From: Coriolopsis trogii
Lineage: Eukaryota > Basidiomycota > Agaricomycetes > Polyporales > Polyporaceae
NCBI GenBank assembly: GCA_020543525.1
Contig: JAHYIO010000036.1
Span: 372,001-436,000, forward strand
Direction of reading: 5' to 3'
Length of the DNA: 64,000 bases
Positions 1 to 64,000 of this stretch are shown in pieces. Each line of letters starts with the position of its first letter. The first letter of the stretch is position 1. Under the pieces are notes generated by a model. The model did not search any database. It was not told where the DNA came from and worked only from the letters and a program-made list of their open reading frames with translations. Position numbers and translations under genes: made by a program.

Positions 1-307
1 CACCATCTTGCACCCTTCTGCTTCAGCATACAACGGTACGCACAAGGACATGTACTTGATCTGCTGTCTAACCACTTTCTTACTACTACTACCAGACAAT
101 CTGTTGTCGACTCTTCCCTCGGTGTAGACCACCCAAGCTCAAGTAACTCGACCTGATTATCCCTCCAAGTGCGATGTAGCGGCATTTACCACGTTCATCC
201 CTCTCATGGTCTTCTACACGAATCTAGGTCATTTTAAAGACTTGTACGGCGCACAGAAGCTTCCCCAGCTTCCCAGTACACTTCTTGGATCTCCGTGAAA
301 TCTTACC
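1..307. other. 5' flank of TPR gene, no gene seen
   Basis: Pyrimidine-rich upstream DNA before the first in-frame ATG of the TPR gene at 308. No credible coding segment and no clear TATA box were seen. Confidence 0.4.
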
Positions 308-2698
308 ATGCCCGCGAAGTACTCGCACGTCAAGAAAAGACCTCCCCAAAAGAGGTCGGGTGCTCACAACGCGCACAACCATACTCATCAGCATCATGAA
401 CACGAAAGCAAGAACCCGACTCCTCACGCCGACCGCAGCATCTCTCAGGCTGCAACTGCTGTCTCCAAGCTTGAGCGCACCATCGCGCGAATACTTCTCC
501 TCCGCTTCGAGCAGGACATGGTGCGCCTCTTCTCTACACACCTCTACTGCGTTGGCCTTCTCCACCTCCCCACCTTCGTCCTACGCTGTGTGACCGTCGG
601 TGGGCCCAGCTGGGTAGCGGCCAATGCCGACTGCGACGAGATCAAGGACTTCCTTCGCGGTGCTATAGCGATGGACCTCCGGCAAGCAGGCGAGCGTGTT
701 GCCACCAAAAGCGTCCTCTGGACATACACTGCCCTCAGACATTTCGTGAGTATCATACTCGTCTCTCCTTCAAGTGCCTGTGCCTCCCTTCAAACGTGGA
801 AAAGGATATTGGTACGAATTGCATAATCCTAGTGTGTATGACGACTCCTATGTGGCCGAAGGAGAAGGACCCTAGCAAGGTCCCCGGCCATACGCGTCAT
901 GCAAGAAGCAACACAGACAGCATTGAGCGCTTACACTTTTGGAAGCAACGTGTTCAGAGGTTCTGAGCTCATGCTTCTTAATATGCCGGGGTTCGTGGTG
1001 ACTACACCTCTCCCTTTGAGCCCTCGCATCATGCTACATACCCCATTCAGGGTGTCTGAATAGGGTCGTGTAGACGTGTGACCAGACATTTGCTTGTCAG
1101 CCCCGAGCGGAGCTCAGGCTCCACTCATTACCTGGCTTCAATGAGAGCACTACTCACACTTCTTTGCAGGCAAAGTCTAACGGGGTACCTATATGCCATC
1201 GAAATGGCGTGCACTCGGCCCGTCTCCTCCCACACTACGACGCGCTCAAGGCCCACCTCGACTCCCTCGAGGCCCAACACCCGCCCGCGTTCGCAAAACC
1301 CCCGCATCTCGGGCCTATGACCGAGGGTATCCGCGCGCTCATGGAGGCGTGCGAGACCAAGTACGGCAAGGGCGCAGAGTGGCGCCAGAAGGTGCGCGAG
1401 GGGTACAATCGCGTGTGCGAGACGATGTGGCAGGTCGCGCGCGAGTTTGATGTGCGCGGGTACGGCCTCGTCCTCCGCGAGAAGTTGACGTCCAAGTGGT
1501 GCGACTGCGGGTGCTCGACCGACCATCTCGGTGAGGTGTGCGAGAAGACGGTGCGGATGGAGGAGGAGGAGAGTGGGGTGCGCTCGGGGAAAGAACGGGA
1601 GTGGGACGGGCGCGGTACGTTGATTTTTCGATGGCGCCCGCAACAATTCCTCGGAGTCTAACTCATTCACTCAGGCTCTGGGGTGGCTGGATGGGAGACG
1701 GAAGAGGAGGAGGACCTGTGGGATGTTGACTTTGACTTCCTGGGCTCTGATCCAGAGAGCAAGTCGAAGTATGCCGATGCCGATCTGACAGTCGCCGAGT
1801 TGATGGAGTGGCGGTATCTCCGCGCCGAGCGGGAGAAAGAGCAGGTCAGTACAAAGTGTCAGCATGTCGTTCTTTCTCCAGCTGATGCAACGCGCAGGGA
1901 AACCTGGCTTTCAAACGTGGAGACTACAGTGAGGCGATAGCACGATATAACAACGCATACCGGATCGAGCCCGAGATGCCGCATTACCAATTGAACCTGG
2001 CCGCGGCGTACCTGAAGCTGCAAAAGTGCGTGGGCTTTTAGGAGCACTGCGCTCCGACTTCACTGACCCCGTGCCAGCTTTTTTGCAGCGGAGAAAGCCT
2101 GCGACGTCACCCTGGGCCAGCACAAGAGCGTGAAAGGGTACTGGCGAAGAGCGCAGGCGCTCAAAGCACAAGGTCGAATAGAGGATGCGCGGCGGGGTAA
2201 GCAGAGCACCCGCACATTGGTATTGTGCTAGCGCTTACACAACTCATAGATCTACGCGCCGTTCTCGAACTCCAGCCATCGAACGCGGAAGCCCTCGCCG
2301 AGATCCATTCTCTCTGCCCGTCTGACCCCGCTCCCGCTGCAACGTCTGCGTCTGCATCGTCATCTTCGTCGGCGCAACCGTCGTGCTCATCTTCCTCCTC
2401 CGCTTCCGCATCCCACTCCTCGTCTGCCTTGTACCACTGGATTCCTCCTCCGAGCGCCCTTCGCCCGCTGCCGTTTCCGCGAAGCCAGACAGACGACCGC
2501 AAGCTGAAGATCTCATCGATCCCGATCACTGTTGAGATACCTGAGGAGCTGGACCTGCCGTTCTTCACAACGACGAACGGCGTACCGGACAAGACGCAGG
2601 CGCGGCCGCCGAAGCGGCAGGAGCCTGTGCGTATGATCAATCAGGCGTTTTCGTATCCTTGTTGGGAGCGGTACATGGTACAGAGAGTGTCGGAGTGA
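308..2698 (+). CDS. TPR-repeat protein with His-rich N-terminus
   Basis: Six exons join in frame: 308-745, 1170-1614, 1675-1844, 1898-2025, 2078-2196 and 2250-2698. The N-terminus is rich in His, Lys and Arg (NHTHQHHEHE). A middle region follows with a Cys-rich patch (KWCDCGCSTDHLGEVC), then an acidic stretch. The C-terminal third contains helical repeats typical of TPRs (GNLAFKRGDYSEAIARYNNA, then AEKACDVTLGQ and GYWRRAQALKAQGRIEDA). A Ser/Ala-rich linker and a short conserved tail complete it. TPR domains of this kind are co-chaperone-like protein-interaction modules; the specific partner cannot be inferred. The intron at 746-1169 is about 424 nt, far longer than the others. The 2078 acceptor was chosen because it keeps the TPR helix in frame; 2089 is an alternative. 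Confidence 0.8.
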
Positions 2699-4102
2699 AG
2701 GTGCCAGGCGGGATGACTTGCCCCGATTGACTGTCGTGATTCTTGGTAGTTGCTTGACCGACTCTGAAGCTAACATGTATACCACCTATTCTACGTATGT
2801 TGTAGCGTATCCTTTGCTTGCCGCTACGTGACTCCTCGAATGTCCCTACTTCGTCCCCTGCGTATGCTCCCGTATACTTATTTGTGCAACCCTAGTGCTC
2901 TCGTGTTTCACCTGCTCAGCTCGGTATATCTTGTCAGATCTCGATGTCAATATCATGTCATCCTTTGGAGTCTATACGAATGCCTCCGAATTCGCCCCGC
3001 AATGATTCTTATCGCTTCATCGTCCAGTGGTAGCAATGATGGCGATGCAGCTATCTCCGAGGGTGAATTTCAATTTGATCCCGCATTCTGGATGAAAGCA
3101 AGACAAAAGACTGGGAACCCTTGACTTACTTGGATGTCTTTGACGCCAGTGAAATCTTTGAGGTCCTGAGTGCTTTACGTACAGTCATCGAACAGCCATC
3201 AATAGCTTCATTACCAGAACCCATCAGGGAGACACCCACATGCCGAGTATATTAGCTCGACTAAATATTCTTCGCTTATGATCAATTGAGTGGACGGAAG
3301 CATCGGCAGAATGCCCTACAAGCTTTTTGCCTTCCCCGACTCCTACCGACCGGCGACGACGGACGCAATAGTCGCGCTACATTCCAGGCCGTTACAGGGC
3401 GACATGAAACGGGTCCCAACATTCCTGCAGTGCAAATAACCGAGGTATGAGATGCCGCGTAGCACAACTTTGAGAGAAATCGTCTGATTTCACCCGGATG
3501 CATTGCTTGTTAACCTTTGACAGGAGGATGACAGGCCAGTCTCATGCTAATAACCATGCAGTCCATGGCTGTCTTGTCCTCTCCTACGCTCAACAATAAG
3601 GGAGATGCGAAAGCAGATAAATGGCCTCCATATTACCTCCCTGGTGACCAAACGAGCTCAGGGTCACCCGCCGACCTCCGTCGCTCGGCGCGCCTTATAA
3701 GGCAGCTTCTCCCCCTTGGCTCGAAACCGCGATCTTCGCAACTGGGAGTACGCCAGATGTGGGGTGGCTGCGCAAGCCTAGCCAAAACATCGACGAACGA
3801 TTGGACGAACGGATGAGAAATCAATGGAAAAGAGGGGAGACGGGACTCGCAGACACGCCGTCGCGTTTCTGTCATGGAACCCAGGGGGTCCACCCGCTAA
3901 GCGACCGCGTCCGATTTCATGATCAAGTGTTTTGGGCTGACGCAACGAGTTTCCAGCCTGTCTGTGCTTGCCGCCAGGGTCTCGGAGAGCTGGAGCACGA
4001 TGATATATCTCCGTGCCCAAGGGACCATGATCGCGCGATTGACCTCGCTGCCTCCCTCTCTCTCCTTATTCGACCCTTCCGTCTCGATTCTCCGCTGCCC
4101 AC
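2699..4102. other. Intergenic, no supported gene
   Basis: About 1.4 kb between the TPR gene and the FAD monooxygenase. Short open frames exist (for example 2828-3124) but show no domain, no consistent splice sites and no low-complexity coding signature. I see nothing supportable here. Confidence 0.4.
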
Positions 4103-6220
4103 ATGAGTGCAGAGGTACGTCGACTCGATGGCTACAGCTGCTTGAACCCCACCGATGCTCAATCTGGGTATGGCTCTCGAACATAGTCATCAAATACCCT
4201 CCCATTGCAGACATGCCATCCGATCAACTTCCTGATTATTGGTGGAGGTATGTTTCTGTCATGAAGTCGTCTGTGCGCGCAGCGCCTATCATAGCCACCG
4301 TGCCACCAATACAGGCATAGCCGGACTCGCGTGCGCTCTCGCGCTACGGCGGGTAGGACATCACACCTTGGTGCTGGAGAGAGGTGACGGGAACTCGGCG
4401 GTGAGTAGTAGTGCGGCGTGCTTTGTGGTACCTCATCCCCAGAAAGGCACGTCTGATGTCGAATCCAGCGCGGCGAGGGCGGGATTCGTCTACCGCCAAA
4501 TCTCACCAAGATCTTCTTCCAGTGGGGTTTACGCGATGCACTCAAGAAGAAGGCTCTTGTATCCCACACGATCTTGTTCGCGAATTGTGAGTGCTTCACG
4601 TCGCGTATGTGGGGGGATTCTGGGGAAACGATCGATGCGCGGCAGACGAGACCGGAGACTATCTCGGACGACAGGTGTGGAGTCAGGACGTGCTGAAGGA
4701 GACGAGAGGCGTGTTTATGCTGCTTACGGTGCGTATTCATTGCCCCTCGGACACTTTCGCGCTGACGCGACACACAGCATGCGGCACTATACGACATTAT
4801 GTACGACGCGGCGACGCGAGCAGGAGTTGGTGTGCGTTATAACGCCGACGTGGTCGAGATCGACGCCGAAGAGCGGGAGGTCACGTTGGCGTCGGGGGAG
4901 ACCATCTCGGGGGAAGTCCTCGTGGGTGCAGACGGCGAGTTTGGACCGACGCGCGCGGCGGTTATCGGGCAGCAGGTACGGGGTGCACCAACAGGTTTGG
5001 TCATGTACGAGTGAGTGCAACTCTCCCAGAGGTGGGAGACATTAGGCCAGAATTGACGCGCGTGTCCTACAAGCACCATCGTCTCTGGCAAGCATCTGCC
5101 CCCGCACCTATCGTCAGTACGAGCCGAGGTATGTCTGGCTTCCGCGCAAGGATGTATTTTCATTGAAGATACTTGATAATTACAGAACGGCGTGTATGTG
5201 GCGTTTGGCGATGGTCGCGCCATCCTAGGGTACCCCGTGGTATGTGACACAACTAAATCTTCTGCCGTCCGCCCGCCCCTCAAGACCATTTGCAGGGCGA
5301 GGACAACTTTGCGTTTCAGCTATATGGGCAAGACGGCGCCCACGAGGGCAAGTGGGGAGACGCGCCATCGGTAACCGTGGCGGATGTCTCAGAACACGCA
5401 GATCCTCAGTACGTTCTGATACGGAATGCTTCTTCTCTTCTCTCGCATCTCGTTCTCACATACACATATGCAAACCAAACGTAGATTGCGCGCCATTGTC
5501 CGGAACGCGCGCAAGGCGGTCAGGATCACCATCCGGGACCACAGCGACCTCGAGGATTGGGTCGACGACGAGGGTCGGGTAGTCCTCATTGGCGAGGCTG
5601 CGCATCCGTTCCCAGTACGTCTCCACATCACACTCGTCCATCTACCCCGCATGCTCGCCCACAAGTCCTGATCTCTTTTCTTCTCCTCCCATCGGTGCGG
5701 CCCACAGCCAGGAACAATCCAAGCAACAGCGATGGCGGTAGAAGACGGCGCGGTCCTCGCCAAGCTCTTCTCCCACCTCACCTCGGATCGACAGATCCCC
5801 AGCTTCCTCTACGCCTTCCAGGAGCTCCGGCAGGCGCGCACGCGCACTGTGCGCGCGAGCGAGTTCGGCAACGCCTTCTTCATGGCCATGCCCGCGTGCG
5901 ACGCGAGCCGGCAGCGGGACGACGGCATGCGCGCGCTCGGCGCACGGGGCGTGAACGTGCTCGAGGGCGGGGACGGCGAGGCGAGCGGGCTCTGGGACGA
6001 GATCCGCACCATATTCGGGTACGATTGCGAGGACGAGGCGGACGACTGGTGGGTCCAGTGGGGCCTCCTCCGCGAGCGCGCGCTCGGACGACAAGAGGAT
6101 GACGGAACGGGAGATGGAGGCGACGGCGACGATGTGGGACCTGGCACGCCGCTCCTGGATTTCTCCGCGTTCGCGGTCCAGGTCAGTTCCCAGTCGACCG
6201 CTACGAGTCAGGATGCATGA
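4103..6220 (+). CDS. FAD-dependent monooxygenase (salicylate hydroxylase-like)
   Basis: Multi-exon flavoprotein of the PHBH/salicylate hydroxylase class, which uses NAD(P)H and O2 to hydroxylate aromatic or related small molecules. The start is a tiny 12 nt exon (4103-4114, MSAE). After splicing to 4211 and again to 4315 it gives the Rossmann motif NFLIIGGGIAGLACALALRR. The DG motif (LVGADGEFGPTR) lies near 4920-4950. The second FAD-binding motif reads IGEAAHPFP where most relatives have GDAAHP, followed by AMAVEDGAVLAKLF. The C-terminal exon (about 5710-6220) is acidic and Gly/Asp-rich. Introns are numerous and short. It stands alone, with no biosynthetic neighbours, so the substrate is unknown. 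The GD-to-GE change may be neutral. Exact internal splice sites between 4600 and 5700 are not all verified. Confidence 0.8.
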
Positions 6221-7045
6221 TGTTGCGACACGACCAGCTCAGGTATGGGCAGACGTCAGCTGTGGCTTGCATGAGGACTGAGGCGGGCGGTTTGGAGTTT
6301 GTCATACGACATTGACATGGGTGGGCAGTATGGAGTCCGCGATACCATGACAATGGCACTGCTGGCGACGAGAGACTCGCCCACCTTGGGTACCGTGGCG
6401 TCGCGTATGACGACCAAGACGTTTGCGATCGGCGCTGCGGTCACTATATTGTGCAGGGATGGACATACAGCCGTCGTGTTCGCTTGTATCTGTCGTTTCA
6501 TAAAGTACCTAATCTCCGTCGAGTTATAGCTGGCTGATATGTCGAGATTTGCGTGTAGACGAGTGAAGTACGGGACACTCGCGCTTCACCTTCGGGAACT
6601 CGCTCTCCTCGAATGCACTAAGCCCCGGAATATCTCGCGCAAGTCGAGCTTCGGGTCTCGACGGAGGACGGAGCTCGTAGTTGCAAGTCCCCAACCCCAG
6701 CGCGCTTGGCCACGCTCCGCACAGGCAATTGTTACAGAGGGCGTATGTAGTGATCCGGATAGTCAAACCTATCCCGATGCCGCACTGTGTTTTTAACCAC
6801 GAAATCACACCATCTTCGTGTATCAAACTGGACACTTGGTCATGGTGGATATCAATACAAGACACGGAGATCATGAGATCATCGTTCTACGATTGACTTA
6901 CCCAGCGGCTACAGAACACATACACACAAGTTCAGCCTATTAGGGAACCCCCTAACATGCATATTATACAGCAGGGAGGCGAGTCGCTCCCCTAAAAACA
7001 TACACCCACACAGGTCTGACCGCGAACGTCAGCCGCCACCATCGG
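6221..7045. other. Convergent intergenic region
   Basis: 3' flanks of the FAD monooxygenase (+) and of the Ppe1 gene (-). No coding segment or hairpin-like terminator was convincing. Confidence 0.4.
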
Positions 7046-8616
7046 TTACAGCTCTCCCACCTTCTTTACCCCCACGACCACGCGTTCATTACGTCTCCAA
7101 AACTCGATTAACACGTCAGCCATTCGGGTCGGGTCGTCCTACAAACACGACTGTCAGCCTGGGGTTCACGCAGACGAACTTCGATATGCAGGAGACCGTA
7201 CCTCGTGCACCATATGCCCCACACCTGGGATCACGACCAGCTGAAACTTGCCCTGCATCTGGCCGATCATCAGCTCCTTGTCCAAGCGCTCCGTCCCCGC
7301 CAGGATCAAGAGACGAGCGGTCCGAGACGCGAGGAACTTGCTCGACAGCCCCGTGAACCAGCCTTGGCCAATATCCCTGTCAGTCATGCATACAAAGCTC
7401 GTGAGGCGGCTCGTCGCTCACTTGTCCAGTAGGGCGCTGTCGAGCGCAGAGGCGTCCGCCAGACGTATGCGGGAGTGCCGACGGGGGAATTATCGGGTGC
7501 AGGTACGATGATGCCGGGGACGGACACCCTAGCGGAGGTTGGATTACGTATCGCGTTCGTCCTGATGCTGCCATTGAGGACGTCAGCGACCGTGTCTCTG
7601 ACTGTCTAATGTACGCCCACTCACTGCCACTCGATTGCGTCCTCCGGGCTATCGAAGCCTTCAGGACGGGCGTTCAGAAGACTGTGCATGATGGGGAGGG
7701 CTTCAAGCGTAAACTCTGAGGACATGCACAATCGTCAGTGCTCGTGTCGGACTCGTGACAGACCCCGATATGTTTCTGCGAACCTTCAACGACATCAACA
7801 ACAGCGACGCCAGTGATTCGGTACGAGTGTTGCTGTAGGATCGGACACGCGCGTACAGACACGGATCCTCCGAGACTGTGACCGACAAGCTGGTAAGAAA
7901 CCCAATAAGCCAAAGGGTCATAATCAGCGTCCTGACCAATCAATCACCCACTAGGAGGGAAGGCGCCGCGCGGGGGTCCGGGAATACAGCTTTGAGGAGA
8001 TTGACAAGGTCAGTGGTAAGAACATCAATATCCAGGTTCTCTTCTTCAGGGTACTCCGGGCTCTGGATGTGCTTGGTCTTCCCTATTCACAGTCAGTGCA
8101 CCCAAAACATAACGCAGAGAAAAGTGGCGCACCATGGCCACGGCAGTCATACGCGAGGACTCCGCACTCGCCCTTACTCATATCCGTAATCTCCTTGGCC
8201 ATGCAAGCAAACGTCAGACCGCAATAGCCCGCACCATGGTGACAGACTATGACCGTCCCGTCCTCAAATTTGGGTGGGGTATAGTATACGCGTACGTCGA
8301 GGTCAGAGGCGGGCACGGCGACCTGCATAGCCTGTTCGAAGAAGCCAGAGGCAGAGATAGGTGCAAATGAGGTATTCGGTCCGTTCTTGCGCGGGGCTCG
8401 GGCAGTTCTCGACGGTCTGTATACGGAAGACAAGACGTGAGGAAGTCAGGGCGATAAGTGGGTAGCATTGACGTACGCCGCTGGGGGTCCCATCCCAGTA
8501 GGCAATGAAGCTACATAGTCTCCGGATTCCTCCTCCTCCTCCTCTCCTGGTAGTGGGGGCAGTTGAGGAGCCTTTGCGAACCTTGCTTGTAAGGCAGAAC
8601 GATAGAGATCAGACAT
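7046..8616 (-). CDS. PPE1: Protein phosphatase methylesterase 1 (PME-1/Ppe1)
   Basis: Alpha/beta hydrolase that removes the C-terminal methyl ester from the catalytic subunit of PP2A. The N-terminus from 8616 begins [20 protein letters not shown] followed by a Glu run. The exon near 8430-8110 carries the family core ([20 protein letters not shown], then LAYDCRGHG). The nucleophile elbow is [14 protein letters not shown] near 7880. The terminal exons give the PME-1 signature [20 protein letters not shown] and the catalytic His in [11 protein letters not shown]. The last exon (about 7046-7130) ends at TAA 7046. All three catalytic-triad neighbourhoods are present, so the gene looks functional. 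Several short introns were joined by eye. It is convergent with the monooxygenase and lies just upstream of, and in the same orientation as, Rix7. Confidence 0.88.
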
Positions 8617-8859
8617 GGCTTGAAATGCGCTATGAGCGTAGTGGTATTTGACGTTAACCGTGTGTTTGAGTGCGTAGGATGGGTTCAGATAGTCAGAGTC
8701 ATGAACAACTCGAAAGCACGAGAAACAGAGTGAGGAGACTGGATGGGGCAGCCTCCATGTCGATCTAATCTAATCTTTTGTATGAGCGCGCCAGATGGTT
8801 TCAGCGGCATCGAACGAGTCCACACAAGGCAGCGATTGATTAACCACAGAGCGTACTGA

Positions 8860-11388
8860 CTACTTTTCCTCCACCCGCTCCTCCTTGCTCGCCCGCACAG
8901 GCAACCCAGCGAACTTTGAGCGCAGCGCCTCGTACTTTCGCCGTTGCACAACCGACACGCTCGGCTGCACCTTCTCCAACGCCTGCACGAAATCGTCCAC
9001 GGACACGATCACCCGCGTCTCCTCTCTCTGCTCCCTGAGCACATCTCCCGCATCCATCGCGTCCAACGCACCCAGCGTCCGCTTCAACGCAACCACCCCC
9101 GCTTCGCGCACTAGCGCTGCAAGGTCCGCACCACTGTACCCTGAGCACTTCTCTCCCCTCACGAGCGTGTCGATTTCCCGCTGGATCACCTCATGGCCAG
9201 TCTCGGGGTCGGATCCTGGCACCCCGAGCGGCACCTTGCGCGTCATCTTCCGCACAATTTCTGCGCGCTCGTCTGCGGTGGGCAGGTCAACGTAGAGCAG
9301 CTTGTCGAGCCGTCCTGGCCGACACATCGCGGGGTCAATCATGTCCGGCCTGTTCGTCGCCGCAATCACGTACACGCTCTTTCGCGCGTCGAGGCCGTCG
9401 AGCTCCGTTAGCAGCGTGTTCACGACCCTGGCGGACGACTCGGACTGTAGGTGAAGGACGAGGTCAGCATCAATCCTCACTGCAGTACGAACGACGGAAA
9501 GTTACTCACCATGCTGTCGTCCCGGCGAGGTACAAGCGCGTCGAGCTCGTCAAAGAAGATGACACATGGCGAGGACGCTCGTGCGCGCGAGAATACCTGC
9601 CGCACCGCTCGTTCGCTCTCACCGACGTACTATGCGGCATTGTCAGCCCACCGAGTTGACATCAGGAAAGACTCGTAGACATATACCTTGTTCAATAGCT
9701 CCGGCCCCTTGACGCTTATGAAGTTCGCGCGAGACTCGTTTGCGACCGCTTTTGCAAGGAGCGTCTTACCGCATCCCGGAGGACCCCAGAGGAGGACGCC
9801 GCACGCTGCGACGATCCCTACAGCGCTGAACAGCTCCGGACGCTTAATGGGCTGCACGATCGCCATGTGCAGCTCCTCCCTCGTCGCATGTAACGCGCCA
9901 ATGTCTGCCCAAGTAACATCCGGAACAGTCGCAAAGCCTTCACGCTTGGAGGACGGCTGGACTTGCTGAAGGGCTAACATGAAGTCCGGATATGTGATGC
10001 ACAGCGGGGCGAGTTGGGCCTCCGTCAGCGGGTTCGGATGGGCGCGGAGGAAGTGTATGATGGAGCTCGCGGCTGTCTTCTGCGAAACGTCGAAAGTTGC
10101 GAATGGGATCGACTTGAGCGTGTTAGGCTGTGATGAGTCAGGGATGGTGTCAGATGGCGGATCGACGACCATAGAGACGTCTCCATCGGGAAGGACGGGT
10201 GGAAGCGCATTCTCAGGCAACACGAGAGTGCCTTCCGAGATCTGCTTGAATATTCGCTTCACCGCAATGATGCCTGCGGCACCAGTGAGTGCTGCGAGAT
10301 CTGCACCGACATATCCAGGAGTCGCCTTCGCAAGAGCCATGTAGTCGAAGTCGCCTTCCAAGCGAAGTTTGGATGATTGAACGCGGAGAATTCTTGGGAT
10401 AGCTAGTCAGACGTTGAACATTTCGACAGTAGAATAGACCTACTGCGCTCTCGCCTCTTCATCTGGTACCCCCATGCTAATTTCGTGGTCAAAGCGGCCC
10501 GCTCGACGCAACGCAGCATCGAGAGAGTCTGGCCTGTTCGTCGCTCCAATGACGACGACAGGTTTGTTGTCGTTCTTCTCCCATGTCATGTCTTGCAGCA
10601 TGTGAATGTACGTATCATAACTTCAATGACGCAACTCACCATCCATGCACGTCAAGAACTGTGCAACGATCCGCCTTTCCATCTCCCTCTGCGCACTCTC
10701 CCGCTTCGGCGTAATGGCATCAATTTCGTCAATGAACAGCAAGCACGGCGCGACCCTCTTCGCTTCCTCAAACGTGTCCCGCAGTGTCTTTTCAGACTCG
10801 CCGGACATGCCCGAGACCACGGACGGGGCAGAGATATTGATGAATGGCACCCCAAGCTCCTTCGGTCGCCGATGAGCGAAGGGTCTGGAAGTTGTGTAAG
10901 AGCATAGGACGTACCCCAGCTATAGCGTGCGCGAGCATCGTCTTCCCGCACCCCGGCGGCCCATGCAATAGCACGCCCCGAGGAGGCTGCACGCCCGTGT
11001 GCAGGTAGATTTCGGGGTGGCAGAGAGGCATCGCGACCAGCTCGAGCATCTTCTCAATACAAGCATCCGCGCCTCCGAGGTCCGACAAGCGTGCCGACGG
11101 GGGCGAGTAGTCTTTGGCGACCGCACCTGAGAGCTTCGCCCTCTTGCTCCCCTCCTCGCGCGTGGTCCGCGATTTGCGCTTCGTGCTTGCGGGTTTTGCC
11201 TCAGCAGGAGTCTGTGCGTCTTGTTCTCTTGCAGGCGTATCTGCTATGAGGACTGTAGGAGCAGGGGCGTCGATGGTAGGTGTTTCCTCCGTTGGGGCAG
11301 CAGTGGGTGTGTTACTGCCCGATGCGGGGGCCGACGCAGAGTTGAGGTTGATCTTTGGTCGTCTATGTGTAGACCAGAGGCCCTGCAT
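8860..11388 (-). CDS. RIX7: Rix7/NVL-type tandem AAA ATPase, ribosome biogenesis
   Basis: Nuclear type II AAA ATPase required for 60S pre-ribosome maturation. A Ser/Pro/Lys-rich basic linker ([17 protein letters not shown]) precedes AAA domain 1. Domain 1 has Walker [19 protein letters not shown] near 10940-10980 and Walker [17 protein letters not shown] near 10730. Domain 2 has Walker [21 protein letters not shown] near 9740-9800, a second Walker B near 9560 ([15 protein letters not shown]), and the sensor/arginine-finger region [20 protein letters not shown]. It ends at 8860. Both domains keep their catalytic residues. The first ATG used (11388) is probably not the true start: family members carry an extra N-terminal winged-helix-like segment, and an in-frame stretch upstream of 11388 suggests a further exon at about 11390-11620. 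Cdc48 is excluded by the linker and the domain 2 sequence. Confidence 0.87.
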
Positions 11389-12808
11389 CGACCGGTTGAG
11401 GGCATTCGAGCTCTACCTAGACATAGGTGAGCGGACTAGAAGAAATTGCAAAGTATCTGCGCACCGATATCTCCATGCCTGAGACTCCTGCCTCCTTCCT
11501 CCTGTCCTGCGTCGTTGTACGTATGGCTAATGTTATATCTGGCTGCGCAGGTAGTTGAAGGGGTAGGACCAGTTGGACGAGGTGGCCGTGGAGGTTGTAG
11601 TAAGTCAGATAAAAACACGTGCAAGCGCTCGAAAACTGGTCGGAATCATTGGGCGCTTCAAACATACGAACTTCCGCCTGATCATCATGGTGGTCACCAC
11701 ATACTTGTACATACTGGTGACAAGGTCAGTACCGTAACGTGTATATACTAACTTGCTGCACAGTCTCAAATTACACAAGCGTTCTGACTCCGCTGCCGAG
11801 AGGGCAGGAGATACCTGGGACTAATATGTAGCACTTAGTACAACCTTACGCGGCCGCGGGTGTGCTGTGTTCTCGCCTAAGCAGATGCCAGGATCCGGTA
11901 TCACTTAGGATTGCACACTTCTCAATGTTATCATCAAACGTCAACTGGTCGGAGGAAAGGAGATATTGACGGAAAGGATAGCGCTCTAGTGGAAGCTCTG
12001 ACCTCGAGAACGACTGTACTGGTATATATCGGTGTGTCTCATGACGCTAACTGATAACCGTGTTTGACCGCAGGTCAGACGACCCCTACGATGACGGTAT
12101 CAATGCGATCTTGACCACTCCTTGCTCCGCCACGGAAGCTCATCGAGCTGCGTGAACTTGCGCGAATTGAGGCTGAAGCAATGCGCGGGGCCGCGGACGG
12201 TTTGGTGGTGGAGTGACCACCGGATTCCGCTCGGAGACAGGTCTGACATTAATCCCTTCAAAGTTGAGCACAAATCGCACGAATCTTGAACCAACGTGGA
12301 AACAAGGATCTCACATAGCTGAGTATGCAACAATTGAGAGCGGTTGGGCATAAGCTTTAGATGTCCCCGTATCCCTATGTCACCTGGAAGGACTCCGCGT
12401 TGTCAGTGCCATGCCTCTCACGTCGCACGACTCAAGTGAGTATGAGCTGCCAGTGCGAAGCCGGAGGAATATAATTAGAACTTGACTTAAATGGGTTGCA
12501 ATAGTCTTTAGCAGCAAATTGAATTTCTTGTAAAAGCTTTGCATGCACCAGAAGTCGAAGAAATCACAACGATACTGTGGTGGTTACTTACATAGATGTC
12601 TCTTTGGCACCAGCCAGGCTTCTGAGCGGGTGTGACGGCCGTAACGCGTGCTCAACTGAGTGTGACAGACGCCACATCGTTGTGACGAAATCAGGCGCTT
12701 GACTGTTGGAACTCTTGTTTTCATTCACTCGTCATCAACTGCCCTACTTATTGCGTTGAAATTCGCTCGCGACACCAGACATGATCTACTTTCCAACCAG
12801 AACCAAGG
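11389..12808. other. Upstream of Rix7, otherwise no gene seen
   Basis: Probably contains the missing 5' exon of the Rix7 gene (about 11390-11620) and shared flanking DNA. From about 11700 to 12800 I see no supported coding region. Confidence 0.35.
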
Positions 12809-13893
12809 CTACGTTGTTGCGATCTTCAGCACCACCAACGCGCCCTCATACTGCCTCAGATCACCCGGAGTATGTATCGGGAAGAAGCCATGATTCAGAT
12901 TATGCTTCATACGTTTGTCAGGGTCTGTCAGGCAACCTGTGCAGACATCATAGTCTAGAGGTCCGTTAGTCTTGCTCATTACTCGGCCGATATTCTGATC
13001 AGGTGAAGTGGACGGACCTGAGCAAACGAGACACCGGTTCCTGACACCCACAAGTGGACTCTGCTGGCATATGTCGCACGTTATACCTGCGTGCACCACG
13101 CTCTGCTGGGGAGTCGGTGCAGACAAAGCTGCGCTAGCGTGGACGAGCTTCCGTGCGCGGTCATAGCCTGACCTGTCGAAGAGGGAGGTGATGGGAAAGA
13201 ATGCGTGGGCGGGGTGGTGCGTTTCCCTCTTCGCAGGATCTGATATGCACTTGCTGCAGAAGTCAAAGTCTGCGAGTGCTCAGGTGAGCAGTGTGTGCCG
13301 GCTATTTGAAGGTACGAACATACCATTGCATACCAGGCATTTATGCCGGACGTCCTCGATGTTCTTCCTCGAACACCCATTGCAATATATGTTGGGATGG
13401 ATGAGCGGGGTCGATACCCGAAGCATCGACTTGACCGTCTCATAATCTCGCAGATCGCCAGGGACATGGATTGGGAAGAATTGGTGGTTGGGGTCGTGCG
13501 ACTTCCACTCGTTCGGCGAGGACATGCACGCCCCGCATCTGTCGTATGCTTCGATATACAGTCAATTATATCTTCCATACCCGTCCGAGAGACAAGTGCG
13601 GCTCACTCACACAAGCACTGAATACATTTGTACCTGATTCCGCGTATAGTCGTCTTCCCGCAGAAACCACAAGAGAATCCCTCATGCACCACTTCCGACT
13701 GGCTCTCCGCACCCCGAGGCAACCTCGACTTTGTCTCCGGTTGGCTGGGCCCGAACGAACTTCGGTCCGCGAAGTCGAACGCCGGTGTCTTGTTGGCCGG
13801 AAAGCTGAACCTATTCTGTGAGGTCGAGGGAAAATCAAAAGGCTTCGGTGTCGAGAAGGAACCGAATGTCGACCCTTCGCTCTCAGAATTCAT
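12809..13893 (-). CDS. Triple ZZ-type zinc finger protein
   Basis: The start ATG at 13893 gives a Ser/Phe/Pro-rich leader (GSTFGSFSTPKPFDFPSTS) and then three tandem ZZ-like zinc modules. Each has a CxxC pair near a VRxKCLVC or IRYKCIQC strand: HEGFSCGFCGKTTIRGIRYK, PNIYCNGCSRKNIEDVRHKC and HAGITCDICQQSPLVGVRNR. Each is completed by a YDxCxxC stretch and a DPxKRxxHxxxHxFFPI tail (for example DYDVCTGCLTDPDKRMKHNL). The repeats are separated by short introns. It ends at TAG 12809. ZZ domains bind peptides such as N-terminal degrons or histone tails. There is no catalytic domain, so it is probably an adaptor, perhaps related to autophagy-receptor-type ZZ proteins. The function is inference. Confidence 0.78.
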
Positions 13894-13914
13894 GGTGGTG
13901 GTGGTGGTGGTGGT
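13894..13914 (+). repeat. (GGT)7 microsatellite
   Basis: Seven perfect GGT units directly abut the start codon of the ZZ-finger gene, which lies on the opposite strand and therefore reads (ACC)7 in its 5' leader. Copy-number change here could affect the leader or an upstream in-frame start. Confidence 0.9.
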
Positions 13915-14943
13915 AGAGAACGGCGGTATTACTGCGGTAGGTGGAGTTCGAGACGCTTTTGGTAGTGTGCTTCTCTGGCACGTCGGCACTACCACCTGGC
14001 AAGACGGCAGAGATACTTAACGGGCGCGCAGTGTATCCAGGAGTCAAGATGGCCCAGTCTCTGAATACTTCTACTGTATCATGGCAAGAAACACCCGAAA
14101 ATGATTCACTTTTTTGGGCTCCAGACTGAGGAAATGTTTGCCAGGTTCAAGTCTGCCGGCGTCTAGCCTACCTCTTCGCGCATCTGGTTACTACTACTAG
14201 ATCTTCAGATTCTGGCATGATCTCCTTTCTTCGTCACAACTCATCGCCTATATGATCAATGCAGAGCTCGACCAAATTTGACGGCAGGCTCACCAAACCT
14301 TGCGTTTGTCTCTAGACTAGTACCAGGAAGCGGCCGCGATGTCAGCTGTATTCGCGGGCGCAGCGGTGACTGTCAACTCATGGACTTGGACGACTATTAT
14401 CAAGCGGGATGAAGCATGCTGCGGAAGACCTTTAGGCTCGCGTCATCATTGGATCCATGCACGCGTGAGTCGAACAGGGCGAAGGCAGCCAGATTAGACG
14501 CTCAGCACCGCGCGGGAGCCATCATCCCACTGCTCTCTCTGGCCGGAAAGGACGCGACCGTCGCGTCGCGTCTCGCGCGTGCCACTCCTCACGCGATATG
14601 GACCTCGGTCTTGCGAGCAAGACCGAAACATGTGCTACTTCTCTGGGTTGCGTACACACGTAATGTGGACCAAGAGGCGTGATGGTGAGTAAGCAGATAT
14701 TCTCCGAAACTCGCACATTTCCGACAACGGAGATTCGGCGAGCAGCAAAGCGTCGTTACTTGGTGAGTCCTTCTTACTGTTATTGAGACTCGATATTGAT
14801 GCGTGCCAGGGGTAGGCATAAGGTGATCTATGTATGTTGCAAATCTATGTATCCGGCAGTGTTATAAAGCTCCTGGCCCATCGCGACGCCAGTCGTGTCC
14901 ATACTCCCAGTCCTTCTGCCTGATTACCACGCCTCACGTAGAG
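13915..14943. other. Divergent intergenic region
   Basis: About 1 kb between the ZZ-finger gene (-) and the epimerase-like gene (+). Presumably it contains both promoters. No coding segment or clear motif could be supported. Confidence 0.4.
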
Positions 14944-16241
14944 ATGTCCTCCGCGAAGACAAGAATCTTCTTGACAGGTGCTACAGGTACGTCCGTGTCC
15001 TCACCGGTTCTCTCATCTTGAGCTAATGTCGACGTCGACTGTCTCTTGACTGTAATAAGGATATATTGGGGGTGAGGTCCTCAGCCGTCTCCTGAAACAT
15101 CCTCAAGCGTCAACGTTCGATATCACTGTTCTCGTTCGCAACTCTGAGAAGGCTAAACTTCTACAAGAGAAGTTTGGGCTGACCTCGGTCGTCGGGACTC
15201 ATCAGGAGCTCGACAAAGTCAAAGCTCTTGCAGAGAACGCCGATGTCATCTTCGAACTGGTTCGCAGTGATGTCGTGACTGATCAATTGTTACACAAACT
15301 CACGTTCTTATTAGGCGGAATCCGATAATGTGCCTTTCATTGAAGCCATCATCGAAGGGTTGAAGTCCAGGCACTCCAGGACTGGCGATGTCCCAATCTT
15401 CATACACACGGTAATTGGATCAATCACTCATTTAAGCGCCTTGAATCCATGCTGACTGTGTCGCGCACACAGTCAGGGACGGGCGAGCTCATTGACGACG
15501 CCCGGGGCGAGTTTGTGACCGAGACCATCTACGACGACCTGAACGTCGAACAAATCAAAGCTATCCCAGACGACGCTTTCCATCGCAACGTCGATCTCCC
15601 GGTGGTGCGTGCAGACCTCGCTGGGTATTCCAAGTCGTATATAGTCCTGCCGGGGCACATCTACGGCGAAGCCAAGAACGCTCTCGTCGATGCTGGGGTG
15701 TCGCATGCGCACTCCATGGCCATTCCCATGCTCACCAAGGCCGCGCTCATGCGGAAGCGTGCTGGTGTCGTCGGACCGGGCAAGGCTATATGGCCCCACG
15801 TAAGCATTGAGGACGGTCCGTATTTCTATACTCTATTCGTATTCGACACTCCTGAGGCATAGCACTTGCGTCACAGTCGGAGACTTCTACAGCCTCCTCT
15901 TCGACTCCATCAGGAACAAGCCCGCCGAGACCGGACACGGATGGGAAGGCTTTTACTTCCTCGAGAACGGCGAACACACCTGGTATCAGGTCTCGAGGGC
16001 CATTGGGGACGCGCTTTTTGCGCTTGGTCTTGTGGAGGAAGCGGAGCCGACACCATTCAAGGCCGAGGAGCTCGGCAAGTGCTTCGGGAGCGAGCAGATT
16101 GGTTATATCTTCGGGTCGAACTCGCGCTGTCGTGCGCGTCGCGCGCGATCTATTGGGTGGACGCCGAAACATACCGTGGATGATTTGTTGGCCAGTGTCA
16201 AGCCAGAAGTGGAGTACTGCGCCTCGAATTCGTCGGCTTAG
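14944..16241 (+). CDS. NAD(P)-binding epimerase/NmrA-like protein
   Basis: Extended short-chain dehydrogenase-type Rossmann protein. Exon 1 (from 14944) and exon 2 join to give the glycine-rich loop TRIFLTGATGYIGGEVLSRL. Then come a second strand (FDITVLVRNSEKA), DVIFELAESDNVPFIEAIIE, and a Thr/Ser-rich IHTSGTGELIDDA. A YSKSYIVLPGHIYGEAKNAL segment stands where the Tyr-Lys region is found. The C-terminal exon (about 15870-16241) is the substrate-domain side (FYFLENGEHTWYQVSRAIGD) and ends with TAG at 16239. Four to five short introns. Fungal relatives are annotated only as NAD(P)-binding proteins, so no substrate is named. It is not in an evident pathway cluster. Confidence 0.78.
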
Positions 16242-16464
16242 AGGCATTTTTTGGCCCCGCGCCATTGTAACTCACCGTGTTTTGTCCTCGCAAATATCCA
16301 ATGACTTAGTATACCGCTGTCATGCTCATTGCGTTGATATGAGGCTGCCTAAGTCATCATTTTCTACACCGCGATTAAAGAGTCATGGTGAGACATGTAT
16401 GTGAGTATACGATGTGCAGAATCAGACGGGTCCTCGCGTGGTGGCAGAGTGGCACACAATGCAC

Positions 16465-17690
16465 CTAACCATCGAATCTCGTTACGCCTTCCGCCAGCTG
16501 ACCTTCCGACGCCCGGCCCAGTAGCGGCTGCGCCCCCAATCGCACAATTCCGTCCCTGATGCTCTCCATACTATGCACCTTGAGAGAGATCCGAGTGCCT
16601 ACGACATCGGGCGCAGCGACCCTCTCGCTGAGGTCCTCCATCTGCTCATAGCCAGCAAATGCACGAGCGCCGCAGCAACATGCGCCGCCGCGGGTCGTCT
16701 GTACTCGCCGAGGTCGCGGAGGGGGGGAAGGTTCTCAGCGTAGTTGCACAACCGGCCCCCAAAGACGGTCCAGAGCTCGGAGAGGAGCCGGTCACGGGCG
16801 ACCCCGAGAGCGATGTGCTCACGCGTGCAGAGAGGCTCGTGCAGGATGGCGAGGTAGGCGTTCAGACGGTCAAGCGCGGCGTTTCATAATCCGAGAACGA
16901 GAATGAGCACTGGCACTGTCGCTGGAAGACGGCCAGATCAAGGCGGTCAGCGAGTGTGAGCGCCAGGGGGATCGAGGATGTTGAGCCTCGATCTCGATTG
17001 TGCGCAGTGCGTGCTGGTTGACGCACATGATGCTTAGAGGGACGAGCAGGTTAGTCCGAGTGCTTTCATACAGAATTGCGAGGAGACTTACTAGTTCACC
17101 GCGCTATTTTTCCTGGCGCAGAGGTTTTGAAGCCTACCAGCAGCCTTTGCGTCCTACAAAAAAGCGCGTGGATCGCTCGGTCACTATACGCCACGGCCAT
17201 AATTTGGTCAAGTTTTGTCGCCATCTCCGCCTCCTTCATCTCCAGACTGAGAGCGGACTCTTCGATCGTCCCTCTAACGAGCGGCTGTAGGCCGGTCACT
17301 TCAATCTCCATTAGGCCGGGGAAGTCCGCACGTCGTACGGGCGGTCGTAGTATGGTTGCGGACAGTGACATGGCTGACGGACATGGTGCATGTGGCAGCA
17401 TTCACGGCGAAGAGCATCAATATGACGCCCAAGAGACAGAAGGACAAGAACATCATGAAGGGACACTTGAAGACGTCGATGGCACAGCGCCTTGAGACAG
17501 CACAACGGAGAGTTGATTGTCGAATAAGTGGAGACTATGTCAATCGCACTTGTAAATGCATGTTGGCGACGTTTGGTTGTGGATTGAAAGACCTGACCGT
17601 ACATATCACACATCCAGTGCATCAGTGCCGATAAGTGGGCAATGTCAAAAGAACAGAAACGTACCCCGCAACGGCAGTAAAGCACCACAG
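16465..17690 (-). pseudogene. Possible decayed membrane-protein gene
   Basis: Reading the minus strand, two hydrophobic segments (LWCFTAVAGYVSVLLTLP and FMMFLSFCLLGVILMLFAVN) are followed by LMEIEVTGLQPLVRGTIEES and a long helical stretch. A downstream segment (DRLNAYLAILHEPLCTREHI) leads toward a tail ending at TAG 16465. The pieces lie in different frames. Not every shift is explained by a good intron: for example the frame changes near 16655 without a GT-AG pair, and the membrane part is interrupted by stops. This resembles a degraded copy of a basidiomycete-specific membrane protein. I do not recognise the family; it could instead be an intact gene with introns I placed wrongly. Confidence 0.35.
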
Positions 17691-17699
17691 TCTAACCGG

Positions 17700-18286
17700 C
17701 CGCAGGGGAAGAGGCAAAACTCGCCGCGTCACCCTTTTACGCCACCAATCAATTGTCGAGACCGGGTAGTCGCCGCCAGATTACATACATACTTTCACTC
17801 GCGGGAGTCACCATAGGCGGGCTCGGGCTGCAGAGATGTCGCAACGATTGGCACTGTTCTCAAGCCCGTCGCGGCTGAGGTGAAGGTCGCTGGGAATAAA
17901 GGCGTTGAGCGACTCTCACACACAGCGGGCTCCTGTCAAAAGGCACTGATCAAGGACCTGTTTCTCGACCGCCCTGTGGCCGGCGGCTCTCGCTGACTTC
18001 TGCGTTCATATATGCGTATTCATCGCAAGGGGCCTAGACGACACGTTCACACGTTTGACTTTGTTCAAAAACGTCAATCAATTGCGTAGATTGGACTAGT
18101 ACAGAGATACGCTAAAGTGTAAATCAGACATTTCTTGCTCGAGAGAGGGACTTTAGGCTTGCAGTCTAAACATGCTGAAATGATGTTAGATGTATAGAGA
18201 GAGCGTCCGATATCCAGACACAGTTTGCCCTATTGTCCAATCCAAATTCCGTGCAAGAAATTACCGACAACCGCATTGTCTCCCGT
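17700..18286. other. Intergenic, no gene seen
   Basis: Sequence between the putative decayed gene and the 3' end of the transporter. No supported feature. Confidence 0.4.
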
Positions 18287-21200
18287 TCAGAACCCTAGGC
18301 CGCGGAGAGGGTCGGTGGGAGAGCGACCGCACTGTCCGAGCGTGGGCGGTTCGGCCGGGGCGGGCGCGGCCATGAGCTGCAGAAACAGACAAACAAGCAT
18401 AAGCTCACGCCCTGCAGATTTCACGTCATGAGAGAAGCCTCCCGACTCACCCGAACGGTCTGGATCGTCGTGTACGCAGCTGCGATCGTGCCAAAGACCA
18501 TAAGCGCAATGTCCGCCGCCTTCTGCTTCCGCGTCCGTGCGCACGCCTTGTAGTGAAGCATCGCCGGGTAAACGTAGCACAGGGGCACGCTGTGAAGTGC
18601 ACATGGGTCAAATTCAATTTGTCGCCAATGAGAGAGTGCGGGTTGCGCGACGTACCAGGCGAAACTGCCGACAAACGCGACAAACTTGTCCAGATCGGCG
18701 GCACCAAAATAGCTGAGTCCCGCACAGAACACGACGACGACGAAGCGGAAAAAGTTCTTTTGCCACTTGACGAGCACGTTCTGCTTCCCGCTGCGATCAA
18801 AGATACCGTTCTCCATGATGCGCACGGCAGGGAAGAGCTGCAACGGGACTGAAAGCAGGATCGCGAGCGAGTACAAGAATTGGACCTGGAACGAAGATGT
18901 CAGGTGAATAGGGTGAACGTGTGCTAGGAGGTTCTGGGCTGACCGTCTGTGTGAGCTTGCTCGTGGTGTCGAGGTTGACGATGACGACGGTTTGGACGTC
19001 TGCTCCGAAAGTGAGATAAGACATCACACCGCCTCCGCAGAAGAGCACTGAAAGGAAACCATCAGTATGCGAAGGGCGTCTTGAGATCGGGAACACCCAC
19101 CCATCAGGAACAGCATCACTCCAGTCAGAACCTTGGGGAACTTGCGGGGCTCCTTCATGGAATCGGTCACAGGGATTACCTGGGATGACGTCAATAAGTA
19201 CAATCCATAGCGACGCAAAAACTTCGACATACCAAACCGATACCTTCGAACGAGAAGACGGCCGTTCTATCACAGTCTGTCAGCCACTCTGTAGCTTCTC
19301 ATATGCTCAACAATCCAATCTCACCCTATCAACAACGGCCAGTCCGTGGGATTGAACAGCTCCACGTGAGCGTGGCCGTTACGCGCCATGATCTTGGCCT
19401 CACTTCCAAAGATATAGATAAGTCCGGCAAGAATGAACACATCAGCAATGAGTGCCGTCGTGCTGAGCTTCGCTAGGTTCCGCACAAGAGCCAGAGGTAA
19501 GAAGATGATCATCTGGAGAAGGATGAAGTACTGGATCCCGAGCAGCTTCGCGCAATTGGTGATAGCCAAAACGAACGACTGGAGGTTCTCCGAGACGAAG
19601 ATGATGTAGGCCGAGACGAAGCCGAGTTGAGAGACCGTGATTGAGCCAAGAATAGCGTAGCGCATCCATGGACCGTACAACGTGCCACCGATGTCTGTGA
19701 TGGAATGTTCAGAGGCGAGCTTCAAGAGCGGGACGACAGAGAAACGCACCGCCGAAACTTCCAGACACAACAAACTTCGTCTTGACAAGTAGGAGGAAAG
19801 AATACAACGAAATTAACGCAATGAACGTCAGGACCGCGCTCGAGAACAGTATACCGCCGTTGTAGAAGCTACCGAGACTGGTGAGTAAGAGATTGCAAGG
19901 AACGATGATTCACATGGACTCACGCCTTGCCGAGGAATAGAATGCCGGTGCCCACGAACGCTTTCAGTAGCTGAGAATGCCGTCTGTGAGTTTCCTGCAG
20001 CAGTGTGACGCGAAGACACATACCATGAGAACAGCATCTGTAACGGTTGCATCGCCGTGCGGCCCAACACTCGACATGCGTCTCCTCGATCGAGAGCGGG
20101 AGCCGTGCGGTCGCTCCAGGAGTGGTGATCGTTCCGACGGCTTATGACCACTTGCAGAGGTCGTAGCGATAGTTATAGACGAGGGCTCAAGTCCGCTCGT
20201 ACCATACAAAGGCTCTCCTCGAAGATATGGAGGCGTCCGCGTGCCCGTTGGCTCCTCTTCATCCTCCATCTCGTCCTCCTCGATTTCCTCCAAGTCTTCA
20301 CCAGCCTGATAGGATATCAATACGGGCATATGCTACGCATATGGGTGAAATAACTTACGAAGTGACCGAAGATATACAAGAACTCGATGAAGTTTCGGAC
20401 CATGTGGGGTTGCGTCCCACGTTCTGGATCGTTGAGCACGACATGAGCACGACGGAAACCACCTGGCTCGTGGAGATGCTCAAAGGCCGGATGAACTGGT
20501 TGCGCATTGGTGGATCCGGCATATGAAGCAGAACGGGGACGAGCGGCTTGTCTCCGCTTGTCGGCTTGCCACTTGTATATGCTATGACTGAAACAACAAG
20601 TCAGGACAAAACATCCCATGGGAGATTCAGCATACACGACGGACAACAACCCATACCATCCCTCAGAATAAGCGGGCAATATCACCGGAACTACTCTCCT
20701 GCTGCGGTGCGGAGTATTTTGGAAATGACAGTAGGTCTCAAACTCCGAAGAGCTGTTGTTGACCTAACAGCAATGATGGCGTGGTCTCTGGACCAGAATC
20801 AGAGACCAATACGATCTCCATACAGTCCCGAACTGCCGATCGCGACCCCGATTTTCGCCACGGACGTCAAATGCGCATACGTGTTGATGTCACAATCGTC
20901 CAAACGTCCATGGGGTCGCGGGCTGCGGACGTCCACGGAGTATATCGCAGTTTCGGTGTGATATTCTGTGCCTGCACCTAGGGATGGTACAGGGCGTTGC
21001 CCGTCATGTTACCGAGGCGCGCATGACTCACGTAATGTCGCCTCCGGGAGCATCAAAAGGAACAGGGAAAGGCTCCGTATCTTCTCTCTGTATGCGAAGT
21101 TGCGAGATAGAAGAACGCTTGGAGACATGACCGGAGCCTTCAGAGCCACGGCGAGAGGAGCCTCCGACGTCTTGGTCTGGAGTAGGGGCGGAGGGTTGGT

Positions 21201-21603
21201 TGTTACGCTCCTCCCGGGACACGAGATGCTTCCTGAGTACCCTCGCTTTCTCTTCATCCGTCAGGTCATCGAACGGGTTATCACCGCTGCCAGGCGTCCC
21301 AGGCGTGGGACGGGCATTGATCCCTCCGACGCGGGGGCTTGAGGATGTTTCTCCCACTGGAGCACCAGGAAGAAAGGTAGAAGCTAGCCTGGGTGTGCCC
21401 TGCGGCGTGGCATTCGACCTCGGCGGTATGTTGGGTGGAGGAGGTGTGCCCGTGTACTGTGCCCGGAGGAAGCGTGGACTGGGAGAAGCAGAGAGAGAGG
21501 TGCCGAAATTGGGAGTGCCAGAGATAGGCGGAGTGCTAGCAGCATTCAAAGGCGACCCACGTCGCGGACTGGGGATGTCGAACGGTTTAGAGGGCGAGGT
21601 CAT
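18287..21603 (-). CDS. Vacuolar amino acid transporter, AVT3-like
   Basis: Amino acid/auxin permease family (Aa_trans) protein expected in the vacuolar membrane, exporting neutral amino acids to the cytosol. A long cytosolic N-terminus (from 21603, MTSPSKPFDIPSPRRG) is rich in Pro, Ser and Thr and carries an acidic patch (NPFDDLTDEEKARVLRKHLV, then EDLEEIEEDEMEDEEEP), as in other fungal AVT3/AVT4 proteins. The membrane domain is spread over many exons. Visible segments include RYAILGSITVSQLGFVSAYI, CAKLLGIQYFILLQMIIFLP, YSLAILLSVPLQLFPAVRIM and FFRFVVVVFCAGLSYFGAAD, followed by LDKFVAFVGSFA and VPLCYVYPAMLHY. The last exon gives LMAAPAPAEPPTLGQCGRSP and stops at 18287. Intron positions near 18900-20700 were not all checked. 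Confidence 0.82.
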
Positions 21604-22367
21604 CGTCGTCGTCGGCGAGCAAGCAAGTTCCGACGACTTGCGTCAAGTCTGGGGTAGACGCCCGTAGCACGTGGCACGGCGATGCCAGATCCAAGTCTGA
21701 AGCTGTCCATTAAGGGTTGTCTCTGAACCACCACCACCAACAAGGTTCAAACACGAATAGCAGCTCTCATATCATGATCGTCTGCAGGTATAGGGAGCCT
21801 AGCGATTCAGGGCTTCAGGCTTAAATTCGGAGCATACGTTCGACCTTTCGAGCTATATATCCTCGAACGTGAGGTTGAATTGTGGGTGGTGAGTTGCGCC
21901 GGTATTCACTTCGGATTGAGTCAACAGGCTCACTTCTGATAATCTGTTTTCTTCACCCTGTCTGACTTAGTATTCTTTGCGGCGCGCATATAAACAGGCA
22001 CACATTGTATAGAGAGCTCAGGACTTGAGGCCTCAGGCCACAATTGCAGGCCTTGAGATACAAGTTCCGAATGGGGGATTGGATTGGGGTGAGTTGCGCC
22101 GAGATCTCCTCCGGTCTCCGAAATGACTGAATTGCACGGACGGCTCTCCGAAGCAGTTCACCTTGCCCCGCTGACACGCGGCAGCTGCGTTGCAAGGTGC
22201 CAATCTGAGCGCGTGTGTCGCCGCGAGTCTGTTTAATGTCCTCACCTCACCGTTTCCATGAGCATTCCCCGTTTACATAAAGGTATGGCAAGCTCACTCC
22301 AGGGTATACGCCTTCGCTCTCCACCGCTACCCTCGTCCTACCCCGTCGGGCTGCAGCGCTGGACGCA
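21604..22367. other. Divergent promoter region
   Basis: Separates the transporter (-) from the peroxiredoxin-like gene (+). There is a loose similarity between the stretch around 21840-21900 and that around 22030-22100 (shared phrases such as ggtgagttgcgccg), which may be a short local duplication. No coding segment is supported. Confidence 0.35.
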
Positions 22368-25300
22368 ATGGCTGCTCGCGATACTCGTTCCGCTGCTCGC
22401 ATCAAGCGTAAACCGCCCCCATCATTCCCTTACTCTCCCAAATATCCTCTGCCCGACCCTTCTGACCCATTCGCACCTCTTCAGGTGCTTCGCGAGCGCG
22501 CACACTCGTCTCAGACTCCCTCGTACCGCAATCATTCCAACTCGTCCTTGGCTCCCTCACCTCCTGCCACTAGCGAGAGTGAACGCTTCACCGTCCAACT
22601 CCACGCGGACTTACCTCCCCCTCCCCGAGCTCTGGTACACGCGACCCGCAGCATAGAGGCGTTCAATCACAGTGAAGGGTACCACTCGGACAATTCCAGG
22701 CCTCCCCGTCCCCCACGTGCAAAGGCTCGTCCCAACCGAGATTCCAAGTCCTATTTCACAGACGCAGACGTGCAGTCCGCATCGCAACCCAATTCACGCC
22801 ACCATGATCAAGATCATGATCCTTCAGAGAGACTCTCAGAGCGGCAGTACCATTACCGACGACGCTCTCAGACTTTATCGTTCTATCCTGCGACGCTTCC
22901 TCAGGTACCAGCCCCGGTTGCAGACTCAGGACGTCCCGCCACTAAGGAGGAGAACGTCATCGTGGAAAGTCCCGACCAGTTGAGCTCGACTTCCCATCTG
23001 TCCCAGCACAACCAGTACGTATATGACGACCGTCAATCTCATGGCCACGTCTACGACCATGGACATCGTCCGCACCCTGCGTCCACAGTCGACTCTCACG
23101 GGCACTCCCATCTACAGATGTCTGTCCACTCTGGACCGACGACACCGCCTATGACTCCCGACGACACGATGACTATGAGCAGTGTCAGCGTTCGAGATCG
23201 TTCCGAGTCCGTGCTGTCAATGGTCCCTCCCCCGCCTCCTAAGCATCTCATCATCGAAGACGAGACTGAACACTCGACTCTGGAGCCTGGCGTGTTCGTC
23301 GCGCCCGAGATGTCGAGGATTCGAACATCGGAGTTCCCCGCTTTGCTTGGGAAAACCGAGCCTGATTCTCCGCCTCCGCTGCCAGTTCCACCACCTGGAG
23401 CGGTACCCCCCTACGTTGAGTCCGAGCCGGAACAAGACTACGATGTTAGGCGTCGCAATGGCTCCGGATCAGGAGACCGGAGAGACAGCATCACGAAGAA
23501 ACTACGCAGATCATCACTCCTGGTGCGTGGGCGGAAGGTTTCCGATCCATCCCCGCTGGCACCTACATGGTCGATGAGACTACCGGCAGTGCGGGACTCT
23601 ATCTTTGGCTCCTCCTCCCGTCCCCCCAGCCAACCTGCCCCTGCGGCTGCGACGACTAGCGCGACTCGCCACAGCGTCGTCCCTGAGGTCCTACGTTCGG
23701 GTATGAGCGGTGAAGCTGCAGACAATAGGAAGAGGGCCAAGATGTCGCACAGGAAGAGCCTCAGCCATGTCAGCCTTGGCGTTACACCTCTTCCGAACGT
23801 GAGCTTTGGACCAGCATCGTCCCCTATGGTGCAGGCGGAGAATCTGAGCCTAGCAAGTACACTGGTTGGCGACCCTGGCGGAGATGCATGCAGCGAGCCC
23901 ACGCCTTCATACCTTGCACATTCCCAGCATGACACCCTCCTACAGCCTCAGCCGCAGCTGCCCCCGCCCCAGCATCCGTCGCAGACACTCGCACGAGCGC
24001 TGGAACTGACGCCCCTGCCTCCGAAGGATGCACCGCTTCCCCCCATCAGGAAAGACACACGGCTTCCCACCCCTCCTCAGGAGAGTTCTCGTCCCTCCGC
24101 TGCTATTCCTGTTGTCAACTACGAACGGCGTCGGGATACACAGCATGCGTCCACACACATTGTGGTCATCGATGATACCCTGCCGGAATCCTCGGGGCAT
24201 GCCACATTCGTCCGCTCACGAACGCCCATCAACGGAGGGCGGGCTTCTCCAGAGATGGAGATGGACGAGGTCGTTCTTATGAGGTCGTCACGGTTCTTGC
24301 CATCATCAGAATACGAGCGAGAACATTCCTCCCCGTCGCCACCGCTGTTGGCCAATTCACTGCTAGTGCGACCAACGTCAACCTCGACGGCTATCTCGCT
24401 CGGGGCTCTGCCGCCCTCAGTTCCGCTTGTTTCGCCTGCGCCCATGTCTTCCCAGATAAACGTGCCTACTATCTCCGTCACGCACACACATCCCCCTGCG
24501 CGCCCGGAGCTGGGCCAACGTCGCTCATCCACACCTCCACCACCTCCACCACGCCGACGCCCGTCCCCTCCTCAGGCTGTCCTGCGTCGTCCGCCATCCC
24601 CACTGCCGCCACCGCCTCGAGACGAACTTGAGCCTCCTACACCAGCACCTATGCCACTTTCTCCCCCGAGACGCATGGAGGCTGATATCGATACACCGTT
24701 GCCACAGCCACCTCTGCCATCTCCGCCCGCCCCGCGCACGAGGACTCCTCCTCGCGTTGACGAGCGTCGGGACCAGTACCCGCCTGCTCCAGCCCCGATA
24801 CCAGCTCGGCCACGCAGTCCATACGAGACGAGGCAACGGAGGAGTGAAGAACGACGCTCATCCGAGGACCGCCAAGAACGTGCGGCGCCTCCATACCTGC
24901 CAGTCGCCCAAGTACGCCCTCCTACCCAGACTCAGCCAGAGCCGCAGGCCAAGTCCGATCTGACTGGACCAGCCAGCCGCTCGCGCACGAGACTGGCGCA
25001 AAGCCAAGCCGGGAGCTCTAGTACCCCACATAATTCGGTGCGGCAGCGACGGCAGGGAGGACAGGGGCCCTTGCAGAATAGTGTGGCGCACACGCAGCTT
25101 CCCTTCCGTCCTCAACCTCCGCCAGTCCAGCAACACGCTCCTTCGCGCGCGCAATCGCCCCAACCCCAGCCCGAGCACCAAACCCAGACACAGTCCCAGC
25201 ATCAGGTCGTCGCAGTCATACGGACCGTGCCCGCGCCTACGCGCGCCAAGTCGCCACAGCCCTTGGTAGTCACCACGCGAGCACAGAGTCCGCCCCCGTT

Positions 25301-27285
25301 CAGATCTCACTCTCCTGCCATTCCCGCGACCCAACAGCAGCAACAACAACAACAATCACAGCAACAATTCAACACCAGCACGAATCGCAATCGGGCGACG
25401 CCAACTCCGCCACCGCCACCGGCCTCTTCGTATACGTCGCACAGCCACGGCCACATGCAGGCACGCGCCTTCCATTCTGAGCTATCCTCCGTCGACCTTG
25501 ACCAGCGCGAACGCGAGCGGGAGCACGGCGTCGCGACGGTGACTGCCCAGGGATACAGCAAGAACGGCACGATGAACTCGCCTCCGTACGCAGCCTCGTC
25601 CGAGTCTACGCCGCTCCCGCTCCCTAACACCCCGTCAACAACGTTTTCGCACTCCCGCCGGACGCACGGGTCGGCGGCTGTGGTCCACACCTCTCGCCGC
25701 GTACGTAGCTCGGAGTCCGAGAGAGAGACGGGGACGCCGCGGTCGCGAGCGACCGTTCCGGACATTGACAAGAGCGGTACACGCAGGCATCGCAGGAGGG
25801 AGGAACCGTTGTCGCCATCGTCTGAGAGGACGTTTGACGAGCACGCGGAGCTCACGAAGGACCAGATGCAGAAAGCGGCCACGCTGACGGTTGTCGCGCA
25901 GAACGGGCTTCGGGTGCCTTTCGGGGACTTGGTGAAGGAGCGGAAGACGATCGTCGTCTTCATCAGGCACTTTTGGTCAGTAGTTTCTCTCTTGTTCTTG
26001 CTTCCGTTGCTCACGGGCGGATGTTCTTCTCTCTCCAGGTGTGCGATGTGTCAGGACTACATGTATTCTATCTCTCGAAACGTGGACTACGAGGCGCTGA
26101 GGCGGGTAGGAATGGACATGGTGGTCATCGGTAACGGCTCTCCGGCAATGATCAAGTCCTACCGCAGTAAGTGCTACCACCAAGGGTGTATGCCTGAACC
26201 GAACGCTGACTATAGTTGCTCCCCAGGGATCTTCCGTACACCTATCCAACTCTACACCGACCCCTCGCTCCGTCTTTACGCCGCACTGGGAATGACGCTC
26301 TACACCAACGACCCAGGGCCGGACGCGGACAAGGGCGAATACGTCCGGCACGGTCCCATCGGCGGTCTTGCGATGGTCGTCCGGAATGCTCTGTGCGTCG
26401 GCATGCCCGTTTGGGAGAAAGGCGGCGACGCGATGCAGCTGGGTGGCGAGTTCGTCATCGGTCCCGGGTAAGCTCCTCCGCACAGTCGAAACCTCATCTC
26501 CCTCTGTACGCAAGCTGACACGCACGAACAGGTACACCTGCACCTACGCCCATCGGATGACGAGCACGCGCTCGCACGCCCCCATCCGGGAGGTGCTCCG
26601 CGCCGCAGGGTACCACCGCGAGATGTCTTCCGCAGGCGCGGGACCCGGGCCAGAAAGCCGCCACCACTCCGTGGACGACGAAGACCAGTGGATGGAAGCG
26701 CGTCGACAGAGCCTCGCGCGCATGCGCGCTAAGCGGGAGAAGCGGCGCGAGATGGGTACCCTCGGCACGCCGCCGGCCCCGCTCGGGCTGGAGATGTACG
26801 AGCCCGAGCTTGGGTACAGGTACGAGAGCGATACGGGGAGCGGTAGCGCGAGCGGGGGCGGGAGCTGGACGTCGAGCGTCGAGAAGGAGATCGGGCTCGT
26901 GCAGGCGCGCGACCGCAATCGTGCCCATCAGGCCCGCGGTGAGGCGACCGTGAACGCGAGTGCGACTCGCACGGGGACCAGGCCAAAGTCCAAGGCTGTT
27001 CCCGTCCCGGCGAGCCAGTCCCAGGCACAAGTCCGGAAGGCGCGCCGCCCGTCGAAGGGGCTCGTCGTCTCGAACCCGGACGAGTACGAACACGACCAAC
27101 CAGAACGTCCTGACTACAGGAAGCACCATAGCAGTGGGCGTGTCCACGTCGCGCGCCAGGAGGTGGAGGTCAACGAGTGGACCGGGGGTACTCCGGCTCA
27201 TACCTATATCGACCAATACGGGCGGAGAGGAGACGGATATGAGACTGAGGATGGCACGGTGTCGTATACTTATGGACAGGGCTGA
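22368..27285 (+). CDS. Long disordered protein with peroxiredoxin-like (AhpC/TSA) C-terminal domain
   Basis: The first exon runs open from 22368 for about 1200 codons. It is low-complexity and rich in Pro, Ser, Arg, His and Gln, with poly-Pro segments (PPPPPPRRRP) suited to SH3/WW binding and a Gln run near 25332. After LVKERKTIVVFIRHFW an intron (about 25976-26038) is removed to give CAMCQDYMYSISRN. This is the CxxC strand of the PRXL2/AAED1-type thioredoxin-fold family. It continues with VDYEALRRVGMDMVVIGNGS, LYTDPSLRLYAALGM and GGEFVIGPG. Two more introns follow, then YTCTYAHRMTSTRSHAPIRE and a basic/acidic coiled tail ending at 27285. Small PRXL2 proteins are usually 200-250 residues, so this is a large fusion. 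It is probably a thiol-redox module tethered to a scaffold. Function is inference. Confidence 0.78.
25332..25371 (+). repeat. CAG/CAA run encoding poly-Gln
   Basis: Imperfect CAG/CAA triplet tract inside the disordered region of the peroxiredoxin-like gene, encoding about eleven Gln with one Ser interruption. Confidence 0.85.
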
Positions 27286-28274
27286 GTCCCCCGATGTGTC
27301 ACTGCTAGTCATGTTCTAGTTGTCTGTTCGTAATGTAGCTTTGTTTAACACATGTCGTTATGTAGCTCTATCATTATTCTGTTGCGCTGCACTGTGTAGG
27401 ACTGTATCGCGTGGAACGCGTCTTCATGCGTCAAGTCTTGATATGACTGTGGGCTGCATGCACAAACGACTTGAATCACCCACGACGCGGCGAACAAGTA
27501 TGCGAGATGGTAACGATAGCAGGAGACGCACGCGCACGCGCGATCCGAAGTATACAGCATCAGACGAAAGGACAACGCCGTTGGCCACATGAGTATGACG
27601 TCGGTGCAGGAGACGAGTTGTGTGGAGACAGGAAGCGGAAGCGACACGGCCAACTTAGGTTGAGGTCGGAGCTCGAGTAGAGCGTCAATAGCCCCGTGTG
27701 GGCCGTCATTGTTGACTTGCTGGAGAGATTCTAGCATGCGCAGGCTAGATCAGGGCCACATGAACACGAGTGACATACCTGGCGTTGACTGAGTCCCGGA
27801 CGTGAGAAGAACATGGATACATACCAGGAAATAGTCAGGAGACGGGCGTTTCGCATCGCATGAAGAGGGATAGATCGCGGGAAACATCAGTCACCAGAGA
27901 AGCACATACGCATTCCCCTCCGGGTGGACCTGGACACTTAGGGGTCTTAGTTATGGATAGGCGTGCGTAGAGGAAATATGGTGCATGAGAGTGGCCTACA
28001 CGTGTTATGAATAGATGCGACCGGGTTTGGCGTTAGGAGAATGTATTGTCACGATGGTGACGTCAACTTCAGAGGTACACGTGACAAAGATATTACAGGC
28101 GAGAGTGAAAGTATTGTACAGTACAGTCGGATGCGCTTTGTAGTTGAAACAGGTTGGGGAAAGAAAATGGGTCAGCGAACATGACGAAGTATCGGAGGAG
28201 GTTGGAGAGGGAGATAGGACGATATTTCGGTGAGGGCAGATGTTGTGGCGAACAGATGGAATCACCAGAACTGT
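27286..28274. other. Transition zone, candidate left edge of the mobile element
   Basis: Lies between the last clearly host gene and the first gene of the G-skewed element. From about 27740 onward the plus strand becomes conspicuously G/A-rich, as in the rest of the element. A minus-strand open frame at 27345-27737 (130 codons, Cys-rich hydrophobic middle) has no recognisable domain. I could not identify a defined terminus. Confidence 0.3.
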
Positions 28275-29399
28275 TCAACAACGGGACTGGACGAAGCGGC
28301 CCCATTTGTCGATGAGGGGACGGACAATTTCGTTCCATTCGGCTACGCCGAGTTTTCCTTTCACGCGAGGAAATCTGAATATTTCGCAGTGCTTTTTGTG
28401 GCCTATGTATATACGGACACGAAGTATTACAAACGGATATAGAACGTAGAAGAGTGAATACGCGGATGGGGTCGTACTTACAGTCGCGACACGTTTCTCG
28501 GAGACGCAGGGATCGTTCGGCGAGTTCAATGTGAATGAGGCGCTCGAGTTTGTGGCAGGCTTTGCTAGGCGGTCCGATATCGAGAGCCTCGAGTGCGGCG
28601 TCGTCTTTGAGCGGGACGTGGCCGATTTGATAGGAAGTTGGAGACGGCCAGAAGCCCAGGAGGACCGGCTGCGAACGTGGGCATGATTTGGCCCATTCTC
28701 GGAGGCGTCGTTTGAGCTTAACAGCGCGACCGATTTTGATGTCGACGAAGCCTCGTGGCGCTTTCCCTGTTGGATGTCAGAGGGAGGGAGGGTGTAATGA
28801 GTAGTAAAGGAGTACTTCGGACGAGGTATGCGTAAATGTATCCGTCTTCATCAGCCGATGAGATTGGTTTCTTCATGGCGTTTTGGAGACGTTGACGTGT
28901 GTCTTCTGAAAGGTCTGCACATATGTAATCTACACGGTTTAGTAGTAGCGATCAGAAGAGATTGGAAGAAACACACCGTCATACTTAATGCGCCGTCTAT
29001 TGGCGCGTTTCATGGGACGTTCACAAGGCATGTAGTCGAATTTGTAGTGGTGGGAACGGGGAGTAGCAGAGGGAAAGAGATGCACAAGGCAAAGTACCTA
29101 GAGATAGATCTCCGATGCTGCACGTCAATGGAGAGTTATCGCGAGAAGGGGGGTCAGTGTATGTGATAATGGTCACCGCAAAAGCAGTGAGAGCTGTTCA
29201 GGTAGACGTCGGATGTCTCTGAGGGATGCGATGAGCGTACACGACCCGGAGAGCGTGCAGGACAAGAGAAGGACGAGGCGCGGGCGCCTATGCGAAAGTA
29301 GGTTCGCGGTGCCGCAGCGTGGTGTGGTAGGTGCGCATGACGAGGCCGAAGCATACGGGTACTCCCGAATTGGATATGTGCTGCAGGAAGCGGGTGCAT
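28275..29399 (-). CDS. T5orf172/GIY-YIG-like nuclease-family protein
   Basis: Spliced minus-strand exons give the T5orf172 (DUF1766, MUG113-like) fold. Upstream segment: ICADLSEDTRQRLQ. The GIY-type strand is DEDGYIYAYLVR, joined across an intron to FVDIKIGRAVKLKRRLREWA. Then follow a variable part, the helix HKLERLIHIELAERSL, and CRDCHKKHCEIFRFPRVKGK completing the metal/His-Cys region. The end at 28275 is RPLIDKWGRFVQSRC. This family belongs to the GIY-YIG endonuclease superfamily and is common in phages, giant viruses and basidiomycete genomes. The N-terminal exon (ATG 29399 or a later Met near 29353) is uncertain. In this context it may nick or bind DNA for the element; that is inference. 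Confidence 0.68.
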
Positions 29400-29499
29400 A
29401 CTGGATGACTTGGGTGCGAAACTGGATCCGACGTGCTCTCGGTGTGCGAGTGCTGCTATATGGGGTAATAGGTATATATTGAAGCAGAAATGGATGTAC

Positions 29500-31000
29500 A
29501 ATATGCTGCGTGTGCGAATAATCAGAGAGGTATAATACGGTGAGGTGTTGAAAGCTTACACACGTAGTAGGAGCTAATATTGATGTTGGGAGGACGTGTC
29601 TTTTACGGCGGCCTGCAGGGGGGAGGTGTCATGAAGGGGATACGTCCGACGAACTAAGGAAAAACTGACCGAGATGTCTGGGAACTGGGGTTTGTAGTGG
29701 TTAGTTTGCAATAGAGGACAGAGAAATGTGATGTGAATACGATTGCCATATACGTAGGCGTTGTGGAGCGACGAGGCAAAGTGTACACAGCCACAGTGAA
29801 CAGATATGAGCGAGTTCCCACGAATGTGATTTGACACGCTCACGTGCGTTGCAGGATTCTCACGGATGCCAATGTCTGTGTAGTATGTGAACGAGTTGGT
29901 TGGTTACGGAATCTGTGTATGGAGGGTGATGTGGAGAATCGGTGGAGCATGCCGAGTGGTAAGGTTGAGGCTTACAAGAGGAGTAGGGTCGGGTATGCCG
30001 AGCGGGGACGTCTTATGGTGTAGTAAATCATGGCGTTGGATACCCAGGCGGGACATGCGTGATCCCGGGAGTGGACCTGAGGACAGTAGTGGGTGTATGC
30101 TGATGGGTAGACTTTGTTAGACGTTGGAAGCGGCCTGAGAGGGAGATGTTGAATGACGGTTAGGTAGTCCTATGGTCAGGGGAGGAGGAATACGACATAC
30201 GTAGGGATTTGAGATGGAAGGACTGTGACTAGGTGAATGCAAAAAGCAAAGTAAAACATGTGAGTAGGTGTCGTAAACGACGGACTACGCACCAGTATCA
30301 AGTAGTCGTTCTGACGAGAAACAGACTCTGAGGAGTAGAGGGTCGTCTGCAGCGGAAGTATGGAGTAAGGACAGCGTGGCATTGTGAGCGGATGTACATG
30401 AGAGTAACGATGGTGAGTACAAGGGAGTGGAATAACGGAGAAGGGATCGTCAGCCCGACAAGGATGGTAGCATACAATATGAGGTAGGAGGGCGGAAGGG
30501 GAAGGGTTATGGAGCGGTATGAGAGGTGGCGAGGAAAAGGTCGCGTAGGGAGGTAAGGGAGAGCATGACGGGAGGGACAGTATGGGAAGGGATAGACTCG
30601 TCACATATCGCGAGAAAGAGATAGGTAGTCGAAGAGGCGATGATGCGAGGATGCGAAATCGACCCGATGGAGGAAAAACGGTCAAGAAGAAGCATGGAGA
30701 CGGGTTTTGATACAGACGGGAAGTGGAACGCAGATGAACGGAGGTAGGGTTTGTGGAAGTGTAAGGAGTAAAGGAGGAACACGAAAAGAGGCAGGAAAGG
30801 AGACACTCGAGTTAACGGAAGCGGAGACTGCAGTTAACAAGGGCTGGATGATATATACGATTTTGATGACGAGATGCGCGAGGACTGGACGATGAGAACT
30901 TATTTGATAAGTAACGAGGATGAGGATCGGCGAACACGGGGTACGAAGCCTGATAGTCAGAATATGTACGAGGGTTGAGACGGGAAAGGACGAAGAGGGT
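29500..31000 (-). other. Unresolved block, possibly small genes on minus strand
   Basis: The plus strand is strongly G/A-rich. Minus-strand open segments (29574-29843, 30176-30685, 30507-30806) are C/T-rich and full of Ser, Pro, Leu and His. One contains a plausible exon ending HYKPQFPDIS before a GT donor. No domain was recognised and no complete gene could be assembled. Confidence 0.25.
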
Positions 31001-34000
31001 TCAAGCCGAACAGGAGGGACAGTTACGAGGATGCACCGGTTTGAGTCGGGGAGACAGGGGAAGCGGAATGTCGGGTGTGACTGGACGAGTGATAGTCGTG
31101 TTGCGTGCGTGTGGTGAGCCTGGAGTGTGGAGAGATTGGTCGAGCTCCGATGGTACAGGCGGAATGGTCACGGGGTCAGGAAGATCCATATGGGATTCGC
31201 CAGCGGTTGCATAGGTAATCCGAGGGGGAGTGGTAACAGCGGGTAATTCAGCAGGCTCAAGGGGAGGTGGACCGTCGTCACTGTCAGTGTCATTGTCGAT
31301 ATCAACGGCATATGAAGCCGAACGTGAACCCTGTGCGCGGTGCACTACAGGAGTCATGCTGTTTGGGACGCCAAACATGGTGGGAAAAGTCGGAGCACAC
31401 GTGCGGAGGTAGTACATGCCGGTTTTCAAACCCTTCCTCCATGCATGGAGGACCACGCGTTTCTGTTATGCGGATAGAATAGCGTAAGTACAAGGCGAGG
31501 CGCTGCAGTGGAAGTTGGCTCACCGTGGTAGCAGCGGATGGGGTATGCATGTGAATGGTCATGGATTGAGTCTGGTCGATGAAAGGACCACGATCGGCGG
31601 CCATGTCGACGATGGTAACTGGGTCTATCTCCCACACGGTGCGATAAAGTCGTTTGAGGTTATCGGGTATCGAGGGAATGGATTGAATGGAGCCTGTTCA
31701 TCGGACATGTGGAGTACAGTAAGTGGGTAGGTAGCGTTCGTAGAACGCACAATGACGTACCGTGAGAGCGTAGTACGTCGATATGAACGGTGGGCGTCCA
31801 CGCCCCAGCGGACCGGAGGTCCCTTACAAGGCAGGGAAGGATACGGGTAAAGTCTCCACTGAGGGTGCGATGATGCGTGATGAGACTGTGGGATTGTGTT
31901 AGTAAAGAGGAGATGTGTGTGGAATGATAGTGACCTGTGATGTGGATCAGTACCCTCCGAGTTCCCAAGCAGATGGGACGTAGTAGCGGTGGGCATCTGA
32001 GCAGTAATCACTGAGTTGCGGAGTCCAGTGGTAGACGCGCGACGACGGATACTGTCGAAGTCGTACCGACCAGATAGAGTCACGGATGGCCACATGTCGA
32101 TCTGGAGTTGACCATGGGAGGCAGGCGAGTCTTCCCATGCATCGCACGGACCGAAGCGAGCAGCGAGGTCACACGATGTATCTAAAGCTGCATGGTAAAT
32201 GGTTTCGTATATGAGGCGGTTGGTGACACGAGCGTCGTCGGAGTCGTAGGGGTAACCAAGGAGAATGAAGGTGTCGGCGAGTCCCTGGGTGCCAATGCCG
32301 ATAGCACGAGTGATCAGAGCAGCGTCACGTGCAGCGGGCGTGGGGTAGCTGCACGTGTTGATAAGTTTATCGGTGTTGGCGACAGCGATTTTGGTGAGAG
32401 CATGGAGGCGGTCATAATCGAAGTCACCCGGTCCTCGGACAAAGCGAGGAAGTGCGAGGGATGCCAGAATGCAAACGGCAGTTTGGTCTGTGGCAGAGTA
32501 CTGAACAATCTCAGCACACAGATTAGACGATCGAATGGGTCCGAGGTGCTTCTGATTGTTCTTAACTATGGAAGGTATTAAGGCAGAGACGATTGAAAGT
32601 GATGATGGCGCGTACAGTTTATGGCGTCCTGGAACATAATGAACGGGCAACCGGTTTCTTGGAGTGCGTCTGCGATGGTTTGCCATAGGTCTCTGGCGGG
32701 AAGGGTGCGGAATGGAGTGACGGTGGCTTCAAAACTCGTGTAGGCTGCCGTGAAGTCGGGTCCGTAGACGTCAAGAAGTTCAGGTACGTCAGGAGGGTCA
32801 AAAAGGGACCAACTCCCATCTGCTTCCAAGCGTTCCATGCTGAAGGGGAGAGAACAATAAGTAAACGCGCCGATGGAGCAAATGTCCACTTACAAAACAT
32901 CGGGGAGCCACAGAGCGGGAAATACGTTCTTCATCCGACCACCGCGCAGCAGTCGCATGGCACGACACATCACGATCTCCTGAACTTCGGGGTGCCATGC
33001 GGGCACGTAGACCGTGCACGCAGAAGTCCGAGTGGAGCGACATTCGGAGGTGAAATGCGCGTGAATCTCATACAGTTGAAGTAGAGAGAGAGCGCCAGGG
33101 CGAGGGTCGGGGTAGGGCCTGGGAAGCATGAGAAAGGCCGCGTACTATAGCACGAGGGATACGCACCTTGCCGCGGGAATAGCTCCCACGGAAAGTCCAA
33201 CTCCACCGTCAGAGAGCCACAAGCGATCAATGTCGACCAGATCATCCAAGAGGCATTCAGGCGAGCGAGCATCTGGTGTATAAATGAAGCAAGAGGCGTA
33301 GTTGGGGCGCAGAGTGCCAGCGTTGTAGAGGACTGGGGACGCATGTGTATAAAGTTGGCGAGAAAGGACGTCGTATGTAACCAATACAGCGGGAAGGTCA
33401 CCAGGATGAAGCGTCAGTGCAACACGCATGTAGAGGAACTGAGGACGTTCTATAGTTTGGAGGTCCCGTTTGAGAAGGTAAGAACGGATGAGGGTTTGGA
33501 CGGCCTCACTGTGTGGTATATTTGGTGAGAATGGGTAGGTAACGGGAATCGGATGGCAGGGCTTACTATGCGAAGAAGAAGTCCCGTTCATGATGGAGGG
33601 CGTTGTCCAGCTCGTCTAAGTAGGGAGCCGCGGTTCGAGCGAGGGTCGCATTGAGTACAGCGTCTTGTCCTGGTGCAAGGGAATTAGAGCCATATAGTAT
33701 CATAGAAAGGGTAACACACCAGAGGAGTAAGTCGTTATCCACTCGCTGAAGGATTTGGTCACCGTCTTGTGTATGGCAGAAACCGAAATCCGACCGGCGA
33801 GAATCGCGTAGTCGGGATGACTGGAAGCGTATGCGTTGATGGTAGTGGCTGTAAGAGACTAGAAGAATCGTGATATGTGAAGTGAATGGAAAGGCATAAG
33901 AAGATATGTGCACGCACCCGAAGATCGGCGGTAGTTATCTGAGGAGGAAGGCTGGCGACAATGTGAGAGACAATTCTACCACGCGATGTTAGGAAATGTC

Positions 34001-34272
34001 ACTGAGATACGTGATGGAATGCGTACTGCTCGAGGCGCAGATTAGGACAGTCAAGGTTCCATGTCAGCTGGATGAATGTGAGGCTCGACAATCTGGATGG
34101 TGTATGTGGACAGAGGAGCGCACGGTGTCTATAGAAGAGCGCAGCTGTAGGAAATTGTCAAATCAATCATGATAAGTAAGTAAACGGATAGGCTGACTTT
34201 CTCTACTTGGAATGGCTGAAGGCGGCTGTCGTAATCGCAGAGGATGAGAAGTGGTAAAGGATTAATGCGCAT
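31001..34272 (-). CDS. Ribonucleotide reductase large subunit (class Ia, R1), divergent
   Basis: Reduces ribonucleotides to deoxyribonucleotides together with R2. About eleven introns of roughly 45-70 nt join all conserved blocks in frame. The remnant ATP-cone is LCDYDSRLQPFQVEK, followed by SSHPDYAILAGRISVSAIHK and LIRSYLLKRDLQTIERPQFL. The first redox Cys is in NYASCFIYTPD. Then WLSDGGVGLSVGAIPAARP and FPALWLPDVFMERLEADGSW. The radical-site triad is in IRSSNLCAEIVQY (N, C, E), with the partner Cys in TAVCILASLALPRF. Further blocks: GIGTQGLADTFILLG, AQMPTATTSHLLGNSEG, SHGSIQSIPSIPDNLKRLYR and AADRGPFIDQTQS. The radical-transfer tyrosines are in WRKGLKTGMYYLRT. The C-terminus ends CPSCSA, the expected CxxC swinging arm. 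The specificity-loop region is non-canonical. The N-terminal 60 codons and first intron are the least certain. It is not the housekeeping copy, judging by its divergence. Confidence 0.9.
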
Positions 34273-34299
34273 GCGTACCCGTCTGGAAGGCGAAGGAGG

Positions 34300-35229
34300 A
34301 TAGTGTGGTAAGCGGGGGAGGGGGGAATGTGTGGAGGGAAGGTAGTGAAGACGTACTTCTCTTCTGTACAAAGGGATGGGTGCCGGGTGGATGCGTGGTT
34401 TGCATTTGTGCGTTGTGAGAGGTTGGTAGCTCATGGAAGTGTGGCCTATATGGAGATGCTTATATATGGGGCGTCGAGGAGCATTGCGTTAGCACGGAAA
34501 AAGGGTAACGATTGGTTGGTTACCTAGTCTGGGATGTATGGAAGGTAATATGACGAGATCGAGGTTGCATGGGAAGTAGGTTGCATGCGGTAGGGATTGC
34601 GGAATGGGACGCGAATATCGGTGACGGAAGTAGTGGTTGGGAGGATAGGATATAGGTGGAGGCTGAGAATGATACAGGTGTAGGTGGCTTTGAAGCGATG
34701 AGAAGGACGTGAGCGTATTCGCGTCTTGCCATGCATGAAAAGGGCGACATCGATCAGAGGATGTTTGGTATGTCGGTTCGTATTCGGGTAAGGCCTCGGG
34801 GGAGGAAGCTTGGGAAGCATGTGTGTTGCGATTGAAGAAGCGAAGAAGAGAGTAAGAAAGGATATGCGTCCCAAACAGTGGTCAGGCACTGTTAGGGGGG
34901 AAGGTTGGATCGAGTAGGACGCTGCTGTAAGACTGACGGAAAGGAGGGTTTTATGATTACGTAAGCTGCGCGGTTTGATAGTAGTAAAGATAGACATTTT
35001 GGTTGTTGAAGGGGAGACGGGCTCGATCAAGGAGTGGGCATGGTGATGCGATTATTATAATGCATATTGGATGGTTAATTGGTACATTGGTATAAGACCG
35101 TTCTCTAAATATTGACCTGATAACGGAATCGAGATACGAGGACGATGGAATCGTGCGATACATATCTCAATGTGTCGTGGCCAGTGCTATCGGAAGGGGC
35201 AGAGGTTGTAAAGGGTTTGAGGAGTATCG
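34300..35229. other. Unresolved block inside the element
   Basis: Upstream of RNR1 and downstream of the small basic gene. A minus-strand open segment at 34524-35030 is rich in Ser, Thr, Pro and Leu and has no recognised domain. It is probably untranslated sequence, or an unresolved multi-exon gene. Confidence 0.25.
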
Positions 35230-35966
35230 TCAAGTACGCGACGTAATGGAGCGACGACCGCTCATGCGTCGTTGTTTTCTGAAGGATCTGGGTGAAGGTT
35301 GAGAAGGATAATTCAATACAGCCAGAATAGCCGTGTACCTTTCAATGACCATATCGACTAGGGTACGCTCTGGGTAGGTGGCGTTGGTAACTTGCATGCT
35401 CTGTCCAGTTGCGTGACGGAGGACGAGGACATTTCCACGGATGTTGAGGCCCCAGAGAGTTTGTAGGGTGAGATTGCGGGGCGACAAATTTGGGTCCTTT
35501 GCGGAGATGATGGTATAATGATTGTTGAGGATGTGAGTGGTGGTAGGGATGCTTGTGAGACGCTGTCGACGGCTTTCGCAAGGGAACCAATGTGTGAAAT
35601 CAACATCGTCTACCCATCGCGATGCAGCGGTATCGTCAGCGAGGTCATGTGGAGTTACAGGGAGGCGGATGTAACGGGGCGGGCCACCATATACGGTGTA
35701 TATTATGGCAGTTACGCATGATCTGTTGGTATACTTGCGAAGAGCGCGATGAGGGGATAATATGTTGGACGAGGAAGAGGAACTAACGAAGTCGCATCTT
35801 CTTTGCATCTTGGTCTTCCATCGGCGAATACTTTGTGGTGTAGTGACAAACCGCTGCGTCGCGAAGGTCTAGATGGGTTGTGAATATGACAAGCGGCGAC
35901 GGACAATGGAGAAGGTGTGCCACGTACGGTACGTTGGTGACGTCTAACGGCGACAGCACCTGCCAT
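35230..35966 (-). CDS. Small basic conserved-hypothetical protein
   Basis: Five exons can be joined: MAGAVAVRRHQ; HLRDAAVCHYTTKYSPMEDQ (continuing DAKKMRL); a short YQQIM exon; then HDVDFTHWFPCESRRQRLTS, TTHILNNHYTIISAKDPNLS, TLWGLNIRGNVLVLRHATGQ and TLVDMVIER. The final exon is strongly basic (SFRKQRRMSGRRSITSRT) and ends at 35230. The product is roughly 150 residues. I do not recognise the family. The compact alpha/beta-looking core with a Lys/Arg tail suggests a small nucleic-acid- or protein-binding factor. A TATA box lies 25-31 bp upstream of the ATG. The intact splice structure indicates selection. Confidence 0.55.
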
Positions 35967-35990
35967 ATTGACGGCGTAGAGCGCACGTTG

Positions 35991-35997
35991 TTTTATA
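35991..35997 (-). promoter_or_regulatory. TATA box of the small basic gene
   Basis: TATAAAA on the minus strand, 25-31 bp upstream of the ATG at 35966, implying a very short 5' leader. Confidence 0.5.
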
Positions 35998-36455
35998 GGG
36001 CGGGGACAATGCAAGATACAGGCGAGCAATGAACCCGAGGGGGCTGTGGCAAGCTTAAGTGGCAAAGAGGGGAGTGTGATGGTATGGGTAGTAGAGCGGA
36101 ACCAGCGGCTGGGGGAGGTAGTGGTGGGGAGGTTTCAGCTGGGGAGCGGGGTTTGTAGATGTACAGGATTCGAGAAGGAGTTGGAGGATCTGCGGCTTGT
36201 GAGGGAGGTTTGCTAAACATGTGTATGGAAGACGTTCTGAGCGATATGGATGGATTGGGAGGAAGGAAAGGTTTGGACAGGTGTGTGGAGGCGAACAAGT
36301 CGGAAGCGAGTGCGGAAGCGATGGAAGGATAGGTCCAAAGACGGAAGCTGACATAGAATGGTGCCGTTGTCAGCTAGAAGTTTCAGTGGCTTGGATGTGA
36401 ATGTATGGCGGGCAAGGGAAATGATGTAAACTGGATTCGGTTGACTCACAGGAGT
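35998..36455. other. Short divergent intergenic region
   Basis: Between the small basic gene (-) and the acidic nuclear-type gene (+). Minus-strand open segments (36055-36354, 36213-36719) are Pro/Ser/His-rich shadows without splice or domain support. Confidence 0.3.
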
Positions 36456-36463
36456 ACTATAAA
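36456..36463 (+). promoter_or_regulatory. TATA box
   Basis: CTATAAAGG-type element 54-61 bp upstream of the ATG at 36517, in correct orientation for the acidic nuclear-type gene. Confidence 0.5.
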
Positions 36464-36516
36464 GGGGGAGAGATGGTAGGGCGGGGAGGACGACACCATC
36501 GCCAGCGCAGTTCAAC

Positions 36517-38087
36517 ATGGCTCCTCCAGCGCAAGTTACTGTTGAGGAGTGGAAGATCCGGCGGCTTCGGCCTACAGATGTGCCGTTTGGACAGGCAGTG
36601 CGTAGTCTAGACGGTGACAATCCGTTGGCGGTGCTTGTGAATATAGGTCCTGGAGAGTGGACGGTGAGTGTCATGTTTTTGTGAAGCGATGACCTTACTA
36701 ACGAGTCGTGTGCGATCATAGTTTTGCATGCCTGATACGGATGTGCCGGTCGTGTTTAGTTATGCTGCCGTGTTTTCGGATGCGGATGATTACTTCACTG
36801 GTAATTTGGTCATAGACGACAACGAGATACCGGGCTCGCTGAGTGAAGAGAACGTGTAAGTGAGAGCACATTGATGGGCATGCAGTGGCTAACGACCCTT
36901 TAGTGTCCGTCATGCAGGATTTCGAGCACAGTACACGTACATCTTGGAAGCGACGGGTGACCAGAATATGTTCACGCTGCAGAAGGTACGTATCACCAGA
37001 TGTGAGTATCCGGATGTATCTGACGTTGTAATAGGACGTCGAAGATCATGTACGGTGTGTCGACGGCTTTAATAGCCGTCGGTTGCCTCGGACGACATGG
37101 CAAGATGGATCTACGGGTAATAAGACGCGATTCTGGATGCGGACTCCGATGTTTCTGAAGGTCAAACCGAAGGAGCGGAAGCCGAAGCCTGCTGCACACT
37201 TGCATGAATGGGTGGTATTGGCCGAGAAGCGAACTCGGAATTTCAAGGCCAACCCTGATCGTCCTATGCTATGGGCCATAGAGGGCGACAAGCTGAAGAA
37301 ATTGGAGGAGTGTACGCCAGACGTGCTAGAGGCTGGCGACGTGGTGGTTTTCACCTTCACTCTATCGTTTATAGAAGGCCAACTGGCGTGGAACCCACAG
37401 TATTTTCTGATAGATGTAGTGCGGGTCCAGGCCGTGGACGACGAGGGCCGGGCCGCGTTCCGGCCGCTTACCGCACCGGACCTCCAGAGTACGGGGCGCT
37501 TGTCTTTGCAGAGCGGTGAGACCGTCGCAGGTGTGTTTGGTCTGTGCTTGTGGTCTTAACACGGGAGTTCGCTAACTAGATGCGATCGGCTGACGCTGAT
37601 CGTGGACGGTCATAGGTGCAGGTCTTAGCGGGAGTGCGGGATCACGTGCGGATTCTGTGACCGTGAATAGGATTTGTGATGATATGCAGAGCAAGACCGA
37701 GTCACCGGAAGGGAACACAGTTGGTAATATTGAGGCAGTGGGTGAGAGGAGGGAAAGTCCCCCGTGGCTTCTGGAGTCTATGGACGGATCCGACGTGGAC
37801 GCCGCAGTCAAGGTCGTCGAAGAGGAAGTCGGATCCGGGCCTGTTGCCGGTGGCTCCAGTGGAGCGCGTGGGTTGAAACGAGGCGTGATGTCTGCACAGG
37901 ATGTGGAGGATCTTGGGCGCGATGGGGGTGAAGATGCGTCGGCAACTGAAGGGTCGGTTGAAGGTGAGATTTTCAAAGTGGGTGTGATTGGAGACGTTCG
38001 GTATTGACAGCGTATTCGGTTACAGGCGAGCCTGGGATGGTATTCGTGAGCAAGAGGCGGAGTAAGCGTGCGCGAGTTAGAGTGTGA
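36517..38087 (+). CDS. Acidic nuclear-type protein, possible single-strand DNA-binding/OB-fold accessory
   Basis: Six exons join in frame: MAPPAQVTVEEWKIRRLRPT with RSLDGDNPLAVLVNIGPGEW; FCMPDTDVPVVFSYAAVFSD; VRHAGFRAQYTYILEATGDQ; a long exon with TTWQDGSTGNKTRFWMRTPM, EWVVLAEKRTRNF and VLEAGDVVVFTFTLSFIEGQ; an acidic low-complexity region (VVEEEVGSGP, SAQDVEDLGRDGGED); and a last exon GMVFVSKRRSKRARVRV, a clear nuclear-localisation-type cluster, ending at 38087. The beta-rich middle (DVVVFTFTLSF, YFLIDVVRVQAV) plus acidic tail recalls ssDNA-binding proteins, a typical helper for rolling-circle elements, but I cannot assign a family. It is one of the few plus-strand genes in the G-rich half. 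Confidence 0.6.
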
Positions 38088-38706
38088 TCAAGTGTGGATG
38101 ACGTGGGGATCGGTACTTGACAGATGAGGATTGTGGGTGGAAGGGGGTGGATATGGGTGTATATGGTTGCGCTGCGAAGTAATCCATAAGTTGGTGGAGT
38201 TAGTGCGGTGTGTAGTATCGTGTTTGAATTTGTGTGGCCTGAACGAGCTGACGAGGCGTCGGGTTAAGGTGGATCTCGGTTTGGTGACCGCGTATGTGAG
38301 TGTACTGCATGGCGGGATTCAACTCGATTATTATGTGAGAGTGTCGGTGAAACTAGTTAGGATAGAGCGCCCACCACAAGATCAAGGTCGTGATACTAGC
38401 GTAAGGTCCCGTGCGATGTGGAATTATATTAGTAGGCGATCGAGTCTAGTAGCCAATAGAAATGTGCTACTAACGGGAAAAATGAATGCGGGGTTGCAGG
38501 TGGCGTGCTGGATGGGAGATCGTCATGGACTATCTCATTATATGATAAAGTCCGGCTGCCTGAAAGTGCGGCCTGGAAGTGTTGTTCGACTGGCAGGTTT
38601 AGACGGTGACATGCGCAAGGAAGGGTGATGATGATTAGGATTAGAGGGCGATACACTATCGGAATATGCCAAGATAGAAATAACCCGTAGCGAGGATGAG
38701 CACTCG
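38088..38706. other. Intergenic, open frame not supported
   Basis: A plus-strand frame (38131-38628, 165 codons) is open, but it is likely a by-product of the strong G skew: no domain, no splice sites, and the composition equals that of neighbouring non-coding DNA. Confidence 0.35.
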
Positions 38707-41700
38707 CTATGTAGCAAGAAAGGGGCGGAGCCACTCGTCCCAGGAGTGAAGCGTACATATGGAACGTACCCGCGGATTAGCAAAGTGTAATAATGTATAG
38801 AATGCATTCGATGGGAGCGCCGCGATTGCTCCACTTAGAACGTGGATTGGTATCACATACGTTCTTTCAGCATTGACGACTGGCATCGGACGGCTGTATG
38901 AGAAATGGTGGATGAGTAGCGGTTCTTGATAAGACGTGTGACGTACATGAACATAGAGCTTGAAGTCCCATTGATTGTGTGACGTGTCGGGATTAGTGGA
39001 AAACGAGTGATGGGATGAATACAAATATTCGACAGGTAGAAGTTCGTCAGCATCGTATACAGATTCGCTGATGTGGTTGAGCTGCGTGGGATCTGGAGGT
39101 GCGAAGCGAATGTGGGACGTGCTGGCAGGGGAGTCGGTGACTGCGTCGGAGAATAGAGGATGATGGGTGAGTTCTCCACGGGGTGTGAACACTTGCCATT
39201 GGGAGGTGCTGGAGGAATGTAGGGTTGCGATGCTGCCTGGAAAAATCGTGTTACGACCACCGCGGTCGAGAGATTGGGCGTACCCGTTGTATGTTGGATG
39301 ATGATGACGATGTTGAGGGCCTAGCGCGGGGAATTGCAGCGGTCCTGGCGTTATGGGACTTGCGAATCGCGACGAGTGTGCATGGTGAGTGTCTGTGGTA
39401 CGGTGTTGTAGGGGGGTAGGCTGATATATCTGTGTCGAGGTGGGAATGGTCGGCATAGTCGAGCCCAACCGTGGGATGAGTATATCGTTCTGAGAGGAAC
39501 ATTAGCAATGTGTAATAGCACGCGTATAAAGAGGACGTGACGAATGCACACCGGAAGTGGTGTATGGGAGGACTTGGGATTTTTGCGCAGTCGGAGTGTC
39601 GGACGCGTGGAGAACGGCCCACTTTGGAAACTGTCGAGGAAATGAGAAGGTATTATGCGAAAGGAGAGTGCTCGGACGAACGTGACAACGTCGGCGGAAT
39701 AGCGTGGTTGCGAAGGCGAAAACGCAGATTGCGTAGCGGACGCTGACGTGGAAGAACCAGAGTTCAAACCAAGTGTGGAAGTGTCGTTCGCCTTGTCCGA
39801 ATACGAGTAGAAAGACAGCGGAATATTGGTGGGATTCTGTGCGTCTGGGGCGAGCGTCTGATCGCCAGTTGAAGGGTACCGGGTGACAGGAATGTCGGGT
39901 TGGTGCTCATGTTCTGTGGTGAGGGATGGGGGAAAGAAGCTAGGAGTTGGGTACGGTTGGTGTGATCGAAAGGAAGAGGCTTGCCGGGGTTCTTGAGGAC
40001 GGCGTGGTAGGACAGACGTTGTGTGTCTTGACGATGACATGTCTGCGGATTCTTGTTGGTAGGTGACTGCGGTTGGGGTCGTTGCATGGGTTGCACTCAT
40101 AGTATATAGATGAAATGCGAGTGGGGCGTCCGGTGGAGCGAGTATTGGATCGAGCAATGGGCACAGCGGACTATATGGGTCGGTTGGATGTCGATGGTCA
40201 GCAGGCAGTGGTGTGGTGAAAGTAGCTGTGCTCGTGGAGGGAGATCCTTGGTTGGGTTGATGGGCCTTGGTGGTGTGGACGTCCCACGTGATGGGAGTAA
40301 GGGGTTCTTGTCGATAATCGACAGGTACGTGCTGTTCTGGTAGACGCATAGTCGGCTGTTCGGTGGAGGCGGAAAGTGGCGTAGAGAAACTATGATGGGA
40401 AGGGTGGATGTGATCGCCGGGGAGCGAGAGGGACAGGTTGTGTGCTGATTCAAGGTCGAGAGTGGTTGAGGTAGGCGGGGAGGTAAGCAATGTCTGGGCA
40501 ATCGAGGAGGTGTTAGTTGTTAGGTATAATGGAGTCCATACTTGGTCTATGCTACCTCGTCAGCGGGAACCATGTGCAAATTGTGAGCGAAGCCTATTTC
40601 GATATTTTCGGTTTGCCGGTACGGACGGTTGGAGTGGGAATGCAAGGAAAGGTAGTTACCAGAGATATCGTGATGTCCGGGGTGAGGAGAGTTAGCGTTG
40701 TCTGTACGCGCCAGTCGGACTTGAAGTCTGTCCTCAGCGATATATTGGGTGTGGCTCATCATCATGGGCATAGGGTTATCGGACATAGAGTAGGGAAGAA
40801 AAGTGTTATCCTCGTCGTTAGTCGGCGATAGGGAGAGGGAAGCGGGAGGCTGGTAGTTGTGAAGAAGTGAAGTATTGTAGGACGTAGACTGAGAATAGAG
40901 ATTCTAAAAGGAGAGAAGGAGGCGACGGGTAAGTATGGAAAGTCAAGGTTATGATAAGGGTGAATGGAAATGGGATGTAGTATTTGGCAGCGAGGAGCGT
41001 CCAGGACGAGATGGGTGTAATGGAGTGGAGAGTTAGATAGAGGGGTGACGAGGGATGATGCACGAATGGACAATTACGTCCGCGCGGGAGGAGGAGACAG
41101 CAATCTCACTGTGGTCATACGAAGGGGGCGATCGCGAGTACTCACTTGAGATGCAGTTCCAGCCCAGGTTGATAGGGAGGAGTCCTCAGCTTGTTCATAA
41201 CACTCCAGGCCGTCGAAGTTGCAGTCCAAGCATTGAGGATGGCCAAAGCACTATACGACGATGAAGGAAGTGTAGAAGAAAAGGAAGACAAAACGTACTA
41301 AGATGTTTCGACGCGCGCAATGAGCGCAGGGTCGAAGGCGAAGTTCCCAGTTGGTATTCGGAGTGGAAGACGCGTTTGCTTGCTGCATTTTGGTGTTGCC
41401 TTGTCTGCGAAAGGAATTGCCACGTGAGGAAACGAAGATAGAGGTGTGTAGACGTGAGGCCGTGACAGTGGAGGCGGAGAAAAAGGGTAATAGGTAGTTG
41501 AGGAGGACAGTGGTGTGTGGTCTGAAGAGAGCAGGACGCGCGCGCGGCGCGGGGTTTCAGCGCTCGCTTAATTAGTTCCGGCGAATTGGCCAGCGACGAA
41601 ATAGGGCAAGAGAAAGAGAGGTCAGGAATACGTGCCTGAGGGCTGGTGGCTCCAGTCAAGTCGATTGGACTGTCCGGTTGTCGAAGAAGCCTTGATACGC

Positions 41701-41792
41701 CGTGCGTAGTCGGCTACGATGCTACACAAGTCTTCTGACGAAACTTTATCACTGGGTGCCGACGGCGTTGGGTGTGGAGAGAGCGGACGCAT
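38707..41792 (-). CDS. Zn(II)2Cys6 DNA-binding protein with long disordered C-terminus
   Basis: Exon 1 (ATG 41792) reads MRPLSPHPTPSAPSDKVSSE and joins in phase across an intron to NASSTPNTNWELRLRPCAHC. A further intron is removed to give a perfect binuclear cluster, C-x2-C-x6-C-x5-C-x2-C-x6-C: CAHCARRNIL then CFGHPQCLDCNFDGLEC. This is the fungus-specific Gal4-type zinc cluster. Downstream exons (NLYSQSTSYNTS, SMSDNPMPMMMSHTQYIAED, ADETLLTSPPTSTTLDLESA and onward) are Ser, Pro, Thr and His-rich, as in activation regions. The 3' half (38707-39468) could be a separate gene, and I could not verify every junction between 39350 and 39750. Confidence is high for the cluster, low for the 3' limit. 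Confidence 0.6.
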
Positions 41793-44700
41793 GACGAACT
41801 AAGGAAGGTGAGTATTGCAACCAATCTATGCGTTAATACGGATTGTATGGACGTGGCTTGTAGGACGCTGTGCGGCGGTTGAAATCCGGACGTAGAGTTT
41901 GAGGGACGTGGCGATGTACGTGAAGCGGAGTTCTTCTGTCAATGACTTGGGGAAGAGTCTGGGAAGAAGCCTGGAAACGTCTGCTTGTAACGTTCGTAGT
42001 CAGTAGTTGGAAGACAGAGGAGATTCGAGCCGAAGGGAGAAGGCACGAGTGCCCCGTGGGCTAGTTTGGTTACGCGTCCGAGTTTGTGAGACGGCGTGTA
42101 GGCATGCATGCTCTGTTCGCAGATGTAGTATGATAATTGTACAAATGATCAGAAACGATCGTAGGTAATGGGGTAGTGCATTGTGGGGGAGCATGGCGGT
42201 GTGTATAGAAGAGGAGAAGAGGGTAAAGTGTCTTCATTGAGACAAGCGGAGGACAGTCGATCCATCGCGAGTATGCGATGACGAGATGAAAGAGAAGACA
42301 GAGATCTATGATGTGCAGTGTTATGTCAGAATTATCGGCTTTGCAAGCAAAGCATTCGTCGGATATGGATGGCCAATAGGTTTCCATCGCGTGGAAGTCA
42401 CGGGGGGTGTATATGTGCCCAGCAATAAGGACGCGAGGGAATTTATGAACGCTCAAGGAGCGAAGGCAAGCGGGCGGCATGCAAGCAAGGTTGTGAACAC
42501 AGAAATCGAGGCTGACGAGATTTGGGCATAGGGTGGACCCATGTGCTCGTGAGAAGAGGTGGTTCAAAGAGAAGAATCCGCACAGGATGGCGATGGTATC
42601 AACATATGCACCGAGGCGTGTAGTATGCCGTGTGGTACGGCCGATGCTCGGTAAGCTGAAGAATGGGATGACCGTCACTCGTACAAGAGGTACGGATCAG
42701 AATCGAAGACCTCTCTGGAGTACTATGCCTCGGAGGGAGAGGCGTTATTCGATATGAGGGACGTTCGTGTTCATCAGTTGGAGTACGATGGCATGTGTGC
42801 GAAAGAAGAGCGGGGCAGCAGCATATGATAATGCATGGCTATGCTTGTTGAAAAGTACGACGTGATGAACAAACGGGCGTACGGTGGTTCGGTATCAGGG
42901 GCGCAATTTGCCAGCGACTGTAAGAAGGGACGCGTGCGGTCAAATGGAAAATCGAAGGATGTGATCTATGTGAGAAATCGATCCCCTGAAGGAGTTCCGG
43001 TGAATAGATTATCTCGAATTAGAGGAGCATACTTACTTTGTGTTTTGAGAATACCTGGACAGGATTGGAGGAGGGGAATAGTCGCGTTCGTAGCAAACAT
43101 TGCGGAGGAAAAGATGGACGACGATAAGGATGGAGGAAGCGATGGAGGCAGGCGAATAGGTAGTGGTTAGGAAGACTGAGGTCTCATTGTGTCTGACTTG
43201 GCGTGTGAGTGAAAGCTTGTTGTAGATAGATGTAGGAAGGGATGAGGATACGAACGGGGACGATCGAGAAGGCTGAGAACCAAACTTCGGCAACGTTGAC
43301 GTGGGGAACGTGTATCGAGCTTGGGAGAATTGGAAGACGATTTGATGCCTTTGCAGGGGCTCGCAAGCGGAAAGCGTTGAAGAGAGTTGCGGGGAAGTTT
43401 TCGGATGGATGCGGCGTTCCCGATCGAGTGTGTTATGTGTCGTTGACACCGGCGAATGGGTGGATCAGTGGGGTTGGGTAGGCGTTTCGACAAGTGGAAT
43501 GAAAAGACGCACCGAATCGGAGGCACGCGTTGGTCGGATTTGGTTGAAGTGTCAGCGCACATAATAAGACGGAGGATGATAAATTGCAGAGCCGACCAGA
43601 TATGGCGTAGTATATGTAAGTAGATGAGCTTGAAAGTTCCATAGAACTGTCGAGTAGCGTCAAATTGGCCATCGGATGTGCAGCCGTGGATCGGTAAGAG
43701 CGGTTACCACGATAGAGGCCAGGAAAGGTGACTGAGGACGCGTTTAGACCGAATATGGGACGAAGCATGGAGCCGAAGTAGATAGGAACGAGGGGAGAAG
43801 ATTAGGTTGACTTTGCTCATTTGGGACAATACGGTGGAGGATGAGGACTTATGAACGTCTCGTTGCGATGAATACAGCCCGACGCTGGATTCTGAACGGT
43901 GTATGGAGGTGAAAAAGGGGAGGAATCGCAGTAAGAGCTTACCGGACAGCGGATATGTGATGGGATGGACGATTAGGTATGCCAAGAGGAGGGTGATATA
44001 GCATTACGGTACGACTTGTTGATATGTTTGAGGTGAGCGTAACGATGGGTCTCGGGAAGATGTTGTTCATAGTGCCAGCGTCGCTGACATTGTGATTGAA
44101 ATCTAGTACGATGTATGTTTGCGTTGGACGTGGGGGGAGGGAAGACTTGACGTACCAGATCAGGAAGGCCGACGTAGAAGGGCGGCATGGAGATGATGTT
44201 TTTCAGTGATTGGGGGTGGATGTCTATAAACAGATGGAGTACGATCAATGGTGCTAAAAGCATGGGGATTTCACTCTCGATGACGTCAGGTGCAATGGGA
44301 AGGTCGAAATTTCGATGGGATGAATACAGTGGCAAGGACTTGCCTTGTGCTGAGATGGTATGGGACGCCAGGCGGAACAACGTGGTACGGACGATAGTAG
44401 TTTCGGTGTAGGAGAGGGTATGGTGATTTGAGAAGGATTCGGTTTTCAGAAACGGAGCGTGATCGTGGTTGATAGGATGTAGAGTATGGTGAACAGACAG
44501 AGTTGTCGGGAGTGAGCGTAAGGTGGATTGGACACGTCTTAGGTAGTGATTATTTCCCGTTCGGTAACAATATGCGCCGGGCTTCGGGATTTGTCAGAAT
44601 GATTCGAGCGCGGCCCGGGTTGACCGTAACCGGCTGCTCACTGCATCACACGACAGGGAGGGCGCTTCACAAATCGAGTTCAGGCTGAGGAAGATAGCAA

Positions 44701-45200
44701 CAGGTGGGTGCTCTTTTGTACGCGCATTCGAATCGCTCTCTATCATGTTGAAAGCTCTGCTTGTAGAGTTTCGTGAATGTATGGGGACGGCTTAGGTTGC
44801 GCTAACAGAGCGGATCGCACGGTAACGACTGAGGAAGGGTTTCTCACGATGGATCAGTCTAGTGCGCGTAAGGAGATACTCCGGTATGCTGGCTGCTCTA
44901 CCCTCTATGGGCGTATACGTGATGGAGAGGTGGGTGCAGCATGTCATTGTCGATAGCGATCTTAGTACTGGGGAAAAATAGAGACAGTGCAGTCGAGTGA
45001 GCGGGCTGACACGACGCGCGCGCACCCGCTGGTTGTGGCTTTGTTGTTGGAACTCCACTTGTGAAGCGTTCTGCGTGTGGTCTCGTTGCAGCGATAATTG
45101 TGCTCCCCTATGCATACGCAAATCCCAAGTGTCGAATACATTTTATGGATGTATGTGTGAATGTAGCGGTACCAATAAGTATTAGTTCGTTCATTGACAC
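41793..45200. other. Unresolved block inside the element
   Basis: About 3.4 kb with many short exon-like minus-strand segments, for example SENRILLKSPYPLLHRNYYR near 44400-44470 and FDLPIAPDVIESEIPMLLAP near 44300. Several end at good GT donors, one at a possible GC donor (AG then GCAAGT, near 44332). I could not join a complete gene and recognise no domain. The plus strand remains G-rich. Confidence 0.25.
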
Positions 45201-45292
45201 GAGGAGCGACAATGGAAGACAACACACGCGAAACGGGAGTGTATTTGGGTCACCTATAACATCAGGAATATATGAAGGGGTAGAATACGGTG

Positions 45293-46390
45293 CTAGACGG
45301 ACGATGCACGTGTGCGCGTGGGGCGAGGCGGCGGGTCAACAGTGACAGGCGCTGCGATCGAAGGAGTCTGAAAGAAAGGATTGGAAAGGACTAACATGCC
45401 GGAGCTGACAGCAGCCGGAGGGAGGAGAGGATCGGCAAACATGCAACGGTTTTCGCAAGTGAGCACATTCGAAAGCCGCCATATTGCCATACACCCAAAG
45501 GGTGGTACGGCGTAGGCCATGGCGACGTACCGATCTCCCCCCAGTGGATCCATGAAGGCGACGACTGAACCGCGATCCCCAAAGAACCGTGCTTGAGTGG
45601 GGCATATGTAACGATGGCGGTAGCAAGGGTAGTAGGCGGATGGGGCATCACTGTAACGATGAGGAGTACACGGATGTAGGTCGTTCCACTCGGTTGGATC
45701 ACGGGCGAAGGTGAAGCCCCCTTCGTACATCCATTCGAGAGTCCATCCTTCGTCGTCAGTTGCGCAGTCGTTGGACAGATACGCTTCGAGGGACCGATAA
45801 TCGAGGGTGAGAAGGGGATATGCGCAACCCCACGTATACTGCGTGACGAAGTTGAAGAGTGCGGAAGATGTGACGCGGGAAATGGCCGCGACGCCGCCGA
45901 GATTGGAATCATAAAGGTATATGTAAAGGTCGTTGCTGGTCTTGAACATGATGGTATGGTCTATTTCTCGTCGACGGCAAAATATGCTGGCGCTCTCTTC
46001 CCATCCCATGTACTCGATGGTTTGTGTTGCGACGGGGTCGTGCATGAGATATGATAGGAGAGGAAGGAAGGTGCCAAGACCACCGTATATCTCCAGACGG
46101 GAAGCCCGGATATCGTCATCGCGCATAACGAATTCGAGAGCGGCTTCACCTCCAAGAACCGACCGACTAACAGTCAAGAGTGATAGGAAGGCATGCGAGA
46201 CGGGAACAAATCGCTCGACGATTTTGTCAAGGCTGTGTTTGAGTTCGGCTTTGCAGAGGTTGTAAGCGGTTTTGCAGGTTGCTCTCCATACTATCAGAGT
46301 GAGTATGTCCATTTTTTGCGCGACGATCGCTCCTATAGTGTTGTCCAGGCTGGCCCGAAGGACTGTCAGCGACTGGAGATCGACTGGCAT
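45293..46390 (-). CDS. F-box-like / nucleotidyltransferase-fold-like protein, copy 1
   Basis: Single open exon of 365 codons from ATG 46390. The N-terminus resembles a degenerate F-box helix pair (AQKMDILTLIVWRATCKTAY). The core has GGEAALEFVMRDDDIRASRL (a place where nucleotidyltransferase-fold proteins have GSxAL and DxD), YIYLYDSNLGGVAAISRVTS and NFVTQYTWGCAYPLLTLDYR. The C-terminal signature is RHRYICPTQARFFGDRGSVV, then CMAIWRLSNVLTCENRCMF and ADPLLPP. The C-terminal signature recurs in the gene at 62551-63855, so the two are paralogues. The fold assignment is inference from the strand pattern; the acidic catalytic residues look incomplete, so it may bind rather than catalyse. Confidence 0.6.
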   Translation of the reverse strand: MPVDLQSLTVLRASLDNTIGAIVAQKMDILTLIVWRATCKTAYNLCKAELKHSLDKIVERFVPVSHAFLSLLTVSRSVLGGEAALEFVMRDDDIRASRLEIYGGLGTFLPLLSYLMHDPVATQTIEYMGWEESASIFCRRREIDHTIMFKTSNDLYIYLYDSNLGGVAAISRVTSSALFNFVTQYTWGCAYPLLTLDYRSLEAYLSNDCATDDEGWTLEWMYEGGFTFARDPTEWNDLHPCTPHRYSDAPSAYYPCYRHRYICPTQARFFGDRGSVVAFMDPLGGDRYVAMAYAVPPFGCMAIWRLSNVLTCENRCMFADPLLPPAAVSSGMLVLSNPFFQTPSIAAPVTVDPPPRPTRTRASSV

Positions 46391-46517
46391 ACATCTGATG
46401 ACACGTACAGAATACGAGATTTGTGTGGGACGCCACCCTCACGGAGCCACGCCATGCGAATGGCAACAACATCCATATTTGTGAGAGAGGGAGTTGTAGA
46501 CAGCAGAGTCACATAAA

Positions 46518-46529
46518 GGGGGGGGGGGG
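46518..46529 (+). repeat. G12 homopolymer
   Basis: Twelve consecutive G residues in the short gap between two minus-strand genes; a likely sequencing- and replication-slippage site. Confidence 0.9.
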
Positions 46530-46605
46530 TATTCTGATGCAAGAGTGATTGACGGATGGTATATAATAATCAATACAGGAAGCGTCTCAACATACCACAA
46601 ATGGA

Positions 46606-46927
46606 TCAGCGGAGGTCGAGGCCGTCGTGTGAGACATCGGCAATGTATGGGTGCATAAGAAGGGGTACATTGCCTAAACCGAAATGGGTAGGACGTTGGT
46701 CCAATACGACGTAGAGACAGGTAAGAAGGGCGCCCCTTGTTATAAGTCAACCGAATACACTCGCCGAATGCAGGCAGTGAAACGACTGAATTAGATCCAA
46801 GGGCGAATCCGGATGTTTGTGTCCATGGAGGAACGGCGAAGGGAGTCGGAGTAAGAGCATGAAGTGGCGTAGTGCTGACTGGGCGGTGCTGAGTAGGGAT
46901 TAGATTAGTGTTGCCGCGAGGCGACAT
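46606..46927 (-). CDS. Small Pro/Thr-rich hypothetical protein
   Basis: ATG 46927 opens MSPRGNTNLIPTQHRPVSTT, continuing through TPFAVPPWTQTSGFALGSNS and VVSLPAFGECI. A second segment, YVVLDQRPTHFGLGNVPLLM then HPYIADVSHDGLDLR, ends at TGA 46606. The two must be joined by an intron near 46700-46760 whose limits I could not fix. The product would be about 90-100 residues. No family was recognised. Confidence 0.35.
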
Positions 46928-46936
46928 AAGATGACG

Positions 46937-47225
46937 CGAGTTGTGCAACTCGGGTCAACTGGTCAGATCGAGTTCGATGGATGCGACTTACGAGCTGGCT
47001 CCCGAATCGGTCACCCAAGATATCTCTCACTGATTCTCGCATCGCTCAATTTGGTTATGAGGCCAACACAGGGGGAGAGCACGGAGAGGTCGTTATTCGT
47101 CCAATCAGAAGCCATAGCCACCGCGAGTCGTGCCGCGAGTTGTGAGTCGCTCGCCTTGTCCTACTCGCCCCATCGAGTTGTCCAACTCACGTCGGAGTTG
47201 GCGAGTTCAACTGAAACTCGTGACA
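46937..47225. repeat. MITE-like short repeat with hairpin ends
   Basis: Bounded by near-palindromes: cgagttg-tg-caactcg at 46937-46952, and gagttg-tc-caactc at 47175-47188 followed by further gagttg/caactg motifs. The interior is AT-neutral and non-coding. Such GAGTTG/CAACTC-rich units are a common short-repeat type in Agaricomycete genomes; the family name is not known to me. Confidence 0.4.
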
Positions 47226-47309
47226 CACCAGATTGGATGCGTTTCAGTCGGTTACGGTCAGAGGAAGGCAGGCTGAATGCGTGAGCGACATGTGAGTACT
47301 ACTAAGCCC

Positions 47310-47615
47310 TCCGGTACCCGACCCTCAAAAGCCTGGCCCGGCCTGGCCCGAGGAGAGCTTTCGAGGGCCCGAGCCCAGCCTAGGCTTCGGCGCCTATGAG
47401 CGCTTGAATATATTATATAAGACGGCTTCCACGCGACGTCACCTGACCTCATCTGCCAGCTACTGTCCTCCGACTACCAAGCCCGGGCTCGGGCCCGACC
47501 CGGCTCGAGCCCACCCTGAGTCCTCTGACAGGGCTGTTTGTCTGAGCCTGAGCCCCAAAAAGCACCTCCAAGCCGGGGTATCTGAGCCCAGCCCGGCCCG
47601 ACTGAGTAGCAACTA
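47310..47615. repeat. GGCCCG-rich short repeat
   Basis: Left arm around 47330-47375 (gcctggcccggcctggcccg), middle around 47478-47512 (cgggctcgggcccgacccgg) and right arm around 47582-47605 (gagcccagcccggcccgac). The arms are loosely inverted. It is non-coding and looks like a separate small non-autonomous repeat next to the previous one. Confidence 0.4.
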
Positions 47616-47770
47616 TGTAACACGTGAGCTTCACGTGAGAGTCACGCGATCGCCAGGATCGATAAGTCCGCTTCCTGCTACGTGTGTTCTCGATATGTTC
47701 TATTGTCTTCCGTCCCACCACGAGTGATGAACAAGATACTGTCTGTGTCAAGTTCGTCTGGTCAAATGGC

Positions 47771-47792
47771 AGCACTCTACAACACGCATCAT
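47771..47792 (+). repeat. 22-bp direct repeat, copy 1
   Basis: agcactctacaacacgcatc followed by at; it occurs again 120 bp downstream. The surrounding sequence is not duplicated at the same level, so it may be a duplication scar or footprint. Confidence 0.75.
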
Positions 47793-47890
47793 TCATTATC
47801 ACGCAATCATGCAACAAGTGCATATTATATTCCTATGCGATGGTGCGGTCTAGGCATGTTCTAGTTATGGAGTATTATTGATCTACTATC

Positions 47891-47912
47891 AGCACTCTAC
47901 AACACGCATCAT
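47891..47912 (+). repeat. 22-bp direct repeat, copy 2
   Basis: Exact second copy of the 22 bp at 47771-47792. Confidence 0.75.
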
Positions 47913-48702
47913 ATGGCATGCAACAATGGAGCTCTGTGGGCTTCTCACCAATTGTGATGGGCATATTTGGGGATGAGGTGAGTGCTGTGCTTCATATGCT
48001 TCTTACGGGTGATTCGACCGCACTGTTCGGTAGTTTATTTGGATGAATGCAGGTTACCATCTGGCAACCGGTTACTGCTGCAGGTAAAAGGGACATCTCA
48101 TGCCTCGTGTTTGATCGGCGAACTGAATAGCCATAGCTAAATCGCATGCAGACATAGAAGATTGTGACAGAACGTAAGGAGTGGGGTCAGAACTGACAGA
48201 CCGTGTGGATTTGATGTCTTACACTAAGTAAGCTCTATTGCTTTATGTGTTCTGCCGCAACAAACTGAGGTCCAGACATGCCAGACTGTTTTTGAACTGT
48301 TGGAATTAAGGGCAATTATCTTAAATCGAAGGCCTTTTACGAAATCGAAGTCCTTGTATATGACATCGAAGTTGTTGTAAAATGAATTGAAGGCATGGCT
48401 CTGATTGCCCTGTGTACAAATTGGTGCCATAGAGTGACTGCAGCAGTATGAAGTATGCTGAAATCGAAGCTGTCATATTAGCAACCGGCAGAAGCTGGCG
48501 CAGGAGAATATCGCAACAGCTATATACGTATGAGGTCTGAATATGTTACAGTTAGTATTTATATTGCTCTACAAACACATGATATGATTGATTTCACAGC
48601 GGAACTGATTCTGGATTGTAGTGTTGGACTGGCACCTATTAATTGCAGTTCAGTCGTAGTGAATCCGATTGTGACAATTGCTTTTTATATATACTATGTC
48701 AG
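47913..48702. other. Non-coding stretch
   Basis: AT-richer than its surroundings, with no open frame of note and no recognised repeat. It lies downstream of the MYND gene. Confidence 0.35.
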
Positions 48703-49598
48703 TTAGAACCATGACAAATATGCGCGTATGATATCAAAGTCTGCTACAGTAATGTTTTCAAATATCTCCTCTGAGCAGTCCGCGAATTTGAAAACCACGA
48801 TATTACCTCCCCACACAAATGGAGGACGATTGGGAGAAGACACGAACGTGGAAAGTGCACGGTTGACGGGAGATCTCGTTCGAAAAGCTTCAATATCGTA
48901 CAATAGCAGGAGTGGTTGTCTCAGTGGCAGGAGGGACTGGTCAAACCGAAGCACTATTTGGCTGTACGGAGGAGCGAGAAGTCCGTTAAGGAGGGGTAGA
49001 GGATGTCCATGAGATATTTGGTTACGTATATAGGTTTGAACTTGGACATTCATAATGCTGGGTGCATCTGCAGATGAGGGTATCAACGACAGCCAATGAG
49101 CGTAAGGGTGGCGAAGAACATACCGGCTGCTGTAGCTGCAACGAAAGCGGCTACTGAGATGATCAAATCTCTGGGCTTTGTCACCCCTATGGAGTGGAAG
49201 TTGGGAGAGCGTGTGATAGCCTCCGTGACTTCTGAGCACTGACGAACAGCGCGACGAACATCTTCGTACGTGAAGAGGTTGAGACGGTCACATTCCAAAC
49301 GATGTCTCTGCCAATCCTGCGCATGACGATAGGACAATGAGATATAGCCCAATGGGCCAGGAAGCGCACGTACCTCTGCATAATGGTACGGAGAACAATA
49401 AGCAGGCCCGTCATGACAGAGTGAACAAATGAAGGCCGCGGAGTCGTTGCAGACAGTGCATCGAGGTCGGAGCAAGGGACGCAAGCATGTCATGGGATGA
49501 GGAAGAGGAGGGAGCTCTTGTGCATCGCCGCTGTCAGGACGGCCGTCTGCTGCTTCCAGTGGATCACTCGAGGGCGGAGTGCTAGGCATTGCAGGCAT
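48703..49598 (-). CDS. MYND zinc finger protein
   Basis: ATG 49598 gives MPAMPSTPPSSDPLEAADGR, then the MYND finger. After removing the intron (about 49319-49375) the finger reads CTVCNDSAAFICSLC, then YCSPYHYAEDWQRHRLEC. Seven of the usual ligands are in place and one Cys is replaced by His (CSPYH instead of CSxxC). A helical region follows (YEDVRRAVRQCSEVTEAITR), then a hydrophobic segment (DLIISVAAFVAATAA). A second intron leads to the C-terminal domain NVQVQTYIRNQISHGHPLPL, IEAFRTRSPVN and GGNIVVFKFADCSEEIF, ending at 48703. MYND fingers recruit Pro-rich partners. The hydrophobic segment could anchor the protein in a membrane. Confidence 0.68.
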
Positions 49599-49635
49599 TC
49601 GATGGGGTACGTATGACGAAAACCGGGAGTGTGGT

Positions 49636-49643
49636 CTTTTATA
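49636..49643 (-). promoter_or_regulatory. TATA box of the MYND gene
   Basis: TATAAAAG on the minus strand, 38-45 bp upstream of the ATG at 49598. Confidence 0.5.
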
Positions 49644-49679
49644 CCGGAATGAATTCGGCGTGCGCACGTGGTGAAGGGC

Positions 49680-50076
49680 GCAGGGGTTGGTGAGCGGTGC
49701 AAGATAGGTCCCTTGTAGTATAGAAATTTAGTATACGAGGATTGGAGGGAGTAAAAGGTAGCAAATATATCACAAATACGCTCATGTACTTTATGATTGC
49801 AAACTCATAATCAGGATTTCGGCCCGCATCGCCTAAACAATCTCAGCCTGCATGTAAGCACGTCAACTCATGAACTGCAACAGGCTAGCAGACCCGTCTG
49901 AATATTACGGATCCACCGTATCATGGCAAAATGTTGTGAGCATTCAAAACCGGTATGGAACATGTCATGTACGAAGACTGATAGGCAATAGACGACAGAT
50001 AAAAAGTTGAGTGGTGTCAACATCATAGGGTTAGCTCGGGACCACAGAATGACAATCGAACCTCTCGGATCGCGAG
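49680..50076. other. Short intergenic region
   Basis: Between the MYND gene promoter and the 3' end of the bHLH-like gene. Nothing was recognised. Confidence 0.35.
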
Positions 50077-51206
50077 CTACATGGATGTAGCTGTGAGGCC
50101 TTGGTCAAGATAGTCGACGTCGGAGTCATGCTGGAGGATGGAGGTTTGTAGACCCATAAACTGTTATACGCGGAGTCAGCTGCAGCCACTGATATCTTAG
50201 ATGGTCACACACCTCTTCCTCCAATTCTGCGCGTTGTTGTTGAATTTCTCGGAGAACTGATTGCCACCGGATCAGGACGACCTGAGAATGGCAGATGGAT
50301 TAGTCACATTATTAGAAGATGGATACCACGGCTTACTCGCAAGTCATGGTCGTAGTAACGACCTCGATTTGCGCTCCATGACAAGGGTAAAGGGGTGATG
50401 CCCGCTTCGTCGCAGGTTTCACGAAGAAATTTCACATACTCCTCCAAACACTCTACGTATGCGCGCGAACGCAAGTGTCGAGAAATCGTGTCGCTGTGCG
50501 CGGGCATTAGCGTTGATGTCTACCACGGCGGACAATGAATCATACGGGTCTGTAATATTCACTCCGACATTGTGCGAGATGGTTGCAAACAGATCGAGTC
50601 GCGCATCGCTACGCAGACCGAACCGCTGACGATTATGGGTGACGACACTCTGCGGTACATGGTCTGGTGCACTACTAAAGAAAATTCGGTTAGAGACATG
50701 CGAAGCATTGTGGAGAAAGAAAGACAATACCGTAGTAGACCAAGTGCTCCCACATCAGGGCAAGCGTGTTCGTCACGTTCGAGGGGAATAAGACGTGTAC
50801 CAACGCTGGCCACCAGAGGCGAAGGTTCATCAACATGATCACGCTGTAAATGTGAGTTAGAGACACTCGGGTTACTGTGGCCCGTGATCGTGTATTCGAC
50901 TTGGGCCGCCAGCGTTGAATACGATGAGAGTGGGATGATCGGTGTGGAGTATAAACCGTCCATGATGTTGTATTGCATGCCGTCGGTGTCGGTGCTGGAA
51001 GTCATTAAAAGGGGGGTTTCAAACGAGGCGAATGCAGATGGATAGATATCGGTATCCGATGCCCACAGGGGGAATGCCGCACTCTCGTCGCATGTGCGCA
51101 CGTCAGTGGTAGTGTCGATGCCGAGATTTGACTTCTCTGCACAGGGTGCAGATTCGGGAGCCGTACTATTCCAATCCCATGCTAGGATGGGTTCAGTATG
51201 AGACAT
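50077..51206 (-). CDS. Putative bHLH-zipper-like transcription factor
   Basis: ATG 51206 starts an acidic/aromatic N-terminus (MSHTEPILAWDWNSTAPESA) with an activation-like composition. Downstream exons join to a candidate bHLH. The basic part with helix 1 is VTHNRQRFGLRSDARLDLFA. The loop is NITDPDTISRHL. Helix 2 is RSRAYVECLEEYVKFLRETC. Later exons give VVLIRWQSVLREIQQQRAEL (a leucine/Gln coil) and a tail DVDYLDQGLTATSM ending TAG at 50077. Introns include about 50475-50526 and two further short ones. The assignment rests on pattern only; helix 2 is the clearest part. A second gene at 52651 shows a similar helix 2, supporting a shared family. A TATA-like and a CCAAT element lie upstream at 51431-51452. 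Confidence 0.5.
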
Positions 51207-51430
51207 GTACGACGCCTACACGCGAAACCGGGAGGTGCAGTGAGTGTTCGTCGGCAGGGACGGCCCTTTGTATTATGCCGATGCAACTTACCTTGCATTC
51301 ACGAATTGTATGTTGGAACAGGATATCGTACGTGCAACCCTGTGAGAGAAGATAGTGGAGACGGCAGTCGCAGTGCGCGACTGCGTTGACACAGTTGCAG
51401 AAAGAAACGATGCCCAACCGGTCTGATCCC

Positions 51431-51452
51431 CTTAATATAGGTGACGCCCAAT
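51431..51452 (-). promoter_or_regulatory. TATA-like and CCAAT elements
   Basis: Minus-strand TATATTAAG (51431-51439), with an inverted CCAAT motif about 10 bp further upstream (CCAAT on the plus strand at 51448-51452). They lie 225-246 bp before the bHLH-like ATG, so the leader probably contains an intron (a good GT donor lies just downstream, near 51290). Confidence 0.35.
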
Positions 51453-52600
51453 GGGTGGGAATAGCGCCGAGTGGCCGCGTGCGTGCGCAGTAGAAAGACC
51501 CCCGACAATGGGCTGAGAGGTCTATTTCCGGACATTGTTTTCAGCGTCTGAAGAGGTCCACCAATTCTGACCCGAGATTGAAATGTTTCAGGAAAATCGG
51601 ATGCGGTCAACTTTGTTTGGTCTAACGATGTCCGAATTTCAGGAATGCCGCATCTCAAGCGCTTTGTCGGGAGTCCTACCGTAGACCGTTTAAATGATTT
51701 TATTTTGCCAGGTCGGGGACGCCCTGCAATCCGACAGCAAGGTTCCAGGTTGATGGGGACTTTGTCGTCGGCTTGCCCGCCCTATTGCACTATACTGATG
51801 TCTCCAGCTCATTTTCTTGCTATCAAGCTGTGCTGACTGGGATCAACAGAGGCTTCATTGAAAGCCGCCCCTGAAGACCATGGGGTTGGCATGGGTGTGG
51901 ATAAGAACGGGGCGGGATGATACCTGCTTCGGAAGTACGGATTTCTCACCCGTCGCGATGTCGCTTTGAGCTCCGCGCCGACTGGCGTCTCGCTCCGGTG
52001 ATCATTCCCTCTCCTATACTCATGCTCCACGCCTTTCAACGCTTGTGCGCATGCGTCCAAACATCGTGCCTGGTGAGCTCTGAGCCTCCAAGATGAGGTG
52101 TATGGTGCGAAGGTGGGGGATAGGGGGGTAGTAAGTCCCCGAGGTATAATGAACATCTGACATTTTTGTCCCATTGTAGATGGCTTGGGTAACGTTCCAT
52201 TCCAACACGCTACTATACCCGGCGCAGTCACTTGTCTACTATATGCCTGCTATACCTACCAGACCGTAAGCACAGCGGAAGGACTTCGACAAGACAATAT
52301 AAAACCAGGACAAGAGACCGGCACTGTCTGAAAATGTGGTTTTGTGCCTATCTCACCGACATTCCCAAACGAGCAACTTCTCCAAACTGTCGAGGAAAGT
52401 AGCTCATAATGCGGACTATTCTAAATACGGTAAGTTGCTTTCTACGTATATGGAGATTATAAGGGTGTAAGAGGCACCTGAGGCATCAGCTCGAAGCGGT
52501 CATCACGGACTAAGTATGGAAGACAGACGGCATGATGTGAGTTGGACGCTTCCTTGACGGCTCGGGTGCGGTGACGTGAGCACAATTCCATCTGAGTTCT
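51453..52600. other. Unresolved block with one minus-strand open segment
   Basis: A minus-strand segment at about 51920-52175 (MGQKCQMFIIPRGLTTPLSP onward, then CLDACAQALKGVEHEYRRGN) is open and ends near a GT donor, but it has no recognisable domain or partner exon. A TATA-like AATATAAAACC lies at about 52292-52302 on the plus strand without an obvious downstream gene. Confidence 0.25.
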
Positions 52601-52624
52601 GAATATTCTCATATATATATATCA
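52601..52624 (+). promoter_or_regulatory. (AT)n / TATA region
   Basis: gaatattctcatatatatat followed by atca, 27-50 bp upstream of the ATG at 52651; a plausible core promoter. Confidence 0.4.
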
Positions 52625-52650
52625 ACCCAAACCATCGTCAGCGGCGGAGT

Positions 52651-53395
52651 ATGCCACCTCTCAAACTAACGCTTGAATATCCTTCCGTCGATTCCCCCAC
52701 CGATCATAACCCCTATCGTATCATTCCGACTGGGTCCATGACAAGCAGTCACCATTCAATTGGCCCCTTAGTGGTTGACTGTAGTTATTGTGGAACGTCG
52801 TCGAAGACATGCACTTGTGGTATGTTTCATCGCCTATGTAGTCGCCCACTCACTTTCAATCGTTCGATACACCAGCCCGGCATTATTCTGGACGGGCATC
52901 GAACATCACAGGAACGGGTAAGTAACGCTGCATTGCTCATGACACGCTGGCGAGACTAAGTGTAATACCTTGTAATCACAGTTGAGTTCCAGACAGACAC
53001 GCCTGTCTGGGTTTCTAATCTTGATGTGAAAATGGACATCCCGCATCCGTATGCAAGAGTGGACAAGATAATAGGGGACAGCACGGCTAGGCGGAAGATG
53101 TGGCCCCTAGCTTTGGAGAAAGAGGTATTCCGGGTCTATGATAAGTGCGTATATGCAGCCCCAGGGAGTCGTGCACGTTGACTCAACTGGCTGTAGAAAG
53201 CATACGAACGCGAAAGCCAAACGTGACCTCTACATTTGCAGTCTGGAGTCGTACATCATCAAAGTTCATCGGCAGCTGGGTATTCACGGTATTCACCTGG
53301 TAGAAGATGCTGCTATGACGCCTTACCATACAGTGAGCTTGAAGCTTCTAATTGTCAGTGGTGCTAGTATGACTTCCATTCGATTCTTCCACTAA
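52651..53395 (+). CDS. Second bHLH-like protein, divergent from copy 1
   Basis: Exon 1 (from 52651) reads MPPLKLTLEYPSVDSPTDHN and includes a Cys cluster (DCSYCGTSSKTCTCGMFHRL). After an intron (52918-52981) come VEFQTDTPVWVSNLDVKMDI and ARRKMWPLALEKEVFRVYDK. A second intron (acceptor near 53198) leads to KHTNAKAKRDLYICSLESYI, then IKVHRQLGIHGIHLVEDAAM. The final helix (RDLYICSLESYIIKVHRQLG) parallels RAYVECLEEYVKFLRETCDE of the gene at 50077-51206, so the two look like distant paralogues. The frame closes at about 53395, but a further intron and a last exon (YDVNRTRLLCLELGRA, near 53431) are possible. Confidence 0.4.
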
Positions 53396-53499
53396 AGCTT
53401 GAGTGTGACAGACCGCTGTATCCGCGTTGCAGTATGATGTCAATCGCACTCGTTTATTATGCCTGGAATTGGGAAGAGCGGTGCGTCTTATGATTTAGC

Positions 53500-54036
53500 T
53501 CGGAAACTACATGGCAATTGCTCATTCAGCTTTGTCTTCTCTCAAGTGTGATACTTTACGTAGGCAGACATCGTCAACCGACGTTACGGTGACGGTCACG
53601 AACAATGGCAAATAGGCATCAGTACGGTTCGTTTGCTGGCTGTTAGCGCTTCGATGTGCTTGTAAGACATAGGAACGTGGGCAATTATTCGATTTGATGT
53701 TGAATTAGGGAAAGGGGATTTGTCAAGGACGTAGGGAAAAATATGCAAGCCACTATCGAAGACCACATAGGTCAAATTGAGCAAAGGGCATCATGTCGGG
53801 CACACACCACGAGATCGTCTACATGAACACACGGAAGCAGTCCAAATTGGATAACCACAATCGAATTACAGGTCAAACTACGCACCAAAGCGTAACGCAC
53901 ATGACGCTATATACAACGAATGCATTCGGATAACCTCCAAACCGTGCAGTCGAAGGGGACAAGGCCACCGCAAACGACAGCGCATACCAGAACCAAAGAC
54001 CGGGAATTACTGTACATTGCAGAGTTTAGGACTGGA
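53500..54036. other. Intergenic, no gene seen
   Basis: 3' flank between the second bHLH-like gene (+) and RNR2 (-). No supported feature. Confidence 0.4.
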
Positions 54037-55210
54037 TCATTCCGCCGGGCGAGCGACAGGAGCTCCGATATAGTCGCTCACGGGTCGTTCAAAGAAGTTA
54101 GCGCGCGCCACGAGGGCTGTCGACGCCATGAACGGGAACTGAGTGTATGGTCAGCTCAATACTCGCACCACACTACGAAACTTACCGGGTTGTCTTGGAA
54201 GAAAAACCGATTGTAGCCGAGACTAACCAAAAGATAATCGGCCACATACTCCACGTAAGCGCGCATCATCGCGGCAGTCATGCCAGGCAAGTTGTTGGGC
54301 AAAGCCGCTGTAAACGAAGAATGCGTATCAGAAAATGAGGACGGCGTGATCTCGCAATTGTCATGCTTACCACAAAAGAACTCGCACTCCAAGTCAACAG
54401 CCTCCCAAACAAGAGCATGGGCATGAGCCGGAGACAAAGGCTGTCCCACATGATGGTACATCAAGCAGGCAAACCTAGTGTGCATCTGCTCGTCTCTGGA
54501 TATGAGCTCGTTGGAATGAGTGAGGCCGGGCAAAAGTCCGCGATCTCGGACCCAAAATATCGCCGCAAATGAGGAGGAAAAAAAAATTCCTTCCACTATA
54601 GCGAAAGCAAAAAGGCGCAAAGCGAGGGAAGCCTCCTTATTGTCAATCCAGCCTTTGGTCCATGCGGCCTTGGCTTGCACTGAAGGCATGTGCTCCACCG
54701 CATTGAACAACGTGTGCTGCTGAAGGGCATCTGGAATGAGCTCGCTGATGAGCATGCTGTACACTTCCGAGTGTACACTCTCACTGGCCTAGGAAGTGAG
54801 TCAAGTGACCACAATATAAAGACGAAGAGAAACACACATGAGCATCTGACAGGCATAGAAAGAGCGAGCTTCCAGTATGTCAACTTCAGCACAGAAACGC
54901 TGCGCAAGGTTATCGACAACCATCACGTCCGAGGCGGCGAAGAAAGCCAAAATAGCGGACAAGAAGCCACGCTCGTCGTTGGTCAGCGCATGTTGCCATT
55001 CCAGACGGTCGATGCTGAGATCGATCTCTTCCGCTGTCCACATACACGCATGAGCGACTTTGTAAGCGGCCCACATCTAAGACGTCGGGCGGATATAAGC
55101 CGCATTCTCACACTCGAAGACAGCATACTACTCACCTCCTTGTGCTGTATAGGAAAAAGCGAGTAACGGGATTGAGTAGGCATAGCTAAAGCCTGAGTGG
55201 ACATGGACAT
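54037..55210 (-). CDS. Ribonucleotide reductase small subunit (class Ia, R2)
   Basis: Houses the di-iron/tyrosyl radical cofactor that activates R1. Four introns: about 55080-55132, 54784-54837, about 54309-54370 and 54139-54185. The spliced protein is about 316 residues: QSRYSLFPIQHKE, AHACMWTAEEIDLS, LAFFAASDVMVVDNLAQRF (first Asp ligand), ILEARSFYACQML, then IESVHSEVYSML (Glu, His and the radical Tyr), IVEGIFFSSSFAAIFWVRDR (Glu), SNELISRDEQMHTRFACLMY (Glu and His), YVEYVADYLLVSLGY, and NPFPFMASTALVARANFFER. All metal ligands and the radical Tyr are present. It lacks the usual acidic/aromatic C-terminal heptapeptide that docks on R1; the protein ends IGAPVARPAE. The N-terminus is also short. 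It is divergently transcribed from the Rep-helicase. Confidence 0.92.
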
Positions 55211-55814
55211 AGCGAAAGAGGGGATGACTGAGTGGAGCCTGACAAGTCCAGGCAGAGACCGAGTGCTTTTAAGGGATGCCGACCGACATGCATAGATAAT
55301 TGTCCGAGCTGGTTGAGTGGATATATCCGTCGTGTGCTCGTCCATACTCGGAATCTGGCGTTTGACGTGACTCTGCATTCGGCTGTTCGGGCCTGTTCAG
55401 GGTCACCACGGAATTTTCCGAATCGTTCTGCTATGTGAGGTACCGACATAGATTTCAAATGCTCACTCCTGACCGCTTCTATACCATGCAATGGACCGAT
55501 TCGCAATCGCACTGCGCAAACAGTGTGTACCATTCAACGTACCGATGTGTTGATGTGCCGGATTTTCCATGCAATGTACCGACGCGCATATGCACTTAGT
55601 GGACGGCTTCTACGATGCGAAGAGCTAATGCGCACGCGCAGCCCACCATTAAAGGACATCCTGCTAAGTCTGACTCGTCTTCCTTGCTCTGAATTGGGAA
55701 AGGAATGGTACCTTACGAGTAGCTGGGACGTCTTTAGGCCTCCGCGCGGTTGTGGGCACGGCATAGTGCAACCCACGTCGACAATCACAATCATACGGAC
55801 AAGAACATCAGACG
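55211..55814. promoter_or_regulatory. Shared divergent promoter of RNR2 and Rep-helicase
   Basis: 604 bp separate the two start codons. A TATA-like CTTAAAAGC (minus strand, about 55265-55273) lies about 55 bp upstream of the RNR2 ATG. No clear TATA precedes the Rep-helicase. No coding segment is supported. Confidence 0.45.
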
Positions 55815-58800
55815 ATGGCTGCATCGACTCATACATCCCTCAATGATCTTAACTCTGCGCTGAGGACCATCGATGATTCCGGAGATATCGGTATACATCT
55901 TTGACATTCGCATTGTGCATCTACTAATCACCTTTCTTGTCAGATGATGCCCAATACCCCCAGCACACGGGCACATCTCCGGTGTCCACGTCGATCCTCC
56001 CTTTGAGAGAGAGTTTGCATATGCATGGTAAATACCGGAAATGCTGTATGGTCGCATGAATATATATTCATTCAATTGGTTCTGTTCTCATAGATGCTAC
56101 GCAACCTCTCTCATCACGACGTGTCGCTACAGACGACCCCGTAATAGGTGACGAACATAGAAAACAATATCTAAAGTTGGCACTCACACTCATACAGGTC
56201 GTATTGAGCGCAGCCAAGACATGTCAGCGACCATACGGTGGTGTGATGAAGAAGAAATTCATTTGGATTTCTCACACACCTTCGTCGGAGTGTACGTCGT
56301 CTACGACGATTTCAATGCCTCCGCGCTCGCTGTCAAAGGAGACGACGTTGTAATCAACGCCTCTCTCACCAGACTATTCTCTCTCTACTCTATGTGGAAG
56401 AATGCGGATCTCCGAGAACTTGCACATGCGCATGAACTCCCTGTTACCACTCGGGACACGGCGAGTAGCCTTATCCAAAAACTAACCGTGCACGACTGTA
56501 GTGAGCTATGCTATCCCATCATCACTTGCTTCACAACCCTCCGACGGCCACGAACGGATGAGCAAATCATGCGATCTCGTTTGCTACCACCTGAAGGATC
56601 TGCTCCTGATCCCACATCATATATGCAAATTTTGGACCGAACACTGCGCAATCAGATCATCGCAGAATGGCAAGACAGTCTTTCGACACCGAAACTCAAG
56701 GCCGCAGTTTGCGCTCCTTGTGGGCGGCGCATAATACAACAAACTGTCCGACAGGTTCATCCCCGAGACTTCGACCTCCACTTATTGCAAAACGACAATC
56801 TTCCCGATCACGTTCTTCCGTCTACATACGCCTTCCACACCTATCGGCGCGCTCTTCTTGAACCTGCAGGTATGGAAAATCGGTGGCGATTGGCCTGCAT
56901 TAACATGTGTCCGTCATGTCACCGGGAGATCGTCACTAACGAACGAATGCCCAAACTTAGTCTGGCGAACTGGCTTTATTATGGTATAGCGCAGCTTCCC
57001 CCCCAAGTCAAGACCGTGTTCGAGTCCTCGAGTCAATTTGAACGGTTACTGATCGGACGAGCCCGTGGTAGTCGGATATCATATCGATTTACCGAACTCC
57101 GGAATCGGAAGACTGTCGCAACCTCTGATGGCACAGACGAACGCCCTTCAGGAGGAAATTCCGCAGCCTCACAACGATGCATACGCGGAAATGTGTTGGT
57201 AATGCCTCAGAACTCGACCCAGCTCAACACCGTTCTCCCTCCACCGCCTTCCAGCATTCGGGACACTGTTTGCGCAGTGTTTGTAGGACGCGAGAAGCCC
57301 ACCAAGGAGACCATCGGGAAACTCGGTCCCGTACTTGTTCGCAAATCAACCGTCAAAACACTGATCGCTTTTCTCACTTCCAGCAATTCTCACTACATGT
57401 GCGATACTCACTTTCACGGTTTCAGCCAGGAGAACCTCGACATGCTTTTCAATGCTGAGGACGTCAACAGGGATGTTTCCGTGCCATGCGCTATGGAGAT
57501 CGGCTTCATTGATGACACGACTACGGTGGCCGCTAGTACAGCCGGTTATACCCGACAAACTGAGGATGGCTCCACGTTATCGGACGACACGGCGTTGCTC
57601 ATGGAGAACGTGGGTTACACATGCGGCGACGACACGCCGATATCCTACAACGACATGAAGATGAAGGCATTATCACACTGTCTGAACAAGGGCCAATTCG
57701 TCCGTTCGCAATCTGGAGATCGTTTCCTTCCTGACTTCCAGAATCCCAGCTTATTGACATGGTTGTTCCCGCATTTAGATCCCTGGGGAATTGGTGGATT
57801 CCACCACCCGAGTCGCATCATACCGATCTCTATGGAAGAGCAGCTTCGATATCTACTCCAACTCCACAACAGTCCCTTCGAACGCGACGCCGACTTCGCG
57901 TTTGTCTACTACAACATCCTGCAGAAGAAGACGATATGCGACTCCGTACGCTTCCGAGTCAAAGCTTCGCAACAGAGGGAGATTGTGCAACGATTGCTCC
58001 GCGTGGATCGTAAGTCACTGGAAGAACTAATCCAGCGATACGATCGAAACCCTCGGTATGAGCCGTCCTCCCCAACGGAACTCAGCATACTCGCTCTGGT
58101 CAATCGAATGGGAACTGTGCTACACGAGCTACCTGGCACGAGCGGATACAAACTGAAGATGCGAAACGAAATACGAGCACTAGTGACCTATCATGGTACG
58201 CCGGCGTTTTTCCTTACGATCAATCCATCCGACATCCATCATCCCCTGGTACGTCTATTTGCGGGACACGACGTGGATATCAATCGGCTGGAAAACGGTG
58301 TGGAGCTCGATGATTGGACAAGGCGCCTCCTCGTTGCCCGCAATCCAGGTGCGTGTGCAAGATTCTTCCATCAGGTGATATCGTCTTTCATAGACATCAT
58401 ACTTCGGTACGGAAAACACACCCCTGGTGTCTTCGGACACTGTACCGCATACTACGGGACAGTAGAAACCCAGGGCCGAGGTACGCTGCATTGTCATATG
58501 CTTATTTGGATCAAAGACCACCCGTCCCCGCAGCACATGCGGGACATGATGGTAGAATCAGCCGACTATAAGCACCAGGTATTCGCTTGGTTGGAGAGTA
58601 TCATCAAATGCGAACTCATGGGTGCCCAGAGAGTTACTCAGGAGCTCGACCACATCGCTCTTCCCCGCCCTCGCTTCTCAGAAAATGAGGGCTGGCTCCA
58701 CCCTGGCGTGAAGCCTGCGCCGCTGATAGCAGATATGTCCCCACAAGAGTTCGAGGATCGATACAAATCGTTCGTGAACGAGCTCGTCGAGCAGTTCAAT

Positions 58801-61800
58801 TGGCACGAACATACGGAGACATGCTGGAAATATCTCCGGGCAGGTCAGAAGAGATCCGACGACACATGCAGAATGCGTATCGACGGTGTTACACGGGCTG
58901 TTACCGAGATCGACGACGAAACAGGCTCCATTCTACTCCGACGCTTACATCCACGCATTGCCAACTACAATGACCTCATCATCTTCCTCCTCAAGTGCAA
59001 CATTGATATCAAGCACGTCGGCTCCGGCGAAGGTGCGAAGGCGCTCGTCTACTACATTACTGACTACATCACGAAGGCGTCTCTTCCTACGCACTTGGGG
59101 CTTGCCGCTCTTTTGTATGCACTGAAACGCACTGATAGTAAGTGGCAAAGTCTGGGATCGTGGACATCGTCACAAGACACGAGTGCTCTCACTATCTTGA
59201 TGAACAGCATGATGTCTCGCCAGGAAATATCACACCAGCAAGTCATGAGCTATCTAGTTGGTGGTGGCGACCACTATACCAGCCACAGATTTCGAATTCT
59301 GCACTACGGTTCCTTCGAACGCGTTGTACTGCAATATTGGACCAGACCTCTGCGCGCCATAGTGAGCAGACAGCCGTCGCCATCCGCATCCTCCGAACAC
59401 CTTGACAGCAGGAGCAGAACATCCCCCGAACCTACCCCAATGTCTTTGAACGCTGTCAACATCGCTGACATTCGATTCGTAGATGGAGTTTCGGACAACA
59501 GCGAGCCTGACGTGACTTTGACCTTGGGCGACGGGACCATCTCTGCTATCACTCAACAACATGACTACTTCTTCCGACCTTCACAAGAACCCTTCAACTC
59601 CATGGGTCTGTATCAGTACATCGGTCTCACCGAACGAGCTTCCACAGGTAGAGAAGCGGCTCGTCTGGACAACAGACAACACCCGACCTCCACACGCGGT
59701 CGGCCACCGGAACCAAGAGGTCGGTTCCTCATGGAACATCCACAATATGCCACACATATAGTACGCCGACGGGTTGTTTGGGTTATTCCAGTCGTCCTAG
59801 GAGATCGCATTCCCCGGTGTGATCGAACAGACGACGAGCGAGAACGGTGGGCAAGAACCATGCTCACACTATTTGCACCTTGGAGGAATCCTCAGGACCT
59901 AAAGACCGCCGATGAAACGTGGATGGCTTCTTATATGCGTCGCCGCTCGTCTTTCCCCCCCGAACACCTGACCATCATGCGAAACATGAATGTTCTTTCC
60001 GAATGCAAAGACGCGCGCGACAAAGCAAGCGCTACCAGACAGGCGTCTGCTCTCGCCACCGCAATTGGCCTGGATCCCAACCAACCCCTCCCGGACGACC
60101 CTACGCTTGCATTCGAACGTGCCCTCACCTCCGAGGAAGAAGGTTTGTCGGAGATGAATAGCACTGATATTCCCGTTGCTCAGGAGTTCGATGCCTCTCT
60201 TGTTGACACTCTGGACAGGCTTATATCCGTCGAAGCCCGTGCTGCCATTGACTGTCACTTCCGATCATGTCCGCAGTCCCATGACCCGCAGACGGAATCA
60301 CCTTCTCTCATCTCCACTACAGAAGAATGGGATCGCTTACAGAATACACGCACCTTCATGAAAGCTCTCAAGCGTAAGCGACAGTCAAACTCGGACGATA
60401 TCGACAATGGTGCGCAGACAATTCGAAATGTGCGACCGCGAACTAGTGTCCATCGTGAGGCCGTTGTAGACATCGTCCAACTTACCAACGACACCGCCAC
60501 GTCTACACACATACCGTCCGTTGCAACGCACGATCAACTGCGGAGCATTATTGATCAGGTCGTCCTGGAATTCCGACTTCAGCATAACGAAGAGCAGCTT
60601 CGTGCGTTCTCTATCTTCGCCGAACATGTGTGCTTCGGTGGTCCACAACTCTTGATGTACATGGGAGGAGTGGGAGGAACAGGGAAATCGTACGTCGTTA
60701 ATGCCATTCTTCGTCTTTTCATCCTATTAGGTCGACGCAAGGAGATCCTAGTCTCCGCCCCAACCGGTGCTGCCGCTACCCTCATAGGCGGTTTTACCAT
60801 ACACTCCCTCCTCCTCCTCCCCAACTACAGAGGCGTAGACTTCCAATTACTCATATCTACCTGGGACGGCGTTGAATACGCAATCATCGACGAAGTATCC
60901 ATGATGAGTGCATACTTCATGTGCGAAGTCGGTGTCCGACTTCAACGTGCGAAGGCGCGTGATGGGAAAGACGACACACGACCATTTGGAGGAGTCAACA
61001 TATTGTTTACAGGTGACTTCGGCCAGCTACGTCCCGTCGGCGGGAAGTGTCTATTCAGCCATGATCTCGTCTCAGACCATCATTTCATCAATCCACATCA
61101 ATCGAAGACAATCACCGCACTCCGGGGCGCATACTTATGGCGACTAGTTCACACTGTTGTCATCCTCACGAAGAACCAACGTCAAAGCGCGGACCAGCCA
61201 TACGGTGAACTCCTATCACGCATTCGCATTGGTGAAAGCGCAAACGCGCTGTACCGTGGCACCGCTAACGATTACCTCACTCTACAATCTCGTCTGCTCC
61301 ACAAGATCCGACACGACCCATCCACATCGGCACCCTCCCCCTTTCATAACAGTCCCATCATCGTTGGAACCAAAAAGATACGCGACATGCTCAATCTGCG
61401 ACTACTCCAACATCACGCAACTACCACAACCGAGGACGTCCATGTCTACTACTCTCGGGACACTATCGAGGGAGAGCCCATCCCGGAACCCGCACTTCAC
61501 CACGTATGGTTACTGCCAACAACCGTCACCAACGACGCCATCGGCAAATTCCCTCTCTTTCCCGGCATGAAGGTCATGGTACAAGAGAATATAGCTTTTT
61601 CTCATCACGTCGTCAATGGCGCTATAGGTACCGTCCAGAAAATCTACTACACCCAGGAGAACAGCCGTCGCTATGCGTCAATGCTACTGATACTTATTCC
61701 GGGAGCGGGAAAGGTGCACGCCGATTACCCAGATGATCATGTCCCTATCTTTCCCGAAACCACCACTTTTTCGTGGACAAGACGAGCAAAGACTGCAAAC

Positions 61801-62127
61801 ACAGACGCCGAAATTGTGAGAATACAACGCTTACAACTGCCCTTGCTTCCCGCATACGCATATACAGACTACAAGGCACAAGGACGCTCACTCGACACGG
61901 CAATTGTGGATCTTGCCAGCGCTAGAAGTCTGCAAGGTGTGTACGTCATGCTGTCCCGAGTACGCTCCTTGAACGGGCTTGCCATCCTGCGGCCCTTCGC
62001 CCCAAAAAAGATTCACGACCGTCTGTCCAGAGAACTTCGCACCGAGATGCGTCGCCTTGAGGATCTCGCAACAGTCACTGCCATCCGCTTCCATTCTCCG
62101 TCTGCAAGGTATATCGTTGCTCGCTAG
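55815..62127 (+). CDS. Helitron Rep-helicase (HUH/Y2 nuclease + PIF1 helicase)
   Basis: Four exons (55815-55890, 55944-56027, 56094-56147, 56198-62127) total 6144 nt, exactly 2048 codons including stop. All three introns are phase 1. The N-terminal region has zinc-type pairs (CAPC, CPSC) and a DUF6570-like block (LSLANWLYYGIAQLPPQV). The Helitron_like_N nuclease follows: motif 1 FFLTINPSDIHHP (about residue 741), HUH motif GRGTLHCHMLIWI (about 835) and the two-tyrosine motif ALVYYITDYITK (about 1022). The PIF1 helicase has Walker A GGVGGTGKSYV (about 1560), Walker B IIDEVSMM (about 1634), FTGDFGQLRPVGG, and motifs VVNGAIGTV, YTDYKAQGRSLDTA and YVMLSRVRSLNGLAIL. It should catalyse rolling-circle-type transposition. 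There are no internal stops, so it is potentially active. Confidence 0.95.
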
Positions 62128-62550
62128 CGCTATCCCGAAGGAGATAACCACTCTTCTTCTATGCTGCCCAAAGCATCCCCACACCCTCGCCGCCCTGTCG
62201 CTTTCCATTCTTGTCGCGACCTCTTTCCTTATTTGTACACCTTCCAAGCATGTATCACACCTTCCCGGCCGCATGTATACCGAACAATACACAATACATT
62301 CCGCATTTGCTCAAGCTTCACACTCTGAACCTATTCTACCAACCAATCGGGAGCCGATCACAGCACACGCAGCACACCCATATCACACTGAATATATAGA
62401 TTCCTTCGAGCAAAAACAACTCCACGCCCGCAAACGCGAATCCAAGTCGACCTCCCTCACTTTTCACTTCCCCACCCATTCCATCCGCGCACTCTTCAAC
62501 TGCCAATCCATTACCACGTGATTTTACCGCGGCCACCAGGACCGCTGACA
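62128..62550. other. Intergenic, no gene seen
   Basis: C-rich DNA between the Rep-helicase stop and the next ATG at 62551. The upstream reading frame of the next gene extends to 62518, but from a GTG codon. No terminal hairpin or CTRR end is evident here. Confidence 0.4.
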
Positions 62551-63855
62551 ATGTACAACACCCTGACTTACGGACCACCGTCCCTCACGAGGACAACGAA
62601 CGTCTCCGTACGGACACCCCTCCCCACATACCGCAAAGACAACTCGCTCAACCTCACCCACATGTATACTCAATCATCGTTCCTCCACACCGCGACCGGA
62701 GTTAACCCGCTCCACAACAAGGCGCATTTACTCAGGTCTGCACTCACACAACCCCCTTCACCGAGTCCCTCTAATAGAGCTTCCAGCCTGCATCCGGAAT
62801 TGCTAGACCTCATTGCAGATTCGATGGATATGGCCGTCGTTGGAAGATGGAGAAAAGTGAATCGTCATCTGTATACCATCGTCACCTCTTCTCTTTATAG
62901 GACGATGCGCGCCCTGCTGTCGCCTTTCGCACCTTACCCCCTTGCGCTCCTAGGACACATCACAACACATAACGCGATGATCGGCGGTGTAACAGCCGCC
63001 GCGTTCATCCAACGCGATCGATCAAAGCCCCACCAGCTACTTGTCGTCTACACGGACCGACCATCCTTCCAACCTCTCGTAGACAGCCTCACACACTGCC
63101 CTAGTAACAGCCACGACATCAACAACCTGGAGGTGGGGACGTATACCGGTCAATATGTCACCGATCGTGCCATCGACGCCTACGCCATCGTCCGCGTTGG
63201 GGGTGGCCGTACTATTGTCATCTTGCGGTCCTGCTCGCCGACAATTGTAGCAGTGATAAGCCGCGCACCTTCCACTGCCCATATGACACTCTTCAATGAG
63301 AACCTGTGGGCATCCGCTTACCCTCACCCCACCCTACACGACCGCGGCTTCCTTGCCTCATGGCGCCTCCCTTTTCACACCACAGTCGATCGAGACATTT
63401 TCAACGATTTCGCTCGAGCCGGCTTTAGATTTGCTGTTTCTCCCTCTGCATGGGCAGACTACGTTGGCCCCGACGCCGTGGGATTCCCGACCTACCCCTG
63501 CTTGAGAACCCGCTTCCTATGTCCTCACCAATCTCGGTTTTTTGGTGACAAGGGCTCCATGATCGGGTTCATCCGTCCCCTCCAGTCTACTCCCGACTAT
63601 CATCGCCTCCATCATCGCTTTCCATTTGGCCCCACTGTCATCTGGCGACTATACACTGCATATGACTGCAACGGATATTGCCAAAACCTCGATCCCCTGC
63701 TCCCCGTAGGCGTCTTATCAGTACCCACCCTCCTCATGTGCCCCTCCCCTCAGCAACCCCTGCCCGATCACTCTTCTGTGCATTCGTCCGTGTATCCGTT
63801 TGCGTATGACAGAATGCCGCCACTCGCCATGCGACGTCGACGAATGTCTCAGTAG
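62551..63855 (+). CDS. F-box-like / nucleotidyltransferase-fold-like protein, copy 2
   Basis: Single exon of 434 residues from ATG 62551. A Thr/Pro-rich leader is followed by an F-box-like segment (LHPELLDLIADSMDMAVVGR, then WRKVNRHLYTIV). The core includes HNAMIGGVTAAAFIQRD, VYTDRPSFQPLVDSL and IVILRSCSPTIVAVISRAPS. The C-terminal block (TRFLCPHQSRFFGDKGSMIG, TVIWRLYTAYDCNGYCQNLD, PLLPV) matches the gene at 45293-46390 (CPTQARFFGDRGS, AIWRLSNVLTCENRC). The two copies are diverged paralogues in opposite orientations. It is only 423 bp downstream of the Rep-helicase, same strand. The enzymatic residues of a true nucleotidyltransferase are not evident. Confidence 0.62.
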   Translation: MYNTLTYGPPSLTRTTNVSVRTPLPTYRKDNSLNLTHMYTQSSFLHTATGVNPLHNKAHLLRSALTQPPSPSPSNRASSLHPELLDLIADSMDMAVVGRWRKVNRHLYTIVTSSLYRTMRALLSPFAPYPLALLGHITTHNAMIGGVTAAAFIQRDRSKPHQLLVVYTDRPSFQPLVDSLTHCPSNSHDINNLEVGTYTGQYVTDRAIDAYAIVRVGGGRTIVILRSCSPTIVAVISRAPSTAHMTLFNENLWASAYPHPTLHDRGFLASWRLPFHTTVDRDIFNDFARAGFRFAVSPSAWADYVGPDAVGFPTYPCLRTRFLCPHQSRFFGDKGSMIGFIRPLQSTPDYHRLHHRFPFGPTVIWRLYTAYDCNGYCQNLDPLLPVGVLSVPTLLMCPSPQQPLPDHSSVHSSVYPFAYDRMPPLAMRRRRMSQ

Positions 63856-64000
63856 TGTCCGCCTTTTGCATTAGACAGTCGACGGACCCTGCTAGTAACT
63901 GACGAGATAGCACCGCATATTAGACAACCTCGCCTTTGTGTCCGGCTACATGTACTTCCATAGACTGACCGTACTCTGCCAGTGATCTAATCTTACACTC
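63856..64000. other. Window end, element continues or ends here
   Basis: 145 bp of non-coding DNA after the copy 2 stop codon. It contains a CTAG at 63892-63895 that could mimic a Helitron 3' terminus but lacks a strong adjacent hairpin. Confidence 0.3.

What the first reader, a model, noticed from the sequence alone, without database searches (positions are those of the whole stretch)
27740..64000. A very large Helitron-related element carrying its own ribonucleotide reductase
Seen: an uninterrupted 2047-residue Rep-helicase, both RNR subunits, a T5orf172 nuclease-family protein, a Zn2Cys6 protein, two bHLH-like proteins, a MYND protein, an acidic NLS-bearing protein and duplicated F-box-like proteins, all within 36 kb and with a base skew unlike the left 27 kb. 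Known: Helitrons transpose by a rolling-circle-type mechanism and can capture genes; RNR supplies dNTPs and is a typical gene of large DNA viruses, not of transposons. Inference: this is one autonomous giant element, or a virus-like replicon built on a Helitron Rep, that boosts host dNTP supply during its replication. I know of no described Helitron with a complete RNR pair.
Basis: partly seen in the sequence, partly recalled or inferred. Interest (0 to 1): 0.92.

Follow-up and report, generated by a model that had tools for sequence, protein, structure and literature searches.

The report
Giant Helitrons carrying ribonucleotide reductase genes
A fungal chromosome holds a family of very large jumping genes that appear to copy themselves with a rolling-circle type of enzyme and that carry their own pair of genes for making DNA building blocks, a cargo not expected in a transposon.

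Summary
The element is one 36,890-bp unit, window 27907 to 64796 (its last 796 bp lie past the window). A 97.5% identical duplicate of its right flank, inside the window, is a continuous empty site: 13 bp of left flank run straight into the right flank, without target duplication. Four more loci of this genome carry the same order R1, gene Y, R2, RepHel. Conserved termini pair up at three giants, five copies of 5-9 kb and one of 1.3 kb; the one 5-kb copy read in full is a deletion derivative of a giant. The reductase is not viral: window R1 keeps all 11 introns of the host's own R1, and RepHel, R1 and R2 give the same best tree for the five giants (R2 weakly). Window R1 and R2 keep every catalytic residue tested (seven each), but Asp57, needed for dATP feedback, is missing in 15 of 15 readable element-clade R1s and present in 22 of 22 orthologues. 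Best reading: a Helitron lineage with a resident, probably feedback-released reductase feeding its replication; the dNTP step is inference. Papers seen put fungal Helitrons at 5-14 kb; eight searches listed none with RNR.

The parts
27907..64000 (.). Giant Helitron-like element; runs on to L025:796 (64796 in window numbering), 36,890 bp in all. Its right terminus is L025:730-796, outside the window: ACCTTCCCACCCCA..., then CCTGTCCAC / GTGTCCAGGAA
   Evidence: Termini shared with other copies; empty site
27907..27937 (+). Left terminus: TACGCATTC then CCCTCCGGGTGGACCTGGACAC, with the inner inverted-repeat arm CCTGGACAC
   Evidence: Conserved in three giants; 17 genome hits at up to 3 mismatches against 1 for the reversed pattern
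28096..28776 (-). T5orf172 (GIY-YIG type, recalled) protein near the left end; also in the C5 giant beside R1 and at the right end of C20
   Evidence: Pfam PF10544 E 5.9e-9
31001..34372 (-). Ribonucleotide reductase large subunit R1, split by 14 introns in the model (a 15th at the end of the alignment is doubtful); start Met not settled
   Evidence: PF02867 and PF00317; spliced model
35233..35868 (-). Conserved protein X, next to R1; a Ganoderma gene model (P0162) begins with an X-like stretch and runs into R1
   Evidence: 54% to C20 and 39% to C33b over the aligned part; P0162 N-terminus printed, compared by eye
36463..37556 (+). Conserved protein Y (two exons, 36463-36681 and 37035-37556), present at all five RNR giants
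45296..46390 (-). Protein with an F-box-like N-terminus (by eye) and a nucleotidyltransferase-like fold, copy 1
49086..49727 (-). Cys-rich MYND-like protein (weak)
54055..55238 (-). Ribonucleotide reductase small subunit R2, split by introns; N-terminus not settled
   Evidence: PF00268; spliced model; sequence match to solved yeast R2
56221..62127 (+). RepHel: HxH motif, two-Tyr motif and PIF1-type helicase with Walker A
62518..63855 (+). Nucleotidyltransferase-like protein, copy 2
12662..13978 (-). Not part of the element: duplicate of its right flank, continuous across the insertion point (empty site; junction A at 13966)

Best explanation
A family of giant (about 37 to 55 kb) Helitron-like rolling-circle transposons in a fungus, probably a polypore. 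Shown by sequence: defined termini, insertion without target duplication, five diverged loci with one gene order, a derivative that kept the ends. The R1 came from a fungal nuclear gene (R2 probably too), most simply by one capture, and has been inherited with RepHel. Inferred: RepHel nicks one end and unwinds a strand while the other is copied; the element's RNR, its dATP brake apparently lost, raises dNTPs so that tens of kilobases can be copied when or where the host pool would not allow it.
For: Synteny of R1, R2 and RepHel at five loci and of gene Y. Termini: 17 and 20 hits against 1 and 2 for reversed patterns, paired. Empty sites for the window copy and for the 1.3-kb copy. The C3 derivative: about 2.75 of 5.3 kb matches C33b at 90-98%, both ends and an inner stretch. 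11 of 11 host R1 introns shared. Same best tree for RepHel, R1 and R2. Seven of seven tested residues intact in window R1 and in window R2. Asp57 lost in 15 of 15, its Arg partner in 14 of 15 element-clade R1s; the role of Asp57 from passages of PMC3267527.
Against: No transcription, circle or dNTP data. Only 2 of 5 giants (window, C5) keep both subunits canonical, and the C5 RepHel frame carries a stop, so of the five only the window copy has all three open and canonical. Element R1s sit on long branches and their N-termini align roughly (C5, C33b and P0143 badly). A cone can bind dATP without inhibiting, so loss of Asp57 is a hint, not proof. Support for the R2 tree is weak (73, 62, 45). Six of eight joined flanks found no empty site. 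Linkage of RNR to RepHel in other species was not seen directly.
Confidence: 0.75

Rival explanations
1. Passive cargo: the Helitron captured RNR genes by chance, as Helitrons capture gene fragments, and they do nothing for it.
For: In three of five giants R1 or R2 residues have changed; RepHel relatives without a detected RNR exist in this genome (C11, C7, C24, C23).
Against: Both subunits of one enzyme are kept, full length and with introns, at 45-60% R1 identity between copies; 22 of 28 readable element-clade R1s have all seven catalytic residues; the trees of RepHel and RNR agree.
Confidence: 0.12
2. An endogenised DNA virus or virus-like replicon that uses a Helitron-type Rep, RNR being a virus-type gene.
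For: Size and RNR pair recall large DNA viruses; a head-to-tail end junction exists at C30.
Against: R1 has the host's introns, so it is of fungal nuclear origin; no capsid-type hit in the ORFs scanned; a genome search with PF04451 found nothing, but no control rang, so it shows little; no match to six peptide patterns of the window RepHel in viral contigs.
Confidence: 0.06
3. The element's subunits act by joining or modulating the host RNR (mixed complexes, relief of feedback), not as a separate enzyme.
For: Copies with altered catalytic residues persist in C20 and C36; the consistently altered part is the regulatory cone.
Against: Window and C5 keep full catalytic sets in both subunits, which a modulator would not need.
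Confidence: 0.12
4. A chromosomal gene cluster into which a short Helitron inserted; RNR and the other genes are host genes.
For: RNR genes are normal cellular genes and carry introns.
Against: The empty site spans the whole 36.9 kb, the cluster repeats at five loci, and an end-conserving derivative lies elsewhere.
Confidence: 0.02

Closest known systems
Canonical Helitrons (Helitron1)
   Same: RepHel with HxH, two-Tyr and PIF1 parts; insertion with no target duplication, between A and T at the 1.3-kb copy
   Different: No 5'-TC with 3'-CTRR; giant size; RNR pair. Features of the class as stated in passages of PMC5148889
Helitron2 / non-canonical fungal Helitrons such as FoHeli (PMC5148889)
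   Same: Asymmetric inverted repeats and hairpin-type ends; some FoHeli groups have the ORF in opposite orientation; empty sites; joined ends (passages)
   Different: FoHeli are about 5 to 11 kb; another insertion motif; the word ribonucleotide occurs 0 times in the main text
HELPO Helitrons of Pleurotus ostreatus (PMC4289320)
   Same: Basidiomycete Helitrons carrying extra genes (passages)
   Different: About 7 to 14 kb in the rows seen, one to four captured genes; ribonucleotide and reductase occur 0 times in the main text
Fungal Helitrons with a TET/JBP dioxygenase (PMC12730594)
   Same: A Helitron carrying a whole accessory enzyme (passages)
   Different: Enzyme proposed to act against silencing; ribonucleotide occurs 0 times in the main text
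Large maize Helitrons, up to 39 kb (from PMC6431247 passages)
   Same: Size class
   Different: They carry gene fragments; full-length capture is called exceptionally rare there
Class I eukaryotic RNR (R1/R2)
   Same: Catalytic and metal-ligand residues in the window copy
   Different: ATP-cone residues matching Asp57 and Arg21 not kept

Membership tests
Helitron superfamily | RepHel protein: HUH/Y2 Rep domain plus PIF1-type helicase | tested here: met
   H757, H759, Y945, Y949 and Walker A residues invariant in 16 RepHels; motif meaning recalled
Helitron superfamily | Insertion without target-site duplication | tested here: met
   Empty sites of the window copy and of the 1.3-kb copy
Helitron1 (canonical) | 5'-TC and 3'-CTRR termini | tested here: not met
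   Ends are TACG/TAGG... and ...CCAGGAA. Read on the other strand, one end could begin TC, but the other then ends TAT, not CTRR
Helitron1 (canonical) | Insertion between A and T | tested here: inconclusive
   The next base is C or T in 11 of 12 right ends; window copy A then C, 1.3-kb copy A then T
Helitron2 / Helentron | Asymmetric terminal inverted repeats | tested here: met
   CCTGGACAC begins 22 nt in from the left end, GTGTCCAGG ends 2 nt from the right end
Helitron2 / Helentron | Terminal hairpin | tested here: inconclusive
   Of five right ends folded, good hairpins in the C33b and C28 types (z -3.1, -2.2), not in window, C20 and C5 types (z -0.2, -0.9, 0.4)
Helitron2 / Helentron | Insertion into TTTT/T or TT | tested here: not met
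Helentron | Endonuclease domain in RepHel | tested here: not met
   No such Pfam domain in the window RepHel
Large DNA virus | Capsid or packaging genes | tested here: inconclusive
   None in the ORFs scanned; PF04451 search without a ringing control
Class I RNR | R1 catalytic Cys/Asn/Glu/Tyr and R2 metal ligands with Tyr | tested here: met
   Window copy: seven of seven in R1, seven of seven in R2; residue roles recalled
Class I RNR | Enzyme activity | not testable with these tools
   Needs a bench assay

The most novel reading that the evidence does not exclude
A self-provisioning rolling-circle replicon: a Helitron lineage that domesticated a host reductase pair, removed its dATP brake, and multiplies as circles on the dNTPs it makes, halfway in lifestyle between a transposon and a DNA virus.
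Probability: 0.35. Interest if true: 0.95.

Novelty: new variant of a known kind. Interest (0 to 1): 0.86.

Why it matters
Helitrons are known for picking up gene fragments, and full-length capture is called exceptionally rare (PMC6431247 passages). Here a whole two-subunit enzyme has been kept while a transposon family diversified, with its regulatory site changed in a consistent way. That makes a concrete question testable: whether a eukaryotic transposon can be limited by dNTP supply and evolve its own source, as DNA viruses do. The family also widens the size range of fungal Helitrons several-fold over the papers seen, offers lightly diverged derivatives for studying Helitron ends, and warns that extra RNR genes annotated in polypores (25 database R1s in the element clade plus one fragment, from 10 named species) may be transposon genes.

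Tried and rejected
Viral origin of the RNR: set aside because of the shared introns. Loss of the ATP cone as a whole: considered, where the listing shows PF03477 in only 1 (P0146) of the 26 element-type R1s; rejected for the window because the splice model recovers a diverged cone; what is lost are single residues. T5orf172 as part of a terminal inverted repeat: not supported; it is near the left end in window and C5 and near the right end in C20, and 16 of its 19 genome hits lie elsewhere. F-box as the main domain of the duplicated proteins: Pfam gave nothing; the model (mean pLDDT 63.6) points to a nucleotidyltransferase-like fold, best PDB match E 2.9e-3, none at 0.001 or better. Protein Y: no Pfam, no homologue in the protein database, model of no use (pLDDT 36.8). 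Window RepHel in viral contigs: nothing. Hairpin of the window right end: not better than shuffles. Empty sites: 2 of 8 joined flanks gave one; the C20 giant was left out because its left end is not exact. Dropped rows: P0128, a fragment, left out of the R1 tree; only 15 of 31 element-clade and 22 of 23 orthologue sequences had enough N-terminus to count; among all 21 element-clade letters at the Asp57 column one is D (P0123).

Paper searches that listed no RNR-bearing Helitron: (open-licence PMC; others returned no paper at all). The four papers that hold the words Helitron and ribonucleotide reductase were opened for passages: three use them in unrelated places, in the fourth the held text has neither. 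Other papers were seen as passages only or as listings; none was read in full.
Full report
What is there. The window is G000:C33:372001-436000 of an unnamed 38.8-Mb genome in 39 contigs. Its right part holds a 1988-aa open frame (56161-62127, 1968 aa from ATG) with Helitron_like_N, DUF6570 and PIF1 domains, a split R1 gene (31.0-34.4k), a split R2 gene (54.1-55.2k), a T5orf172 protein (28.1-28.8k) and several unassigned proteins. The base skew changes sharply near 28k and again near 65k.

The same set at five loci. RepHel, R2 and R1 lie in one order and relative orientation at C33:403-430k (window), C20:2258-2292k, C33:1706-1738k (called C33b), C5:1537-1563k and C36:1591-1623k. Gene Y lies between R1 and R2 at all five; it also has four distant hits (28%) on C7, C10, C22 and C23. 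A decayed sixth set is suggested by an R1 with an inner stop (C33:958k) beside a broken Y (C33:962k). The host's own R1 (C20:155-158.6k) and two R2 genes (C34:1464-1467k) are separate and conserved. Matching proteins of the three giants fetched in full (window, C20, C33b) are mostly 30-65% identical; RepHel identity among all five is 59-73% over 571 columns, R1 45-60% over 678.

Ends. Comparing the ends of these three giants gave a left motif (CCCTCCGGGTGGACCTGGACAC and variants) and a right motif (ACTTTCCCACCCCA...GTGTCCAGGAA). As patterns with up to 3 mismatches they hit 17 and 20 places in the genome; the reversed patterns hit 1 and 2. At up to one mismatch there are 9 and 10 hits. Pairs on one strand define giants of 36.9 kb, about 54.5 kb (with a 6.5-kb Copia element inside) and about 44.7 kb; copies of 4.9-5.7 kb at C3, C5, C6 and C25; one of 9.2 kb at C30; and one of 1.3 kb at C36. 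For the C5 giant only the right end and for the C36 giant only the left end was found. Outside A|TAGG... and ...CCAGGAA| the flanks of the copies are unrelated to each other. The base after the right end is C or T in 11 of 12. At C30:1972.6k a right end is joined directly to a left end, as expected of tandem insertion or a circle, or of one copy landing on the end of another.

Empty sites. Joining the flanks of eight insertions and searching the genome gave an empty site for two of the eight. The 1.3-kb C36 copy sits in a repeat whose other copies run through the junction unbroken: 122 nt at 100, 99 and 98% (C33:279862, C3:2011478, C20:2051754), 120 nt at 98% (C30:1787399), and weaker ones at 85-87%. 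The window copy's right flank is duplicated inside the window (12662-13978, minus strand): 1093 of 1121 aligned bases are identical, and the match runs 13 bases into the left flank, CCAGAGAAGCACA, before it stops. So the whole 36,890-bp stretch went in as a unit, without duplication, most simply after that flank had been duplicated. The exact cut is ambiguous by one A. The other six searches found no empty site.

Derivatives. Of the 5.3-kb stretch at C3 about 2.75 kb matches C33b: its left end (92-95%), an inner stretch (98% over 1845 nt) and parts of its right end (90-98%); the rest is other sequence, partly a repeat also near the C20 giant. It is a deletion derivative that kept both ends. 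Four further places (C5, C6, C25, C30) have nearly identical end sequences; their insides were not read. This is how a transposon family with enzyme supplied in trans looks.

Origin of the reductase. A splice-aware alignment of my own puts 11 introns in the host R1; the window R1 has all 11 at the same residue and phase (one shifted by a gap), including a 4-base exon, plus three of its own; two of these, (664,1) and (720,0), occur in all five giants. The aligner is not told the host's intron places. Window and host R2 share two introns, (50,0) and (268,1). The R1 was therefore taken from a fungal nuclear gene. In a tree of 53 R1s the element R1s of this genome and 25 database proteins form one clade with support 1.0. 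The named relatives are polypores: Earliella scabrosa (8), Lentinus, Polyporus, Cerioporus, Ganoderma, Trametes and Daedaleopsis; the host R1 pairs with that of Laetiporus (0.91), hence 'probably a polypore'. The five R1s of this genome do not form one group inside that clade: window and C20 join a Daedaleopsis protein, the other three join two Earliella proteins, so the element lineages look older than these species. The grouping of the clade beside a bacterial R1 I take to be long-branch attraction, given the introns. RepHel, R1 and R2 each give (window, C20) against (C5, (C36, C33b)) as the best tree (ultrafast support 99/81/98, 100/61/87 and 73/62/45), which speaks for travelling together. 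In Ganoderma leucocontextum one gene model (P0162) starts with a stretch resembling window protein X and continues into R1, the neighbourhood seen here (likeness by eye).

State of the enzyme. Seven R1 positions (three Cys, Asn, Glu, two Tyr) are canonical in window and C5, not in C20 (five changed), C33b (one) and C36 (two). Seven R2 positions are canonical in window and C5, not in C36, C20 and C33b. RepHel is open in window, C20, C36 and C33b and has one stop in C5. In the wider clade 22 of 28 readable R1s have all seven, against 23 of 23 orthologues.

The brake. PMC3267527 (passages) says that mouse D57N no longer tells dATP from ATP, that D57N cells have raised dNTP pools, and that Asp57 bridges Arg residues including Arg21. 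At the matching column 0 of 15 sufficiently aligned element-clade R1s have Asp, against 22 of 22 orthologues; Arg at the Arg21 column is kept in 1 of 15 against 22 of 22. One further, poorly aligned element R1 (P0123) shows Asp, and several of the 15 align roughly here (C5, C33b, P0143). The same review warns that a cone does not guarantee inhibition, so this is a prediction to be tested.

How it probably works. Shown by sequence: movement as a unit, defined ends, enzymes intact by residue pattern in the window copy, inheritance with RepHel. Inferred: RepHel, as in studied Helitrons (recalled, and passages), nicks and unwinds one strand while the other is copied, possibly through a circle; the element's RNR raises dNTPs at that time. 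Which end is the 5' end is open: the inverted repeat lies at the right end and 22 nt in from the left end, the mirror image of the FoHeli layout described in PMC5148889, where some groups also have reversed ORFs.

What is known. Passages seen give fungal Helitrons 5-14 kb and maize up to 39 kb with fragments; some fungal Helitrons carry a TET/JBP enzyme. None of eight searches listed an RNR-bearing Helitron, within an open-licence library that misses much of the literature; the papers holding both words do not link them in the passages seen. I file it as a new variant of the Helitron kind.

Noticed in passing
window 28000-46000 against C20 and C33b copies: G over C skew of about 0.2-0.48 in the window copy is far stronger than in most of the two other giants; it turns negative towards and past RepHel. 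Cause unknown.
   Followed up: partly
C11:311462, C7:56150, C24:23945, C23:31300: RepHel copies with Rep scores of 114.5-114.8 bits (open frames 2119 aa in three, 1590 in C23), 12 to 56 kb from a contig end, without a detected RNR; distant Y-like genes lie on C7, C10, C22 and C23. Perhaps a second, subtelomeric giant lineage.
   Followed up: no
C20:2250337-2256842 (L037): A Copia retrotransposon with 99.5% identical LTRs sits inside the C20 giant.
   Followed up: yes
C33:1701574-1704517 (L030): A long tandem repeat inside the C33b giant near its left end.
   Followed up: no
C33:1730167-1732011 (L033): The inner stretch kept in the C3 derivative overlaps a MYND-like reading frame of C33b, in the opposite orientation to the window's.
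   Followed up: partly
C30:1972583-1972604 (L051): A right end joined head to tail to a window-type left end.
   Followed up: partly
C34:1464133-1467171: Two different ordinary R2 genes of the host, divergently placed.
   Followed up: no
L025:797 onward and window 12662-13978: The element landed just ahead of an ATG in a duplicated stretch with Cys-rich, zinc-finger-like reading frames (by eye).
   Followed up: partly
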